A stretch of 64,000 bases of DNA from Bartonella sp. WD12.1 (lineage in GTDB: Bacteria; Pseudomonadota; Alphaproteobacteria; Rhizobiales; Rhizobiaceae): positions 682,001 through 746,000 of the forward strand of contig NZ_MUBG01000001.1 in the NCBI RefSeq assembly GCF_002022415.1, written 5' to 3'. Positions within the stretch are counted from its first letter, which is position 1. Every line of letters begins with the position of its first letter. Below are positions 1 through 64,000 of this stretch, piece after piece. The translations under genes were made by a program, and so were the position numbers. The notes under the pieces are model-generated. The model did no database searches. It was not told the origin of the DNA and saw only the letters and a list, made by a program, of their open reading frames with translations.

Positions 1-2
1 CC

Positions 3-155
3 CGTATATTTTCGGAAGATATTATTTCATCAAAGGTGCCGGCGGCTTTCGTTATTGAGCTCAATGCTGGTGAAGTTGCTGATAAAAACATACAAAAAGG
101 GCAGCGTGTTATTCATCCTGCTATTTGTGGGAAATGTAAAGGTAATAGAGAATGA
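3..155 (+). CDS. DUF192 family protein, C-terminal end (5' truncated by window edge)
   Basis: The reading frame is open from the window edge and ends at TGA 153-155. The visible 50 residues include VIELNAGEV followed by a KGQRV-type turn, which is the usual C-terminal signature of DUF192 proteins (small beta-sheet domain, often periplasmic, function not established). The stop overlaps the start of the next gene in an ATGA arrangement, so the two are probably translationally coupled. The last residues (CGKCKGNRE) are an extension I do not recognise. The family assignment rests on a short stretch. Confidence 0.55.
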   Translation, partial: RIFSEDIISSKVPAAFVIELNAGEVADKNIQKGQRVIHPAICGKCKGNRE

Positions 156-925
156 CAGCAAAAGATGTTTATTTTTTTGAACACGATGGTTTACGATTTG
201 CTTATCGTGAGGAAGGTCAAGGTGTTCCTATTTTGTTGATTCATGGCTTTGGATCTTCTGCACGAATTAATTGGTATGCAACAGGGTGGTTTCGTAGCCT
301 TGTTGAGGTAGGTTATCGAGTTATAGCTCTTGATAATCGTGGACATGGTGATTCAGTTAAAAGTTATGATCCTTTATTTTATATTCCTCAAGCTATGGCT
401 GGCGATGCAGTTAAATTGCTTCAACACCTAGGATTATCTAAAGTTCATGTTATGGGATATTCCATGGGTGCTCGGATCAGTGCATTTATGGCGCTTTTGT
501 ATCCAGCATATGTGCATAGTGTTATTTTTGGAGGTTTAGGGATTGGTATGGTAACAGGGGGAGGTGACTGGAAACCTGTTGCAGAAGCTCTTTTAGCAGA
601 GGATGTTTCAACTATTACTAATGCGCGTGGTCTGATGTTCCGTAAATTTGTAGATCAAACTAAAAGTGACAGACGCGCTCTTGCTACTTGTATCATGACA
701 TCAGCACAAAGATTAACAGAGTCTGATGTTCATAAAATCAAGCAACCTGCACTTGTTGCTGTTGGTTCGTTAGATGATATCAGTGGTGAGGCAGAACCAT
801 TAGTCGCTTTGTTGCCACATGGTGAAGTGTTAGAAATTCCAGGACGAGATCATATGCTTGCTGTGGGAGATCAGGTCTATAAAAAAGGTGTTATCGATTT
901 TCTTTCTCGTTATCCGATTGCATGA
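152..925 (+). CDS. alpha/beta hydrolase
   Basis: This is a 257-residue alpha/beta-hydrolase fold protein. An oxyanion-type HGFGSS stretch lies near residue 31, the nucleophile elbow GYSMG places the catalytic serine at about residue 104, and GRDHM places the catalytic histidine at about 234. No signal peptide is visible, so it is probably cytoplasmic. It overlaps the DUF192 gene by 4 bases. The natural substrate cannot be inferred; such proteins include esterases, peroxidases and ester-bond hydrolases. Confidence 0.85.
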   Translation: MTAKDVYFFEHDGLRFAYREEGQGVPILLIHGFGSSARINWYATGWFRSLVEVGYRVIALDNRGHGDSVKSYDPLFYIPQAMAGDAVKLLQHLGLSKVHVMGYSMGARISAFMALLYPAYVHSVIFGGLGIGMVTGGGDWKPVAEALLAEDVSTITNARGLMFRKFVDQTKSDRRALATCIMTSAQRLTESDVHKIKQPALVAVGSLDDISGEAEPLVALLPHGEVLEIPGRDHMLAVGDQVYKKGVIDFLSRYPIA

Positions 926-1782
926 AATTCATTTATATTTATAAAAAGCTGAAATAAAATTTAACAGTTTGTTATTTTAGAAATATAAACAGCTTATTTG
1001 GAATTTCTGTTTTATTGTACAGCTTATGTTTAAAAACAAAAAAATATTGGTAAAAGCTTATATTAAGCGATTATATTATAATTTAATTTTTATATGTAAA
1101 AATATTGAAATAAATAATATAATTCAATAGAATATTTCAGTTTTTATAATTTATAAAATAAATGGAATGATTTTTATATCATAGATTTTATAGACAAATC
1201 GTAACGGCTACAAATTTAAAACAGCTTATGCTAGAGTGAAAATCTTCTTTATGATAGATTAATTGAACTTATTCTCTTTTTGAGCTCAAAGTTATCGTTT
1301 ATAGAAATAAAAACAAAGAGTAAATTTGTTTTTCAAAGATATTTTCTTTTGGTATTTATTTACTTAGTAAATAATTATTGGAAAAAGATTACTGTAGATC
1401 ATGCAAAAAGTTTCATGGTAAGTAAAACATTGTTTGTAGGAAATAATGTTTTTATTTATAATGACTTTGTTTGAAGTGAAATAACTAAGCATTGTGGTGG
1501 TTGATATTTAAGATATGTCTCGAATATCTTTATAGAAGAGAGTGCTAAATAAAAAAATAAAACAGAGATTGTTGTGTATTTTTTTATTTTAAAATTTAAT
1601 AATAATTATAGGCTTTTTATTGAAAGTTATTCAATACAGTTTGTGAGAATGATCTTGTTTTAAACATAAATAACAGGATTAAAGATTGGAAATAAAAATT
1701 TTTATCATCTTTGCAGAATCATAGAAGTATTTTATCTGCAAAAAAGAAATTAATTGATAATCTTAAAATGTAGGAGAGTGCG
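926..1782. other. AT-rich intergenic region, 857 bp
   Basis: Very AT-rich sequence with no supported gene. One TTG-initiated frame (1280-1474) has no ribosome binding site and no recognisable product. Long AT-rich spacers of this kind are typical of reduced Bartonella genomes, where they are often remnants of decayed genes. Confidence 0.6.
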
Positions 1783-1995
1783 GTGAATGCTGATGAAATA
1801 AGAAAACTTGATAGTTATTTTAAAAAGACGTTCCAAAATTCAGCATTGCAGGTAAAAGCACGGCCGAAAAAAGATGATTCTTGTGAAGTTTATATCGGGG
1901 ATGAATTTTTGGGTATTATTTACCGGGACGAGGATGAAAATGAGTTATCTTATAACTTCTCAATGGCTATATTAGATATTGATCTGGGAAAATGA
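1783..1995 (+). CDS. DUF3126 family protein
   Basis: A 70-residue acidic protein matching the short alphaproteobacterial DUF3126 family in length and pattern: N-terminal LDSYFKKTF helix, central EVYIGDEFLGIIYRDEDE, and a C-terminal ILDIDL ending. Function is unknown. The start is GTG 1783 preceded by TAGGAGAG at a good distance. It stands alone between a long AT-rich spacer and the convergent radC gene. Confidence 0.8.
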   Translation: MNADEIRKLDSYFKKTFQNSALQVKARPKKDDSCEVYIGDEFLGIIYRDEDENELSYNFSMAILDIDLGK

Positions 1996-2044
1996 TGTAA
2001 TTAATTGTAATTGGAATACGATTTTTTTCTGCATTCTATTGGTT

Positions 2045-2839
2045 TTATATAAGTTTTAGTGCTTTAAAGCTTGTGTGATCGTTACGCGCGATAATGAGAT
2101 GGTCATGAAGAATAATTCCGAGTGCATTGGCAATATCTTTTAATCTGTACGTCATTGATATATCTGTATCAGAAGGTGTAGCATCGCCTGAAGGGTGGTT
2201 GTGAACTAAGATAAGCCCTGATGCAGATAATTCTAAAGCTCGAGAGACAACTTCACGAGGGTAGACAGGAGTATGATCGATAGTGCCAGTTTGTTGCACT
2301 TCATCAGAAAGTAAGCCATTTTTCTTATCAAGAAATAGAACACGAAATTGTTCCCGTGTTTCATGCGCCATAACAGCTTTGCAATAAGCTAATACCTTAT
2401 CCCACGTGGAAAAAATATCACGTTTAGATAGTTGTGCACGAGCAAGGCGTCCTGCGACACCTGAAATAATTTTCAGGTCTATTGCAGTAGCTGGACCACA
2501 TCCAGGAACTTCTTGAAGAAGGTTAATATCAGCATTCAACACATCAGTTAACGAGCCGAAACGTTCTATTAAATTTTTGGCTATTATTTTTGTGTTTACT
2601 CGAGGGAGAGTACGAAAAAGCAATAGTTCAAGATATTCATAATCCTCAATTGCATTGCCCTTCGTCTTTAAGTAGCGTTTACGCAGACGTTCACGATGTC
2701 CTTCATAATGTTTAGTTATTTTTGAATTTGTTTTAAGTTTTTCATTTTTTGTTTGTGGTATCGGACTAAGCGAAGCACTTGATATTAGCTCAAAGGAATT
2801 GCTTTGCATGACTCCATTTTTATTTGATTTTTTTGCCAT
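2045..2839 (-). CDS. radC: RadC family JAB-domain protein
   Basis: 264 residues. The N-terminal half carries a helix-hairpin-helix-like segment ([12 protein letters not shown]). The C-terminal half is an MPN/JAB metalloprotease-like domain with the HNHPSG motif and a downstream Asp (SDTD), the expected zinc ligands. Despite the name, a DNA-repair role is not established for the family. The gene lies 17 bases downstream of map on the same strand, so the two are likely cotranscribed. The first 45 residues are low in conservation and basic. Confidence 0.88.
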
Positions 2840-2856
2840 AATATTACTACATTTAT

Positions 2857-3687
2857 TTAAGCGTATGAACTTGGAACATAAAAAATATCTTTAGGAGATT
2901 CAGTAAATATTTCGCATCCTTGACTTGTTACGCCAATTGTATGTTCATACTGTGCAGTAAGTGAACGATCACGTGTCACAGCAGTCCAGCCATCAGATAA
3001 AATCTTAACTTGTGGTTTGCCAAGGTTAATCATGGGTTCAATTGTAAATATCATGCCTTGTTTTAATTCTTCACCTTGCCCTGGGTTTCCATAATGTAAA
3101 ATATTTGGTGCATCATGAAAAAGTTGACCAATTCCATGACCACAAAAATCTCTTACAACTGAACACCGTTCAGATTCTGCGTAACGCTGAATGGCTGCAC
3201 CAATATCACCTGTAGTTGCACCAGGTTTAACTGCTGCAATTCCCCTCATAAGGCTTTCATGGGTTATTTTTAGCAAACGTTCTGCAGCACGCTTGATTTT
3301 TCCAACAGGATACATGCGACTTGAGTCTCCATGCCAACCATTGAGAATGAATGTTACATCAATATTAACAATATCACCTTCTTGCAAAGGCCTTTTATTG
3401 GGTATGCCATGGCAAACAACGTGATTGATAGATGTACAGCATGAATGGCTGTATCCATGATAATTTAAGTCAGCAGGTAAAGCACCGCGTTCAACTCCAT
3501 AAATAAAGACAAAATCATCAATTTCTTGTGTAGTAATACCAGGTTTAATGATGTCTGTGAGTGCATCAAGGCATTCTGCCGCAATGCGACCAACTTTGCG
3601 CATTTCAGAAAAAGCATAGTCGTCAAAAATACGAATTTGTCCATTAAATTTTAAGGGTACTTTATTATATTCAATATAACTGGTCAT
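2857..3687 (-). CDS. map: methionine aminopeptidase, type I
   Basis: 276-residue cytoplasmic enzyme that removes the initiator methionine from nascent proteins. The pita-bread-fold metal ligands are visible: Asp in VNIDVTF, Asp in GDSSRM, His in [10 protein letters not shown], Glu in FTIEPMIN and Glu in YEHTIGV; the substrate-side His is in YHGYSHS. It overlaps the 3' end of sfsA by 17 bases and precedes radC, forming a leftward sfsA-map-radC block. Confidence 0.96.
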
Positions 3688-4396
3688 TTTTCTTGCTATT
3701 TTCTATTTTTACTTGGTGAATCGGAAAAATACCTTTTATACTTACGTGACATTTTATAGCATAAAATTCTACCCCTGATTTTAAAGCTAAATCAAATTTA
3801 CATCCATAAGTGGGATCAAGATCACGACAAACTGTAAAAGCTGAGCAATCTTCTCGTTGAATGATGTAAAGCATAGCTGCTCGCTTTCCTTGTTGCACAA
3901 TTTTTATGAGCTCATCAAGATGGCGTGCACCACGTTTTGTTACAGTATCGGGAAATTCTGCTAATCCCTTTTGACGTATGAAATGAACGTTTTTTACTTC
4001 TAGATAACATTCTGGAAGAGTGTCATCATGTAGAAGAAAATCAATACGTGAGTGTGTACCGTAGCGTTGTTCACTTAAGATCGTTTTATATCCGCTTAAT
4101 TCGGGCAATAAACCATTTTGAATTGCTTCTAATGCAAGTTTGTTAGGCAAAGTTGTATTAATGCCAACCAAAGTATTGTCTGCTTCGACAATTTCTAATC
4201 GATATGGATATTTTCGCTTGGGATCATTACTGTATGAAAGCCAAACATTAGAGTCGGGAGTTGTTAATCCGAGCATCGAGCCTGTGTTAGGAACTGAAAC
4301 GGTAAAGATATGCTGATCATTCTTTCTAACATCAGCAAGAAAGCGTTTATAACGGCGGACAAGTTTTGCAGGATAGAGTTCAGGAACAAAAAACAT
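3671..4396 (-). CDS. sfsA: SfsA family DNA/RNA nuclease-like protein
   Basis: 241 residues, normal SfsA length. An N-terminal OB-like part (VRRYKRFLADV, CPNTGSM-like VPNTGSMLGL) is followed by a PD-(D/E)XK nuclease-like core with SRIDFLL and ECYLEVKNV, and by TKRGARHLDEL. SfsA was first described as a sugar fermentation stimulation protein; its structure suggests nucleic-acid binding. It heads the leftward block with map and radC. Confidence 0.93.
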   Translation of the reverse strand: MFFVPELYPAKLVRRYKRFLADVRKNDQHIFTVSVPNTGSMLGLTTPDSNVWLSYSNDPKRKYPYRLEIVEADNTLVGINTTLPNKLALEAIQNGLLPELSGYKTILSEQRYGTHSRIDFLLHDDTLPECYLEVKNVHFIRQKGLAEFPDTVTKRGARHLDELIKIVQQGKRAAMLYIIQREDCSAFTVCRDLDPTYGCKFDLALKSGVEFYAIKCHVSIKGIFPIHQVKIENSKKNDQLY

Positions 4397-4445
4397 ATTC
4401 CCTTATTAAAGGGCATAATCTTATAATTCAACTCAAGAATTATAT

Positions 4446-4556
4446 TCAGATGAGTTGAAGCACATCAGATATAGTTACATTGGCATAAAAAATAATAGTT
4501 GTAACAATCAATAACATTGTTATGAGTGCAAGAGTCATTTTTCTTTCGGAATTCAT
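4446..4556 (-). CDS. candidate small single-span membrane protein, 36 aa
   Basis: An ATG at 4556 (reverse strand) opens a 36-codon frame preceded by AAGGA 6-7 bases upstream. The product begins MNSERKM and then has one strongly hydrophobic stretch (LALITMLLIVTTIIFYA) followed by a short polar tail, the layout of a small inner-membrane protein. It is divergent to the TrmJ-like gene and upstream of sfsA. No homologue is recalled, so the call rests only on the ribosome binding site and the clean membrane segment. Confidence 0.45.
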   Translation of the reverse strand: MNSERKMTLALITMLLIVTTIIFYANVTISDVLQLI

Positions 4557-4718
4557 ACTTAATCCTTTTCTAGATAAATCAATGATTTTCTATTGAGGAG
4601 ATAAAATTGACTACAATTTGTCACTAAAAAGGTTATTTCATGGAGTATTGATTTGAAAGGTTGAGTTGCAGAAAAAATTAGCTATAGAGATATGATTTAT
4701 GAAGATCGGTGAGATGAA

Positions 4719-5558
4719 ATGGCTGGGACAAATAGGAGTTGTCAAAATATAATGAATGGTCCAATTATTGTCTTAGTTGAGCCGCAATTGCCAGAAAATA
4801 TTGGTATGGTGGCAAGAGCGATGGCAAATTTTGGACTATCTGATCTTCGGCTGGTTAAACCACGAGAAATATTTCCAAATGAGAAAGCTAGAGCTGCAGC
4901 CAGTAAAGCTGATCATATTATTGATAATGCATTAGTTTTTAATACATTATATGACGCAATCGCAGATTTAAATTATGTTTTGGGTACAACAGCACGTAAA
5001 AGATGTGGTTTTAAGACTGTTAGAAGTGCTGTAGAAGCAGCAGGTATTTTACGTTATCATGAAAGTGTTGGGCATAAAATAGGTATTTTATTTGGTAGAG
5101 AAAGGTGGGGGCTTAAAAATGACGAAATTAGCTTTGCTGACGAAATTGTTACTTTTCCAGTTAATCCTGCTTTTGCTTCATTGAATATTGCACAAGCAGT
5201 TCTGTTGATGTCTTATGAATGGATGAAATCCGGTTTAGATGATTTAAACGATACGGCTTTTCGTGTAGCAGAAATGAAATCAGCAGATAAAGCCACGCTG
5301 CACGGTTTTTTATCGCAATTAGAAAATGCTTTGGATTCTCGTGGATATTTTAGACCGCAAGAACGCAAAGAGGTGATGGTTCTCAATATACGCTCTGTTT
5401 TTACACGTGCTAATTTGAGTGAATCTGAAATTCGACTGCTACGGGGAGTTATATCTTCACTCGATCATTTTTCACCTCAATTTCCACGGGGTAGCGGTGC
5501 ACCTATAGGGCGTAATCGCAAAAAGAAAATCACAACAGGTGTAAACACTAATGAGTGA
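4719..5558 (+). CDS. trmJ: TrmJ-like SPOUT RNA 2'-O-methyltransferase
   Basis: 279 residues. The SpoU/TrmH core is clear: PENIGMVARAMANFG (motif 1), LFGRERWGL (motif 2) and NPAFASLNIAQAV (motif 3), forming the trefoil knot that binds S-adenosylmethionine. Family members methylate tRNA at position 32; some act on rRNA, so the exact target is inferred. An alternative start is the Met of MNGPIIVL, 11 residues in. It overlaps murI by 8 bases. Confidence 0.85.
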   Translation: MAGTNRSCQNIMNGPIIVLVEPQLPENIGMVARAMANFGLSDLRLVKPREIFPNEKARAAASKADHIIDNALVFNTLYDAIADLNYVLGTTARKRCGFKTVRSAVEAAGILRYHESVGHKIGILFGRERWGLKNDEISFADEIVTFPVNPAFASLNIAQAVLLMSYEWMKSGLDDLNDTAFRVAEMKSADKATLHGFLSQLENALDSRGYFRPQERKEVMVLNIRSVFTRANLSESEIRLLRGVISSLDHFSPQFPRGSGAPIGRNRKKKITTGVNTNE

Positions 5559-6363
5559 GCGGCCACTTCTTTTTTTTGATAGCGGTATTGGTGGGTTAAC
5601 AGTGGTAAAGGAAGTACGCGCTCTTATTTCTGAATTCCAATTTATTTATGTTGCTGATGATGCAGGATTTCCTTATGGTGTTTGGAGTGAAGATGCTTTA
5701 AAACAGCGCATTTTAAAGATTTTTACAAATCTATTAAAATTTTATAATCCTGTTTTATGTGTTATTGCATGCAATACGGCTTCTACATTGTTGATAACAG
5801 ATTTACGACAAAAATTTCCTAATATTCTTTTTGTTGGAACTGTACCTGCAATTAAATTAGCAGCTAAAAAAACAAAGTCAGGTCTTATTTCAGTGTTAGC
5901 AACTCCTGGGACGATTCAACGTGCGTATACACATAAATTAATAGATTCTTTTGCCAATCAGTACCATGTTCAGCTTGTGGGCAGTACAAAACTTGCAGGA
6001 TTTGCTGAAAATTATTTGCGTGGGAATCCTATCGATGACAAAGAATTGCGTCGTGAAATCTTACCGTGTTTTGTTGAGAAAAATGGCAAATATACAGATG
6101 TTATTGTCTTGGCTTGCACACATTATCCTTTTTTAATTAATTTATTTCACAAGCAGGCTTTATGGCCGGTAAATTGGATTGATCCAGCAAAGGCTATAGC
6201 CAGACGCACCAGATCGTTATTATTAGAGGAAATACGAAATAAAGACATAAAGACACATGAAGACTGCGCTTTATTTACATCGCAAAATATAGGAGTTGCA
6301 ACTGAGCATTTATTACAAAAGTTTGGTTTTAATATAGTAAAGGGAGTTGACTTTAAAGTATAA
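5551..6363 (+). CDS. murI: glutamate racemase
   Basis: 270 residues, normal for MurI. It interconverts L- and D-glutamate to supply D-Glu for peptidoglycan. The two catalytic cysteines are present in VIACNTAST and VLACTHYPFL, and the N-terminal FFDSGIGGLTV and DDAGFPYG stretches are conserved. Start ATG 5551 lies inside the end of the upstream methyltransferase gene, suggesting coupling. Confidence 0.95.
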   Translation: MSERPLLFFDSGIGGLTVVKEVRALISEFQFIYVADDAGFPYGVWSEDALKQRILKIFTNLLKFYNPVLCVIACNTASTLLITDLRQKFPNILFVGTVPAIKLAAKKTKSGLISVLATPGTIQRAYTHKLIDSFANQYHVQLVGSTKLAGFAENYLRGNPIDDKELRREILPCFVEKNGKYTDVIVLACTHYPFLINLFHKQALWPVNWIDPAKAIARRTRSLLLEEIRNKDIKTHEDCALFTSQNIGVATEHLLQKFGFNIVKGVDFKV

Positions 6364-6541
6364 TTGAATAAAGTTATTTTAACTTTTTCTTTTAAGAAAA
6401 TAATATTAATTGACGTGTCCCGTGGATAGCTTTCAAATTTGTGTGTAAGATATCCTGTCAGTCTTCACTTTAGAAGGCAGAGGAGGGTGCGTTTCCTTGA
6501 GGTTTATATTTTGACCTTGTTTTTTATGTAAAGGAAATGCG

Positions 6542-7159
6542 ATGAGTAAGCGCGAATCAACAAAGTATAAAATTGACCGCCGTATGGGGGAAAATATTTG
6601 GGGGCGCCCCAAGTCTCCTGTAAATCGCCGTGAATATGGTCCTGGTCAACACGGGCAGCGCCGTAAAGGTAAACTTTCTGATTATGGTATCCAATTGCGT
6701 GCTAAGCAGAAATTAAAAGGATTTTATGGTGATATTTCAGAAAAGCAATTTCGTAAAATTTATGAAGAAGCTGTTCGTCGTCGCGGTGATACAAGTGAAA
6801 ATCTTATCGGTCTTTTAGAGTCACGTTTAGATGCTATCGTTTATCGCGCAAAATTTGTACCTACTATTTTTGCTTCTCGTCAATTTATCAATCATGGTCA
6901 CGTCAATGTAAATGGTCGACGTACCAACATTCAGTCATACCGTTGTAAACCAGGCGATGTTATTGAAGTTCGTGAGAAATCAAAGCAGCTTGTTTTGGTC
7001 TTAGAATCTATACAATTAGCTGAGCGTGATGTACCTGAATATATTGAGGCAGATCACAGCAAAATGAAAGCAACTTTTACTTGTATTCCTGCTTTTTCAG
7101 ATGTTCCTTATGCTGTCCACATGGAACCTAATTTAGTTGTTGAATTTTATTCACGCTAA
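6542..7159 (+). CDS. rpsD: 30S ribosomal protein S4
   Basis: 205 residues, typical bacterial S4. An N-terminal part with [18 protein letters not shown] is followed by an S4 RNA-binding domain ([25 protein letters not shown]). It nucleates assembly of the 16S 5' domain and usually autoregulates translation. It is monocistronic here, with AAAGGAAATGCG upstream of ATG 6542 and a strong hairpin downstream. Confidence 0.98.
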
Positions 7160-7226
7160 ATTTTTTATGTAGAATTTATTTTCTCTAATTTGATTGCGTA
7201 TTTAAAAATCGCTATGTTGTTTTGCA

Positions 7227-7282
7227 ATCGCTGGAACTGATAACATCATTAATCCATCAGAGGTTATCAGTTTTTCTGCGAT
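7227..7282 (+). terminator. hairpin/terminator downstream of rpsD
   Basis: A perfect 10-bp stem (AACTGATAAC 7235-7244 with GTTATCAGTT 7263-7272) is followed by a T-run; an outer ATCGC/GCGAT pair (7227-7231 with 7278-7282) extends it. The loop is 18 nt, longer than usual for an intrinsic terminator. The rest of the rpsD-ttcA interval (7160-7485) shows no gene. Confidence 0.5.
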
Positions 7283-7515
7283 AGCGTATGTACATTTTTA
7301 TCTTTTTGATTATGAATATCCAATTTATAAACAGGATTTAGCATAAATTTAAATCCTGTTATATTTATTGTTGTTTGTATTATGATTGAAAGTGAGCCAT
7401 TGTATTATTATACAGGGTATAGTATTATGAATTAAACTTTCTAAGTAATATCGAACAATAGAAAAATGTAGGTATAGGTGGTCTTTTGGAGGAGAGTGTT
7501 GATGATTGCCATCCA

Positions 7516-8304
7516 ATGTTTCGAGTTGCTCCTTCAACTGTAGAGTTTAATAAATTACGTAAACGACTTTTACATCATATACGGCAAGCGTTCGATGATT
7601 TTTCTATGTTATCTTCAGGAAAAAAATGGCTTGTTGCTTTGTCTGGTGGAAAAGATTCTTATGGTTTATTGGCTCTTCTCTTAAATTTAAAATGGCGTGG
7701 TCTTTTACAAATTGAAATTTTAGCTTGTAATCTTGATCAAGGTCAACCAGGTTTTCCAAAGTATGTTCTTCCTGATTATTTGAATAATTATCAAATTCCT
7801 TATCGCATTGAATATCAGGATACTTATTCAGTTGTTACAGATAAGTTGACACCAATACAAACATATTGTTCGCTTTGTTCCAGGTTGCGGCGTGGACATT
7901 TGTATCGTATCGCACGTGAGGAGGGGTGTTCTGCATTAGTACTCGGACATCATCGTGATGATGTTTTAGAAACGTTTTTTATGAATTTATTTCATGGTGG
8001 TCGTTTAGCAGCTATGCCTGGAAAGCTTATAAATGATGAGGGAGATCTTTTTGTTTTGCGTCCTCTTGTTTATGCAGCTGAAGAGGATATGAAAAAATTT
8101 TCTCAAGCAATGCAATTTCCTATTATTCCTTGTAATCTTTGTGGTAGCCAAAGTGGTTTGCAACGCAATGTAATAAAAGAAATGCTGAATGATATCGAAA
8201 AAAGAATGCCAGGGCGTAAAGATACTATGATTCGTGCTTTGACAAATGTGCGCCCAAGTCATTTGCTTGATAAAAAGCTTTTCGCTTTTAATGCTTTACT
8301 ATAA
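7516..8304 (+). CDS. ttcA: tRNA 2-thiocytidine(32) biosynthesis protein
   Basis: PP-loop ATPase with an iron-sulfur cluster that thiolates cytidine 32 of tRNA. Visible motifs are SGGKDSYG (ATP-binding PP-loop), YCSLCSR and CNLCG (cluster-binding cysteine pairs), and [14 protein letters not shown]. About 262 residues from ATG 7516. The frame is open from TTG 7486 (272 residues); a strong GGAGGAGAG at 7487-7495 sits 20 bases before ATG 7516 and inside the longer frame, so the true start is uncertain. Confidence 0.9.
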
Positions 8305-8305
8305 T

Positions 8306-9619
8306 TTAAACAGCAATACCATAAAGATCATAGGCATCGGATTGTTCGATTTTAACAGTAACAAATTCACCGCTGCGAAGTGGTCGCCGTGATGATATAT
8401 GAACAACGCCATCTATCTCTGGAGCATCATACTTACTGCGACCTTTAGCTACTTTACCTTGACTTTCATCAATGAGGATTTGAAGCCTTTGTCCAATCTT
8501 TTTCTTTAAAAGACGGACAGAAATTTGTTGTTGTTTTGCCATAAAGCGATGCCAACGACTTTCTTTCACTTCTTCCGCAATGCTTTCTAATTCAAGATCG
8601 TTTGCAGCAGCACCTTTTACTGCCTCATATTTAAAGCAACCAGCACGCTCAATTTTTGTTTCTTCTAACCATTCAAGAAGCGTCTCAAAATCTTCATTGG
8701 TTTCTCCTGGAAAACCAACAATGAATGTTGATCGCAAAGTGAGATCTGGACAAATTTTTCGCCACTCTTCAATTCTACGATTCGTTTTTTCCATATGAGC
8801 AGGGCGTTTCATATTGCGTAAAACAGTTGGTGATGCATGCTGAAAAGGGATATCTAAATAAGGGAGGATTTTTCCTGCGGCCATCAGTTCAATAACTGCA
8901 TCAACATGAGGATAAGGATAAACATAGTGCATACGCACCCAAACACCCATATCTCCTAATTCGCGACAAAGATCTAAAAATTTAGTTTTTATTGTGCGCT
9001 CTTTCCAAGAGCTTTCAGCATATTTAATATCAATACCATAAGCACTAGTGTCTTGTGAAATAATCAAAAGTTCTTTTACGCCTGCTTGTACAAGCTTTTC
9101 TGCTTCGCGGAGAATATCGCCTATAGGGCGAGAGACCAAATTACCGCGCAGAGCAGGGATAATACAAAAACTGCATCGATTAGAACATCCTTCAGAAATT
9201 TTTAAATAAGCATAATGGCGGGGTGTAAGACGGATGCCTTGTGGAGGAACTAAATCAACGAAAGGATCATGGACTGGAGGAACGACTGTATGAACTGCTT
9301 GTATGACGTTTTCATATGCTTGTGGTCCAGTAATAGCTAATACACTAGGATGTGCTTGACGGATAACATCAGGTTCAGCACCAAGGCATCCAGTTACAAT
9401 AACTTTTCCGTTTTCTTTGATAGCTTTTTCAATATTAGCTAGTGATTCAGCTCGTGCAGAATCAAGAAAACCACAGGTATTAACGATAACGAGATCCGCT
9501 CCTTGGTGCTTATGTGAGATTTCGTAACCTTCAGAACGAAGACTTGTAATAATACGCTCAGAATCTACAAGTGCTTTTGGACAACCGAGAGAAACAAAAC
9601 TAATGCGAGGTGCTGCCAT
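8306..9619 (-). CDS. rimO: ribosomal protein S12 methylthiotransferase
   Basis: 437 residues, normal RimO size. An N-terminal UPF0004 domain ([13 protein letters not shown] with cluster cysteines VNTCGF and VTGCLG) is followed by the radical-SAM motif CSNRCSFC and a C-terminal TRAM domain. It adds a methylthio group to the conserved aspartate of S12. It converges on ttcA with 1 base between stop codons. Confidence 0.96.
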
Positions 9620-9894
9620 AATTAATCCTTGTAATTCTTTAATGAAAATCTAGCTTATCCATTATCCCTACTTTTTAGGAAAAATGTCTGCATACTCTTT
9701 AACCTTTAGACGCATTTGATACATTTTGCTACAAAGTTATGTAAATTTATTTATAATCACGAGCATACAGAATACAAAAGACAAAAACGCTAATAAATGG
9801 CGTTATCTATAATCATCACGGTGACGACTTTGTATATATAAACATTTCTAAAACCTACACAGCTGTTTATTTATATTTTCAATTATTTTGCCTT

Positions 9895-10608
9895 TTAATA
9901 ATGGCGAATAAGTCCAACAAGTTTGCCTTGTATATGAACACGTTCAGGCTTATATACGCGCGTTTCATAATGAGGATTTGCAGCCTCTAATGCAATTGAA
10001 ACCCCTTTACGTCGGTAACGTTTTAAAGTTGCTTCTTGTTTATCAATTAATGCAATGATAATTTCACCTTGTGTTGCTGTACTTTGACGTTTAATAATTA
10101 TAGTATCTTTATCAATAATACCTGCCTCAACCATAGAATCACCTTTAACTTCCAAGGCATAATACTCACCTAAACCAATCATGTCTGATGGGAGAGAAAG
10201 TGTATTTGTTTGCTGTTGTATTGCCGAAATAGGTACGCCAGCAGCAATACGGCCCATAATAGGGATAGTAATATTTTGTTTGTTTTTCTTGTCAGAACGA
10301 TCAAGATTATCAAAGTTTTGAAATGTTTTTTTTGTGTTTTTTTCTACCGTACTTGGAAAAATTTTACGTGCAGAGGAAAGATTGAATGTTATTTTATCAG
10401 GAAGCCTGATAACTTCTACTGCACGAGCACGGTTTGGTAAACGACGTATAAAACCACGCTCTTCTAAAGCTGTAATAAGCCTATGAATGCTGGATTTTGA
10501 AGCAAGCTCTAATGCATTTCTCATCTCATCAAAAGAAGGGGGGATACCAGTTTCTTTCATATGATTGTAAATGAATAAAAGTAGCTCATATTGTTTACAT
10601 GTCAGCAT
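9895..10608 (-). CDS. lexA: LexA repressor
   Basis: 237 residues. An N-terminal winged-helix domain ([28 protein letters not shown]) is joined by a linker to the self-cleaving S24 domain: cleavage site Ala-Gly in GRIAAGVP, catalytic Ser in KGDSMVEAG and Lys in EATLKRY. It represses the SOS regulon until RecA-stimulated autocleavage. The linker (around residues 85-112) is polar and longer than in E. coli, as is usual in Alphaproteobacteria. Confidence 0.97.
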
Positions 10609-11482
10609 TCAACATTCCAATCAAAAAATCGAAAAAGAAAAATAGAAGACAAAGCATAGGTATTTCATGATTGTTCTTACAATTTTTCATAAAATAACGC
10701 AAAAGTCTTTACTTTATTTTTCAGTCTAGGAATTTGAGCCTAGAAAAAAGAGTGCGGATTCATTTGTTTTTTATCTGACAATTATTCGTATATATTATCG
10801 TCAAATTTATTTTTATAACCTAACGGCTATATGTGGAGTATCGTATTTAGAATTGCTCAGACTTAATTTATATTAGTTATATTTTAAATAGATATATAGT
10901 TTGTAGTGCGATTTTATAGGTATCAACCAAGACTTTTCTCAAGTTGAATAAATAATTTACATGATTTTATGATCAGTTTTTAAAGAGTGTTATCTCTACC
11001 TTATAAGATAGACATAAATATTTTGCTTACTTTCTATTATAAAATAAATCAATTAAAGAACAATTTTTCAATTGAGTGTGGCCAGTTACATTACATAGTT
11101 AAAATCACTTTATCAAATGATTAATTCACAACAATGTTGCTACTGTTTAAAAGATTAAGTCACACTAAAATTGCGCAAAAAAGAAGTAAAGGATTCTTAA
11201 AAATTTGAGTCATTAATATTCTGTTTTTATTTGAATGATGTCATTTGCATTTACTGAAAAGCATATCTTCTACCTATATTAATGGGTATAAAGAGTACAA
11301 TATGCTGTCGTGTATTATTTTGTATCCTAAAGAGTGCATAAAATAAGTAGGAAAGGTGGGTGCAATAAAGAGTATTTCGCTAAACAAAGTAAAAAATAAT
11401 ATTTTTTCATAAAAAGTGTTGACCAAATGAAAAGTCGACCGTATGTTCCCATTCATTTTCCACAAGCAAAATAATTGTGTGG
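10609..11482. other. AT-rich intergenic region between lexA and tRNA-Lys, 874 bp
   Basis: No supported gene. A leftward 63-codon frame at 11274-11465 has no recognisable product and no good ribosome binding site. The region must contain the lexA promoter (10610-10700) and the tRNA-Lys promoter, neither of which I can place with confidence. Confidence 0.55.
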
Positions 11483-11558
11483 GAGCGCGTAGCTCAGTTG
11501 GTAGAGCAACTGACTTTTAATCAGTAGGTCCAGGGTTCGAATCCCTGCGCGCTCACCA
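11483..11558 (+). tRNA. tRNA-Lys (anticodon TTT)
   Basis: 76-nt cloverleaf: acceptor GAGCGCG pairs with CGCGCTC, D-arm TAGCTCAGTTGGTAGAGCA, anticodon loop CTTTTAA with TTT at 11516-11518, T-arm GGTTCGAATCC, discriminator A and encoded CCA (11556-11558). It lies alone upstream of rlpA. Confidence 0.97.
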
Positions 11559-11935
11559 TAAATAATGTTTCCAAATTCCTCGTAAATTGGTAAAAATTAT
11601 TTATGCTATTTGTAAATTATACCTGTTTGCTATTATTCATATAAAGTACGCTCGGCTTAATTCACAGTTTATATTATGATGTTTTATTTCTGATTTTATA
11701 TTTATAACTTATTGATTTTGTTTAACTTTCATCAACGTTAGGTATACCTCACCTCTTATAAATTATAACAAATATTCTTTTATATCACGTTAATAGCTTG
11801 ATGGAAGATTGATTTTTAGAATACCATAAATCTAACAAATATGGTCATTAACGGATATAAATTTTCCTACCATACACAAAGAATGTAATTTCCATGTTTA
11901 CAATAAAAGCTAAAAAAGGGTAAGCGGGCTGATAA
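11559..11935. other. intergenic region upstream of rlpA, 377 bp
   Basis: AT-rich sequence with no open frame of interest. It probably contains the rlpA promoter; no specific site is assigned. Confidence 0.5.
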
Positions 11936-12814
11936 ATGCTTTTAAATAGTAAAAGAAAGTTAACCTCCGTTGTTGAAATGATATTTCAATTTATGCCTAT
12001 GATTGCTGCTGTTGGTTTATTAACAGCTTGTGCAAATCAAACAACACAATTTGCAGAGAAAAGTCCCACTAATACAACATCTAAGGTAAAGGTGGTAAAG
12101 GCTGTTACTGTACCTGAAAAGGTTTTAAATACACAGCATAAATCAAAAAATAAAGGCAGTAGAGCTGTTGTTGGTAAGCCTTATCAAATAAAAGGAAAAT
12201 GGTATTATCCAGAAGAAAATCCAACTTATAAACGTGTTGGTCAAGCATCATGGTATGGTTCAGATTTTCATGGACGTTTAACTGCAAATGGTGAAATCTA
12301 TGATATGAATCTCTTAACTGCTGCTCATCCTACGATGCCTTTGCCCAGTTATGCTCGCGTTACAAACCTAGAAAATGGTTCTTCTATTATTGTTAGGGTA
12401 AATGACCGTGGTCCTTTTATAAAGGATAGAATTATTGATTTATCCAAACAAGCTGCAATAATTCTTGGTTATGTCAATAAAGGGGTGACAAATGTTAAAG
12501 TAGAGTATATCAGTAAAGCGCCTGTAAATGATTATGATAGTGCTTATTTAATGGCTTCTTATACATCTGGAGATTATAATTCATCTATGATGTTAGCATT
12601 AGCAAATACTCTAGAAGACAAGGAAGATAATGTATTTTTTGCGTTTAATACAAGTCATCCAAAACAGCTGATGAAGGCTACAGTAAATTCAAAACAATCA
12701 GTTGGGACTTTTTTGATAAAATTACCAGATATTGGCCCTGTTTTGATTAATAAACCCACATCACTTAATCAAGTAGCTTTTGCTCATAAACTCAATAAAG
12801 AAAATTCAGGATAA
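11936..12814 (+). CDS. rlpA: RlpA-like septal ring lytic transglycosylase (lipoprotein)
   Basis: 292 residues. A signal peptide ends in the lipobox LLTAC (Cys32), predicting an outer-membrane lipoprotein. The double-psi beta-barrel domain follows (GQASWYGSDFHGRLTANGE, LPSYARVTNL, VRVNDRGPF), which in RlpA cleaves denuded glycan strands at the septum. The roughly 115 residues after the barrel show no recognisable SPOR domain, unlike E. coli RlpA. Confidence 0.9.
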   Translation: MLLNSKRKLTSVVEMIFQFMPMIAAVGLLTACANQTTQFAEKSPTNTTSKVKVVKAVTVPEKVLNTQHKSKNKGSRAVVGKPYQIKGKWYYPEENPTYKRVGQASWYGSDFHGRLTANGEIYDMNLLTAAHPTMPLPSYARVTNLENGSSIIVRVNDRGPFIKDRIIDLSKQAAIILGYVNKGVTNVKVEYISKAPVNDYDSAYLMASYTSGDYNSSMMLALANTLEDKEDNVFFAFNTSHPKQLMKATVNSKQSVGTFLIKLPDIGPVLINKPTSLNQVAFAHKLNKENSG

Positions 12815-13443
12815 ACCTATTGTAATTGTCTTAAGAAAAAACGCTGTATTTTTTATAATATGCATAAAAAAGTAACAAATGATCCAGAAAAATATAAAAA
12901 CAAAGCTGAATTAAATATATTTACAGCAAGCCAATAACTGAATGAAATGTTATAAGTAAATTTTATATAACAAAAAAGTTATAGTATATAATGCATTACA
13001 CTGTTTATATAATGTATTATATGAGTTTTCTTTGCTAACTATAAAAAACATAAAAAATTTTTCAATTTATAACTATATTTTTTGTGAAAAATGAATAAGC
13101 TCTTTTCTTATACAATCTGCTTTTTATGCTGATTTTTTGTGCAAAAAGGAAACAATCGCATAATAGTAATAGCATTAAAGTTTTTTCCTTATTTTTGGGA
13201 TTAATGTTTAATGGATAAAAGCGCAAAATTTAAAATCTCTACACCATAATCGCTATTATTGATGATGCGTGATAATATTAAAAAAGATAGAGTAATATTA
13301 TCTTTTTCCTATTTTCATTAGCAAAATTAATGACAATTGAAGTAATATTTTATTTATTTTAAAAATGCGCTTTATAAAATAACAATTGGATGCTTAAAAA
13401 AATACTTATAATATAAGCCAAAGTAAGAAATTAAGGTTTATAC
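12815..13443. other. intergenic region between rlpA and tmk, 629 bp
   Basis: No open frame of interest and strongly AT-rich. In many Rhizobiales a D-alanyl-D-alanine carboxypeptidase gene lies between rlpA and tmk; none is present here and I can see no recognisable remnant. The region should hold the tmk operon promoter. Confidence 0.5.
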
Positions 13444-14088
13444 GTGTCAGGTTATTTTATTACATTTGAAGGAGGGGAGGGAGCGGGTAAAACGACTCAA
13501 ATTTCTTTGCTTGCGCAGTATCTTCGTAGCAAAAACTATGATGTTGTTATAACCCGAGAACCTGGAGGTACAGCGGGCGCTGAAGCAATGCGCTATGTTT
13601 TATTATCAGGTAATACGGAACAATATGGTGCATTCATTGAAGCAGTCTTATTTACAGCAGCACGTGTTGACCATGTTAGTGAAGTTATTTTACCTTCTTT
13701 GCAGGCAGGAAAAATTGTTTTATGCGATCGTTTTATTGATTCTATGCGGGTTTATCAGGGGCTTAATAGTAAGGTGAATTCTCACCTTCTTTCTGTTTTA
13801 GAACGTATCGGTCTGGGTACAGTTATGCCCAATTTGACATTTTTGTTAGATATACCAGCAACGTTTGGTATGAAGCGCACAGATTTACGAAGGAAAGAAA
13901 TCGGAAAGATCGACTATTTCGAAAAAGATCAATTAAATATTCAAGAGCAAAGACGACAGGCTTTTCTCCAATTGGCTAGAAATGAACCCTTTAGATTTCG
14001 TGTAATTGATGCAACCTGTGCAGTGGAAATGATAGCATCACAAATAAAAGATATCTGTCATCAGTTAATATTGAGTCATGTGCCATGA
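13444..14088 (+). CDS. tmk: thymidylate kinase
   Basis: 214 residues, phosphorylates dTMP to dTDP. P-loop GGEGAGKT at residues 10-17, REPGGT substrate motif, the DR motif in CDRFIDS, and an LID-like RRKEIGKIDYFE. The start is GTG 13444. It is the first gene of a tight operon and overlaps holB by 4 bases. Confidence 0.95.
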   Translation: MSGYFITFEGGEGAGKTTQISLLAQYLRSKNYDVVITREPGGTAGAEAMRYVLLSGNTEQYGAFIEAVLFTAARVDHVSEVILPSLQAGKIVLCDRFIDSMRVYQGLNSKVNSHLLSVLERIGLGTVMPNLTFLLDIPATFGMKRTDLRRKEIGKIDYFEKDQLNIQEQRRQAFLQLARNEPFRFRVIDATCAVEMIASQIKDICHQLILSHVP

Positions 14089-15140
14089 GTGATATCAATT
14101 TTTTGCGTCAATATGACGATATCGAAGGGATTTTATCACCATCACAAAATAACATCATCATTGGTCATAAAGAAGTTCGTCACTTTTTGGCGCAAATACG
14201 TAAAGAAGGGCGTGTACATCATGCATTATTATTTGAAGGAGAGCGGGGAATTGGTAAAGCAACATTAGCATTTCACTTTGCTTGGAATATTTTAAGTAAT
14301 CAAGAAAGTGGTTTTTTGCAGCCAGAACATGATTCAGTTGTATGGCACCAGATAATGCAGGGTAGTCACCCTGGTCTTATACACGTTTCTCGCCATTTTG
14401 ATTTAAAAACACAAAAGTTCAAGACAAGTATATCAATTGATGATATCCGCGATGTCGCACATTTTTTGAACCAAACATCGCAAGATGGTGGATGGCGTAT
14501 TATTATTATCGATTCTGCAGATGATATGAGTAGAAGTGCTGCTAATGCAATTCTTAAAATGCTTGAAGAGCCTCCCGTAAAGGCTTTATTTATTATTATT
14601 ACACATTGTTCAGGAAAATTACTTCCGACAATTCGTTCACGCTGTCAACAGATCTCTTTGCGGCCATTGTGTGATGATGAGATAAAACAGGTTATTTCAC
14701 ATATTTTTTCTGATCAAGGGGAAGTTGATAGAGAGACTATGGAAATGGTTATTCAGAAATCCCAAGGAAACCCTCGAAAAGCGCTCCTACTTACATGTTA
14801 TGGTGGGCTTGAAATTGTTCAAACTATTGATAGTTTGTTAGAACAATCGGTTTGTAATCTAGCTCTTGTTCACAATCTTGCTCAGACACTTTCGTCATCG
14901 GATTCGGATGTCAAATTTCAACAATTTTGTGATGAAATTCTTAATAAGATTCAAAAAAGAGCTATTATTTCGGCCGAAAAGGGGATTCTCGCTCTTTCAA
15001 AAAAATATGCACAAACATGGCAAGAGATTTATCAGGAAATAGCACAACTGCAATCATTTAATCTTGATAAAAAGCAATTTATTATCAATCTGCTTTTTAA
15101 AGTTCATAAGATCGTTCATGAATCTAAGCTTTTTCCGTGA
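14085..15140 (+). CDS. holB: DNA polymerase III subunit delta'
   Basis: 351 residues. It is the clamp-loader delta' subunit that helps open the beta clamp. An AAA+ fold is seen with a P-loop-like GERGIGKAT, DSADDMSRSAANAILKMLEEP (sensor/helix region) and the SRC motif in IRSRCQQI. It shares a 4-base overlap with tmk; the tmk-holB pairing is conserved in bacteria. Confidence 0.93.
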   Translation: MSDINFLRQYDDIEGILSPSQNNIIIGHKEVRHFLAQIRKEGRVHHALLFEGERGIGKATLAFHFAWNILSNQESGFLQPEHDSVVWHQIMQGSHPGLIHVSRHFDLKTQKFKTSISIDDIRDVAHFLNQTSQDGGWRIIIIDSADDMSRSAANAILKMLEEPPVKALFIIITHCSGKLLPTIRSRCQQISLRPLCDDEIKQVISHIFSDQGEVDRETMEMVIQKSQGNPRKALLLTCYGGLEIVQTIDSLLEQSVCNLALVHNLAQTLSSSDSDVKFQQFCDEILNKIQKRAIISAEKGILALSKKYAQTWQEIYQEIAQLQSFNLDKKQFIINLLFKVHKIVHESKLFP

Positions 15141-15200
15141 CAATGTAATTAATAGGCGTTATGTCATTGTATCCTTTTTTATATTTCAACTGGGTATAAC

Positions 15201-16760
15201 ATGCGTGACACATATTATATAACGACTCCAATTTTTTATCCTAATGGTGCTCCGCATATTGGGCATGCTTATAATGCAATTGCGAGTGATTGTTTAGCCC
15301 GTTTTCAACGATTAGACGGTAAAGACGTATTTTTTCTATCTGGCACGGATGAGCATGGTCTCAAAATGCAACAGACAGCAGAAGCGTTGAACATAACACC
15401 TCAGCAACTTGCAGATCGTAACAGCGCTATCTTTCAAAAAATGCTTACAAAATTAAATTGCTCTAATGATGATTTCATTCGCACGACAGAAGAAAGACAT
15501 TACCAAACCTGTCAAGTGATTTGGAAAAAAATGGAAGCTAATGGAGATATTTATCTTGATCGTTATGCTGGTTGGTATTCGGTCCGTCAAGAATCTTATT
15601 ATGAAGAAAAGGATACCCAAATTGGGGAAGATGGAATCCGTCGTGAAAAAGAGCTAGGATCTCCAGTTGAGTGGAATGAAGAAGAAAGTTATTTTTTTAA
15701 GCTTTCCCGTTATGAAAAAGCTCTTCTTGAGCATTATGAAAAATATCCTGATTTCATTGCTCCCAATAAACGGCGTAATGAGATTATAAGTTTTATCAAA
15801 TCAGGTTTGAAAGATATTTCTATTTCACGGACAAATTTTAATTGGGGGGTTGGTGTCCCAAATAACTCAAAGCATGTAATGTACGTTTGGGTTGATGCAC
15901 TTACAAATTATCTTACAGCAATTGATTTTTTCAATGAAACATCAAAAAAACGTCATTTTTGGTCTGCAAGTACTCATATTATTGGCAAAGATATTATTCG
16001 TTTCCACGCAATCTATTGGCCGGCGTTTTTGATGTCAGCTGGGATTGAACTACCTAAACGTATTTTTGCACATGGTTTTTTGTTAAATCGCGGTGCAAAA
16101 ATGTCAAAATCTGTTGGAAATGTAGTTGATCCTTTTGAAATAATCGACCGTTATGGTCTTGATCAAGTCCGTTATTTTTTTCTTCGTGAAGTACCATTCG
16201 GGCAAGACGGTAGTTATAATCACGAAAGTTTTGTAAATCGTATCAATGCAGATCTTGTTAATGATCTTGGCAATTTAGCGCAGCGCTCTTTGTCTATGAT
16301 ACAAAAAAATTGTGATGCAAAAATTCCTGTGCCAACTGAATTTTTAGCTCAAGATGAACAACTTTTAGAACAATCTCTTCAGATAGTTGAGGTTGCACGC
16401 CAAGCTATGTTACGCCAGGCACCCCATTTAGCGCTCTCAGCCATTTTTTCAGTTGTGGCAGATGCTAACCGATATTTTGCCAGTGAAGAGCCTTGGAGTT
16501 TATGTAAAAGTAATCCAGAAAGATTTTTTACAGTTCTTTATGTAACTTTGGAAGTTTTGCGACGGATAGGTATTATGCTTTTGCCTTTTATTCCTCAATC
16601 AGCTGCTAAACTTCTTGATAGTCTTGCAATTGCTAAAGAAGATCGCTTATTACATCATATAGGCGATTCAAAAATTAAAGAAGGTGAAAATCTTCCATTG
16701 CCGGTACCGATTTTTCCCCGTTATGTCTTTAAGAAAGCTGATGTGAATGATGTTGATTGA
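15201..16760 (+). CDS. metG: methionyl-tRNA synthetase
   Basis: 519 residues, class I synthetase. It has a HIGH-type PHIGHAYN near the N-terminus and KMSKS at [10 protein letters not shown]. The CP region lacks the paired zinc-binding cysteines of the long E. coli form ([10 protein letters not shown] instead), and there is no C-terminal EMAP-type domain, so this is the short MetG type usual in Alphaproteobacteria. The 3' end overlaps tatD by 14 bases. Confidence 0.96.
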
Positions 16761-17523
16761 TACGCATTGTCATCTTGATTTTGAAGATTTTTCTCGGGAT
16801 TTGGATGGTGTTATTCAACGGGCTTTAGCTGTTGATGTTGGACGTATGATAACAATTTCGACACATGTTCATAAGTTGGATAAACTTTTAGCAATCGCAA
16901 AAGCTTATGAACAGGTTTTTTGTTCTGTTGGTACTCACCCCAATCATGTGTGTGAAGAGCAAAATATTAAAGCTGAAAATCTTATTTGTTTATCAAAACA
17001 TCCCAAAATTATCGCATTTGGTGAGTCTGGGCTTGATTATCATTATAATTATACTTCATCAGAAGAACAAAAGAAGAGTTTTCAGGAACATATCATTGCT
17101 TCTCGGGAAACACAGTTACCTCTTGTAATTCATTCACGTAATGCGGATGCTGATATGGAACAGATATTACGTGAACAAATGAAGGAAGGAGAATTTCCAT
17201 TTATTTTTCATTGTTATTCGTCTGGCATGCAGCTTGCTCGTGCTGGCATTGAGCTTGGTGGCTATATATCTTTTTCAGGTATTCTCACTTTTAAAAATGC
17301 ACTCGAAATTCGTGAAATAGCAAAAATTGTGCCTCATGAACGTTTGTTAATTGAAACAGATTCACCATTTTTAGCACCTGTTCCTTACCGTGGACAAACA
17401 AATGAGCCGTCTTTTGTGCGTCATACAGCGGTTATTTTGGCTGAAACTATCGGCTTAAGTATTGAAGAAATCGCTCAGATAACAACACAAAATGCTTTTC
17501 GTTTATTTAGCAAAATGAAATAA
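16747..17523 (+). CDS. tatD: TatD family metal-dependent hydrolase
   Basis: 258 residues. TIM-barrel amidohydrolase-fold DNase family: N-terminal HxH metal ligands in [35 protein letters not shown] and ETDSPFLAP with the catalytic Asp. The adjacent ATG 16750 is an alternative start. Cotranscribed with metG and the following MBL gene, a common order. Confidence 0.93.
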
Positions 17524-17528
17524 AAAGA

Positions 17529-18341
17529 ATGTTTGATTGTTACCGATTTACGATATTGGGTTGTGGTTCGTCTCCAGGAGTACCGCGTCCCAATGGTTAT
17601 TGGGGAGCCTGTGATCCGAATAATCCGAAAAATAAACGCTATAGAACTTCTCTTTTAGTTGAACGAATTGATAAATCTGGAAAGAAAACAACAGTTGTTA
17701 TTGATACAGGTCCAGATTTTCGATCACAAATGATAAAATCGCATGTTAACCATCTTGATGCTGCTGTCTATACACATCCTCATGCAGATCATGTCCATGG
17801 TATTGATGATTTACGTAGTTATGCGCTTGCACAAAAATGTTTAATAGATATTTATGCAAATGCATTTACGTTAAAGTATCTTAACGAGTCTTTTGGCTAT
17901 TGTTTTCAAACACCAAAGGGTTCCAATTATTCCCCTATTTTAAAGGCACATCTTATAAATGAAAACAGTGAATTTATAATTCAAGGGCAGGGCGGAGCAA
18001 TTACTTTTAACACACATTTACAATTTCATGGTGCCATTAACTCTTTGGGTTTTCGTATTGGCAATGTTGCTTACTGTACAGATGTAAATCAATTTCCTGT
18101 AGAATCATTGCAAAATCTTATAGATTTAGATGTTTTAATTATTGACTCTCTTCAGTTTAAACCTCATCCAAGTCATTTTTCGGTTGATCAAGCATTGCAC
18201 TGGATAAAATATTTAAAGCCTAAGCGGGCTATATTGACTCATATGGATAATTCTCTTGATTATAATGATGTTTTAAATCACATCCCACCAAATGTTGAGC
18301 CTGCTTATCAAGGTCTTACTTTTGAAACAAATGTACTTTAG
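17529..18341 (+). CDS. MBL-fold metallo-hydrolase (PhnP-like)
   Basis: 270 residues of the metallo-beta-lactamase fold. The metal-binding motif HPHADH is followed by GIDDLR, a further Asp in YCTDVN and a final His in ILTHMD. The N-terminus FTILGCGSSPGVPRP is typical of PhnP/RNase Z-like phosphodiesterases. It follows tatD by 5 bases. The physiological substrate is not known; no phn genes are nearby. Confidence 0.88.
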   Translation: MFDCYRFTILGCGSSPGVPRPNGYWGACDPNNPKNKRYRTSLLVERIDKSGKKTTVVIDTGPDFRSQMIKSHVNHLDAAVYTHPHADHVHGIDDLRSYALAQKCLIDIYANAFTLKYLNESFGYCFQTPKGSNYSPILKAHLINENSEFIIQGQGGAITFNTHLQFHGAINSLGFRIGNVAYCTDVNQFPVESLQNLIDLDVLIIDSLQFKPHPSHFSVDQALHWIKYLKPKRAILTHMDNSLDYNDVLNHIPPNVEPAYQGLTFETNVL

Positions 18342-18664
18342 AATATATAAAATTATTAAATTTGCGTACAATAAAGTCATAAAATAGAGAATAATTCGAA
18401 TTTTAATGTCAATTGAAAGCAAACTAAATTAAACAGAGTATATGGCTTTATCTAACAATCGTAGTGTATATTACATATTCTTTACATAATTATTCTCCCT
18501 TTTTTGCAAAATTAAGTGTCAATATATTTCCTTTGAGAAGTGGATCCAATACAATTTTCTAGGTACTATAGTGTTACAAAAAAGGTTTGTGTAGAAAAAT
18601 TAAAAAAAGAAAATATGCATTTTAGTTTATATTTTCTATTTTTATAGAAGGGTAAATTTTATTA
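18342..18664. other. intergenic region upstream of divK, 323 bp
   Basis: No gene seen. It must contain the divK promoter. I looked for GAnTC methylation sites and CtrA-type TTAA-N7-TTAA boxes but did not find a convincing CtrA pair. Confidence 0.45.
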
Positions 18665-19030
18665 ATGTTAAAGAAAGTCATGATCGTAGAAGATAACGAA
18701 CTGAATATGAAGTTGTTCCGTGATCTTGTAGAGGTGAGTGGCTATGAAACCGTTGAAACACGTAATGGTCTTATTGCATTAGATTTAGCGCGCTCAACAA
18801 TGCCCTCTCTTATTATTATGGATATTCAGTTACCTGAAGTTTCAGGGATTGATGTTATTAAACAACTAAAAGAGGATGAAGAACTTAAATCTATTCCTAT
18901 TGTCGCTGTAACAGCTTTCGCTATGAAGGGAGATGAAGAGCGTATTCGTGCAAGTGGGTGTGAGGAATATATGTCAAAACCTATTTCTGTTCCGCATTTT
19001 ATTACAATGCTGAAGTCTTTTTTAGACTAA
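18665..19030 (+). CDS. divK: single-domain response regulator DivK
   Basis: 121 residues, a receiver domain only. The acidic pocket is ED at 9-10, the phosphoacceptor Asp53 sits in IMDIQLPE, Thr in AVTAFAM and Lys105 in YMSKPIS. DivK links the PleC/DivJ kinases to CtrA control and cell polarity in Alphaproteobacteria. Its usual partner pleD is not adjacent. A bidirectional hairpin separates it from the convergent rpsI. Confidence 0.95.
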
Positions 19031-19122
19031 AGTTGTTATTCAGTTTTCTTTTTTAATGGTAATAGGAAGATAAACTGAGAGTACAATTTCCAAAAATAAT
19101 TTTTAAATATACAGTTAAAATA

Positions 19123-19148
19123 AAAACCCCACTAAAAAGTGGGGTTTT
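19123..19148. terminator. bidirectional intrinsic terminator between divK and rpsI
   Basis: A perfect 11-bp stem (AAAACCCCACT 19123-19133 with AGTGGGGTTTT 19138-19148) and a 4-A loop, flanked by A-rich and T-rich tails. It lies between convergent genes and can serve both. Confidence 0.88.
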
Positions 19149-19171
19149 ACGTATCATACAAGAATTGAAAA

Positions 19172-19669
19172 TTAACGTTTTGAGAATTGGAAAGAGCGGC
19201 GCGCTTTCGCTTTACCGTATTTTTTACGTTCAACAACACGACTATCTCGTGTAAGAAAACCACCTTTTTTTAAGATAGGACGAAGTTCTGGTTCATAGTA
19301 AGTTAAAGCTTTAGAAATTCCATGACGTACTGCACCTGCTTGGCCAGAAAGACCACCACCAGCAACAGTTGCAACAATGTCAAATTGGGTATCTCTATTG
19401 GTTATAACAATCGGCTGACGAAGAATCATTCTAAGAACAGGACGGGCAAAATATTTATCAAACTCTTTATTATTAATAGTAATTTTTCCAGAGCCTGGCT
19501 TGACCCATACACGAGCAACAGCATCTTTACGTTTTCCTGTTGCATAAGCACGCTTTTGTGAATCAAGTTTTTGCACGTGAATAGGAGCAGCAACACGTTC
19601 ATTTTTATTATTAACTTCTACAGTTGATATTGTTGCACCAAGTTCAGAAAGAGAATTAATTTCAGCCAT
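19172..19669 (-). CDS. rpsI: 30S ribosomal protein S9
   Basis: 165 residues. The S9 core ([30 protein letters not shown]) ends in the universal [17 protein letters not shown] tail that reaches the P-site tRNA. An N-terminal extension of about 35 residues is typical of Alphaproteobacteria. It follows rplM by 3 bases in the conserved rplM-rpsI operon. Confidence 0.98.
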
Positions 19670-19672
19670 AAT

Positions 19673-20137
19673 TTAAGCAATCCTTTTATTTTTGCGGTTT
19701 AGAGCACCGACATCAAGAGCTTCGGGCTGTTGCGCTGCATGCGGATGTTGACTACCGGCATAAACACGTAAATTTTTCATTTGACGGCGACCGAGTGGAC
19801 CACGGGGAATCATGCGCTCTACTGCTTTTTCAACAATTCGCTCAGGAAAACGACCTTCAAGAATTTGACGAGCTGTACGCTCTTTAATGCCACCGATATA
19901 GCCAGTATGCCAATAATATTTTTTATCAGTATATTTTTTGCCAGTAAGAGCCACTTTCTCTGCATTGATAACAATAACATTATCACCATCATCAACATGG
20001 GGGGTAAAAGTAGTTTTATGTTTGCCACGTAAGCGATTGGCAACGAGCGTGGCAAGACGACCTAAAACAAGGTTTTCTGCGTTAATAATAACCCATTTCT
20101 TTACCACTTCAGTTGGCTTTTGTGAAAAAGTTGCCAT
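19673..20137 (-). CDS. rplM: 50S ribosomal protein L13
   Basis: 154 residues with the L13 signatures [28 protein letters not shown] and [15 protein letters not shown]. An early-assembly protein of the large subunit. First gene of the leftward rplM-rpsI operon. Confidence 0.98.
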
Positions 20138-20434
20138 AGAAGTATCCTTTATTAAAGCCCTTTAATATGAAAACATCTTTTATTATTTTATGTTGTGAAT
20201 GATTGCCACAACAAAATACATCTCAGTATATATTATCTGTCTGATATAATGTCTTATGATTTGCGTCAAGAAAAATAAAAGCTAAAAAATAACGCAATTA
20301 CAAATAAGAGCATTATAATGCTCTTAAGTGTAACAGTCTATTCATATCATGAGACAAAATATGATGCTATATAAAATGTTTCATCTTTTAAGTGGTAATT
20401 GTATTTTAGCTACTTTCGTTGTACATAAAAGGTA

Positions 20435-22217
20435 ATGCAGTTACCCTATTATTGTCTCAATGTTAAATCTTCTGCTTGTGATCAAGCTTGGGTAGATCCT
20501 CTTGATATTCAAGGGATCAATAATGCTCGTGCTATTTCTCAAAAATTTGGTTTTCCAGATCAATTAGCTCGGGTTCTTGCAGCAAGAAACGTTGATGAAT
20601 CTGAAGCTGTTTCTTTTATTAATCCCACGCTACGCAATCTATTACCTAATCCAGAAAGTTTTACGGATATGCAATGCGCAGCAGAGCGCTTGGTTAAAGC
20701 TATTATGAACCGAGAGAAAATAGCTGTTTTTGGTGATTATGATGTTGATGGAGCTTGTTCATCAGCGCTTTTGGCGCGTTTTTTACGTTATTTTGGTATG
20801 ACAGTTAAAATCTATATTCCTGATCGTATCGTTGAGGGCTATGGCCCAAATGAACAAGCAATGAAGATGTTGGCACAAGAAGGGGCGAGTTTAATTATTA
20901 CCGTTGATTGTGGTGCAAACAGTCCAGATGCAATAAAGGCAGCTAGGCTTGCAGGTGCTGATGTTGTGGTTTTAGATCATCATCAAATGTCAGATGTTCA
21001 TCAAGAGGCTGTTGCTCTTGTTAATCCTAATCGTCCTGATGATTTTCTGAACAAGGGCATTTATGTGCTGCTGGCATCGTATTTGTTACATTAGTATGGG
21101 TAAATCATTTATTGCGAAAGCAAAAATGGGTAGAGACTGTTCCTGACCTTTTAAGTATGCTTGATCTTGTTGCATTAGCCACTGTATGCGATGTGGTTCC
21201 ATTGCGAGGTGTTAATCGCGCTTTTGTGGTTAAAGGGCTTCAAGTAGCGCGTTCTATGCACAATGCTGGGATAGCTGCTTTAGCAAAGGCTGCACGTATA
21301 GGTGAGCCAATTAATAGTTTTCATTTAGGTTTTTTATTAGGGCCTAGAATTAATGCAGGAGGGCGCATTGGGGACCAAGCTTTGGGAGCGCGCTTGCTTA
21401 GTTGTGATAATAGAGATGAAGCTGATAAAGTGGCAGAACAATTAAGTCAGCTTAATCAGGAACGTCAAGAAATGGAAGCTATTCAATTAGCTCAAGCAGA
21501 GGCTTATATTGATTCTGTTCATCACGATAAAGAAATGTCGTCATCACTTGTAGTTGCTTGCCAAGAATGGCATCCAGGAATTGTTGGTATTCTTGCATCC
21601 CGTTTAAAAGAACGTTTTTTTTGTCCTGTTTTTGTAATTGCTTTGAAAGAAGATGGTAGCGGTACAGGATCAGGGCGTTCAATTAGTGGTGTAGATTTGG
21701 GAGCACTTGTTCATGAAGCTGTCGCATTAAACTTATTAGAAAAAGGGGGGGACATAGTATGGCGGCTGGGATTACGATTCAATCTACGAAAGTTAAAGCT
21801 TTTCAAGAATGGTTAGAAGAAAAAGTTTCTGTGATAGTTTCGCAATTACGTGCTAAAAAGTCTCTCAGTATAGATGGCTTTCTTTCTGCTTCTGGTGCTA
21901 ATAAAGATCTTTTTGATATGATTGAAAAAGCAGGTCCTTTTGGTTCAGAAAATGCTACACCTGTTTTTGTTCTTCCTTCTCATCGGTTGGTTAGTGTATG
22001 TGAGGTTGGGAAGGGGCATTTACGCCTATTTGTTTCTGATCTTGAAGGTAAAAAGCTCCAAGGAATAGCTTTTCGTTCAATAGGAACATCCCTTGGTAAT
22101 TTTCTTTTTGAAAATGTTGGTGAAACTATTCATATAGCGGGTAATCTTAGTTTAAATTACTGGAATGGAACGGTCACACCACAATTGCGTGTTATTGATG
22201 CGGCGGCAGTGGTTTGA
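20435..22217 (+). pseudogene. recJ: single-stranded-DNA exonuclease RecJ, two frameshifts
   Basis: The RecJ sequence is complete but split over three frames. Part 1 (20435-21094) has FGDYDVDGACSSALL and the DHH motif VLDHHQM. Near 21052-21058 the frame is lost by one base (AACAAGGGCAT); the neighbouring frame continues HLCAAGIVFVTLVWVN, then part 2 runs to 21816. At the run of seven G (21735-21741) one G is missing; restoring it gives GGGHSMAAG, the DHHA1 motif, and part 3 runs to 22217. No large deletion is seen. Either a recent double inactivation, slippage, or sequencing error. Confidence 0.85.
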
Positions 22218-22232
22218 TAAATATTTTTTCGA

Positions 22233-24320
22233 TCAGATATCAAGATTATGGGCGAAAGTTGAATTTTCTTGTATGAATCGAAACCGTGCTTCTGGTTTTG
22301 ACCCCATTAAGCTTTCTACTGTATCTTTAGTTTTTTGCATTTCAACCGCGTTGATAGAAATGCGCAAAAGTATGCGTTTTTGGGGATGCATAGTTGTTTC
22401 TTTAAGCTGTTCAGCACGCATTTCTCCAAGACCCTTAAAACGTCCAATTTCGATTTTAGCTTTTCCAGTAAATTCAGTTTTTAGCAACTCATCCTTATGG
22501 GCGTCATCACGCGCGTAGGCAATTTTCCCCCCTTGTGATATTCTGTAGAGAGGAGGTACAGCAAGATACAAATGCCCTCCATGGATGAGATCAGGCATTT
22601 CTTGAAAGAAAAAGGTTATTAAGAGTGAAGCAATGTGTGCACCATCAACATCAGCGTCAGTCATAATAATAATACGTTCATATCTAAGATCATCTTCACG
22701 ATATTTAGAACGTGTTCCACATCCAAGCACGAGGATAAGATCACTAATTGTTTGGCTTGTAATCATCTTCTCGCGTGCAGCACTGGCTACGTTTAAAATT
22801 TTTCCCCGAAGAGGTAAAATTGCTTGGTTTGCTCTATTGCGTGCTTGTTTGGCAGAGCCACCAGCGGAATCTCCTTCAACAATGAATAATTCAGCACCAG
22901 CTGCAGAATTTTGGCTGCAATCTGCTAATTTACCGGGCAGACGTAATTTACGTACAGCCGTTTTTCGATTTATTTCTCTATCTTGACGTCGTTTTACACG
23001 TTCTTCTGCTCGTTCAATAACCCACTCAAGAAGCTTTGTTGCTTCTTGTGGAGAATTAGCAAGCCAATGGTCAAAAGGATCACGTATTGCATTTTCAACG
23101 ATACGTTGTGCTTCAATTGTAGCCAATCGATCTTTAGTTTGCCCAACAAATTCAGGCTCTCTAATAAAGACTGAAAGCACCGCGACGGCTGATGCCATAA
23201 CATCATCGGAAGTAATAATAGCGGCGCGCTTGTTTCCTATTAATTCAGCGTATGCTTTCAGTCCACGTAAAAGAGCTTGTCGTAACCCTATTTCATGGCT
23301 TCCACCTTCCCGCGTAGGAATGGTGTTACAGTAGGATTGTACACCAGCATCACCACTATGCCAAGCTACTGCCCACTCAACTGAGCCATGATTGGCACGT
23401 TGTTTCGTTTTACCAGAAAAGATTTCAGTTGTTATACAATATTTATTATTCAATGATGATGATAAATAGTCTTTAAGCCCATCTGGAAAATGAAAAGTAG
23501 CTTTTTCAGGAATGTTATTAATACCTTCAAGTACTACCGGATCACAACTCCAGCGAATTTTAACTCCACTAAAAAGATAGGCTTTAGAACGTGCCATTTT
23601 ATAAATTTTTTCTGGTTCAAAAGCTATTTTTTCTCCAAAAATTTTACTATCAGGATGAAAACGAACTCGTGTACCGCGACGATTGTAGACATCACCTAAG
23701 TCTTCTAATTCAGATTGAGGAATACCGCGTGAAAAACGCTGACGGTAAAGTTTTCGTTCTCGTGCTACTTCGACTTCTATATCGTCAGAAAGAGCGTTGA
23801 CAACGGAAATACCAACTCCATGTAAACCACCAGAGGTTTGATAAGCTTTCCCATCGAATTTCCCCCCTGAGTGAAGTTGTGTCATAATGACTTCAAGAGT
23901 AGATTTATCTGGCATTTGAGGATGGTTTTCAATGGGAATTCCACGTCCATTATCTGTAACTGTTAAATAACCATCTTTATCCAGTGATACATCAATTAAA
24001 TCAGCGTAACCAGCAACAGCTTCATCCATTGCATTATCAATGATTTCGGAAAATAAATGATGAAGTGCTTTGCTATCTGTTCCACCGATATACATTCCAG
24101 GTCGCAAACGCACAGGCTCCAAACCTTCAAGTACTCGTATAGATGACGCATTGTAGTCATTTGTTTCTGTATTATCTTTAGAGGTCGATACAGACACTTT
24201 TGAAGGTATTGCTTTTGAATTTACAGGAGTTTTCTGACTGTTCGCTTTCGTTTCCATACGAAGCTGAGCTTTATTTAAAATACTAAAAAGATCTTTATTA
24301 TTATCGCTCATAGCATTCAA
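22233..24320 (-). CDS. parE: DNA topoisomerase IV subunit B
   Basis: 695 residues. GHKL ATPase (EIIDNAMDEAVAG, DNGRGIPIENH, GGLHGVGISVVNALS), transducer, then the Toprim domain (FIVEGDSAGGSA, DADVDGAHI) and the C-terminal GRFKGLGEM. A ParE-type rather than GyrB-type assignment fits the RLRPGMYIGGTD start and the length. About 55 polar residues precede the ATPase. The alternative start at MSDNN is 3 residues in. Acts with ParC to decatenate chromosomes. Confidence 0.93.
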   Translation of the reverse strand: MNAMSDNNKDLFSILNKAQLRMETKANSQKTPVNSKAIPSKVSVSTSKDNTETNDYNASSIRVLEGLEPVRLRPGMYIGGTDSKALHHLFSEIIDNAMDEAVAGYADLIDVSLDKDGYLTVTDNGRGIPIENHPQMPDKSTLEVIMTQLHSGGKFDGKAYQTSGGLHGVGISVVNALSDDIEVEVARERKLYRQRFSRGIPQSELEDLGDVYNRRGTRVRFHPDSKIFGEKIAFEPEKIYKMARSKAYLFSGVKIRWSCDPVVLEGINNIPEKATFHFPDGLKDYLSSSLNNKYCITTEIFSGKTKQRANHGSVEWAVAWHSGDAGVQSYCNTIPTREGGSHEIGLRQALLRGLKAYAELIGNKRAAIITSDDVMASAVAVLSVFIREPEFVGQTKDRLATIEAQRIVENAIRDPFDHWLANSPQEATKLLEWVIERAEERVKRRQDREINRKTAVRKLRLPGKLADCSQNSAAGAELFIVEGDSAGGSAKQARNRANQAILPLRGKILNVASAAREKMITSQTISDLILVLGCGTRSKYREDDLRYERIIIMTDADVDGAHIASLLITFFFQEMPDLIHGGHLYLAVPPLYRISQGGKIAYARDDAHKDELLKTEFTGKAKIEIGRFKGLGEMRAEQLKETTMHPQKRILLRISINAVEMQKTKDTVESLMGSKPEARFRFIQENSTFAHNLDI

Positions 24321-24405
24321 TTATCTATCTAAATTTAAGTTATTTAAAATAAACGTTTAATCTAAATAAGTTTTATGCCTGCTTTTCGTTTAAAAATCAA
24401 CGTAC

Positions 24406-25143
24406 TTAAGAAACATCAATTGTTGGGCCAAAAATTTGTTCAAATGCGTGTTTTAAAGCAATATCAACATCATGTATCGTTACAGGTAAACCCAGATCAA
24501 TTAAGCTGGTTACACCATAATCTGCAATTCCGCACGGAACAATTCCTGAGTAGTGATCTAAGTTAGGATCAACGTTGATAGCAATTCCATGAAAACTTAC
24601 CCACTTACGTACACGGATACCAATAGCAGCAATTTTATCTTCACAAGAAGTGCCTTTTATTGTTTGTGGACGATCTGGCCGTGTAACCCAAACACCAATC
24701 CTATCTTCACGGCGTTCACCTTTAATATTAAATTGTACAAGTGTTTGGATAATCCACTGTTCTAATGCACTAATAAAAGCGCGTATGTCTTGTTTTCTGT
24801 GTTTCAGATCAAGCATAATATAAGCAATACGCTGTCCTGGGCCATGATATGTAAATTCACCACCACGGCCAGCTTCATAAACAGGAAATAAATTAGGTGT
24901 TAGAAGATCCTTTTTGTTGGCACTTGTACCAGCTGTATAAAGGGGAGGGTGTTCAAGAAGCCAAACTTGTTCATGTGCGGTTTTTGCAAAAATATTTTCT
25001 ACGCGTTCTTGCATATAACGGAGTGCTTCCGGATATTCGACTAAACCATCGCTTATTTTCCATTCAATTGGTGAGGTGGAAGAAGCTGTTTTAAAATCAT
25101 ACGATAAATGATCACGATTAGTGCGTTTCAATTTAGATGTCAT
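24406..25143 (-). CDS. lipB: lipoyl(octanoyl) transferase
   Basis: 245 residues. LipB transfers octanoate from ACP to lipoyl domains. Motifs seen: [13 protein letters not shown], the catalytic Lys region [17 protein letters not shown], and the nucleophile Cys in GIVPCGI. Monocistronic and leftward. The region upstream (25144-25575) is AT-rich without a gene. Confidence 0.95.
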
Positions 25144-25575
25144 CGGAAATATTTATATTAATAAAGGTTATATTGTATTTTTGCCATTAGCAACATTGTG
25201 TAACAAGATATGGGGTTATGGATTAAAATCAAAATAGAAAAAGAGTGATATCAATATTTTTATATATTAGTGAAAGCATTTAATTATTTCTACCATTTTA
25301 GTTGAGTAGAAAGCTGTTAATTAAAATATAAACAAATAAGTCAGAATTTGATATGAAACTAGCTAATTAAACTATAAATATATGATGTCACTGCATTGCA
25401 GTAACTGACCCAAAATTTATATCATTAATTGTCGTTATGCTTAAAAGATGAAATAAGTATTAGGATATCGTTTTAAACGTAACATTGAAGCATAAAAAAA
25501 ATACTTTACTCCATCTGAGCAGCTCAGAAATAAGTTAGAAATTAAGGTGTTTTGTGACAAATACCAATGAGCATT

Positions 25576-26290
25576 TTACCATTTTCTTGATGCTCTACCA
25601 TTTCCTGATGAATCTCCTCTACCTTTAAACCTACTACCAGTTGAATATCTTTCCAATCTTCCATCAGAATGTTTTTTCTAGTATTTATATTAGTAAACCA
25701 AAGCGTAAAAACTATACCCATCCCGTGATATTTTCATAGACTTACTTTTTATTAAAAATTATTGCAAGAATCGGCAAACTAATCACTAGAAAAAAGATTA
25801 AAAAGAAAATAGTATTCGCTATCATTTTTTTCAGTTTGTTTACTTTCCATTTCAACAATTTTAGCCTTTGCTTTGATTCTAGACATAACATCGGAATCAC
25901 TTCCTGTAATAACTTTAGTAATTGCGTTAACTGCTTTAATGATTCTTTTTTGATGATTTTCTTCACGAAAATTAGACAGAATAAAATTGTTAATAATGAC
26001 TGCAGAAATCGCATCTGTTAGCTCTTTTTCCAAACTATAGCCGACTTCAATACATACTTTGCACTCGTTTGATGCAACGACAAGTAATACACTGTTATTG
26101 ATCTTTTTTGCCAAGCTCTATGTGCGAAACAGAGAATTGCTGTAAGTTTTTATATCGATTCCCGAAAGGGTAGGTACAGGTTATAATGACAATTTTGTTA
26201 CCTGTTTTGTTTTCTAATATGTAGACAGTTTTTCTATCAGACTTTTTATCGTCGTAATATCAAGCAAATGAACTATATCATTAATATGGC
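25576..26290 (-). pseudogene. TPM-domain (YgcG-like) protein, decayed
   Basis: Pieces of one TPM-domain protein lie in order on the reverse strand but in different frames. N-terminal: SLIEKLST then LENKTGNKIVIIT near 26200-26260. Middle (frame ending 25779): SVLLVVASNECKVCIEVGYS and LTDAISAVII. C-terminal: a membrane segment IANTIFFLIFFLVISLP (frame ending 25742), then GSRFKGRGDSSGNGRASRKW with stop at 25576-25578, the usual glycine-rich tail. At least three frame changes and no intact start mean it is a pseudogene. Confidence 0.75.
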
Positions 26291-27227
26291 TTGTTAAGAG
26301 GGAAAATTAGATTTGCGAATACACAATATTATTCAATGTAACAGCCAAAAATAAAGAACTTATGAAGGACCATGAAGGTAAAGAAGCATTACGTTAAATG
26401 AGTTAAATAGGATATTGAAATGATACCATTAATTGAAATTAACTTTCGATTATAATACGCTTTTTAATTTCTAATTTATTTCGTCTATGGTCTACGAAAA
26501 AAATAAAACAATTTTCAATTTACTTACCCATTGGTTGAAGAGCTTAGAAATTTACTATTATATTTGAAATTTATTGATGTATAAAAAGATTTGGAAAGAG
26601 GGAATTATTACAAATTAAATAAACATTTTTGTATGAGATCTATAAAAAATCTTTTCTCTAGCATATTAAGGTTAAACGTTTGCAATTGATTAAGTTTTAA
26701 CATCGAAGGAGAGGTAAAAGGAGGGGTGTTTTCATAATTTGCTAATTATCACTTTATGCTTTCTAAGATATTGAAAAAGTAGAATAAAAGTAGAAATACT
26801 ACAGTGATATAGATTGCATAATTTTTAATCGAGAAATCCTATTGGTACTTCCTCTAATGGAAAAAGCCGTATTCGTAATGTTAACTTTAGGAGTTGCTTT
26901 ACAAATAGAGAATCTAGCGTTGATTATATAGGTTTTTTCTTGGATCTGGGAGGTTATTAGCGGGTAATGATTCAATTCAATGGCTTATAGTAAACAATTA
27001 TGATTTAGTTTTCGGTATAATATTGTTTTGTTGTTTAATATTTTTGGTAATCATGATAATTTTTTTACTTACAAATCATTGAATTATAATAAAAAATCAT
27101 TATTTAACATTCTGTAGAACTTATTTTTTATGATTGTGTCATTTTTATTATAGCTCTTTTTGAAAAGATTATGTAATGGGGATAATGTATCATTATGTGG
27201 TTCTCAACATTATCTTCGGAGTAATTC
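26291..27227. other. AT-rich intergenic region upstream of hbp, 937 bp
   Basis: No gene is supported. The last 150 bases are very AT-rich and should carry the hbp promoter; a GGAG at 27217-27220 is the ribosome binding site. A leftward frame at 27128-27340 overlaps the hbp start and is a shadow. Confidence 0.5.
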
Positions 27228-28463
27228 ATGAGCACGAAATGTTTAATTAGCACATCTATTATCACTCTATTTACAGCTTCTATAGCACATGCAGCAGATA
27301 TTATGGTACCTCGAGAGTCGAGGCCCGTTGTTTCATCCACTCAAATGTCAAAGCAAGTTTCACCACCTGTTGAAATGAGTCCTAATTCTGATGTTCCACC
27401 AGTTATTTCTGCACCTACTTTTTCTTGGAATGGTTTCTATCTTGGAGGGCAGATTGGTGGCTTTTCAGGTAAAACGGGTATTAGTTTATACGCCAAAAAA
27501 GGCTCTGGTACGAGAGAATGGACACCAGTTGAAAAAGACACATTGCCTCAACTTTCCGGTTTTATGGGAGGTCTTTATGCAGGAGCCAATGTTGATTTAG
27601 GAAACAGTCTTATTCTAGGTGTTGATACGGATATCGTTTGGTCTAATAAACAGGATACAAAGGTTGTTGCAAAAAGAAATTTTGAAGAACTAGAGTTAGA
27701 AGAAGTAGAGGAGGTAGAGGAAGTAGTACAGCCAGAAAGGAGAGAGCGCCAATTATATGGACATGCATCTGTACAATCTCAGCGCGCTGAAAGTCAAGGT
27801 AGCCAAGAACATCAAGCATCTAGTGCAAGTAGTTTAAGCGATAGTGCACAATCAAGACAGAGGAGGAGTACTGGCAGCGATGACAGTAGTAGACAAGGAA
27901 GAAATACATCATCCACGTCAGATTCTACTGAGCTTCTTCGTGATCTTGTTCAACAAAGGGTTTCAATTTCAGCACATAGTAGTAGTCCAAGGTATGAACC
28001 GCGTCTAGTTAACCCTTCTCTTCAACCTCAACAAGCACGACAGTCAGAAATCACACATATAAGGGAAATGGAGCAGGTAGATGAAATAGTGGAAACTGCT
28101 AAGATTTATAGTAATACTTTAAAACAAAAATGGTCTGGTGCTACACGGGTACGTATAGGTTTTGCAGTTGATCGTATTGTGCCTTATATTGCTGGTGGTG
28201 TTGCTTATGCGCAGATTCAAAATACCTTTTTACGATCAATTGAGGTGGAGACTCGAGAAGTAAGTTCTTCTAGCTTATCAGATACAAAAATGATGGTGGG
28301 TTACACCCTGGGTGGCGGTGTTGATTTTGCGATGGCTGATAATGTTATTTTACGTGCAGAATATCGCTATTCAGATTTTGGCAAACAGAAATTTGCTAAA
28401 GATAAATTAGAGCTTGATTACCAAACCAATGATTTTAGAGTTGGTGTTGCTTATAAATTCTAA
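27228..28463 (+). CDS. Hbp/Pap31-family outer-membrane beta-barrel protein with long low-complexity insertion
   Basis: 411 residues. A signal peptide ending in AHA (residue 22) is followed by a short proline-rich linker and a barrel starting FSWNGFYLGGQIGG, the signature of the Pap31/Omp31-type hemin-binding proteins of Bartonella. The last 105 residues are amphipathic strands ending in GVAYKF, with the terminal aromatic needed for outer-membrane assembly. Residues about 142-295 are a Glu-rich then Ser/Gln/Arg-rich insertion between strands, absent from the shorter paralogues; it would form an extended surface loop. Likely binds heme and/or host ligands. HbpB-like, but the paralogue cannot be fixed. 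Confidence 0.8.
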   Translation: MSTKCLISTSIITLFTASIAHAADIMVPRESRPVVSSTQMSKQVSPPVEMSPNSDVPPVISAPTFSWNGFYLGGQIGGFSGKTGISLYAKKGSGTREWTPVEKDTLPQLSGFMGGLYAGANVDLGNSLILGVDTDIVWSNKQDTKVVAKRNFEELELEEVEEVEEVVQPERRERQLYGHASVQSQRAESQGSQEHQASSASSLSDSAQSRQRRSTGSDDSSRQGRNTSSTSDSTELLRDLVQQRVSISAHSSSPRYEPRLVNPSLQPQQARQSEITHIREMEQVDEIVETAKIYSNTLKQKWSGATRVRIGFAVDRIVPYIAGGVAYAQIQNTFLRSIEVETREVSSSSLSDTKMMVGYTLGGGVDFAMADNVILRAEYRYSDFGKQKFAKDKLELDYQTNDFRVGVAYKF

Positions 28464-28488
28464 TTTATTGTACGACTCAAATCGCTTT

Positions 28489-28516
28489 AAAAGCTCTATC
28501 CTATGGTAGAGCTTTT
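28489..28516 (+). terminator. intrinsic terminator after hbp
   Basis: A perfect 10-bp stem (AAAAGCTCTA with TAGAGCTTTT), 8-nt loop, followed by A and a run of five T. Confidence 0.85.
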
Positions 28517-28680
28517 ATTTTTATTCGTTGTTGTGTTTCTCTAAATCAGGGAAGAGGGGTATATTATAGCCGTACCTATATGAAAAGAAAGTTGGAAAAC
28601 TTTAGAATCCTGGCTTTATCACCTCGTTTCTAAACTTATAAAAATAATAATACAATAAAAGAAACATAAGAAGGTAAAAG

Positions 28681-28698
28681 ATATGGTGGGCAATGAGA
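28681..28698. other. attachment site attL
   Basis: 18-bp copy of the tRNA-Val 3' end (ATATGGTGGGCAATGAGA), identical to 60273-60290. It is the displaced tRNA end left at the far junction, 86 bases from the integrase gene. Confidence 0.88.
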
Positions 28699-28733
28699 TC
28701 GCCTTATAATACAATAAAATCAGTATGTTATGT

Positions 28734-28795
28734 AAAAAATAAGGGAATCTAAGACTCTTGATTTTATTGAGTTTTTTTGTGCTCTATCCCTTATT
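28734..28795 (-). terminator. hairpin at the 3' end of the integrase gene
   Basis: AATAAGGGA (28738-28746) pairs with TCCCTTATT (28787-28795), with A6 on the left giving a U-run for leftward transcription. The loop is 40 nt. The stem enters the last codons of the integrase gene. Confidence 0.45.
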
Positions 28796-29827
28796 TTTTT
28801 GGAGCTTTTCGATTGATTCGAGAGCCAATCTTTTGCGATCAGCAGTCTTTGTGTAGAGAGATGCCATTTGATCATCAGTCCATCCAAAAATTGCTTTAAG
28901 TTGTGCGACCGTAGCACCTGCATTGGCAGCTCTTGTTGCAGCTAATTTTCTTAAACCATGAGCTGATTTTTTTATTCCCGCTGCATTGCAAGCATCTCTA
29001 AACAGGTTCCCAAAGGTTTCTTTGGTTAGTTTTTTCCCCCCTTTCCCACAAATAAATGTTTCATCACCAATAGGACCCATTTCAAGAGTTTTTGCTAATT
29101 CGGGTAGAATGGGAAGAAACACATCTGTTTGAAATTTGCTTTTTTCTGTCTTTAAATGAATGACATTATCCGTGACATCCTTCCATCCGATGCGTACAAC
29201 ATCTCCCCGTCGTAAGCCTGTGTAAAGAAGAACATCAATCCATACCCGTTCATGCGTTCCGAGAGGCCATTGTTGATAATATTTGTCGATGTCCTCTTCT
29301 ATCCAAGCAGGGAATCCATCCTTGTTTTTGAGAAATGGTGTTTTAACCCCTAAAGCAGGATTATTTTCTAAAAGTCCTTGTTCAACTGCCCATTTAAAAA
29401 GGCCATTAACTGCTTTGAGAAAATTCCGAGCATTTGCAGGTGTTTCTTTGCGTCGTTCAACGCCGGCTATGATATGCGACTTTTTAATTGCTTTGTATGG
29501 AATATCTCCTATGGCATCTGACACTTTCATTAGAATAAGTTCTTTTTGCCTTTTCGTAGCATGAGCTAGGTTATGCCAAGTGACGCTGTCAAAATATTGT
29601 TTCAGGAGCCATATAAAACTACCTTCAACGAGTTTACCAGGTTTAGATTTAGGAAGCTTGTATCCTTGTAACTCAGAAAGAGCATCTTTATAGTCGTCAA
29701 CAAATTCTTGTGTACCATAGGTTCCACGCACTCTACGCCTTTGACCATGGCCAATACGCACGTACCATACGATTTTACCATAGCGCGTAATTTCTTTGAC
29801 AAGGTGGGGAGGCCGTGGTTTAGGCAT
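28784..29827 (-). CDS. tyrosine-recombinase integrase
   Basis: 347 residues, phage-type. An N-terminal arm/core-binding part (SAM-like region around KAIKKSHIIAGVERR) is followed by the catalytic domain: Arg in LLYTGLRRGD, HGLRK (His290, Arg293), Trp316 in FGW and nucleophile Tyr325 in LYTKT. It lies at the left end of the prophage next to attL and would catalyse recombination at the tRNA-Val site. RBS AAGG 7 bases before ATG 29827. Confidence 0.95.
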   Translation of the reverse strand: MPKPRPPHLVKEITRYGKIVWYVRIGHGQRRRVRGTYGTQEFVDDYKDALSELQGYKLPKSKPGKLVEGSFIWLLKQYFDSVTWHNLAHATKRQKELILMKVSDAIGDIPYKAIKKSHIIAGVERRKETPANARNFLKAVNGLFKWAVEQGLLENNPALGVKTPFLKNKDGFPAWIEEDIDKYYQQWPLGTHERVWIDVLLYTGLRRGDVVRIGWKDVTDNVIHLKTEKSKFQTDVFLPILPELAKTLEMGPIGDETFICGKGGKKLTKETFGNLFRDACNAAGIKKSAHGLRKLAATRAANAGATVAQLKAIFGWTDDQMASLYTKTADRKRLALESIEKLQKNKG

Positions 29828-29836
29828 AGCGTGACC

Positions 29837-30049
29837 TTACATACCAATATCAAAGTCATAATCACCCTTTGAGAGATCTAATAATCTGTCTGGATGAGTA
29901 GCAGTATTTGGTATGGCGATATCAGCTTTGAGATAAATTAAGAGTTCACCAGTTGGTTTGATTTCCATTAACTCACAACCTTGCTTTTTAGCTTCTCTTA
30001 AAGCTCTTGCAATAGCGGACTGTGTTACGGCAGCGTGGCGACGAGCCAT
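29837..30049 (-). CDS. small prophage protein upstream of integrase
   Basis: 70 residues from ATG 30049, which has AAGGA 8 bases upstream; an upstream ATG at 30076 lacks one. The sequence begins MARRHAAVTQSAIARALREAKK, a basic helix-turn-helix-like start, and ends acidic (LSKGDYDFDIGM). It sits directly before the integrase with a 9-base gap, a place where excisionase or small regulators are often found. That role is only inferred from position. Confidence 0.6.
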   Translation of the reverse strand: MARRHAAVTQSAIARALREAKKQGCELMEIKPTGELLIYLKADIAIPNTATHPDRLLDLSKGDYDFDIGM

Positions 30050-30167
30050 GTTGAATTTCCTTAATTTTGATTGCACTTCACCTGTGGTGAAAAGTGCGCA
30101 TGTGTGAGAGAGTGATTGAAAATGGGTGGGGGCGCTTAGGGGAGGGAGAACAGCGCCCCCTATGGGT

Positions 30168-30788
30168 TTAAGCAGCTTGCGTCAAGAATTGCATATCTTG
30201 TTCTATTTCTGCTAAAAATGCTTCAACAGCTTTATTGATGAGCTCAATCTGTTCATCATCACGTGGGATGCGTAAAGTTTTGATACACAAATGAGGTGAT
30301 TTATCTATAAACCAAGGATGATAGCTAACAAAATCACACCATTTTCGTTCTGTGCAAGCCATTTGGAATTGCATTTGTAAAATATATTCAGGTTTGATTT
30401 TACCGTCTCGCAAAAAACGGACATGGGTTGTTTCTTGAGGGCATTTGACTTCTATGAGGCCCCCATCTCCAATGAGACCATCAGGACTAGCGCCTGCCAT
30501 TTCAATTGTCGGATGGGGAATAAACCCACATCGTGTGACAGGAGTATCGTAAAGAAAGCTATATTCTTCAATTGCACTGTCTTCATATTCATTGCCCCAT
30601 CGCATGGCAGGTGTTTCATAAGATGATATTGTTTTACCAGTTAAACGTTCTGTAATGAGCTTGATTTTGTACTCTTCATATTTACTTGTGGGTAAGCCTT
30701 TAGCTGTTTTATCGACGATGCTGTTAATGTTTGAAGCTGTGACTTTACCTAAACGCGCTTGAAACCATTCTGCTGTTCTTTGTTCCAT
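30168..30788 (-). CDS. YqaJ/lambda-exonuclease family recombinase nuclease
   Basis: 206 residues. PD-(D/E)XK exonuclease: TAEWFQARLGKVTAS at the N-terminus, MRWGNEYED, then the catalytic Asp in GASPDGLIG and Glu-x-Lys in LIEVKCPQ. Such 5'-3' exonucleases expose single strands for an annealase. The start codon ATG 30788 lies just after the TGA of the Bet gene (stop 30790-30792), so the pair is coupled. Confidence 0.92.
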   Translation of the reverse strand: MEQRTAEWFQARLGKVTASNINSIVDKTAKGLPTSKYEEYKIKLITERLTGKTISSYETPAMRWGNEYEDSAIEEYSFLYDTPVTRCGFIPHPTIEMAGASPDGLIGDGGLIEVKCPQETTHVRFLRDGKIKPEYILQMQFQMACTERKWCDFVSYHPWFIDKSPHLCIKTLRIPRDDEQIELINKAVEAFLAEIEQDMQFLTQAA

Positions 30789-30789
30789 A

Positions 30790-31566
30790 TCACACCCCCG
30801 TTGAAGCTTGTTGAATTGGTGTGTGTGGTTGTTTTGGTAAAGGTAAAGCTTGTTGTGCTTCTTCCATTTGTAAGTGTTGTTTTGCTTCCAAACGCCTTAA
30901 AACAATTTGCCCTGTCTCATGAGACATTTCTGCGAGATTTGTGACCTTTGCATAAGAGAGTACTTTTGCTTCTTCTGTTTTTGTTTGTTCCATTAAATCT
31001 TTGATTTGCTCAAGTAAATCATGAGATATTCTCTCGTTTTGGGGGAGATAGTTAGCCTCATTAATACGATCAGCTTCATCTTCATCATAGATACCAGATA
31101 AACCGAATGCATAACGAGCACACTGTATCAGTGCCTTATGACGTAACATGCGAGCAGGACATTGATTCCAAGGTTCTGTATTTCGCTTACATTCTTTGAG
31201 ATATTCTGTGATTTTTATGGGATATTTCTTATCTTTTAAATGTATAGTGCACGTAACAGAAAACAGATTGCCTTCATTATCAAAGTTTTCTTCAAGTTCT
31301 ACCCCATCGAGACTAGGGTGTGAATTTATGACCTTAAGCCACCCATCAACAGAGACAGTTGCGATAATGCCGCCCCCTCTTTTAGGGATGGCATATATTT
31401 CTTTGTTTAGAGGGTCTAATCCATATTTTTTGGCAAGATAAACAAAGACCAAAAACTCAGCATTAGAAATATTACCGCTAATACATGTTTTGAAAATTGC
31501 TTCACGAAATTCTTGTTCTGATAAATCATATTGTTGCGCCATTTTTGCAACGAGAGGAGTTGTCAT
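30790..31566 (-). CDS. Bet/RecT-type single-strand annealing protein
   Basis: About 258 residues from ATG 31566, which has AAGGA 8 bases upstream (the frame is open to 31614). The Bet signature is clear: AEFLVFVYLAKKYGLDPL, KEIYAIPKRGG, TVSVDGWLKVI and PARMLRHKALIQCARYAFG. It pairs complementary single strands in phage recombination and works with the YqaJ nuclease encoded next to it. Confidence 0.93.
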   Translation of the reverse strand: MTTPLVAKMAQQYDLSEQEFREAIFKTCISGNISNAEFLVFVYLAKKYGLDPLNKEIYAIPKRGGGIIATVSVDGWLKVINSHPSLDGVELEENFDNEGNLFSVTCTIHLKDKKYPIKITEYLKECKRNTEPWNQCPARMLRHKALIQCARYAFGLSGIYDEDEADRINEANYLPQNERISHDLLEQIKDLMEQTKTEEAKVLSYAKVTNLAEMSHETGQIVLRRLEAKQHLQMEEAQQALPLPKQPHTPIQQASTGV

Positions 31567-31648
31567 TATCGTTATCCTTAACTTTGGGTACACCCCACCT
31601 GTGGCGTGAAGCACGCGTGTTTTGAAAAAGGTGTGTTTGAATTAATTT

Positions 31649-32473
31649 TTAGATGTATTGAGAAGAAAACGTTGTTGCTGTTCTTTTAAAATCAGCAACT
31701 TTGGCATTAGCAAAGCCGTTAATTTCTTCTTGAGTGTGGATTTGTTTGCAGAGTATCATACTCAGGCGTTTTAATCCTTTAGATGTAATTTTTGCGCTAG
31801 GAACGGTTCTTTCTCGTCCACTGATTGTTTGAATGGTTTCGGGTATATAAGCCATCAATCCTTCATTGATTTTACTATAATAAGGCATCAAACTTTTATC
31901 AGTACGACAATAAATCCAACGACGATTAATCAAATAGTTCGCTAAATCTTCAGGACACATGTCTAACATTTTTGCTACATCATTTATACTAAGCAAATCA
32001 TCAGAGCGTTCTAAAGGTTTAAGTGCTTCTGTCTTTGGTGTTAATTCAGCAATGATATAATCTTTACGTTCATTTTCATTTTTTAAGTACGTAAAAACAC
32101 CTAAGATGACCTGAGGATTAGAATAGTCAATTTGAGAAGGGTTCATTTGTTTTGTTTTTCGTTCACACTCAATGAAATATTGACGAGCTTGCTTACCTTT
32201 CTCATTACGTTCAATCATAGCAAGTTCTTTAGCCATGTCTAAAGTAAGGTAGTATTCTGTACTTGGACGAGCGTTTTGTTTGGATTTTACTAAAATTTTA
32301 GTAAAACTCACAAAGTCCTTATTTTCTAGGAAACCGTACTCTTTAATACGATTAGCTATCCAATCGTTAAAATTGAAGTTAACTTCCAAGAACGTATACA
32401 ACTCACGTGCATTGACTGTTTGTACAGTTTCTTGATTAATTGTGTGTTCCCAAATGGCGATAGGCATTTCCAT
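31649..32473 (-). CDS. AntA/KilAC-domain phage antirepressor
   Basis: 274 residues from ATG 32473 (GAGG 6 bases upstream; the frame opens at 32485). The N-terminal AntA domain (VNARELYTFLEVNFNFNDWI, YYLTLDMAKELAM, KGKQARQYFIECE) is joined to a C-terminal KilAC DNA-binding domain (INDVAKMLDMCPEDL, KGLKRLSMI). Such proteins inactivate the phage repressor during induction. It is in the leftward operon driven by the promoter at 32942-32970. Confidence 0.9.
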   Translation of the reverse strand: MEMPIAIWEHTINQETVQTVNARELYTFLEVNFNFNDWIANRIKEYGFLENKDFVSFTKILVKSKQNARPSTEYYLTLDMAKELAMIERNEKGKQARQYFIECERKTKQMNPSQIDYSNPQVILGVFTYLKNENERKDYIIAELTPKTEALKPLERSDDLLSINDVAKMLDMCPEDLANYLINRRWIYCRTDKSLMPYYSKINEGLMAYIPETIQTISGRERTVPSAKITSKGLKRLSMILCKQIHTQEEINGFANAKVADFKRTATTFSSQYI

Positions 32474-32526
32474 TGCAGACCTCATAGTGTTTGGATTGAT
32501 TTTTCAGATGTGTTGAAAAGAAAATA

Positions 32527-32886
32527 TTATTGCTGACAAGTACTGTAGAATGGATTTTGATATTCCCGTTCTTCTATCTTGTCTAAGACATCACTGTATG
32601 CACAGCTGTGAGCTATAAAATGATACGGATCGTCCTCTACAAAGTAATAATTGTCATAATCGTCTAAGTATTTTTGAACATAAAGTTCAGCAACTTCTTC
32701 AGAAATATCATCATAGCGGTTTGACATAAGATCAATGCGAAGAATGCTCACAACGGTTTCCATCTGCCCCACAATGTCCATGATTTCAGTTTCATCAATT
32801 GGTCCAGGCTTAGCGTAGTAATCATCGTCATAAGTAGACACAATCAACAAGATTTCATTCGCACCTACAAAAACCTGTTTATTCAT
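32527..32886 (-). CDS. acidic prophage protein, unknown function
   Basis: 119 residues from ATG 32886, with GAGGGG 7 bases upstream; the frame is open to 32907. Strongly acidic and tyrosine/aspartate-rich (STYDDDYYAKP, YLDDYDNYYFVEDD). First gene of the leftward early operon, directly after promoter and operators. Small acidic early proteins of phages are often DNA mimics or host-inhibitors, but nothing here proves that. Confidence 0.7.
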   Translation of the reverse strand: MNKQVFVGANEILLIVSTYDDDYYAKPGPIDETEIMDIVGQMETVVSILRIDLMSNRYDDISEEVAELYVQKYLDDYDNYYFVEDDPYHFIAHSCAYSDVLDKIEEREYQNPFYSTCQQ

Positions 32887-32941
32887 TTTCCATCCCCTCT
32901 CATTCACGTTGGCAAATGGTTCTTTCTAAGTTATGGGGATA

Positions 32942-32994
32942 TTAATACGCTTTTCGTAATAATTAGTCAAGAAATAAATTACGATATACGTATT
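32942..32994 (-). promoter_or_regulatory. leftward early promoter with two repressor operators
   Basis: On the reverse strand TTGACT (32965-32970) is 17 bases from TATTAA (32942-32947), a good sigma-70 promoter for the leftward operon. Two 17-bp palindromes overlap it: AATACGCTTTTCGTAAT (32944-32960, over the -10 and spacer) and ATTACGATATACGTATT (32978-32994, just upstream of -35). Both match AATACG-N5-CGTATT, also found at 33497-33513. Confidence 0.72.
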
Positions 32995-33051
32995 TTTTTG
33001 GATTTATAATCCACATAATAATTATGATTTTAAATATAAGTTGGGAATGTT

Positions 33052-33255
33052 ATGCTAAACAATGAAAGAGAAAAACAGTTATCTGTAATGCTAGATAAGT
33101 TATCTGAAAAGGAAAAAATAGCTTTTATAAATTTCGTGCTGCAAGCAAAGATTTTAAAAGGTCCTCAACAATCTTTTTTTCAGAATCATTCGCTTGAGAA
33201 TATAAATAAAGAAAATCATCTGAGCAAAATCCAGAAACAGGTGAAGAATCTTTAA
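33052..33255 (+). CDS. possible small protein antisense to the repressor 3' end
   Basis: 67 codons, basic and helical (REKQLSVMLDKLSEKEKIAF). Its last 131 bases overlap the repressor gene on the opposite strand. TATAAT at 33005-33010 could be a -10 for it. GGGAA lies 7 bases upstream of ATG 33052. The first 24 codons are outside the repressor gene and look coding-like; otherwise the case is weak. Confidence 0.35.
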   Translation: MLNNEREKQLSVMLDKLSEKEKIAFINFVLQAKILKGPQQSFFQNHSLENINKENHLSKIQKQVKNL

Positions 33256-33463
33256 AAAACTCCATAATTTTAACAAGCTCATCGGCTTTAACATCTCTCA
33301 TTTCTTTATCTGGATTAAGATTAACAATGTTAGATATAGCTGGTCTACGCACTCCAAGATGGGCTGCAAGTTTTGCTTGACTTCCACGGCCCATTTTATC
33401 GAGTTCCTTTTTTATCCAAATTTTTAGCTCTCTTTGTTTAACCATATTTGAATTATTTCTCAT
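33125..33463 (-). CDS. XRE-type phage repressor
   Basis: About 112 residues. A helix-turn-helix (GSQAKLAAHLGVRRPAISNIV) is followed by a short C-terminal helix region; there is no S24 protease domain, so it is not a LexA-like self-cleaving repressor. The frame opens at TTG 33469 with ATGs at 33463 and 33445; the start is uncertain. Operators of one consensus flank the gene on both sides, consistent with it being the immunity repressor, relieved by the AntA-type antirepressor. Confidence 0.8.
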   Translation of the reverse strand: MRNNSNMVKQRELKIWIKKELDKMGRGSQAKLAAHLGVRRPAISNIVNLNPDKEMRDVKADELVKIMEFFKDSSPVSGFCSDDFLYLYSQANDSEKKIVEDLLKSLLAARNL

Positions 33464-33496
33464 TTTCAAAAGTCTTACAATAATTAAAAAAATATA

Positions 33497-33540
33497 AATA
33501 CGTTTATCGTATTGACTAAATGTTTCTTATATCGTATTTA
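33497..33540 (+). promoter_or_regulatory. rightward early promoter with repressor operator
   Basis: Palindrome AATACGTTTATCGTATT (33497-33513; perfect 6-bp arms) overlaps TTGACT (33512-33517). TATTTA lies 17 bases downstream (33535-33540). A CGTATT half-site (33533-33538) overlaps the -10. A repressor bound here would block the rightward promoter and probably the promoter of its own gene. Confidence 0.7.
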
Positions 33541-33546
33541 TTATAC

Positions 33547-33900
33547 ATGATAAAAACATGTACAGAAACAGCAAAACTTATAATTACGTATCTTGGTGGA
33601 TACCAGGCAGTTGCTAATATTATTAATCGCAACGTTGTTGTAGTCAGAAAATGGACTTATCCTTTTGAGAAGCGTGAAGGAAAAGGTGGCATTATTCCCG
33701 CTAAATATCAAGTTATGCTTTTGAATTACGCTAAACGCAACGACATAGACTTACGTCCTGATGATTTCTTTTATCCCGAGCGTTTGCAAGACTTAATGCA
33801 GAAAAAAGAAACACCCCCATCGTGTGAGTTTGTAGATGGTTGTGTAGTAAGCAGGGCAGGGTATGAGCAAACCGATGCGCAACAGTCATTAGGTGGGTAG
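33547..33900 (+). CDS. Cro/CII-like phage regulator
   Basis: About 117 residues from ATG 33547 (the frame opens at ATG 33520). A helix-turn-helix core is seen (YLGGYQAVANIINRNVVVV, then KWTYPFEKREGKGGIIPAKY), a pattern common in small regulators encoded opposite phage repressors. It lies only 6 bases after the -10, so the mRNA may be nearly leaderless. The stop is 2 bases before the next start. Confidence 0.75.
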   Translation: MIKTCTETAKLIITYLGGYQAVANIINRNVVVVRKWTYPFEKREGKGGIIPAKYQVMLLNYAKRNDIDLRPDDFFYPERLQDLMQKKETPPSCEFVDGCVVSRAGYEQTDAQQSLGG

Positions 33901-33902
33901 AG

Positions 33903-34601
33903 ATGAGTATATCAAAGAAATACGAGTTTGTAGAAGAAGGTACGTTGTTTAAGCCTTTCAGTTTTAATAAGGCATATATCTGTACTCTTTACCGAATTAG
34001 AGCCTTAAGAGATTTTGGTAATGTTAGCGCCGGTGAGCTTGGTGGTCTTATAGAGAAAGAAGATAATCTTTCTCATGATGGTGATTGTTGGGTTGGGTAT
34101 GGTGCACTAGTTTACGAAAATGCTCGCGTTCACGGTGATGCAGAAGTTAGCATTAATGCACGGGTTTGCGGTAGTGCACAGGTTTATGATGATGCTCATA
34201 TTTGTGGTAATGCATATGTTTCCGGTAAAGCAGAAGTTTACGGTGGTGCTTGGGTTTATGATCATGCTCGTGTTTACGACAATGCTCGTGTTTACGGTCG
34301 CGCACAAGTTTACCGTGATTCACGAGTATATGATAATGCAGAAATTTCCGGTGATGCACAAGTTTATGATGATGCACGCGTTTATGATGATGCTTTTGTT
34401 TACGGTAATGCTCACGTTTATAGGGATGCACGGGTATATGAAAATGCGCATGTTTATGGGGATGTAAAAGCTGGCTATAATACACACATTTGTGGCGATA
34501 CACGAGTTTATGAAAATGCAAAGATTAAAGACGAAATATGCTTTGCAAGTGGTATTTTTAATTGTTGGCAGTCTTCCCCGGCTTTAAACCAGTTTAGATA
34601 A
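33903..34601 (+). CDS. hexapeptide-repeat (left-handed beta-helix) protein
   Basis: 232 residues. Residues 1-60 (TLYRIRALRDFGNVSAGELG, GGLIEKEDNLSH) are the conserved cap of a prophage-associated family; residues about 66-215 are roughly 25 repeats of the type ARVYDN / AQVYDD / AHVYGN, i.e. [AV]-x-V-[YSC]-x-[NDG]. These should stack as a left-handed parallel beta-helix. No catalytic motif is visible. The 18-nt coding periodicity makes the DNA itself a degenerate tandem repeat. Function unknown. Confidence 0.85.
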   Translation: MSISKKYEFVEEGTLFKPFSFNKAYICTLYRIRALRDFGNVSAGELGGLIEKEDNLSHDGDCWVGYGALVYENARVHGDAEVSINARVCGSAQVYDDAHICGNAYVSGKAEVYGGAWVYDHARVYDNARVYGRAQVYRDSRVYDNAEISGDAQVYDDARVYDDAFVYGNAHVYRDARVYENAHVYGDVKAGYNTHICGDTRVYENAKIKDEICFASGIFNCWQSSPALNQFR

Positions 34602-34706
34602 ACATTTTAACGAAACGTCAGATGACTGACACGCTTTTCTGTCTTTGTTTAGAGGCACGAAGACAGGCTGGGCAATTTTATACTTAAAGAAAGAAGGAGA
34701 TATGTG

Positions 34707-35033
34707 ATGGCCACGAAATCATCCTGGGTAAAATTTTATCCTGGCCAATTTTTAATTGAGCTTATGCTTTTGAAGCCAAAAGAAACAGCTATTTATACAA
34801 CACTGGTCTTGCTCATGCTTCATGAGCGCGCACCTATTTTTAATGATGCTTCTCATTTATCAAGTTTGTGCAGCTGTTCAGCGTGGACGTTTCGAAACAT
34901 ATTAGAATCTTTAATGAGCCGTGGTTATATCATTCGTTTAGAGAGTGGCCGTTTGTGGTACACATCATCAGCAGTTGATCTTGATATCAGTAGTACATCT
35001 TCAGAAAAAAAGGGGGAAAGCTATGTCAACTAA
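34707..35033 (+). CDS. DUF1376-like winged-helix phage protein (short)
   Basis: 108 residues from ATG 34707, preceded by AAGGAGA. The start SSWVKFYPGQFLIE and the block LKPKETAIYTTLVLLMLHE resemble the N-terminal domain of DUF1376 phage replication proteins; it has only this domain. Overlaps the next, longer DUF1376 gene by 11 bases. Probably a paralogue by duplication; role in replication is inferred. Confidence 0.65.
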   Translation: MATKSSWVKFYPGQFLIELMLLKPKETAIYTTLVLLMLHERAPIFNDASHLSSLCSCSAWTFRNILESLMSRGYIIRLESGRLWYTSSAVDLDISSTSSEKKGESYVN

Positions 35034-35541
35034 AATGCCGTGGATAAGATTCTACCTGGATGACTGGACCAGCGGTACAGGCGGAATGACACCAGAGCAA
35101 AGAGGAATTTATATTATGCTTCTTATTCGCATGTATGACAAAAAGTCACCTGTGAAAGAAGATTTCAAAACACTTGCACGCATATGCAATTGCACTCAAA
35201 AAAAGTTCACAACTGTTGTCGATTATTTAATCAAAAATGACAAGTTAATCCAAACAGATGAAGGATTATGGAATCTTCGTGTTGAAGAAGAGCTTAAAGA
35301 TTTTACTGATAAACAAGAGCATATATCACAAGTGCGCAGTGAAGCTGGAAAAAAAGGTGTACAAGCAAAAATGCTTAAAAAACAATTTGCTAATGATTTT
35401 GTTGAAGCAAACGATAAGCAAAACGATTTTTTGCTTCAAGCAAACGACAAGCAAAATCAAGCTATCCAGAATCAGAACCAGATATATAAAAAAACTAACA
35501 CTATCGTGTTATCAAAAAAGAAAATGCTTCAGAAGATTTAG
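35023..35541 (+). CDS. DUF1376 phage replication protein, N-terminal part
   Basis: 172 residues from ATG 35023, RBS GGGGGAAAG. Domain start MPWIRFYLDDWTSGTGGMTP and QRGIYIMLLIRMYDK is the DUF1376 signature, often the DNA-binding part of phage replication initiators. The frame stops at 35539-35541, but the expected C-terminal part continues in the -1 frame. A slippery A-AAA-AAG lies at 35514-35520, 7 codons before the stop. The alternative long start (34945) runs through the previous gene and is rejected. Confidence 0.82.
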   Translation: MSTKMPWIRFYLDDWTSGTGGMTPEQRGIYIMLLIRMYDKKSPVKEDFKTLARICNCTQKKFTTVVDYLIKNDKLIQTDEGLWNLRVEEELKDFTDKQEHISQVRSEAGKKGVQAKMLKKQFANDFVEANDKQNDFLLQANDKQNQAIQNQNQIYKKTNTIVLSKKKMLQKI

Positions 35542-36095
35542 CAACTGAAGTTTCGGTTCAGAGTGAAACAACCGATGATGCTGTTGAGCAGCAGTTGGAT
35601 CACGATACACCCTCATCAGAAAACCAATCACCCATTTCACAGCAAAAAAGCACTGAAAAGAAAACCAAACGGTCTAGGAGTGAACGGGGATGTCGCATTC
35701 CTGAGGATTTCGAACCTGATTACGATTTTGCAATTCAAGAGGGATTGCCTCCAGAGCGGGTTAAAGTCGAGATTGAAAAATTTCGAGATTATTGGAAAGC
35801 CAAGTCTGGTCAAGGTGCAACCAAAACGGATTGGCCAGCAACATGGCGTAACTGGGTAAGAAAGGCTGTCGAGGATCTTAAGAAAGGAAAAAACTATGGA
35901 AAACCAGGCATTGAACAAACAAAACAACAACGTGGGTGGAATTATCGAGTTGCACAGCACATGTCCAATATCAAAACTTCAGACAGTGTTTTCAAATTTT
36001 TATTCGAGGATGACGAAAGAACCACCGTTCCTTTGGAAGACGGGGCAAAAACCATCGATTGCAGAAGCGAAGAAAGCTACCTCATTGGTCCATGA
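35520..36095 (+). CDS. DUF1376 protein, C-terminal part in -1 frame
   Basis: This frame carries ENASEDLATEV, a polar linker, then CRIPEDFEPDYDFAIQEGL and TDWPATWRNWVRKA, the normal C-terminal part of these phage proteins. It has no convincing independent start; ATG 35595 lacks a ribosome binding site and would omit the linker. It is most likely translated as a fusion with the upstream 172 residues by a -1 shift, giving about 357 residues, or else marks a one-A deletion in the A6 run. Overlaps the next frame by 200 bases. Confidence 0.65.
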   Translation, partial: ENASEDLATEVSVQSETTDDAVEQQLDHDTPSSENQSPISQQKSTEKKTKRSRSERGCRIPEDFEPDYDFAIQEGLPPERVKVEIEKFRDYWKAKSGQGATKTDWPATWRNWVRKAVEDLKKGKNYGKPGIEQTKQQRGWNYRVAQHMSNIKTSDSVFKFLFEDDERTTVPLEDGAKTIDCRSEESYLIGP

Positions 36096-36501
36096 TGCAC
36101 TGAAAAAACTTGAGAAAAAGGCCACTGAGGAAGAAATCCAAACAGCGTATCTTGTCCTTTCAAGCGGTTTAAAAAACCAATTAGGATCAGATGAAAAATC
36201 AACATCGCTTGCGTATTTCTACGCTCTTGATGGCATAAGCAGCTGGGTATTGCAAACGGCGACAAAGGATGCCTTGAAAGGAAAAGCAGAAGGATTAAAC
36301 ACGACCTTTATGCCATCAACAGCAGATTTTTATCATTACTGTGAAAAAGTTGAACACCGTATTCGCACAAATGCTAGGTGTATTCTTAAAGATCTTCAAA
36401 AGCCCGAGTTAGAGAGCAAGAAACAGGAGAAGTTGGTAACGTCAGAACGTCTGGAAGCTTTTAGAAAAGAACTTCGCAAAACATTTGAGACAGCAAAATA
36501 G
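35896..36501 (+). CDS. prophage protein, unknown function
   Basis: 201 residues from ATG 35896, which has AGGA 8 bases upstream. An alternative Met at 36010 has GAGG directly adjacent. Residues 55-200 are charged and helical (AEAKKATSLVHDALKKLEKK, TSERLEAFRKELRKTFETAK). The first 66 codons overlap the previous coding frame. I do not recognise the family; position suggests a replication-associated protein. Confidence 0.55.
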   Translation: MENQALNKQNNNVGGIIELHSTCPISKLQTVFSNFYSRMTKEPPFLWKTGQKPSIAEAKKATSLVHDALKKLEKKATEEEIQTAYLVLSSGLKNQLGSDEKSTSLAYFYALDGISSWVLQTATKDALKGKAEGLNTTFMPSTADFYHYCEKVEHRIRTNARCILKDLQKPELESKKQEKLVTSERLEAFRKELRKTFETAK

Positions 36502-36816
36502 AGAGAAATGGTGATCACTTTTGGATTAGATATGCGTTTAAATCGACAGAAAGGCACCTTAGAGAGAGATTTAGAAGTTTTTTGATGAATTCCACATTGG
36601 GAACATAGAATGCTCTGTACGGGGCTAATTTAAGGAAATTACAACAGATGTAAAAATCAGGATGATAATTATGAAATTTATAAAACGTTTTTTGCAAAGA
36701 ATCTTGACAAGATTAAGGAAATGCGTTTATGTGCAAATCAGGTGCTTGAAAAACACCTTCACTTCACAGCGGATTGGTTACCGAAATAATCAATTTTCCG
36801 TGCATTTTTAAAGACT
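36502..36816. other. intergenic region upstream of the rha leader, 315 bp
   Basis: No supported gene. A leftward frame at 36515-36697 has no recognised product and lies against the transcription direction of the module. Confidence 0.45.
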
Positions 36817-36846
36817 TTGACTCGTTGTATGCGTGTAGCGTATAGT
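36817..36846 (+). promoter_or_regulatory. sigma-70 promoter of the structured RNA / rha leader
   Basis: TTGACT (36817-36822), 18-base spacer, TATAGT (36841-36846). This places the transcript start at about 36851-36854, at the first base of the structured segment. Confidence 0.65.
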
Positions 36847-36850
36847 GATC

Positions 36851-36943
36851 TTGTCGGGTGTAGTTATGCTATACAAGACCCTCACGGGGAAAACATAACG
36901 ACGGACTGTGAACCGTGTTTTTCAGCGCCCGGCGCTCTTTTTT
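36851..36943 (+). ncRNA. candidate structured RNA ending in an intrinsic terminator
   Basis: About 93 nt starting right after a good promoter. Helices: TTGT with ACAA enclosing GTAG/CTAT; CCC-TCAC-GGG; ACGG with CCGT; then AGCGC-CCG-GCGCT (36924-36936) followed by C and six T (36938-36943), a textbook terminator. It ends 41 bases before the rha start codon. It can be a free-standing phage sRNA or an attenuating leader of rha. Confidence 0.6.
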
Positions 36944-36984
36944 GAGTGTCAATGAAAAACCTTTAACTTTCACAGGAGTTCATC

Positions 36985-37467
36985 ATGAACGATTTAGTAA
37001 ACAACACACAAACTATACTGACAATGTCTAGTCGTGAAATTGCAAAATTGTGTGGTAAAAGGCATGACCATGTTATGCGTGATATCAAGAAAATGCTTGA
37101 AGAACTTAACGCCCCCAAATTTGGGGTGGTTAATTTTGTCGGTAATTACTTTGATAAAAAAGGGGAAAGCCGCCCTTGCTACAATCTTCCTAAACGTGAG
37201 TGCCTTATTTTAATCTCAGGTTATAGTACAGTGTTACGTGCTAAAATTATTGATCGTTGGATGGAACTCGAAAGTCAATTACGATTCGATCATGAATTAT
37301 TTTCTCGTGATTTATTTAAATCGCCCTCAGGTATTGGTAAAGTTTTAGGAGTAATTGCAAGACGTCTGTCAGATGTAAATGATCTCGAAAACGAGCTTGA
37401 ACATTACAAATCAGTTACAACAGAAGTAAGACGTGTTTTAGAAAGCCCTGTTGCAAAGGCTGCCTAA
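36985..37467 (+). CDS. Rha family phage regulatory protein
   Basis: 160 residues. The pRha domain is clear: MSSREIAKLCGKRHDHVMRD at the N-terminus, then YFDKKGESRPCYNLPKREC and LISGYSTVLRAKIIDRWMEL. Rha proteins are phage regulators that in some lambdoid phages interfere with growth without IHF. CACAGGAG precedes ATG 36985. Expression may depend on readthrough of the upstream terminator. Confidence 0.9.
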   Translation: MNDLVNNTQTILTMSSREIAKLCGKRHDHVMRDIKKMLEELNAPKFGVVNFVGNYFDKKGESRPCYNLPKRECLILISGYSTVLRAKIIDRWMELESQLRFDHELFSRDLFKSPSGIGKVLGVIARRLSDVNDLENELEHYKSVTTEVRRVLESPVAKAA

Positions 37468-37518
37468 TTGAAAGAAATATAACTCATACCTTTCCCCTAA
37501 AAATGGGGAAAGTGTTGT

Positions 37519-37830
37519 TTAAGCTTTTTCTAAAGATGTGTGTTCTTTATTTTGGGTGGGTGTTAAGCTAATTTGCAAATTTAAGGCACTCAAAACATTA
37601 AGAAAGGTTGAGAGTTTAGGATCACCTTTGTCGCTTAAAGAGCGATAAAGAGATTCTCTTGACAACCCAGCGTTTTTAGCGATTTTGCTCATTCCTTGGT
37701 TTTTTGCTATTATCCCAAGAACATGTGCAAGATACTGACTATTTTTAGTTTCTAAAGCGTCTTGTAAAAGAATTTGTTGAGCTTCAGGAGTTTTAAAATA
37801 CTCACTTGTATCAAATTTAGTGATTTCCAT
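37519..37830 (-). CDS. addiction-module antidote protein (COG3636 type)
   Basis: 103 residues. FDTSEYFKTPEAQQILLQDA at the N-terminus is typical of these antitoxins, followed by a helix-turn-helix (MSKIAKNAGLSRESLYRSLS and GDPKLSTFLNVL). It overlaps the toxin gene by 14 bases, toxin first, the usual HigBA-like order. It lies on the strand opposite to the surrounding module, with its own leftward promoter presumably upstream of the toxin. Confidence 0.9.
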   Translation of the reverse strand: MEITKFDTSEYFKTPEAQQILLQDALETKNSQYLAHVLGIIAKNQGMSKIAKNAGLSRESLYRSLSDKGDPKLSTFLNVLSALNLQISLTPTQNKEHTSLEKA

Positions 37831-38119
37831 GTTTGAGTTCCTTTACTATTCTCAGGGCTTTTTCGATATCCTTTTGTTGGGTAGATTTATTACCGCCATT
37901 AAGGAGTAAAATAATTTCTTGCCCTTGTTTTATAAAATAAACCCGATAGCCAGGGCCATGATTTATTTTTAATTCTCCAATGCCATGAAAGAATTTTACA
38001 TTACCAAGAAGCCCCGTTTCTATTCTTGCTATCCGTGTCACAATGTGTGCTTGCGCAATCTCATCTTTTAAAGAATCTAGCCACTGTATGAAATATTTTG
38101 TCTTGTACACTGTAAACAT
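37817..38119 (-). CDS. RelE/ParE-superfamily toxin (Gp49/COG3657 type)
   Basis: About 100 residues from ATG 38119 (frame open to 38158). Family features: YFIQWLDSLKD, ARIARIETGLLGNVK, IGELKINHGPGYRVYF and a LLLNGGNKSTQQKDI ending. RelE-fold toxins usually cleave mRNA at the ribosome. Paired with the antidote gene at 37519-37830. Confidence 0.9.
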   Translation of the reverse strand: MFTVYKTKYFIQWLDSLKDEIAQAHIVTRIARIETGLLGNVKFFHGIGELKINHGPGYRVYFIKQGQEIILLLNGGNKSTQQKDIEKALRIVKELKHGNH

Positions 38120-38431
38120 ATGTAACTTATAAGATACAGTTGTTGCAATGTCAAACACAATCTTTTGTTTCAGTGACAGACAAACTTTTCATTTATAGAA
38201 GCCATTTTATTAGTTTTATCAGTTAGTTATGAGTATAAGATGAGAAAAACATTTAGATATTTGTAAAATGCTATAAAATGTTTATTTTCAGTTATTTATT
38301 TTGTTTATTTATATTAAATAGTTTAATATATTGTGATATAATTCTGTAAAATATAGAAAAAATAGTTTTTTATTCCTATATTTTGTTTCATTAAAACACA
38401 CACATAATTTTTCTTAGAAAAGATATCCAAC

Positions 38432-38866
38432 ATGATCAACAAAGTAATTTTAGTCGGTAATCTTGGTGCCGATCCTGAGAGCAGGACAATGGCATCTGGT
38501 GCAGAGGTAGTGAACTTTCGTATAGCCACGTCACAGAGCTATACAGATAAAGCAACAGGTGAAAAGGTAGATAAAACAGAATGGCATTCTGTCGTGGTTT
38601 TTAATCCACATCTTGCAAAGGTTGCACTTCAGTATCTGGGCAAAGGTTCCAAGGTTTATGTTGAAGGTCAATTACAGACGCGTAAATGGCAAGATAAAAG
38701 TGGGCAAACACGTTACACAACAGAAATTGTTTTGCCGCAATATAAGGGTGAATTGAGGATCCTTAATAGCATTCAAAAAGATGGTATTGATATGGCTTTG
38801 GAAGCGATGGAGCAAGAGGATAAGCAGTACTTAGAAACAACTTTGAATGATGATGTCCCGTTTTAA
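38432..38866 (+). CDS. ssb: single-stranded DNA-binding protein
   Basis: 144 residues. The OB fold is clear ([59 protein letters not shown]). It ends acidic with DDVPF, the tip that recruits partner proteins. A phage-encoded copy that would serve replication and Bet/YqaJ recombination. The 273 bases upstream hold no gene and probably its promoter. Confidence 0.95.
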
Positions 38867-38881
38867 TTACTAGGTTTACTG

Positions 38882-39418
38882 ATGAAAAAACGTAAGAAAC
38901 GGGGAAGACCTAGAATAGAAGGTCAAATAAGAGAACCCAATGGACGTATCTCGCGTGCAAAAACGCCTCGTAAGCCTGTTGATCAGTTAACTCTTGAAAT
39001 GCGTGCAAAACGTTATGGGGTGAGTATTCAAGATGCGAAAAACCCGATTATGGGCACTTATGTAGGGCGGTTATATTTATTGGAAAAAAAGATTAATCAA
39101 GATCAGTATGATGCGTCACAACAGTATATTCAGGTAAGAGATGATTATTTGTGTGCGAAAGGGTTGCAGGGTGGTTATTATGACGGTGTAACGGCTAGCC
39201 ACGATCAAGATAGTCTTGAAAAGTGGGTTAAAATAACAACTGATCGTTATGAAGCTGTGCGAGACGTTATTAGAGAAACACAAGGATTATATCGTCAGTA
39301 TAATCTACATGCTGCGTTGCAGTATATTGTTATAGAAGACCAACAACTAAAACATCTTGTCAGTTCTCTATACATTGCTCTGAATGCTCTTCATAAGTTT
39401 TTTTCGCAAAAGCGTTAA
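38882..39418 (+). CDS. prophage protein, unknown function
   Basis: 178 residues, basic N-terminus (MKKRKKRGRPRIEGQIREP) with a GRPR minor-groove-type motif, then a helical body. It follows ssb by 15 bases. The position between ssb and the packaging genes and the AT-hook-like start suggest a DNA-associated role; this is inference only. Confidence 0.7.
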   Translation: MKKRKKRGRPRIEGQIREPNGRISRAKTPRKPVDQLTLEMRAKRYGVSIQDAKNPIMGTYVGRLYLLEKKINQDQYDASQQYIQVRDDYLCAKGLQGGYYDGVTASHDQDSLEKWVKITTDRYEAVRDVIRETQGLYRQYNLHAALQYIVIEDQQLKHLVSSLYIALNALHKFFSQKR

Positions 39419-39523
39419 AATAAGATACACAAACTTTCGAAAAAAAAGACATGACGTAAAACGTTTTTCTGTACAATGCGTTATACTTGTATTACAATGA
39501 ACACAAAAGGTGAGGAATGTACT

Positions 39524-39751
39524 ATGACGATATCTATTCGATTGCCAAGTGAGCTTGAAACGCGTTTAAATAATTTAGCCCTTAAAACAGGACGTACAAA
39601 GTCTTTTTATTTGCGTGAGATTATTGAACAGGGAATAGAGGAAGCTGAGGATTATTATTTAGCTTCACAAGTAAGAGAACGTGTTCGAAAGGGAAATGCT
39701 ACTTTTTATAGCTCTGAAGAGGTGAGGAAAGAGCTTGGCTTGGACGATTAG
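39524..39751 (+). CDS. ribbon-helix-helix antitoxin (RelB-like)
   Basis: 75 residues from ATG 39524, with GAGGA 7 bases upstream; the frame opens at 39476 but those Met codons lie in the probable promoter region. TISIRLPSELETRLNNLA is a ribbon-helix-helix start. The C-terminal acidic tail (SSEEVRKELGLDD) should wrap the toxin. Overlaps the toxin gene by 17 bases. Confidence 0.9.
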   Translation: MTISIRLPSELETRLNNLALKTGRTKSFYLREIIEQGIEEAEDYYLASQVRERVRKGNATFYSSEEVRKELGLDD

Positions 39752-40004
39752 ATATGAAAAAAAGGCTCTCAATTTTTTAAAAAAATGTGATAAAAAAGAA
39801 GCACGACGGATTGTTGATTTTTTAGATAAGCATATTGCTCTGCTTGAAGATGTGCGTGTAGTGGGTAAGCCTTTGAAAGGTCCATTATCAGGTTTGTGGA
39901 GATATCGTGTGGGAGATTACAGGATATTATGTGATCTCCACGATAAAGAGCTTTTGGTCTTGGTTTTGGCTGTGGGACATAGAAAAAATATATATAAAAA
40001 CTAA
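39735..40004 (+). CDS. RelE family toxin
   Basis: 89 residues with TTG start at 39735, preceded by GAGG. Features: IRYEKKALNFLKKCDKKEA, KPLKGPLSGLWRYRVGDYRI and VLAVGHRKNIY, the RelE core with the catalytic Arg/Tyr region. Coupled to the antitoxin, second TA pair of the prophage. Confidence 0.92.
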   Translation: MAWTIRYEKKALNFLKKCDKKEARRIVDFLDKHIALLEDVRVVGKPLKGPLSGLWRYRVGDYRILCDLHDKELLVLVLAVGHRKNIYKN

Positions 40005-40175
40005 AATGACCATTTGCGCTTAGAAAATACCATATTTAGATTAATTGAGATAAAAAATACCAGATCATGATTTTTTAGTTGACAGGGAGGTAAAAGTAGT
40101 ATTTAATGACATCGTGGTGCTGATTTTGCTGCGCCTAAAATTAGGATATGTAATACATTTTTATACCTTTGAAAG

Positions 40176-40197
40176 CCCTGCGAAAGCGGGGTTTTTT
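40176..40197 (+). terminator. intrinsic terminator after the RelBE-type pair
   Basis: CCCTGC (40176-40181), GAAA tetraloop, GCGGGG (40186-40191), then six T. A compact, stable terminator. The rest of 40005-40306 has no gene. Confidence 0.85.
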
Positions 40198-40242
40198 GTT
40201 AAAGCAATCCAGTTTATTCATTTTTATTTATTGACATTAATT

Positions 40243-40279
40243 GACCTCCTCTCTTCCTCCCGAGAGTGAGGTCTTTTTT
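40243..40279 (+). terminator. second intrinsic terminator before the terminase genes
   Basis: GACCTC-CTCTC (40243-40253) pairs with GAGAG-T-GAGGTC (40262-40273), followed by six T. Together with the hairpin at 40176 it insulates early from late genes; late transcription may need antitermination or a promoter between 40280 and 40306. Confidence 0.8.
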
Positions 40280-40306
40280 GTTTAGATCACTTTAAAGGAA
40301 TCCCCC

Positions 40307-40627
40307 ATGGCATCTGGATCAGATAAGCCTGTGAAGGGAACACCACCTAATGCAGGAGCAGGGCGTGTGAAAGGTGTTCCCAATAAGACAACGCGTATAC
40401 TTAAAGAGGCTGTGATTAAGGCAGCAGAGCAGGCTGGCAACAAATATGGCAATGAAGGGCTGATCTCTTATCTTGAACGCCAGGCTGTAAAATGCCCCGC
40501 TGCTTATTTAGCGTTGTTGGGAAAGATCTTGCCTTTGCAGGTTACCGGTGAAAATGATGAAGCCATCAAGATGATTACACGTGTTGAGATTGTAGCACCT
40601 GTTATCAAGGACAAAGATGCTGTTTAA
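40307..40627 (+). CDS. candidate small terminase subunit
   Basis: 106 residues. The start (PPNAGAGRVKGVPNKTTRIL) and YLERQAVKCPAAYLALLGKI resemble small proteins encoded directly before large terminases in P22-like and rhizobial phages. AAAGGAA upstream. Position 11 bases before the large subunit supports DNA recognition for packaging; the sequence itself is not decisive. Confidence 0.65.
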   Translation: MASGSDKPVKGTPPNAGAGRVKGVPNKTTRILKEAVIKAAEQAGNKYGNEGLISYLERQAVKCPAAYLALLGKILPLQVTGENDEAIKMITRVEIVAPVIKDKDAV

Positions 40628-40638
40628 GGGTAATTGAG

Positions 40639-41964
40639 ATGGCTACAGCTCAAGTTGTGATCATCGAGAAATTAATCCCCTTGTTTCAAGGAGCTGCTGA
40701 TGTGCGTGCTGCGTGGGGAGGGCGAGGATCAGGAAAGACAAGGTCCTTTGCCTTAATGGCGGCCTTAAAGGGCTATGAATATGGTATGGGTGGGATATCA
40801 GGGATTATCCTTTGTGCTCGCCAGTTTCAAAATTCGCTTGCTGAGAGTTCATTGCAAGAGATTAAACGAGCGATTGAGACTTATGATTTTTTAAAGGATT
40901 ATTACAACGTTGGAGAGTCGTCCATTAAGTCGAAAGATGGACGTATATCTTTTCAGTTTTCGGGGCTAGATCGCAATATTGCGAGCATTAAGTCGATGGG
41001 ACGTATTTTGCTTTGTTGGGTTGATGAAGCTGAACCTGTGACAGAAACGGCTTGGCAAACACTGATACCGACATTGCGGGAAGAAGGAGAGGGCTGGCGT
41101 GCAGAGCTTTGGGTGACGTGGAATCCGTTGCGTGAGAATGCACCTGTTGAAAGACGCTTTCGTTTTACAAAGGACGAAAACATTAAAGGAGTAGAAGTTA
41201 ACTGGTCTGATAATCCTTTGTTTCCCCAAAAGCTGCAAAGAGTACGTCTTGATGATCTTCAAAACCGTCCTGAGAGCTATAAGCATATTTGGGAGGGTGA
41301 TTATCTTAAAGCTGTGCAAGGGGCTTATTTTCAAAAGGAGATGTTAGCAGCAGAGCAAGAGGGGCGCATAGGGCATGTTGCACGTGATCCTTTAATGCCC
41401 ATTCGTGCTTTTTGGGATATTGGGGGCACTGGAGCTAAAGCTGACGCAACGGCTATATGGATTGCACAGTTTGTGGGAAGAGAGATCAGGGTGCTTGATT
41501 ATTATGAAGCACAAGGTCAACCCTTATCGGAGCATATAGGATGGTTGCGTCATAATGGTTATGACAAGGCAGTGATGGTGCTTCCTCATGATGGGGCGAC
41601 AAGAGACCGTGTTTATAATGTGAGCTTTGAGAGTGCTTTAAATGAGGCTGGTTTTGACACACAGGTTGTGCCCAATCAAGGAGCAGGGGCTGTTAAGATG
41701 CGCATTGAAGCGGTGCGTCGTATTTTACCTTGTGTTTGGTTTCATGAAGAAACAACGGTTGCTGGCCGTAAGGCGTTAAATTGGTATCACGAAAAATGGG
41801 ATGAAAAGCGCGCCATTGGTTTGGGTGCTGAACATGACTGGGCAAGTCATGGAGCCGATGCCTTTGGTTTGATGTGCACTGTTTATGAAGCACCACGTAC
41901 TCCATCAAAACCAGAGCGTTATAGCGCGACAGAAAGAGAAACGGCATCATGGATGGCATTTTAG
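40639..41964 (+). CDS. terminase large subunit
   Basis: 441 residues, PBSX/Terminase_3 type. ATPase: Walker A GGRGSGKT at residues 27-34 and Walker B LLCWVDEAE. Nuclease: FWDIGGTGAKADATA with first acidic residue and further Asp in SHGADAFGL near the C-terminus. It packages DNA through the portal. Overlaps the portal gene by 16 bases. Confidence 0.95.
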   Translation: MATAQVVIIEKLIPLFQGAADVRAAWGGRGSGKTRSFALMAALKGYEYGMGGISGIILCARQFQNSLAESSLQEIKRAIETYDFLKDYYNVGESSIKSKDGRISFQFSGLDRNIASIKSMGRILLCWVDEAEPVTETAWQTLIPTLREEGEGWRAELWVTWNPLRENAPVERRFRFTKDENIKGVEVNWSDNPLFPQKLQRVRLDDLQNRPESYKHIWEGDYLKAVQGAYFQKEMLAAEQEGRIGHVARDPLMPIRAFWDIGGTGAKADATAIWIAQFVGREIRVLDYYEAQGQPLSEHIGWLRHNGYDKAVMVLPHDGATRDRVYNVSFESALNEAGFDTQVVPNQGAGAVKMRIEAVRRILPCVWFHEETTVAGRKALNWYHEKWDEKRAIGLGAEHDWASHGADAFGLMCTVYEAPRTPSKPERYSATERETASWMAF

Positions 41965-43991
41965 AAAACGATGTACAAAAGACGACAAGTCTTGATGATG
42001 ATGCGCTTTATAGACGTCTTAAGTCTTGGTATGCAGAAGATATAGAGCATGCCAATGAATGGCGTGAGCAAGCGCGTGAAGACTTTGACTTTTATAATGG
42101 ACGTCAATGGGCAGAAGAAGATTTAGCTGTTTTAAAGGCACAGCGGCGCCCTGTGATGACGTTTAACCGTATTGCTCCTTTGGTGAATGCCATTGTTGGA
42201 GCAGAGCGTAACAATAAACGGGAAGTGCAGTTTCAACCAAGACAAGTTGGTGCAGCGATATCCAATGAATTACTCACCGGAGCAGCAGAATGGTTTCGTG
42301 ATGAAGCTGAAGCTGAATATGCCGATTCCGATGCCTTTCAAGATATGGTCATTTGCGGTATGGGGTGGACAGATACACGGCTTGATTATGAAGAAAACCC
42401 TGAAGGTAAACCCACAGTAAGACGCTTAGATCCACTCAAGATGGTGTGGGATGTGAATGCTGTAAGGCCTAATCTGGTTGATGCACAGCGTATGTGGTAT
42501 GTTGATCGCAAGCCCATTGAGGATGCAAAAAGCTTGTTTCCCAATGTGGCCAGTGAAGATCTGAATGCTGATTGGGCTGTCGATAACACAACCGATCTTG
42601 AAGATTATCATGTTTCCCTTGATGCTTATAGTGATGACAATAATAGGATAGATGCCGTTTCAAGGAAACGCTATGTCACGCTTGTTGAGTGTCGTTGGTT
42701 TGAACATGAGACCTATTACAAAGCACCTGATCTTCAAACAGGACAGATGCGTGATTATAGTGCCCAAGAGTTTGAACAACTGCAAATGCTTGTGCCGCAA
42801 ATCCAAGGAGCGAGCTTTCATAAAAAGGTGGTTAAGCGTGCTTTTTTAGGGCGTCGTCTTTTAGGCAAGCCTGACAGACCATTAGCGCCTGATGGGCAAC
42901 TTGGATGGGAGTGCATTACAGGCACGTTGGATAAGCTTAAAAACCAGTTTTATGGCATTGTGAGGCCGGCGAAAGACCCACAAAAATGGTCGAATAAATA
43001 TTTTAGTCAGGTGATGTATATCCTCAATAGCCAGGCTAAAGGTGGGATTATGGCTGAACGAGGTGCTTTTGATGATGAGCGCCAGGCCGTGGAGAGCTGG
43101 GCAAAGGCTGATACAATCACATGGCTTAAAAGTGGTGCTTTAACTCGTGGAATGATACAGTCTAAACCACGTGCAGAGTTTCCTAATGGTTTCTTTCAGC
43201 TGTTTAATGAGGCCTGTGAGGCGCTTACACATGTGACAGGTTTATCTGCTGAGTTTATAGGAACAAGGGAGGTTAATCAGGCGAATGTGTTGGAGAATAC
43301 ACGTCGCCAGTCAACACTCAATTTGCTTGCAGGTTTATTTGATAATTTAAAGCTGTATCGGTGCCGACAAGGAAAGATCATTCTTTATCTGATTCAAACC
43401 TATCTTTCCGATGGTCGTTTGGTGCGCATTTCTGGACCAGAGAAGGCTGAGTATGTACCCTTAACGCGTGAGGCTGTCACCACCCTTGAGTATGACATTA
43501 TCGTTGATGATTCACCAACCAGTCCGAATGAGAAAGAAAGAACCTTTGCAGCGGTTACTCAGATGTTGCCGTTGCTCGGGAATTTCTTAACGCCTGATAT
43601 GATCCCCGATCTTTTGAAACTCTCGCCATTGCCAGCAACTCTTGTAGCCAGTTTAACGGCTAAAGCCCAGCAAGCGCAAATGCAACAGCAACAACAGCAG
43701 ATGATGATGCAAAACCAAGGGCCACAATTAAGCCCCGAGCAACAAGCAAAAGTTGCAGCCATTCAACAAGAAACTCAGGCGAAAGGCGTGCTCAATCAAC
43801 TGGATGCCCAAAGCAAACAAATGGCACTGCAGCAAAAGAATATTGAGCTTTTCTTAAAGCAAGAACAAGCGCGTATGCAGCTTGAACAGCAAAGAGCAAG
43901 AAATGAGATAACCCAGCGAGAGATGCAGATCAGAGCATTACAAATAGAGCTTGAAGGTTATCGAGCAGCAACCATCAGAGGCAAAACTTAA
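41949..43991 (+). CDS. P22-type portal protein
   Basis: 680 residues, the length of P22 gp1-type portals. Conserved start: YAEDIEHANEWREQAREDFD, FYNGRQW and PVMTFNRIAPLVNAIVGAER. The C-terminal 110 residues are a long Gln-rich helix (from about 575), matching the barrel that extends into the capsid in P22. Forms the dodecameric ring at the packaging vertex. Confidence 0.93.
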   Translation: MDGILENDVQKTTSLDDDALYRRLKSWYAEDIEHANEWREQAREDFDFYNGRQWAEEDLAVLKAQRRPVMTFNRIAPLVNAIVGAERNNKREVQFQPRQVGAAISNELLTGAAEWFRDEAEAEYADSDAFQDMVICGMGWTDTRLDYEENPEGKPTVRRLDPLKMVWDVNAVRPNLVDAQRMWYVDRKPIEDAKSLFPNVASEDLNADWAVDNTTDLEDYHVSLDAYSDDNNRIDAVSRKRYVTLVECRWFEHETYYKAPDLQTGQMRDYSAQEFEQLQMLVPQIQGASFHKKVVKRAFLGRRLLGKPDRPLAPDGQLGWECITGTLDKLKNQFYGIVRPAKDPQKWSNKYFSQVMYILNSQAKGGIMAERGAFDDERQAVESWAKADTITWLKSGALTRGMIQSKPRAEFPNGFFQLFNEACEALTHVTGLSAEFIGTREVNQANVLENTRRQSTLNLLAGLFDNLKLYRCRQGKIILYLIQTYLSDGRLVRISGPEKAEYVPLTREAVTTLEYDIIVDDSPTSPNEKERTFAAVTQMLPLLGNFLTPDMIPDLLKLSPLPATLVASLTAKAQQAQMQQQQQQMMMQNQGPQLSPEQQAKVAAIQQETQAKGVLNQLDAQSKQMALQQKNIELFLKQEQARMQLEQQRARNEITQREMQIRALQIELEGYRAATIRGKT

Positions 43992-44009
43992 ACGAAAAGG
44001 AACGAAACA

Positions 44010-44984
44010 ATGGAAGAAAAATTAACCCCTGAAGAACAAGCCCTTTATGATGAACAATTTGCAAGCAATTCTCCTGTTGGCGATTATTCTATTGAAAGCG
44101 TGCAAGTGGATGAACCTGAGCAAGATGTTAAAACAGATGGAGCAAATGACACAGGTGGGCTAGATGAGGCATCTGAGCAGCCAGGAGAAGAGGTTTCTCA
44201 AGAGCCGTTAAATGATGATGCTGGTGAGCAAGAGTCTGAAAAGCCTGATTACGGTGTTGTAGAGCAAGAGCGCCAAGCGCGTCAAAAAGCGGAGCAAGAT
44301 GCTGCTGAGGCTCGTGAGCTTGCACTGGAGATGGCACAAAAATATGCCACCATGCAGCAAGAAATTACGCGCCGTTCTGATGAAAATGTTCCTTCTTTGG
44401 AAAAGGATCCCAAGGCGCATATGGCATGGCTTAGTCAGAAGGTGCAAGAACAGCAAAGATTGCTTCATGAGTTTTCATCGATAAGAGAGCAACAAGAGCG
44501 CGTCAATCAAGAGCACTATGAGCGTCAGCAATTAGGGGATTATTTTGAAGCAGCCAAGGCACAGGTTCAAGATAAATACCCTGACTTAGATAGCATGATG
44601 GATTATCTTTATGAGTATGCAGACAATGATTTGAAAGAAAATGCCAATCTGTATCCGCAACTTAATGACCCTGCGGTAAGGCAAGAACAACTTGGCACTC
44701 AATTGCGTGATATATGTAAGCAGTGTCAAAGGGCAGGTATTAACCCTGTGGAGTTTCTTGTGCAAAAAGCAAAGAAGTCTGGATACTCTGGCCCACAGAT
44801 GAGAGATGATGTGAGTGCTCTTCAAGAACGCACAACAGCAGCACGTACATTGACAGCCCGTGGGGGGCAAGCTCCAACAGGGGGTGTTGATGTAAAAACA
44901 CTTTCTTCCATGCCGGAAGCTGAGTTTGCAGCATGGGTTGAGAAAAATCCTGGGAAATTTGAACAAATTATGAGCGGGATGTGA
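44010..44984 (+). CDS. scaffold-like head assembly protein
   Basis: 324 residues, acidic and Gln/Glu-rich with a central coiled coil (residues about 85-175) and a basic helical end. It lies between portal and major capsid genes, where P22-like phages encode scaffold. Sequence similarity to a named scaffold is not evident, so the role comes from position and composition. RBS AAAAGGAACG. Confidence 0.7.
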   Translation: MEEKLTPEEQALYDEQFASNSPVGDYSIESVQVDEPEQDVKTDGANDTGGLDEASEQPGEEVSQEPLNDDAGEQESEKPDYGVVEQERQARQKAEQDAAEARELALEMAQKYATMQQEITRRSDENVPSLEKDPKAHMAWLSQKVQEQQRLLHEFSSIREQQERVNQEHYERQQLGDYFEAAKAQVQDKYPDLDSMMDYLYEYADNDLKENANLYPQLNDPAVRQEQLGTQLRDICKQCQRAGINPVEFLVQKAKKSGYSGPQMRDDVSALQERTTAARTLTARGGQAPTGGVDVKTLSSMPEAEFAAWVEKNPGKFEQIMSGM

Positions 44985-45011
44985 AGGACATGCATCTTAG
45001 CTCATCAGAGA

Positions 45012-45059
45012 TAACCAAGTGATGGTGCTTGGTTATGCCGTACTTTTTGCGGCAATTTT
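45012..45059 (+). promoter_or_regulatory. double hairpin upstream of the major capsid gene
   Basis: TAACCAAG (45012-45019) pairs with CTTGGTTA (45028-45035), followed by GCCG (45037-45040) with CGGC (45050-45053), then A2 and a T-run. Possible partial terminator or mRNA-stabilising structure that sets capsid expression apart from scaffold. Confidence 0.5.
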
Positions 45060-45090
45060 TTAAACAATACGAAGAAAGGCATTTTAAAAA

Positions 45091-46227
45091 ATGGCGACAA
45101 CACAAATAACGATCAATGACCCATTAGCGGTTAGCGCTTGGGCTAAGATGCTCAATACAGAGACCTCAAAAGCGTTGTCTATTGCACCGCTTATGGGGAC
45201 AAACAAAAATAGTGTCATCCAAGTTCAGGATGAATCAGGAAAATCAGCGGGTGATTCAATCACCATGGGATTGCGTGTTCAGCTTATGGGTGATGGTGTT
45301 AGCGAGGGCCAAACGCTGGAAGGCAATGAGGAAGCACTTCAGTTTATGAGTGATAAGATACGCATTAATGAGCTTTCTCATGCTGTACGTGTTAAAAATG
45401 AAGGATCGATTGATCAGCAACGTGTTTTGTTTAACTTGCGTAATGAAGCAAAGGATGGACTTGTTGATTGGTATGCAGACCGTTTAAGCATGATGTTCTT
45501 TATTCAGGCTGCAGGCTATACAGCACCATGGATGAAGTTTGAAGGGCATACCGTAACGCTTAAGCCTGTGCATTATGGTTTTAATGAACCTTTAGAGCCA
45601 AGCAGTAAGCGTGTTATTCGCCCAGGTCAGAAAAAAACGGATGAGACGCTTGCGAAAGAGGATGTGTTTAATCTCAAATTGATTGATCAAGCTGTGCAGC
45701 GTGCAAAACTGGCTAATCCTAAGATTAGACCGGTGCGTATCAATGGAGACAGTGTCTATGTGATGTATCTTCACCCAATACAGGTGACCCAATTGCGCAC
45801 CAATACAGATCCTGGTCAGTGGCTTGACATTACCAAGGCAGTTTTTAATGGAAGCCGCTCTAAAAACCCCATTTTTGATGGATCATTAGGGATGTATAAT
45901 GGTGTTGTTTTGCGTGAATCTGAACATGTGCCCAATGGTGTTGATTCAAAGACCAAAGAGCCTGTTTTGTCTGTTCGGCGTGCTGTTTTGCTTGGTGCAC
46001 AAAGTATCATCATGGCTTATGGGCGTTTTAATGGTGGAGCGAAAGGCAATGGAGCAACACGCTATAAATTAGTGGAAGAGATGTTTGATTATGAACGTGA
46101 GTTTGGTGTGGCTGCTAAGACTCTTATTGGCATGAAAAAGCCACGCTACGCTTTACCCTATTCTAATCAGGGAGCACAAGACTTTGGCACCATTGTCATT
46201 CCATCTTTTGCTGAAGATAACGTATAA
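45091..46227 (+). CDS. major capsid protein, N4-gp56 family
   Basis: 378 residues. Family pattern: SAWAKMLNTETSKALSI near the start, GDSITMGLRVQLMGDGV, TLEGNEEALQF, then LVDWYADRLSMMFFIQAAGY. This capsid type (N4 gp56-like, HK97 fold) occurs in diverse podoviruses. RBS GAAGAAAGG upstream of ATG 45091. Confidence 0.92.
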   Translation: MATTQITINDPLAVSAWAKMLNTETSKALSIAPLMGTNKNSVIQVQDESGKSAGDSITMGLRVQLMGDGVSEGQTLEGNEEALQFMSDKIRINELSHAVRVKNEGSIDQQRVLFNLRNEAKDGLVDWYADRLSMMFFIQAAGYTAPWMKFEGHTVTLKPVHYGFNEPLEPSSKRVIRPGQKKTDETLAKEDVFNLKLIDQAVQRAKLANPKIRPVRINGDSVYVMYLHPIQVTQLRTNTDPGQWLDITKAVFNGSRSKNPIFDGSLGMYNGVVLRESEHVPNGVDSKTKEPVLSVRRAVLLGAQSIIMAYGRFNGGAKGNGATRYKLVEEMFDYEREFGVAAKTLIGMKKPRYALPYSNQGAQDFGTIVIPSFAEDNV

Positions 46228-46255
46228 ACATCAATGAAATGAGTAGGATTTAATT

Positions 46256-46687
46256 ATGACAAAACAACGTCTTATGACACAGACATTTGTTGATTTTACA
46301 CAAACAACGGATGAGGGCATGCCACCTGTTTTGCAGGGGCGTGATATTCATACACAACAAGTGAGCTTTTTTCGCTCACGTATACAAGCAAGTGACACAG
46401 GGCTTACCACATCGGTTGGTGTTTTACCACGGGGTGCTTTGATTAAAAGCATTACTGTTTATACACTGACAGATTTTGAAGGGGCCACTGCAACGATTGG
46501 CAAAAAACCAGGGGACAGTGATTATGGGACACAAGTGCTTGAAGCGGAAGGTGTTAAAGAGGTTGAATTGCCTTTAAAAGCACGCAGCGTTCCCCTTCAG
46601 TTTGAAAATACGATTTATGTTACACGAGACAAGAAAAGCTCCAAAGGGGATGCTGAGATCATTGTTGAGTTTTACACAAATCGTTAA
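46256..46687 (+). CDS. capsid-associated phage protein
   Basis: 143 residues, beta-rich, no signal peptide. It is encoded directly after the capsid gene, and its composition (ASDTGLTTSVGVLPRGALIK, IIVEFYTN) would suit a head decoration or stabilisation protein. A terminator-like hairpin follows. No family name can be given. Confidence 0.6.
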   Translation: MTKQRLMTQTFVDFTQTTDEGMPPVLQGRDIHTQQVSFFRSRIQASDTGLTTSVGVLPRGALIKSITVYTLTDFEGATATIGKKPGDSDYGTQVLEAEGVKEVELPLKARSVPLQFENTIYVTRDKKSSKGDAEIIVEFYTNR

Positions 46688-46692
46688 AAGAA

Positions 46693-46725
46693 GGGGGCGT
46701 TTGTTCCTTACGCTCCCTCCTTTTT
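46693..46725 (+). terminator. intrinsic terminator between head and head-completion genes
   Basis: GGGGGCGT (46693-46700) pairs with ACGCTCCC (46710-46717) with one G-T, 9-nt loop, followed by TCCTTTTT. It may limit transcription into the downstream genes. Confidence 0.65.
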
Positions 46726-46745
46726 AAATGTTGGGAATATTATTG

Positions 46746-47441
46746 ATGGCTATTACGATTCATACAGGCGGTCCCCTTGAGATAAAAGGAGAGATAGTTC
46801 CTCATGATCAAAATTTCATTCAGATGGTCGATGATATTCAAGATGAGATTGATGATCAAACCAATGAATATGTTGACCAAGTACAAAAGGTGATATTTTC
46901 AGCTATTCGTTTTTGTGAACGGTTTCCCTTTTATTTTAATGAAAGCCGTGAGGTTGTTTTAACCACATTGCAAGGCAAAAGCCGATATGGAGATGAGGCT
47001 CACCCTTCAATCAGTGGAGCTATTCAGATTATTGATGCTTATATTGATGGGAATAATCATAGCAAGTCAAAGCTTTTGCGGGTAGATCCGATGGAGATTG
47101 AAGGGTTTGATGAGGCTCATCGTGGTTTGCCCACACGCTATGCTTATTTTGCACAAAGGCTTGTTTTCTATCCAACACCCGATAATGTTTATTCTATCAG
47201 GCTTATTCTTGATCCTATACGGGTTAAAACTATTGAGAATGCGAGGCAAGCATCTGTATGGTTTTTGGAAGCTTATGAGCTTATCAAAACCCGCGCAAAA
47301 TATGAGTTATATGCCAATATACTCAAAGAACCACAGATGGCAGCAACAGCCCTTGCGATGTTTCAAGAGCAGTTAAACGCGCTTCAAATTGAGACCTCAC
47401 GGCGTAAAAACTTTGCACAGATTCAACACACGGATTTCTGA
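46746..47441 (+). CDS. gp4-like head-tail adaptor
   Basis: 231 residues from ATG 46746 (GGGAA 8 bases upstream; an earlier ATG 46728 lies in the terminator T-run). Helical N-terminal part (AIRFCERFPFYFNESREVV) and YPTPDNVYSIRLI resemble P22 tail-accessory gp4-type adaptors. It follows capsid genes and precedes the gp10-like gene, the P22 order. Would bind the portal and seal the head. Confidence 0.75.
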   Translation: MAITIHTGGPLEIKGEIVPHDQNFIQMVDDIQDEIDDQTNEYVDQVQKVIFSAIRFCERFPFYFNESREVVLTTLQGKSRYGDEAHPSISGAIQIIDAYIDGNNHSKSKLLRVDPMEIEGFDEAHRGLPTRYAYFAQRLVFYPTPDNVYSIRLILDPIRVKTIENARQASVWFLEAYELIKTRAKYELYANILKEPQMAATALAMFQEQLNALQIETSRRKNFAQIQHTDF

Positions 47442-48898
47442 TGACTTTTATCCCTATTGCTGAATTTAGACCAGACACTGCATTTATAAACAGTGGCTAT
47501 TCGAATGAGATTGTGAATGTTTTGCCTGCCCCTCAGGCTTATATTCCCTTTCCAACGGTTGCACCTATTTCAGAACCATTTCCCGATGAGATCTTAGGCG
47601 TGTATGCTGTACGCTCATCAGGTGGTGTGCGTATCATTGTGGGTTCACCAACCAAGCTTTACGCGTTTGATAATAGTACGCGTGGATGGAAAGATATCAG
47701 CAAGCCTGATACGCTCTATCATGCCAATGAGACAGCACCTTGGTCATTTGCTTCTTTTGGGGATTATATCATTGCTGTTAATAGTAATGATGCACCACAG
47801 GTGCTTTCTTTAAAAAAGGATGAGAGGTTTGATGATTTGGGAGGGGAGCCTCCACGGGCTGGTATTGTGCGTGTTTGGGGTGATTTTGTTTGTTTGATGA
47901 AGCTTACAGATTATCCAAACCGTGTGCATTGGTCAGGGTTAAATGATGCGCAGTTTTGGACTGTTGGGGAAAACAGCTGTGATTATCAAAATTTTCCAGA
48001 TGGTGAATATGTTCAAGGTTCAACACAAGCAACCAACCCATTTATTTTTATGCGATCTTCTATTTACCATGCGACATTTGTACCAGGCTCGAAGATTATA
48101 TTTAGTTTTACGAAAGTAAAGGATAAAATAGGAGCCAAAAGCAGCACAGCCATTGCAAGCCGTGGGGAACATACTTTCTTTGTCGCTGATGATGGGTTTT
48201 ACCAGATCAATAATGAAGGAGAGATGCTGCCTATTGGTTTTGGTAAAGTCGATAAAACGGTTTTTACACTTTATCATAACTTTTCTATTGATGACATGCA
48301 CGCGTGCATTGATCCAGTTTATTCACGGGTATACTTTTCGATCAATGACGATATCGCTGGAATGCATATTTATGTGTATGATTGGATCTTGCAAACATGG
48401 AGTGTCATCAAGGGGCATGATCTTTTCTTATTTCCCTTATTTGCAGTGGGGTATACCTTAGAAGGTCTCGATGAAGTCTCTAACCGTTTGATAGATTTGC
48501 CCGCTTCTCTTGATAGTAAGATATGGCAAAATGGTGCCCCTGTCTTAGGAGCGTTTAATCAAGACAATAGATTTGGGCTTTTTGCTGGCCCGCCGATGGA
48601 AGCGGTGATTACCTCACAGACGATGGGTAATACGACAAGACAGATCAACCTGATGAGTGAGGCTTTTGTTCAAGCCGATACAACAGAGGGTTTGTTAAGT
48701 GTTGGGGCTGCTTTTATTCTGGATGATGACAATCGGTTTCATTGGGCAGACGAACGTTATGCGGGCTATAATCACGGGATGTATAATATTCGCTCACGAG
48801 CGCGTTATCATGGGTTGCGTCTGAGAATACCAGAAGGCACACCATGGACGCATATGACAGGTTTTGAAGTAACGCTCAAACCTGCAGGTATCAGATGA
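47441..48898 (+). CDS. P22 gp10-like packaged-DNA stabilisation protein
   Basis: 485 residues. The N-terminus and repeated beta-blade pattern (GVRIIVGSPTKLYAFDN, FASFGDYIIAVNSNDAPQVL, HWSGLNDAQFWTVG, HTFFVADDGFYQINNEGEML) match the gp10-type hub that sits between adaptor and tail needle. Overlaps the adaptor gene by 1 base and the next gene by 4. Confidence 0.8.
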   Translation: MTFIPIAEFRPDTAFINSGYSNEIVNVLPAPQAYIPFPTVAPISEPFPDEILGVYAVRSSGGVRIIVGSPTKLYAFDNSTRGWKDISKPDTLYHANETAPWSFASFGDYIIAVNSNDAPQVLSLKKDERFDDLGGEPPRAGIVRVWGDFVCLMKLTDYPNRVHWSGLNDAQFWTVGENSCDYQNFPDGEYVQGSTQATNPFIFMRSSIYHATFVPGSKIIFSFTKVKDKIGAKSSTAIASRGEHTFFVADDGFYQINNEGEMLPIGFGKVDKTVFTLYHNFSIDDMHACIDPVYSRVYFSINDDIAGMHIYVYDWILQTWSVIKGHDLFLFPLFAVGYTLEGLDEVSNRLIDLPASLDSKIWQNGAPVLGAFNQDNRFGLFAGPPMEAVITSQTMGNTTRQINLMSEAFVQADTTEGLLSVGAAFILDDDNRFHWADERYAGYNHGMYNIRSRARYHGLRLRIPEGTPWTHMTGFEVTLKPAGIR

Positions 48899-49323
48899 AT
48901 TTGAAAGTTTATAACACACAGCAATGGAGTGCTGAACAAATAGCACCTTATTGGCGTAATATCTTAAAATCGATTGCTTATTTTATTGATAAGTTTCCCG
49001 ATGATTATGATCTTGAGACACTTTTGAGCGATATTTTAAAAGGGGAAAAGCTTCTTTGGATTATCGTTGATGAGCACGAAAATTTTATGGCTCATATCAC
49101 TACACAATTGGATCATCTTATTACAGGGGTAAAGCGTGCGGTTATTGTGACGCTTGGTGGAACAGGTGGGCAGCATTTAAGTCAGATTATTCCACATATT
49201 GAGGACTATTACAAAGAACAAGGGGCAGACGAGCTTATCATCATAGGCCGGCGTGGATGGGAGAGATCTCTTAAAGCGCATGGCTACTGCGTTAATCTTT
49301 TAGAATATAGAAAGCAGCTTTAA
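48895..49323 (+). CDS. phage protein with GNAT-like features
   Basis: 142 residues. The pattern LLWIIVDEHENFMAHITTQL then AVIVTLGGTGGQHLSQII and ELIIIGRRGWERSLKAHGY follows the strand-loop-helix order of a GNAT acetyltransferase with an arginine/glycine loop. Similar small proteins occur at this place in podovirus tail modules. Catalysis is not shown; it may be a structural derivative. Confidence 0.6.
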   Translation: MNLKVYNTQQWSAEQIAPYWRNILKSIAYFIDKFPDDYDLETLLSDILKGEKLLWIIVDEHENFMAHITTQLDHLITGVKRAVIVTLGGTGGQHLSQIIPHIEDYYKEQGADELIIIGRRGWERSLKAHGYCVNLLEYRKQL

Positions 49324-49324
49324 C

Positions 49325-50368
49325 ATGGGAAAAAATAAAAAACCAAAGGTGACACAAAACACGACACAGACAAATGCACCTCCTGCGTGGGCACAAGGTA
49401 TTTTTGAGCTTGGTGCCAATGATGCGATGAATCTTTACAATAGTGGCAGTGGGAAGGAGGTTTATCAGGGGGATCGTGTTACCAATTTGAGTGATCAGAC
49501 ATTGGGTGCGATTACAGGGCTTAACAACACGGCTCAAAGCTATAATAACAGCTATTTAAATGGGCTTGCCACGGGACCAAATGCAGCAAGTCAAAATTTA
49601 AGCAACATGGCTTCTGGGGCGCAAATAGGCGCTAACCCTTATTTTAATGAAGCCCTTCAAAACACCTTAAACAATACGGCGAACTCTATTAACAGTTCAA
49701 TGTCAGGGGCAGGGCGTTATGGTTCAGGGGCACATACGGGTGTTCTTGCCAATGAATTGGGGGGTATTGCAACCCAAGCGATGGCACAGCAATATAACCA
49801 AGATGTCAACAATATGATGGCTGCCAATAGTTTGATTGACCAGGCTAACCAAAACCAGCTTGCAGGGGCATCGAATTTCTTCCAAGGTCAAGGTCAGGCG
49901 AATATAAATGCGCTTGCGGGAGGCAGTTTGATTGATGCCAATAATCAGCAGAAACTTGATGCAGAGCGGGAAAAATGGGAGCAGCAGAATAATCTTGAAT
50001 GGGATCAGTTAAGTAAGTTACTGGCCGCAGGAGGGGCTGTTTCTGGCAATTACGGTACACAAACAGGGCAATCGACAACACTTGTTCCAAACAATCCATG
50101 GGCAACTATTGGAGGTATTGGGGGTATTTTTGGTGGAATGCCGGGGTTAAGTGATCGAAGAGCAAAAGAGAACATTGTTGAAGTTGGGTATAGAGATGGA
50201 CACAAGCTCTATGACTATAATTACAAAGGGTGCTCTAAACGCTATCGAGGGGTAATGGCGCAAGATATTCTTGCAACAAATCCTGAGGCTGTTTTCTTAA
50301 ATACTGTCACCGGCCTTTTGCATGTTGATTATAGCAAGCTTGGTTTTAATATGGAAAGGGTTGCTTAA
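49325..50368 (+). CDS. internal/tail protein with C-terminal S74-type chaperone domain
   Basis: 347 residues. Residues 1-270 are Asn/Gln/Gly/Ala-rich, with no transmembrane segment; they resemble ejection-type proteins. The last 70 residues (LSDRRAKENIVEVG, YRGVMAQDI, VDYSKLGF) are an intramolecular chaperone/autoprotease-like peptidase S74 domain, normally found on tail spikes and fibres. The Ser-Asp start of the domain is present. The position is that of P22 gp7-type genes. Confidence 0.8.
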   Translation: MGKNKKPKVTQNTTQTNAPPAWAQGIFELGANDAMNLYNSGSGKEVYQGDRVTNLSDQTLGAITGLNNTAQSYNNSYLNGLATGPNAASQNLSNMASGAQIGANPYFNEALQNTLNNTANSINSSMSGAGRYGSGAHTGVLANELGGIATQAMAQQYNQDVNNMMAANSLIDQANQNQLAGASNFFQGQGQANINALAGGSLIDANNQQKLDAEREKWEQQNNLEWDQLSKLLAAGGAVSGNYGTQTGQSTTLVPNNPWATIGGIGGIFGGMPGLSDRRAKENIVEVGYRDGHKLYDYNYKGCSKRYRGVMAQDILATNPEAVFLNTVTGLLHVDYSKLGFNMERVA

Positions 50369-52101
50369 TGTCTAGATTTGATGAGTTAGATCCACCTTTG
50401 GGTCAAGAAAATGGCCGCAATAATAAAGGGTTTATGCATTTTTTTGCTCGTTCTGACCCGTTCCTTAAGCATATCAATAAACAAGACAGGCGTTATAATC
50501 GACAAAAGGCCACTCTTCAGGATCTTATTCGAGGCGTTTATGATGAACCTGAAGAAACGGGTAAAAAAGGGCTTAAAGATTTAATTGTATCTGTTACAGA
50601 TTTAAAAAGTCAGATGCCTCCTTTATCAGATTACTCAATCAAAACAAACAATACACCCCAACTCTATCAAGGCAATTCTTTAGAGAATGCTGTGTCGTTG
50701 GCGCCCCAATCTGAATTTGTTTCTCCTATTGATATGCCTTCACAAGATGAAGCAGAGCAACAGCAAAAGGATGCAATGAATTATATTGCTGAGCTCAACA
50801 GAGGAGGACCTGCCCCAGAGCAATTGCAGGGTGATGCGCCTTTGAATGAAGAGGAGGCTTTGAGTGAGGAAGGGGCTTTACAAGCAAATGATAAGCCAGA
50901 GCAAGCTGTAAATGGTGAAGCAGAAGATTTTTTCCAAAGGTTAGTGGGGGGCAATGGAGATACACAGGCGCATGATAAATACAGTGCGAGCGGTTTATGG
51001 GATCGTTTTAAGAACTCGGAATTTTCAGAGCGTTTAATGGATTCTTTTGCTGGTCTTGCTTCGGGGCAAACACCTCAAGAGAGCTTTTCAAATGCAGCAC
51101 TTAAATTGCGCCAGGGCAATAGTGAGCGGGCTCAACGTCAGCAAATTTTAAAAGTTTTACAATCCAAAGGATATAGTGATCAAGAGGCGCAAGCAATTGC
51201 ACAAAACCCTGATCTTGCTACGAAAATCATGAGCGATACGTTAAGCCCTACTGGCCTTCAGGAGGGGTATAGAATACTCACACCCGAAGAAAAGGAAGCG
51301 CACGGCTTGCCCGGTGATATGGCTTACCAAATATCAACACAGACGGGCAAGATTGAACCTCTCAAGGGAACACAAAGAACAGATGATCCTAACAATATGC
51401 TTTCAAGGCCTGAGCTTGGACATATGTATGTTAAAGATGAAAATGGCAACATACGTTCTGTACTTATTCCAGGAAGTGATGCAGAGCGTAAAAGAATAGA
51501 TGAAGAGAACAAGAAAAAAGTAGAATTTGCAAACAAATCTTTTAAAGCAGAACAGTTCATTGGAATGGTAGAAAAATTACAGGAAAAATTGGATAAAAAT
51601 CATAGCATTGTTGGTTTTTTGGGTTATTGGGAATCGCTCATACCAGGAACACCTGCTTCTCAATTTAAGTCTATGCTTAATGTTATTAAAGCAAACATTG
51701 CAATTGATAGATTGATGCAAATGAAAGATCTTGCGCCAAATGGAGCATCAGGCTTTGGGAACTTATCTAACGTTGAATTTATGGCACTGCAGAACTCTAT
51801 AGCTGCTTTAGAACAAGACCTTTCACCTGAGCAGATGAAAGAATCTTTCCAAACGATTATTGATACTTACAAGAAAGCCAATAAAGCAACGCGGATACTT
51901 CTTTTTAGTGAAGGAGAAGTATCACCTGAACTTGTTCAAGAAGCATACGGAATTGAAGCTTATAAAAATCAAGATAAGGCGCAACAGACGCAAGATGAGC
52001 AGCCACGTGTGACGGAATATACGCAATTTGATACGTTACCAGAAGGTTATGCATTCCTTGATAGTGACAATCGCGTTAGAAGGAAACAAAGCAATGGCTG
52101 A
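50368..52101 (+). CDS. putative DNA ejection protein 2
   Basis: 577 residues, polar. The first 200 residues are low-complexity and acidic; residues 230-270 have SGLWDRFKNSEFSERLMDSF and an amphipathic block, and 395-520 form helices (AEQFIGMVEKLQEKLDKN). Second of three consecutive large genes in the slot of P22 gp7-gp20-gp16. No catalytic motif is seen. The last bases overlap the next gene by 8. Confidence 0.65.
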   Translation: MSRFDELDPPLGQENGRNNKGFMHFFARSDPFLKHINKQDRRYNRQKATLQDLIRGVYDEPEETGKKGLKDLIVSVTDLKSQMPPLSDYSIKTNNTPQLYQGNSLENAVSLAPQSEFVSPIDMPSQDEAEQQQKDAMNYIAELNRGGPAPEQLQGDAPLNEEEALSEEGALQANDKPEQAVNGEAEDFFQRLVGGNGDTQAHDKYSASGLWDRFKNSEFSERLMDSFAGLASGQTPQESFSNAALKLRQGNSERAQRQQILKVLQSKGYSDQEAQAIAQNPDLATKIMSDTLSPTGLQEGYRILTPEEKEAHGLPGDMAYQISTQTGKIEPLKGTQRTDDPNNMLSRPELGHMYVKDENGNIRSVLIPGSDAERKRIDEENKKKVEFANKSFKAEQFIGMVEKLQEKLDKNHSIVGFLGYWESLIPGTPASQFKSMLNVIKANIAIDRLMQMKDLAPNGASGFGNLSNVEFMALQNSIAALEQDLSPEQMKESFQTIIDTYKKANKATRILLFSEGEVSPELVQEAYGIEAYKNQDKAQQTQDEQPRVTEYTQFDTLPEGYAFLDSDNRVRRKQSNG

Positions 52102-54685
52102 GTTAAGACAACCCATGACAAACGAAAAGCCTTTTGATAAGCGATTAGTTGATAAGCGATTGCTTGATACAAACTATAATAATGCTGAAGTTCTTGGTCA
52201 TATAAGTGACTTTACTCCAGAACAACTCCGAGAGATTTTCTCAAAAAATAAGGAGTTGCTTGAGAAAGCAAAAAAAAATAAAATTTCATCTCCCCCTCCT
52301 TTTGATAAGCGATTAGTTGATAAACGATTGCTTGACACAGACTATAATAATTCTCCTGTTCTTGGTCATATAAGTGACTTTACCCCAGAACAGCTCCGAG
52401 AGATTTTCTCAAGGAATAAAGAATTACTTGCTAAAGCAAGACAAAATGGTTCTATCACAAACAATAATAAACCAACGACACAAGAAGATAGTCCTAAAAC
52501 GAGTACTATGGAGGCTTTGGGATGGGGGACAGTTCACGGAGCGACTTTGGGCTATGATGATGAAATAGGAGCACTTTTTGGAAAAGAAACATATGACGAC
52601 GGAGTGAAGAGACGGCGTGACTATCAAAAGTTGTTGGCTAAAGAGCATCCTTATGCTTATTTCGCCGGTAATTTAGCTGGTGGTGTGGCAGCCCTAGTTC
52701 CTGCAATAGTTGCAGGCCCTGTTGCAGCAGGTGGTGCTGCTGTTGCACGTGGTGCGCTTGCTGCTGGACGTGCTGCTCCTGCTATTGGACGAGGTATAGC
52801 TGGTGCTATACGTGGTGCTCCTGCTGCTATGCGCGCTATGCCTTCAGCTGTACGCGCTGTTCCCGCTGCTATGCGTGCTGCTCCTGCTGCTGTTGGACGT
52901 GGTGCACTTGCTACTGGACGTGCTATTCCCGGTGCTATACGTGCTACTCCTACAGCAGCAAAAGCTGTAGGTAAAGCTGTAATGAGTCCTGTAAATAAGG
53001 CAGCCACAAGAACTTCAGGTGCAGCTGCAGATTATGTAAGTAGAGCAGAGGCAAAAGCATTTCATTCTGCATTAGCGCAAGGAGCCACACGGGCAGAAGC
53101 AAAACTTGCAGGGGAAGCAGCTGCAAAGAAAGCCGTAGCAAAGTTTAATACAATACGCGCAGCAAAAATCGGTGGAATCTATGGAGCTATAGCAGGAAGT
53201 GGTGAAGGGGAAGGTTGGGGGAATACTATAGTAACTACTGGATTTGGTGGGGCATTTGGTGGTCTTACACCCTTTGCTCTATCAGCAGCAGCGCCTCTTG
53301 TCACAAAACCAGCTAGTGCAACGACTTCTTTTGTTAAAAAAACGCTTCCAAAATGGGTTCGTGGAAGTCAACCAGGTGAAGTTCAAATAAGCAACAAAGC
53401 GCTTAAAGAGATAAGTCGTGCTTTAGACAATGCAGGTATTCATGATCTTGACAAGGCTTTAAAGTGGAAAGGCTCTGATTCAATGATCATTGATTTAAGT
53501 GATCAGCTTGCTGCACGGGCTTTAAGAGAGGCAAAAAAAGACTATCCTACACATTCAATAATGAGCAATCGTTTAGGAGCTAGGCAAGCTGAAAGTACTC
53601 AACGTGTAAGGGAAAGACTAAATGAAACACTCGGTAAGAAAGTTAATACACTTGATTTAAAGCAAGACATTATTAACACCGCAAAAAGAGAGGCTGAACC
53701 GCTCTATGAAAAGGCATTTACTGCACCCATTGCAGAGTCTGTTATGAAAGATTTACAGCTTTTAGAAGAAAGTCCTGCATTTAATGACGCACGTAAAAAA
53801 GCAATTGCGGGCTTGTTAAACGTGGGAGATGAAACAGTTATAGCAAATCGTAAAAATCCAGAAATGAGTATGCAGATTTTGCACAGAATAAAGGGGGACA
53901 TAGATAATCAGATTAAATTAGCTCTCAGAGAAGATAATCAAACACATGCTGCAGATTTGATGAATGTGAAGGAACGTCTTCTTCGTGTTTTAGATACGTC
54001 ATCTCCACATTATACCCAAGCAAGAAAGTTTTACCATGATGAGCGCACTCTTGGCAGCGCCTTATCTCAAGGTGAAAAAGCGTTTGATAAGAATGTTACG
54101 CTTGATATGATCAAAAATCAGCTTTCAGGCTTGGAATCTAAAGAACTGGATGCGTTTAGAAAAGGTGCACGTTCACAGATAGAACATGCAGCAGCCAATG
54201 TACAAAGCCCTGAGAATAGTCTTTCCAATTTGTTTAATACGCAAAGTGGACAAGAGAAATTACGGCTCATTTATGGTAAGGATAAAGCAAACCAAATGGT
54301 GAAAGCTTTACGGCCAGAGGTTGAGAGATCAGAGTTATTTGCTCGCCTTCCAAGGAACGAGGGTGAGCTCGGATCAAAGGCAGGAGAAGCACTTGATAAT
54401 GTAAGTAAGTCTAGCCTTCGTACTACAATAATGAATTTTTTTACAGGGTCAGTCAAGCGTGGAGTGTCGTCAATCGATAGAAATGTCGAGAGAGATATTG
54501 CAGAACTCATAACAGCCCATGAACGTGGGGATGTTAGGTTATCGAGACAAAAATCTGTTGAGTTAATTAACAAGTTTCGTAAAGCAGAACAGAAGCGTTT
54601 AATCACACAAGAAGAATTTGTAAAGTTCATCAATTTGCTTAATGTTCTATCGACGGGCAGCTATATTAGAGGGCTTAAAAATTAA
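52094..54685 (+). CDS. putative DNA ejection protein 3, with N-terminal tandem repeat and Ala-rich segment
   Basis: 863 residues from ATG 52094 (AAGGA 9 bases upstream; the frame opens at 52028). Residues about 13-63 and 69-119 are a tandem duplication (FDKRLVDKRLLDT, VLGHISDFTPEQLREIFS, NKELL). Residues 200-310 are extremely Ala/Gly/Arg/Pro-rich with hydrophobic stretches, followed by a helical body to the end. The composition suits a protein that inserts in the membrane during genome delivery. Overlaps the transglycosylase gene by 1 base. Confidence 0.7.
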   Translation: MAELRQPMTNEKPFDKRLVDKRLLDTNYNNAEVLGHISDFTPEQLREIFSKNKELLEKAKKNKISSPPPFDKRLVDKRLLDTDYNNSPVLGHISDFTPEQLREIFSRNKELLAKARQNGSITNNNKPTTQEDSPKTSTMEALGWGTVHGATLGYDDEIGALFGKETYDDGVKRRRDYQKLLAKEHPYAYFAGNLAGGVAALVPAIVAGPVAAGGAAVARGALAAGRAAPAIGRGIAGAIRGAPAAMRAMPSAVRAVPAAMRAAPAAVGRGALATGRAIPGAIRATPTAAKAVGKAVMSPVNKAATRTSGAAADYVSRAEAKAFHSALAQGATRAEAKLAGEAAAKKAVAKFNTIRAAKIGGIYGAIAGSGEGEGWGNTIVTTGFGGAFGGLTPFALSAAAPLVTKPASATTSFVKKTLPKWVRGSQPGEVQISNKALKEISRALDNAGIHDLDKALKWKGSDSMIIDLSDQLAARALREAKKDYPTHSIMSNRLGARQAESTQRVRERLNETLGKKVNTLDLKQDIINTAKREAEPLYEKAFTAPIAESVMKDLQLLEESPAFNDARKKAIAGLLNVGDETVIANRKNPEMSMQILHRIKGDIDNQIKLALREDNQTHAADLMNVKERLLRVLDTSSPHYTQARKFYHDERTLGSALSQGEKAFDKNVTLDMIKNQLSGLESKELDAFRKGARSQIEHAAANVQSPENSLSNLFNTQSGQEKLRLIYGKDKANQMVKALRPEVERSELFARLPRNEGELGSKAGEALDNVSKSSLRTTIMNFFTGSVKRGVSSIDRNVERDIAELITAHERGDVRLSRQKSVELINKFRKAEQKRLITQEEFVKFINLLNVLSTGSYIRGLKN
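52130..52450 (+). repeat. 168-bp tandem duplication inside the ejection protein gene
   Basis: The segment starting CCTTTTGATAAGCGATTAG at 52130 recurs at 52298 (168-bp period, 56 codons, about 50 conserved). Copies differ at a few codons (DTNYNNAE versus DTDYNNSP), so the duplication is in frame and not very recent. Confidence 0.85.
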
Positions 54686-55554
54686 TGATTAATTTTCATC
54701 CTGATGTTCACAGTGCCATCTCCCAGGCGGCACAAAGGTATGATTTACCCGAAAGCTTTCTTAAACGCGTGGCGATGATAGAAAGTGGTGGTGATCCCAA
54801 TGCAAGAAATAAGAACAGTAGTGCAGGTGGGCTTTATCAATTTTTAGATTCAACAGCACGCCAATATAAGTTGGATAACAAGTTTGATCCACTTCAATCG
54901 ATTGATGCGATGGCACGGTTTACCAAAGACAATATCCGTTATTTGCAAACAGCTTTGGGAAGAGCACCTTCAGAAGCTGAACTTTATTTAGCACATCAAC
55001 AAGGGCCAGCGGGGGCTGCAAGGCTTATTAAAAACCCAAATGCACCAGCAAGCCAGCTGTTAACCCCCCAGGCAATAGCCCTTAATGGTGGCCGCCCTGG
55101 TGCAACAGCAGGTGATTTTATGAATCATGTTTATCAGCTGTACAATAAAACAGCACAGCCTGAGCAAGGTTATAGGCAAGCGGTTCCACCACGTGGCATG
55201 CAAAGGCTTCAAAATGTAATGCAGGGTGATCAATTGGTTGCACAGAATATGGCAATGTATCCTCAAATGGTGCCTCCTGAAAATGTTGCACGTACTGATT
55301 TTCTAAAAAAAGGCGTGGATGGTTTAACGCAGTTAATCAAAGAGAATGCGCAAAATTATGATCAACAGATACAGATGGCACAAAATCACATGATGCAGCA
55401 GCCTGTGTTTTCACAAGCAGGGGCACGCCCTGCAGATCTAACGCCTTTGATTGACCCGTCACGACGTCAACCTGTTTCTTCTTTAAATGGTCGACAAAGA
55501 GGAGATCAATTGCGCAAAGAGTTCTTAACAAGGGCAGGAGTTTATAATGTCTGA
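54685..55554 (+). CDS. SLT-type lytic transglycosylase
   Basis: 289 residues. Catalytic Glu33 in RVAMIESGGDP, then SAGGLYQFLDSTA, typical of the SLT/goose-type lysozyme fold, and YLAHQQGPAGAARL. The 130 C-terminal residues are Gln-rich. In podoviruses such proteins are virion-associated and open the peptidoglycan during DNA entry. It overlaps both neighbours by 1 and 8 bases. Confidence 0.88.
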   Translation: MINFHPDVHSAISQAAQRYDLPESFLKRVAMIESGGDPNARNKNSSAGGLYQFLDSTARQYKLDNKFDPLQSIDAMARFTKDNIRYLQTALGRAPSEAELYLAHQQGPAGAARLIKNPNAPASQLLTPQAIALNGGRPGATAGDFMNHVYQLYNKTAQPEQGYRQAVPPRGMQRLQNVMQGDQLVAQNMAMYPQMVPPENVARTDFLKKGVDGLTQLIKENAQNYDQQIQMAQNHMMQQPVFSQAGARPADLTPLIDPSRRQPVSSLNGRQRGDQLRKEFLTRAGVYNV

Positions 55555-56527
55555 TATTTATGATTGGTCACTGACAGCGGATACAAACGCACACTCAGAT
55601 GATATTATTAATTGGGCACAAGGTCAGCCGCCCAGTTCTGTTAATAATAGTGCACGTGCTATGATGCAGCGTATACGAGAATATCTTGCAGATAATGGCG
55701 GGAGTATTGAAGCAAAGTTTGTCGTCAACAGTCAAGAAAAGACGACATCAATTACACTCAATACAGTTTCTCCTATCACGGAATATAAGAATGATATCTT
55801 TATACGTTTTAAGGCAAGCGACACAAATGTTGGTGCGACAACAATAACCGTCAATCGTTTGAGTGAGAAGCCTGTTTATAAGATGACCGATGCAGGTGTT
55901 ATGCCTTTAGAAGGTGGTGAACTGCAAAAAGATGGCATTTATGAACTGGTCTATAATAACAACACACTAACAAGAAGTCTTGATGGTTGGTATTTATTAA
56001 ACCCAACCCCAAAAACACCTCCTAAGATAGAAATTTTTCCAGCTGGGTTTATTGCGACATTTGCAATGAAAGAAGTGCCAGGTGGTTGGCTTTTGTGTGA
56101 TGGTGCAAGCTATGAGCGCAAGAAATATCCTCGGTTGTTCAAGGCAATAGATATATATTGGGGAGCAGATAGCGATACTACTTTTAGAGTACCCGATTTT
56201 AGGGGGATGTTTTTACGTGGTTTTGATAATGGGCGTGGTGTAGATCAGGGTAGAAAATTTGCTGAAAAGCAGCAAGATAGCTTGAAAACGCATACACATG
56301 GCTGCACCATTGAAATGTCAGGGGCGCATGTACACCAGTATCAGTATGAGGCGTTAAGAAGACCTGGCAGTCCTATTGGTGGAAGAAACCCTGCCTTTTA
56401 TAGCCAAAATATAAGAGCAAATACAGCCTCAGCAGGTGCACATACGCATAGTGCAACGATTTATTCAACAGGTGGAGCAGAAACACGCCCTATTAATACA
56501 ACGGTTGTTTACGCCATAAAATCATAA
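55547..56527 (+). CDS. tail fibre protein with phage tail collar domain
   Basis: 326 residues. The C-terminal half is a collar domain: GFIATFAMKEVPGGWLLCDG, YPRLFKAI, FRVPDFRGMFLRGFDNGRG. Several H-x-H motifs at HTHG, HVH and HTH probably bind metal along the trimer. N-terminal residues 1-160 are the virion-attachment and shaft region. Confidence 0.88.
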   Translation: MSDIYDWSLTADTNAHSDDIINWAQGQPPSSVNNSARAMMQRIREYLADNGGSIEAKFVVNSQEKTTSITLNTVSPITEYKNDIFIRFKASDTNVGATTITVNRLSEKPVYKMTDAGVMPLEGGELQKDGIYELVYNNNTLTRSLDGWYLLNPTPKTPPKIEIFPAGFIATFAMKEVPGGWLLCDGASYERKKYPRLFKAIDIYWGADSDTTFRVPDFRGMFLRGFDNGRGVDQGRKFAEKQQDSLKTHTHGCTIEMSGAHVHQYQYEALRRPGSPIGGRNPAFYSQNIRANTASAGAHTHSATIYSTGGAETRPINTTVVYAIKS

Positions 56528-56540
56528 AGGTTTTTTAAAG

Positions 56541-56801
56541 ATGATCAATAATCCCTCGGCAATTGATGAGATTGCCGACACAGGGCAGATTCGTGTTCTT
56601 TTTTATGCAAGTCATAAATTAGTTCATGCGCCATTAAATAAGGTTCTTGATAAGGTCAAAGACGATATTCAGCATGATCTTTTGAATGTTTTTACAGCTT
56701 ACCAAAAAGAGACAGAGCAACGCATTGAGACTTTGCAAGAAGCCGTTGATGAATTGCGTTTGCAACTTGTCAATCTAACACATCCCGAAGATACAAATTA
56801 A
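56541..56801 (+). CDS. small coiled-coil phage protein
   Basis: 86 residues. The C-terminal 45 residues are a heptad-repeat coil (TEQRIETLQEAVDELRLQL). It is placed between two fibre genes, suggesting a fibre connector or assembly factor. RBS AAAG, 14 bases after the upstream stop. Confidence 0.65.
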   Translation: MINNPSAIDEIADTGQIRVLFYASHKLVHAPLNKVLDKVKDDIQHDLLNVFTAYQKETEQRIETLQEAVDELRLQLVNLTHPEDTN

Positions 56802-56814
56802 GGAATTCAAAGCG

Positions 56815-59112
56815 ATGCCTATTCCCTATCACACACACAAGTTTGAAATTGAGCCAGCGACAAATAAGGAAGTCAAAGAAGGTATTTTAGACAATAAAGT
56901 TGTTGCACCCTCTTCATTGGGGAGTGCAGCGGCTTATTCTATGGGTTATTTTGCGACTGCTGCTCAAGGAAAGAAAGCTGATGAGGCCGTTGCAAAAAGA
57001 GATGTTGGGGCACTTGCTTATAAAGATACGGTTACAGTTAATGATATAAGCACAAGTGGGGATCCTAGTGAGAATACAGTTCTATCGGGTACTGGCTGGA
57101 TAAAGCTATCGCCTTTGGGAATTGGCGATATGAGTGCTGCTATTTATGATCCTTCTAATGTGATGTCAGATGCCTTTTCTATGGAGAATATGGTTGAAGG
57201 TGATACAAAGAAGATTTTGACTGCAGAAGAAAGAGTAAAGCTACAATGGATAAGTTCTGAGTGCCCTACAATAGAAAAATGGAAGAAGGCAGATGAGGAT
57301 ATCAATTATCCTATATCTCCTGCTGATCTTAAAGATACTATCACTCATTTTACATTATCAAAATCTCTTGCGATGTCAAAATCAGTTTATGATCCAGATA
57401 AAATAGCAAAGGATGTTTTTGCTATGGATCATATGAAAGAGGGGGAGAAACACCTTATCTTAACGCCTCAAGAACGTATCCAGATTACGAAGATTAATCA
57501 AATTGAAGAGGTTGCACAGCAAGCACAAACGACAGCTCAATGTGGGGTCAATGCAGCAGGTGAGGCTAAAGAGACTGCAGATAAAGCACAAGTGGCCGCA
57601 GAGAGTGCAAAAGAAACGGCGGCGGTTGCAAAAGAGGCGGCAGTAGCTGCACAAACGACAGCTAATAGTGCAAAGAAAGCCGCTGATACTGCACAAAGCA
57701 CTGCCAATAAAGCACAAGAAACTGTAGATAAGGTGCAAAGCACTGCAGAGAGTGCAAAGGAAACGGCAGCAGATGCTTTAAGCACAGCAAAGGATGCGCA
57801 AAGCACTGCTGATAAAGCACAAGTGGCTGTAGAGAGTGCAAAAGAAGCAGCGACAAGTGCAAAAACAGTAGCTGATAAGGCGCAAGAAACTGCCGTGGAT
57901 GCAAAAGAGACTGCAGACAAAGCACAAAAAGCAGTTGATCTCATTCACCCTCTTGAAAAGCAAGATTGGATTGATGGCATCAAAGCAGAAAATGCACTGA
58001 TATCACCGGCTCATCTTGTTGCTTCTATCAAAGCAAATAGTGGCGGCAGTAGTGGGGGCAGCAGCAATAGTGTGGGTGTAGGTGTTAGCAAACCTGTTGA
58101 GATTTTCATGACGGAAAGTGGGGAAATTGCATGGCCAGAAGGGACAACTGGAGACACCGAGCTTGAAATATGGGCTTGGGGTGGTGGTAATGCTGGTGAT
58201 GATAGTGGTCGTCATGGTGGTAATGGTGGGTGTTGTACTTATGTGAGAACAAGGAAAAAGTTTCTTGGCAACAGTAAAGTAACTATCGGCAAGGGTGGAA
58301 AAACAGCTGAGAATAGCGGTTTCGCTGGGGAAAAAACAAAAGTTGGTCAGTTTATTACAGCTTCTGGTGGTTCTATCGGATACGATCCTAGTGGTATTCA
58401 TGGTGCCAGGGGCGATAATGGAGCTGATGCAGAGGATCAAAGTGGTATTGGGGGTGATGGCAAGAATGGTGAAGTTGGTAGGATAGGTGGATTTGGTGGT
58501 AATGGGGGGAAAGGGGGCAAAAGCGGTAAAAATAGTACTGGAGGGCGTGGGGGCAGTGGTGGCAGAGGGGGCGATAATTTTTTAAAAAGTGCCGGTAATG
58601 GAGGTAAAGGCGGTGATGGTGGGCGTGGCGAGAATGGTGGTAAAGGCGGCGGAGGTGGCGATGGTGGAAACAATATATATAACGGTGGCGGTGTTGGAGG
58701 TTGGGGTGGTAAAGGAGGAGATGTAGGTGCTGGTTTAGGTGGTGGAGGTGGTTGGGGTGGTGGAGGTGGTAATAGTATGTGGGGTGGTGGTGGTGGTGGT
58801 GGTATTGGAGGTAATGGCGGTGATAGTAACCAAGGAATTGGTGGTAAAGGCGGTTTAGGCGGACGTGGTGGAGACAGTATTTATGGCGGTGCAGGTGGAG
58901 GGGCAGGGGGTGGCAAAGGTGGAAAAGGCGAGAAAAACGGTAATAATGGTACTAGTGGACTTGGGGGTCATAGCATGTGGGGTGGTCGTGGTGGACAGGG
59001 AAGTATTGGTTACTATGGTGGTGGCGGTGGATATTTTCCCGGAAAAGATGCGACACCTTCATCAAGCGGTGCTGGGGGAGATGGTGCTGTGTTAATTAAA
59101 GTGTATTTATAG
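56815..59112 (+). CDS. tail fibre with Ala-rich coiled coil and glycine-rich C-terminal domain
   Basis: 765 residues. Residues 1-225 form the globular attachment part, with two copies of a YDP...MSDAFSMENM-like motif. Residues 228-378 are degenerate repeats such as AKETADKAQ and AQSTANKAQ, a long coiled coil. From about 452 to 758 the sequence is dominated by GGxGGxGG, as in adhesins built from polyglycine-II helices. The final residues are DGAVLIKVYL. Expected to be the host-recognition fibre. Confidence 0.85.
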   Translation: MPIPYHTHKFEIEPATNKEVKEGILDNKVVAPSSLGSAAAYSMGYFATAAQGKKADEAVAKRDVGALAYKDTVTVNDISTSGDPSENTVLSGTGWIKLSPLGIGDMSAAIYDPSNVMSDAFSMENMVEGDTKKILTAEERVKLQWISSECPTIEKWKKADEDINYPISPADLKDTITHFTLSKSLAMSKSVYDPDKIAKDVFAMDHMKEGEKHLILTPQERIQITKINQIEEVAQQAQTTAQCGVNAAGEAKETADKAQVAAESAKETAAVAKEAAVAAQTTANSAKKAADTAQSTANKAQETVDKVQSTAESAKETAADALSTAKDAQSTADKAQVAVESAKEAATSAKTVADKAQETAVDAKETADKAQKAVDLIHPLEKQDWIDGIKAENALISPAHLVASIKANSGGSSGGSSNSVGVGVSKPVEIFMTESGEIAWPEGTTGDTELEIWAWGGGNAGDDSGRHGGNGGCCTYVRTRKKFLGNSKVTIGKGGKTAENSGFAGEKTKVGQFITASGGSIGYDPSGIHGARGDNGADAEDQSGIGGDGKNGEVGRIGGFGGNGGKGGKSGKNSTGGRGGSGGRGGDNFLKSAGNGGKGGDGGRGENGGKGGGGGDGGNNIYNGGGVGGWGGKGGDVGAGLGGGGGWGGGGGNSMWGGGGGGGIGGNGGDSNQGIGGKGGLGGRGGDSIYGGAGGGAGGGKGGKGEKNGNNGTSGLGGHSMWGGRGGQGSIGYYGGGGGYFPGKDATPSSSGAGGDGAVLIKVYL

Positions 59113-59127
59113 AAATGGAATGAAACA

Positions 59128-59793
59128 ATGGCACGAAGGATTAGTAAAGACTGTTTAAACTGTTTAAAAAAATGGGAAGGCTTACGATTAAACGCTTATC
59201 AAGATGCATCTGGTGTTTGGACCATTGGGTATGGTCATACCGGAAAAGCTGGTAAGCCATTTGTTGTTGAAGGTATGACGATTACCAAGCAAAAAGCTGA
59301 AACTATACTTTTAACTGATTTGCAAAAATATGAAGCAGCAGTAGAAAAAGAGGTTTGCGTTGATTTAAATGATGAACAGTTTGGGGCTCTGGTTTCATTT
59401 TGTTATAATGTTGGTGTAAGTGCTTTTCAACGTTCTACCTTGCTTAAAAAGCTTAATAAAGGGGATTATGAAGCTGTACCGGCTGAATTACAAAAATGGA
59501 CAATGGCAGATGGCAAACGTTTGAAAGGTTTAGTTCACCGGCGTGCTGCTGAAGCGGGGTTATGGGCAACGAGTGCTTATGTTTCTTCTAATTATCAAGC
59601 TGTAGAAGCAAAAGAATCAACAAGTGCTTTTAAAGTAGAAATGTTAGCGCCTATCATTGGGTCTTTCTCGGGGCTTGGAGGATTACTTGCTGGTAATGGT
59701 CCAGTTCAGTGGGCTTTTGCTGCAATTATGGTTTTAGCAGCTTGTGTTGGTATTGCATTTGTTGCTCAACGTTTTTGGGAGCAACGGCTGTGA
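59128..59793 (+). CDS. GH24 endolysin with C-terminal membrane segment
   Basis: 221 residues. The T4-type lysozyme triad fits exactly: Glu17, Asp26 (8 residues between) and Thr32 in IGYGHT. Residues 1-150 are the complete lysozyme. The extra 70 residues carry a transmembrane helix near the C-terminus (WAFAAIMVLAACVGIAFVA), so the enzyme may be membrane-anchored before lysis. No N-terminal SAR signal is visible. GTGA overlap with the next gene. Confidence 0.9.
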   Translation: MARRISKDCLNCLKKWEGLRLNAYQDASGVWTIGYGHTGKAGKPFVVEGMTITKQKAETILLTDLQKYEAAVEKEVCVDLNDEQFGALVSFCYNVGVSAFQRSTLLKKLNKGDYEAVPAELQKWTMADGKRLKGLVHRRAAEAGLWATSAYVSSNYQAVEAKESTSAFKVEMLAPIIGSFSGLGGLLAGNGPVQWAFAAIMVLAACVGIAFVAQRFWEQRL

Positions 59794-60017
59794 TTTGGTG
59801 GGGAAAGAAATATTTACTAATGGTGGCGGCGGCTTTAGCCGCTTTTTTTGTAACTTTAGCTAAGGTTTTTCGGTTTGGAAAGAAAGTTGAGCAACGCAAA
59901 CGGACTGAGAAAACTTTAAAAATAGCTATAACACGGTTTGAAGTAGAAGATGAAGTTAACAAGAAAAGTGATGTGGATATACGCTCTGATCTGTCTGAGT
60001 GGGTGCGTAAAGAATGA
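59790..60017 (+). CDS. Rz-like inner-membrane spanin or holin candidate
   Basis: 75 residues from GTG 59790, overlapping the lysozyme stop by 4 bases. One N-terminal membrane helix (YLLMVAAALAAFFVTLA) then a charged helix (KKVEQRKRTEKTLKIAITRF). That layout plus an overlapping lipoprotein gene fits an i-spanin; a class III holin is the alternative, since no other holin gene is seen. Confidence 0.7.
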   Translation: MIWWGKKYLLMVAAALAAFFVTLAKVFRFGKKVEQRKRTEKTLKIAITRFEVEDEVNKKSDVDIRSDLSEWVRKE

Positions 60018-60162
60018 CTATGTTTCTTGCCTAGGATGGATGCCAATTTATTTGGATAGGCAAGACTACGATGGAATCAGTTCAAACTTAGCACGAGACA
60101 TTTTAAAGCATAATGAGAACGGAAAACGTTCATGTGGGTGGATGCCTATTAACACAAGTTAA
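59950..60162 (+). CDS. Rz1-like outer-membrane lipoprotein (o-spanin)
   Basis: 70 residues in the +1 frame relative to the Rz-like gene, overlapping it by 68 bases. The signal sequence has a lipobox LSGC (Cys19). The mature part (CLGWMPIYLDRQD, LARDILKHNENG, CGWMP) resembles small lysis lipoproteins in many prophages (W-x-P-I-Y and ILxHN motifs). It should join with the Rz-like protein to fuse inner and outer membranes. Confidence 0.82.
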   Translation: MKLTRKVMWIYALICLSGCVKNDYVSCLGWMPIYLDRQDYDGISSNLARDILKHNENGKRSCGWMPINTS

Positions 60163-60197
60163 AGGTGATTTATAAGGGTAAGTTGCAAAATCCTATT

Positions 60198-60226
60198 CCC
60201 TAACCTGATTATTTTATCCCTAACCT
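60198..60226. promoter_or_regulatory. candidate integrase arm-type sites
   Basis: CCCTAACCT occurs at 60198-60206 and 60218-60226, a 20-bp (two helical turns) spacing, 47 bases inside the attR core. The place and phasing fit integrase arm sites. Confidence 0.4.
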
Positions 60227-60272
60227 TAAATAAATATCAATAAAATCAATGGGTTATAGGGGTAAAAAAGGC

Positions 60273-60290
60273 ATATGGTGGGCAATGAGA
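60273..60290. other. attachment site attR, in tRNA-Val 3' end
   Basis: 18-bp core ATATGGTGGGCAATGAGA, same as 28681-28698. On the reverse strand it covers CCA and the 3' acceptor strand of tRNA-Val, so the phage restores the tRNA on integration. Confidence 0.9.
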
Positions 60291-60351
60291 GACTCGAACT
60301 CCCGACATCCTCGGTGTAAACGAGGCGCTCTACCAGCTGAGCTAATCGCCC
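60276..60351 (-). tRNA. tRNA-Val (anticodon TAC)
   Basis: 76-nt cloverleaf on the reverse strand: acceptor GGGCGAT with ATTGCCC, D-arm TAGCTCAGCTGGTAGAGCG, anticodon stem CCTCG/CGAGG around TTTACAC with anticodon TAC, T-arm GAGTTCGAGTC, discriminator A, encoded CCA at 60278-60276. Its 3' end is the prophage integration site. Confidence 0.95.
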
Positions 60352-60546
60352 AATCAATGATTTATCATCGGATGGAAGCTTTTTAAGGAAAATTTTATTT
60401 AAACGCAAGAATAAAAGATATTTTTGTTTGAGATTTTTTAAAGGATGCTAAATTTTTATTTTTTTTTGAAAAAAACGTATTAAGAATGCTTGACAGAAAC
60501 GAATGAACCTCTTACACCAGCTAAACAATTGGTTCGAAAGAAGTGC

Positions 60547-60623
60547 GCGGGTGTAGCTCAGTTGGTTAGAGTGCTGGCCTGTCACGCCGGAGGTCGCGGG
60601 TTCGAGCCCCGTCACTCGCGCCA
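60547..60623 (+). tRNA. tRNA-Asp (anticodon GTC)
   Basis: 77-nt cloverleaf: acceptor GCGGGTG with CACTCGC (one G-T), anticodon loop CTGTCAC with GTC, T-arm GGTTCGAGCC, discriminator G and encoded CCA (60621-60623). Confidence 0.96.
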
Positions 60624-60931
60624 TTTTATAGTATCTTCCTAATTTTTTCTTGTAGTGTACACATTTCATTCGCAAAGTACTAAATTTAGTGTTGGCTATA
60701 AAAATCTTTTTAACATCTCACTTTTTTTCCTTTAATTTGATAGTTTCTGAGAATAGGGGCTTGCGTCTTTTTTCGCACTGCTGTACCTATATCAATAAAG
60801 AAAAAATTGCACGACATGCCTTTTGAAGCTGTACGAGCGGGAGTAGCGGGACAATTATGATAATTTATGTGCTTATCTAGACAATATCAAATAATTACGT
60901 TACTTCAGGCACTTTATTAAAGCGGAAGAAG
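60624..60931. other. intergenic region upstream of the nuo operon, 308 bp
   Basis: No gene seen. It should contain the nuo operon promoter. GCGGAAGAAG lies before ATG 60932. Confidence 0.5.
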
Positions 60932-61300
60932 ATGATGACTCATTTGTTGAGTTCTTACTTACCAGTGTTGATTTTTATTATTGTTTCAGCAGTTATTGCA
61001 GGGGCTCTTTTAATTACGCCTTACATTGTGGCTTATCGTGCTCCCGATCCGGAGAAATTATCAGCTTATGAATGCGGGTTTAACTCTTTTGATGACGCTC
61101 GCATGAAATTTGATATTCGGTTTTATTTGGTTTCAATTTTGTTTATTATTTTTGATCTTGAAATTGCTTTTCTTTTTCCTTGGGCTGTTTCATTTGGCTC
61201 AATAGGTATGTTGGGTTTTTGGTCAATGATGATGTTTTTAGCAATTTTGACGATTGGATTTATATATGAGTGGAAAAAGGGGGCTCTTGAATGGGATTAA
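60932..61300 (+). CDS. nuoA: NADH-quinone oxidoreductase subunit A
   Basis: 122 residues with three membrane helices and the conserved loop [20 protein letters not shown] (Cys of the Q-channel loop) and [20 protein letters not shown]. Membrane subunit of complex I at the quinone site. Overlaps nuoB by 10 bases. Confidence 0.97.
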
Positions 61301-61872
61301 TATTAAATAATTCAACAGTTATAACTCCAAAGTCAAAAGAAGTAACGGGGTTGAGTGCTGGTGAATTGATAGGTTCTCATGATAAATTTTTTCATGATAT
61401 AAATGCTGAATTGTCTGATAAAGGTTTTTTAGTAACCTCAGCAGATGCTTTGATAACTTGGGCGCGCACTGGCTCATTGATGTGGATGAGTTTTGGGTTG
61501 GCTTGTTGTGCCGTTGAAATGATGCAATGCTCAATGCCTCATTATGATAATGAGCGTTTTGGGTATGCACCGCGCGCTTCACCACGTCAATCAGATGTGA
61601 TGGTGGTTGCTGGTACTTTAACCAATAAAATGGCGCCTGCTTTACGTAAAGTTTATGATCAAATGCCTGAGCCGCGTTATGTGATCTCTATGGGTTCGTG
61701 TGCAAATGGTGGTGGCTATTATCATTATTCTTATTCAGTTGTGCGTGGATGCGATCGTATAGTACCGGTAGATATTTATGTTCCAGGGTGTCCTCCTACA
61801 GCAGAGGCATTGCTTTACGGTATATTGTTGTTGCAGAAGAAAATCCGTCGTACTGGATCTATAGAGCGATAG
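61291..61872 (+). CDS. nuoB: NADH-quinone oxidoreductase subunit B
   Basis: 193 residues. Binds the N2 4Fe-4S cluster: cysteines in [22 protein letters not shown] and VPGCPPT. Final electron donor to quinone. An N-terminal extension of about 30 residues is typical of Alphaproteobacteria. Confidence 0.97.
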
Positions 61873-61882
61873 AGGCTTCAGA

Positions 61883-62494
61883 GTGATGTTTGAATCATTA
61901 AATGAGCTTTCTGCCTATTTGAAGAATCAATTAGGGGATAAAGTGGAAGAAAGTGTACTTGCATTTGGCGAATTGACGATTGTGTCACGTCTTGATGCAA
62001 TTACTGATGTTTTAATGTTTGTGCGTGATGATTCTCGCTGTCAGTTTGTTAATATTACAGACATTAGCGGTGTTGATTATCCTTCTCGAGACAAACGTTT
62101 TGATGTCTCTTATCAATTATTATCTCCTCGTCATAATTTACGGTTACGTGTTAAGGTGCGGACTGATGAAAATGTTCCGATTCCTTCTGCGTGCTCAGTT
62201 TATCCTGGAGCAGAGTGGTATGAGCGTGAAACGTACGATATGTATGGTATTTTATTTTCTGGTCATCCAGATTTAAGACGTATTTTAACTGATTATGGGT
62301 TTGAAGGGCATCCTTTACGTAAAGATTTTCCTGTGACAGGATTCGTTGAATGTCGTTATGATAATGAAGTTAAGCGAGTGATCTATGAACCTGTTGTTTT
62401 GCGGCAAGAAATGCGTAATTTTGACTTTCTTTCACCTTGGGAAGGTGCTGAATATATTTTGCCGGGTGATAAAAAGGTAAGTGATGAAAAATGA
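61883..62494 (+). CDS. nuoC: NADH-quinone oxidoreductase subunit C
   Basis: 203 residues, 30-kDa subunit of the peripheral arm. Signature [20 protein letters not shown] and [13 protein letters not shown]. Starts 10 bases after nuoB. The adjacent second Met (61886) is an equal alternative. Confidence 0.96.
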
Positions 62495-62571
62495 TATTGG
62501 AACTAACAAGAATAACATTGAAATAGGCAGATTTTAGATGGTTGAATGTTTTTCAAGTGGAGAGGGGATAA

Positions 62572-62682
62572 ATGTTTGCGTGTAGTAAATTGTTATCTTG
62601 TATTTTTCGATATGGTAGGCAAAACTTTATTCGCGTTCAATTAGGAGCGTATTTGAATAAGCAAGGGGTTGATTGTGGCTGA
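62572..62682 (+). CDS. candidate leader ORF before nuoD, 36 aa
   Basis: ATG 62572 has GAGAGGGG directly upstream at a good distance. It encodes 36 residues ([18 protein letters not shown] at the start) and ends at TGA 62680-62682, 8 bases inside nuoD when that starts at GTG 62675. The overlap would couple translation to nuoD. The nuo operon normally has no gene here. Confidence 0.35.
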
Positions 62683-63865
62683 AGTCAGTGTCCGAAACTT
62701 TAATATTAATTTTGGTCCTCAACATCCTGCGGCGCATGGCGTTTTGCGTATGGTCCTCGAGTTAGATGGTGAAGTTGTTGAGCGTGTGGATCCACATATT
62801 GGGTTATTACACCGTGGTACTGAAAAGTTGATGGAAACAAAAACGTACCTTCAGGCATGCCCTTATCTGGATCGTTTGGATTATGTTGCTCCTATGAATC
62901 AGGAGCATGCTTTTGTACTTGCTATTGAGAAACTATTGGGTATTGAAGTTCCTAAACGAGGACAGTTGATCCGTGTTCTATTTTCTGAGATTGGGCGCAT
63001 TCTTAATCATTTACTTAATGTGACAACGCAAACGATGGATGTTGGTGCTTTAACACCACCACTTTGGGGATTTGAGCAGCGTGAACGTTTGATGATTTTT
63101 TATGAACGTGCATGCGGTGCGCGTCTTCATGCTAATTATTTTCGTCCTGGTGGTGTGCATAAAGATTTGCCAGAATCTTTAATTGAAGATATTGGTAATT
63201 TTATTGATCCATTCCTTGTTGCTCTCGGTAAGCTTGATGCACTTATAACACCAAATCGAATTTTTAAACAGCGAAATGTAGATATTGGAGTGGTAAGTAG
63301 TGATGAGGCTTGGGCTCGTGGTTTCTCTGGGGTAATGATTCGTGGTACCGGTGTGCCGTGGGATTTGCGTAAAAGTCAACCTTATGAATGTTATGATGAA
63401 ATGGAATTTGATATTCCAGTCGGCAAAAATAGTGACTGTTATGATCGTTATCTCATTCGTATGGAAGAAATGCGTCAATCAGCAAGAATTATGCACCAAT
63501 GTGTGAATCGCTTGCTTAGTACAGAAAGAAACGGGCCGGTTTCAAATTTGGATCATAAAATTGTGCCGCCAAAACGTAGTGAAATGAAAAATTCAATGGA
63601 GGCACTTATTCATCATTTTAAACTTTATACGGAAGGATTTCATACTCCTCCTGGTGAAGTTTATGTTGCTGTAGAGGCTCCAAAAGGTGAATTTGGTGTT
63701 TATCTTGTTTCTGATGGAACAAATAAGCCTTATCGAGTTAAGTTGCGTGCTCCTGGTTTTGCTCATCTTCAAGCTATGGATTTTTTAACTCGAGGTCATA
63801 TGCTTGCAGATGCAACAGCTATTTTAGGTTCAATTGATATTGTTTTTGGGGAGGTTGATCGCTAA
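62675..63865 (+). CDS. nuoD: NADH-quinone oxidoreductase subunit D
   Basis: 396 residues from GTG 62675 (AAGGGG 6 bases upstream; the frame opens at TTG 62669). 49-kDa subunit lining the quinone pocket: [26 protein letters not shown], and [18 protein letters not shown] overlap joins it to nuoE. It follows nuoC by 180 bases, an unusual gap in this operon. Confidence 0.97.
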
Positions 63866-64000
63866 TGTCTGTGCGTCGTCTTGCAGATGATACCCACCAA
63901 CCATTAGAGTTTTCTTTTACAAAAGAAAATCAAGTGTGGGCGAAAAATACCATAGCAAAATACCCTGTAGGGCGTGAGCAGTCAGCTGTAATTCCCCTCT
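63865..64000 (+). CDS. nuoE: NADH-quinone oxidoreductase subunit E, 5' end
   Basis: Starts at ATG 63865, overlapping the nuoD stop by 1 base, and runs out of the window after 45 codons. The start [19 protein letters not shown] and KYPVGREQSAVIPL match alphaproteobacterial NuoE N-termini. The 2Fe-2S cysteines lie beyond the window. Confidence 0.9.
   Translation, partial: MSVRRLADDTHQPLEFSFTKENQVWAKNTIAKYPVGREQSAVIPL

What the first reader, a model, noticed from the sequence alone, without database searches (positions are those of the whole stretch)
28681..60290. Apparently complete P22-ordered podovirus prophage in a Bartonella tRNA-Val
Direct: exact 18-bp att repeats, the right one in the 3' end of tRNA-Val, and an unbroken set of integration, immunity, replication, packaging, head, ejection, fibre and lysis genes. 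Known: Bartonella is mostly described with HK97-type gene transfer agents and other prophages; a P22-type portal with an N4-gp56 capsid is a different lineage. Inference: it may be inducible and form short-tailed particles.
Basis: partly seen in the sequence, partly recalled or inferred. Interest (0 to 1): 0.75.

Follow-up and report, generated by a model that had tools for sequence, protein, structure and literature searches.

The report
Twin Bartonella prophages in different tRNA genes
The stretch is a short-tailed-type virus sitting dormant in a Bartonella chromosome at a valine tRNA gene; the same chromosome holds a twin with an identical integration enzyme at a threonine tRNA site, and the virus is a relative of the bacterium's own gene-transfer particles rather than a separate lineage.

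Summary
Confirmed: a prophage at 28681-60290 with exact 18-bp att repeats, the right one forming the 3' end of tRNA-Val(tac). Three relatives have the site empty, with one core copy. It carries a P22-type portal and an N4-gp56-type capsid.

Corrections: (1) it is not a lineage apart from the Bartonella gene transfer agent (BaGTA): the BaGTA locus of the same genome is colinear with 12 of its 17 packaging, virion and lysis genes and has the same portal and capsid families; (2) 'unbroken' is too strong: the replication-initiator gene is split into two frames.

Beyond the finding: a second copy in the same chromosome has no difference over about 17 kb of late genes and an identical integrase gene, but another immunity region, and sits at the tRNA-Thr(tgt) core in tandem with a contractile-tailed prophage. 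Across the genus, 15 of 31 integrases of this family could be placed at six tRNA genes, only partly in line with their phylogeny. The 14 BaGTA-type loci that cover the region lack two large putative ejection proteins and a transglycosylase that prophages carry. Induction was not testable.

The parts
28681..28698 (+). attL core, 18 bp, identical to the 3' end region of tRNA-Val(tac)
   Evidence: single copy in the empty sites of G038, G029 and G012
28784..29827 (-). tyrosine integrase, 347 aa
   Evidence: phrog_1 1.6e-43; Pfam Phage_integrase 8.2e-19; DNA 100% identical in twin B
30168..31614 (-). exonuclease (206 aa) and Bet/RecT-like annealing protein (274 aa)
   Evidence: phrog_149 8.6e-43, phrog_252 1.2e-61
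31649..32485 (-). antirepressor Ant
   Evidence: phrog_5817 1.9e-45
33125..33900 (.). divergent immunity-switch genes (HTH regulator on -, 126-aa ORF on +); window 32954-33813 has no DNA match in twin B
   Evidence: phrog_101 2e-5 and phrog_4 4.2e-5, weak; no family for the 126-aa ORF
34945..36095 (+). DUF1376 primosomal / replication-initiator gene, split into two frames near 35510-35545
   Evidence: phrog_3992 2.4e-41; DUF1376 5.7e-17; frames; one-frame homologues
36985..37467 (+). second antirepressor-like regulator
   Evidence: phrog_8235 9.7e-26
38432..38866 (+). single-strand DNA-binding protein
   Evidence: phrog_44 3e-45
40307..41964 (+). putative small terminase (106 aa; by position only) and large terminase (441 aa)
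   Evidence: phrog_11043 (unknown function), phrog_3717 1.4e-65; 52% and 73% to BaGTA
41949..43991 (+). P22-like portal, 680 aa
   Evidence: Pfam P22_portal 1.9e-116; 65% to the BaGTA portal
44010..44984 (+). putative scaffold, 324 aa (by position)
   Evidence: phrog_24697, unknown function; 30% to BaGTA over residues 171-321
45091..46227 (+). major capsid protein, Phage_capsid_3 (N4-gp56 type)
   Evidence: Phage_capsid_3 1.1e-71; phrog_334 4.7e-105; 68% to BaGTA
46256..46687 (+). 143-aa protein of unknown function, absent from the ten mammalian-type BaGTA loci
   Evidence: phrog_26105
46728..48898 (+). adaptor-like (237 aa) and stabilisation / nozzle-like (485 aa) proteins
   Evidence: SU10_adaptor 1.9e-9; phrog_3287 4.5e-126; several phage homologues annotated 'phage stabilization protein'
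49325..50368 (+). DNA ejection protein, gp7-like by position, 347 aa
   Evidence: phrog_4287 7.3e-84, 'DNA ejection protein'; 55% to BaGTA
50368..55554 (+). two large putative ejection proteins (577 aa, and 885 aa from the first start) by position, and an SLT transglycosylase (289 aa); no match in BaGTA-type loci
   Evidence: gene-content table
55547..59112 (+). collar fibre (326 aa), 86-aa protein, and 765-aa fibre with alanine-rich repeats and a glycine-rich tip
   Evidence: repeats
59128..59793 (+). lysozyme-type endolysin
   Evidence: phrog_7 2.1e-66; Phage_lysozyme 5.2e-50
60273..60290 (+). attR core, in the 3' end of tRNA-Val(tac)
60276..60351 (-). tRNA-Val(tac), the attB gene
   Evidence: ARAGORN; Rfam RF00005

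Best explanation
The element (A) is an integrated temperate podovirus-type prophage of the phage lineage to which the Bartonella gene transfer agent belongs. Shown: its att cores place it exactly at the 3' end of tRNA-Val(tac), leaving that tRNA whole, and relatives show the empty site. Inferred: its tyrosine integrase recombines a phage core with the tRNA end, reading features common to tRNA ends, while the interchangeable acceptor-strand segment of 7 nt decides which tRNA is used. This would explain the twin B: identical integrase DNA, the same phage sequence up to the core on the integrase side, a tRNA-Thr(tgt) core in place of the tRNA-Val(tac) core, and a different immunity region that would let both lysogens coexist. 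On induction (untested) it would package its own genome through a P22-type portal into a Phage_capsid_3 head and deliver it with ejection proteins and a transglycosylase that BaGTA-type loci lack.
For: Att repeats and tRNA; empty sites in 3 relatives; phage gene families. Twin B: 100% over 1306 bp including int; no difference in 41.0-58.0 kb or in 28.695-31.75 kb; different immunity region; tandem at tRNA-Thr. Core versus tRNA ends. Genus-wide sites: 13 of 31 attL stretches hold an exact match of 15-16 nt to a tRNA 3' end; the best was 11 with reversed ends and 12 over 20 shuffled sets. On the integrase tree the Thr, Val(tac) and Glu labels need as many changes as in 500 of 500 shuffles. In G038 a relative of A sits at tRNA-Phe with 2 core copies. 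BaGTA colinearity and families.
Against: No induction, circle or particle data. The replication-initiator gene is split in both A and B, and B's fibre gene is split too, so one or both may be defective. The attP was never seen; the core may have changed by homologous recombination between prophages. Of 31 attL stretches 16 gave no secure tRNA assignment and several lie in non-tRNA sequence. Over all labels together the target is more clustered on the integrase tree than in shuffles (16 changes, shuffled mean 20.6, as low in 0 of 200), so target and descent are not independent. The functions of the 577- and 885-aa proteins rest mainly on position; neither hit a solved structure by sequence, and the larger hit no phage record.
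Confidence: 0.82

Rival explanations
1. A is a decaying, non-inducible prophage whose late genes are kept identical to B's by recent recombination or gene conversion between the two resident copies.
For: Replication initiator split in A and B; B fibre gene split; mosaic early region against identical late region; the G038 copy has lost about 6 kb of structural genes.
Against: The other A genes named in 'parts' are open frames; no difference over about 17 kb does not suggest long decay; the splits lie at homopolymer runs, where sequencing error or slippage is possible.
Confidence: 0.4
2. The core difference between A and B came by homologous recombination with a third prophage that already carried the tRNA-Thr core, not by site-specific integration at a mismatched tRNA.
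For: The early region is clearly recombinant. B. melophagi (G029) has an integrase of this family, 91% identical, with the Thr core, and a related phage right end beside tRNA-Thr(tgt).
Against: A and B are identical from the first bases beyond the core on the integrase side, so one crossover would have to fall at or within a few bases of the core.
Confidence: 0.35
3. The twin copy B is an assembly artefact of a single prophage.
For: About 20 kb of 99.6% identity in one assembly.
Against: B has its own flanks, core, immunity region and neighbour prophage E. The IMG/VR contigs with a 100% portal may come from the same assembly and are no independent check.
Confidence: 0.04

Closest known systems
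Bartonella gene transfer agent (BaGTA, Bartogtaviriformidae)
   Same: Colinear homologues of 12 of 17 genes: both terminase genes, portal, scaffold, capsid, adaptor-like, nozzle-like, 142-aa protein, gp7-like protein, collar fibre, 86-aa protein and endolysin; same Pfam portal and capsid families.
   Different: In this genome the locus lies beside a ClpB-like ORF (recognised by eye). No homologue of A's integrase matched in the 36 kb searched; att repeats were not looked for there. It lacks matches to the 143-aa protein, the two large putative ejection proteins, the transglycosylase and the long fibre. On the portal tree the mammalian-type BaGTA loci are a group of their own.
BaGTA-like prophage clusters of Bartonella (Tamarit et al. 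2018, not held; seen as cited in PMC6899734, passages)
   Same: Phage clusters homologous to BaGTA, varying in presence; portals of at least 83% identity over most of the length in 25 of 71 genomes including this one.
   Different: Twin copies with one integrase at two tRNA cores were not mentioned in the passages read; the main paper was not seen.
P22-like podoviruses
   Same: P22_portal family; order terminase, portal, putative scaffold, capsid, adaptors, ejection proteins (the P22 order is recalled).
   Different: The capsid is Phage_capsid_3, not the P22 coat (P22 side recalled); no tailspike family among the hits. Nearest phage records by portal: Rhizobium phage RHph_Y1_10 (57.0%) and Microcystis phage Mae-JY35 (48.5%).
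Mycobacteriophage Ms6 attP core retargeting (PMC1762012, abstract)
   Same: Small changes in a 7-bp part of the attP core send one integrase to another tRNA gene.
   Different: Ms6 was changed in the laboratory, between tRNA-Ala genes and at the T-loop; here the difference is natural, between isotypes, and in the acceptor strand.

Membership tests
Temperate phage integrated at a tRNA gene | tyrosine integrase with att direct repeats, tRNA whole at one junction | tested here: met
Temperate phage integrated at a tRNA gene | empty site with one core copy in relatives | tested here: met
   G038, G029, G012
Temperate phage integrated at a tRNA gene | excision and infectious particles | not testable with these tools
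   needs culture
P22-like podovirus | P22-type portal | tested here: met
   PF16510 1.9e-116
P22-like podovirus | P22-type coat protein | tested here: not met
   Phage_capsid_3 1.1e-71 was the only Pfam family hit by the capsid; so 'P22-ordered', not a P22 relative throughout
P22-like podovirus | short tail (no sheath or tape-measure genes) | tested here: inconclusive
   no sheath or tape-measure annotation among the 30 proteins; morphology not seen
Bartonella GTA (BaGTA) | homologous, colinear structural cluster | tested here: met
   12 of 17 genes
Bartonella GTA (BaGTA) | conserved chromosomal site without its own integrase and att sites | tested here: not met
   A has both, and its site is empty in 3 relatives
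Bartonella GTA (BaGTA) | packages host DNA in pieces of about 14 kb | not testable with these tools
   needs particles
BaGTA-like prophage of Bartonella | portal, capsid and terminase homologous to BaGTA, variable site and presence | tested here: met

The most novel reading that the evidence does not exclude
This Bartonella phage family sets its chromosomal address with an interchangeable core segment of about 7 nt: one and the same integrase serves many tRNA genes because it reads only features that all tRNA 3' ends share, so the phage moves between tRNA isotypes in nature without any change of integrase; the A/B twins are a snapshot of such a switch. In the same lineage, the step from phage to gene transfer agent went with loss of the genes for the envelope-crossing ejection proteins, which fits the published proposal that BaGTA DNA is delivered to the periplasm and enters by ComEC.
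Probability: 0.37. Interest if true: 0.62.

Novelty: new member of a known kind. Interest (0 to 1): 0.45.

Why it matters
The prophage itself is one of a described kind. It matters as (1) a correction: BaGTA and these prophages are one lineage, so a phage relative exists for comparison with a domesticated particle; (2) a natural pair with identical integrase genes and different tRNA cores, which makes the question 'what does a tRNA-targeting integrase actually read?' testable with natural sequences; (3) a gene-content contrast (putative ejection genes in prophages, none found in GTA-type loci) that bears on how GTA DNA enters cells.

Tried and rejected
'A different lineage from the GTA' was rejected. 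'B is in a non-tRNA site' was my first reading, rejected when the 14-bp core was found at tRNA-Thr(tgt) 44 kb away with a contractile-tailed prophage E in between. 'Stepwise loss of ejection genes in the bee-type loci' was rejected: those genes have no match in any of the 4 covered bee-type loci, and the 4967-bp and 2481-bp gaps of L228 and L229 hold other ORFs. 'Run-off replication genes near BaGTA derive from A's early genes': in the 36 kb searched only structural, packaging and lysis genes matched; not followed. TAG stops reported inside many integrase matches were not chased; as the open frames are about full length they are probably terminal. L231 and L232 (class-2 prophages) and L226 (bee type) did not cover the ejection region and do not count. 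The TerL tree did not finish (script stopped by its time limit) and the capsid tree is only the quick one. A promoter scan of the immunity region gave 8 sites against a shuffled mean of 7.2, and no terminator. Papers: PMC9662315 (section 7 and passages), PMC3610622, PMC2697382, PMC6899734, PMC10865867, PMC11476347, PMC12429752 and PMC12946183 (passages), PMC1762012 (abstract and section list).
Full report
What is there. The window holds an integrated prophage, here called A, between exact 18-bp repeats at 28681-28698 and 60273-60290. The right repeat overlaps the 3' end of tRNA-Val(tac), 60276-60351 on the - strand. The genes run: integrase, exonuclease, annealing protein and antirepressor on the - strand; immunity switch; a DUF1376 replication initiator; an antirepressor-like gene and SSB; terminase, P22-type portal, putative scaffold, Phage_capsid_3 (N4-gp56-type) capsid, adaptor-like and nozzle-like proteins, a gp7-like ejection protein, two large proteins in the place of P22's other ejection proteins, a transglycosylase, collar fibre, long fibre and a lysozyme. 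The names of the scaffold, small terminase and two large ejection proteins go by position and recall.

Empty sites. In three related genomes (G038; G029, which by its contig length of 277,622 is B. melophagi K-2C; and G012) A's left and right flanks lie side by side at tRNA-Val(tac), with one copy of the core. For G012 the left-flank match ends 70 bp short of the core. This makes site-specific insertion firm.

A twin. A search of the same genome found a second copy, B, at contig 2:573626-606464. The first 1306 bp, including the whole integrase gene, are 100% identical. Over 40025-60280 there are 88 alignment differences, none of them between 41.0 and 58.0 kb (56 fall at 40.0-41.0, 32 at 58.0-60.3 kb); over 28695-32953 there is none before 31.75 kb. 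The region of about 32-40 kb is mosaic, and window 32954-33813 has no match in B. So the two share virion genes and integrase but probably not immunity (inference).

Where B sits. B is flanked by TGGTGCCCCCAGAG, not by A's core. That 14-mer, searched with up to 1 mismatch, occurs three times in the genome: on both sides of B and at the 3' end of tRNA-Thr(tgt) at 650835. Between B and that tRNA lies a prophage E of about 44 kb with its own integrase of another kind (Arm-DNA-bind_3 type) and tail-sheath and baseplate genes. In G012 the chromosome that matches G000 548001-563785 ends 1.5 kb from tRNA-Thr, and that 1.5 kb resembles phage sequence. B and E are therefore read as a tandem pair at tRNA-Thr. 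Against a full proof: the original left junction was not seen empty. A query of 2329 bp left of B matched in 1 of 6 genomes (G010, the part 0.8-2.3 kb from the core only), on another contig than its tRNA-Thr. tRNA-Val(tac) and tRNA-Thr(tgt) share the T-arm and ACCA; between these the 7-nt acceptor strand differs at 5 positions (anatomy recalled).

The wider pattern. I took the attL side of 31 integrases: A, B and the best hit in each of 29 other genomes (66 of 71 genomes had a match). Thirteen of 31 hold an exact match of 15-16 nt to a tRNA 3' end of the own genome (30 distinct tRNA sequences collected, of 38 tRNA genes found), each starting at the CCA end, at nearly constant distance from the end of the integrase (positions 295-298 of 400, and 285 for two whose matches end 4 residues short; corrected distance 104 in the five re-measured); one more has 11 nt. 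Controls: reversed tRNA ends at most 11 nt; shuffled ends at most 12 over 20 sets; the sense strand gave one hit, the tRNA-Arg gene itself beside L133. Two more (L130, L139) carry the tRNA-Val(tac) end found in 24 of 29 relatives' tRNA-Val loci. That gives six tRNA genes for 15 of 31: Val(tac) 3, Thr(tgt) 4, Phe 2, Lys(ctt) 1, Glu 2, Asn 3. The other 16 are not secure, and several are in non-tRNA sequence.

Target against descent. On a quick tree of the 31 integrases (8 of 27 inner branches well supported) the labels for Thr (4 changes, 4 rows), Val(tac) (3, 3 rows) and Glu (2, 2 rows) need as many changes as in 500 of 500 shuffles. Others are partly clustered: Phe as low in 24 of 500 shuffles, Asn in 35, 'geneX' in 3, 'other' in 0. 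All labels together need 16 changes against a shuffled mean of 20.6, as low in 0 of 200. So target and descent are linked, but loosely: pairs with different targets share 100% (A/B), 94.5%, 93.9% and so on, pairs with the same target 77.5-97.5%. Labels for L132, L133, L148 and the four 'geneX' rows were set by eye. I did not check which phage type goes with each integrase except for A, B and G038, where a relative of A sits at tRNA-Phe with two core copies and has lost about 6 kb. By contrast, integrases of Sinorhizobium phiLM21-like prophages cluster by site (PMC12429752, passages). Laboratory change of the Ms6 attP core redirected one integrase to another tRNA-Ala gene (PMC1762012, abstract).

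Relation to the GTA. The BaGTA locus of the same genome (contig 2:1335148-1349222, beside a ClpB-like ORF recognised by eye) is colinear with A: TerL 73%, portal 65%, capsid 68%, nozzle-like 54%, gp7-like 55%, collar 55%, endolysin 65% identity, with the same Pfam portal and capsid families. I call it BaGTA because its order and sizes fit the BaGTA table in PMC3610622 (passages). Portal homologues occur in 66 of 71 Bartonella genomes; copies of at least 83% over most of the length in 25 of 71 including this one. The portal tree (45 rows, midpoint root) gives the ten mammalian-type BaGTA loci as one group (100/100), next to the two prophage groups, which join at 97/92. In the quick capsid tree the branching of these three is not resolved. 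The bee-type loci fall outside all three.

A difference that may matter. Of 44 loci compared by tblastn at E up to 0.01, the ten mammalian-type BaGTA loci have no match to the 143-aa protein, both large putative ejection proteins, the transglycosylase or the long fibre, with 78-135 bp between the gp7-like and collar matches (523 bp in L235). The four bee-type loci that cover the region also lack both ejection proteins and the transglycosylase but have a fibre homologue. The five class-2 prophages with the region covered have all three, the ejection proteins at only 21-26% identity. Of 18 class-A stretches, 17 show the 577-aa and 16 the 885-aa protein (L059 misses both, L069 the larger; the transglycosylase lies outside what was fetched). 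Two of four Rhizobiales outgroup loci (L076, L079) have both large proteins; L077 and L078 show neither. Loss in the GTA looks more likely than gain in the prophages, but on the midpoint-rooted portal tree the bee-type and mammalian-type loci are not one clade, so this would need two losses, or a different root. By genome, the 866-aa query was found in 42 of 71. A review proposes that BaGTA DNA probably reaches the periplasm and is imported by ComEC (PMC6899734, passages); loss of ejection proteins would fit. A search for Bartonella + gene transfer agent + ejection returned one paper, where the word concerns something else. The main paper on BaGTA origin is not held, so this may already be in print.

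Weak points. The replication initiator is split into two frames in A and, nearby, in B; E and 8 of 23 stretches from relatives have it in one frame without a stop. B's fibre gene is split at a G tract. Sequencing error at homopolymers cannot be excluded. Induction, particle shape and packaging were not testable.

Verdict. As a prophage it is a new member of a known kind; the twin and the loose tie between integrase and tRNA target are the parts worth following.

Noticed in passing
G000 contig 2:573615-606473 (L017, L018): Second near-identical prophage B at the tRNA-Thr(tgt) core; its fibre gene is split at a G tract.
   Followed up: yes
G000 contig 2:606474-650834 (L018, L211, L212, L086): Contractile-tailed prophage E (sheath, baseplate, own integrase) in tandem with B at tRNA-Thr(tgt). 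IMG/VR holds a 76,732-bp contig with a portal 100% identical to A's, about the length of B plus E.
   Followed up: partly
G000 contig 2:525899-526567 (L019): A stretch 92% like A's right end lies at tRNA-Val(gac); no portal match lies near it, so probably a remnant.
   Followed up: partly
G000 contig 2:795880-796391 (L087): Related integrase fragment and a piece of the phage right-end sequence beside tRNA-Arg(tct).
   Followed up: no
G016, G018, G023, G024, G025, G026: In these six genomes, picked by eye, a portal at least 84% like A's lies 17.1-18.9 kb (G023: 25.9 kb) from tRNA-Val(tac) in A's orientation, so that gene may be a recurrent site.
   Followed up: partly
window 39476-40004 and 37519-38158: Two toxin-antitoxin-like pairs in A: RHH/ParE, and an addiction-module antidote with a Gp49-like partner.
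   Followed up: no
window 52130-52447: Two 150-nt copies, 88% alike, starting 168 nt apart inside the 885-aa gene; the homologues differ in length.
   Followed up: no
window 57554-58923: Fibre gene with alanine-zipper-like repeats and a glycine-rich tip; part of the few late-gene differences between A and B lie in the tip.
   Followed up: partly
window 27228-28463: Porin / outer-membrane-protein gene next to attL; the flank has several partial matches elsewhere in this genome.
   Followed up: no
L225 12526-12984; L227 11918-12376; L229 14053-14514; L228 2385-2840: A protein of 151-153 aa lies between the gp7-like and collar genes of the four bee-type GTA loci; the L225 copy has no Pfam family and no clear match to A's proteins.
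   Followed up: partly
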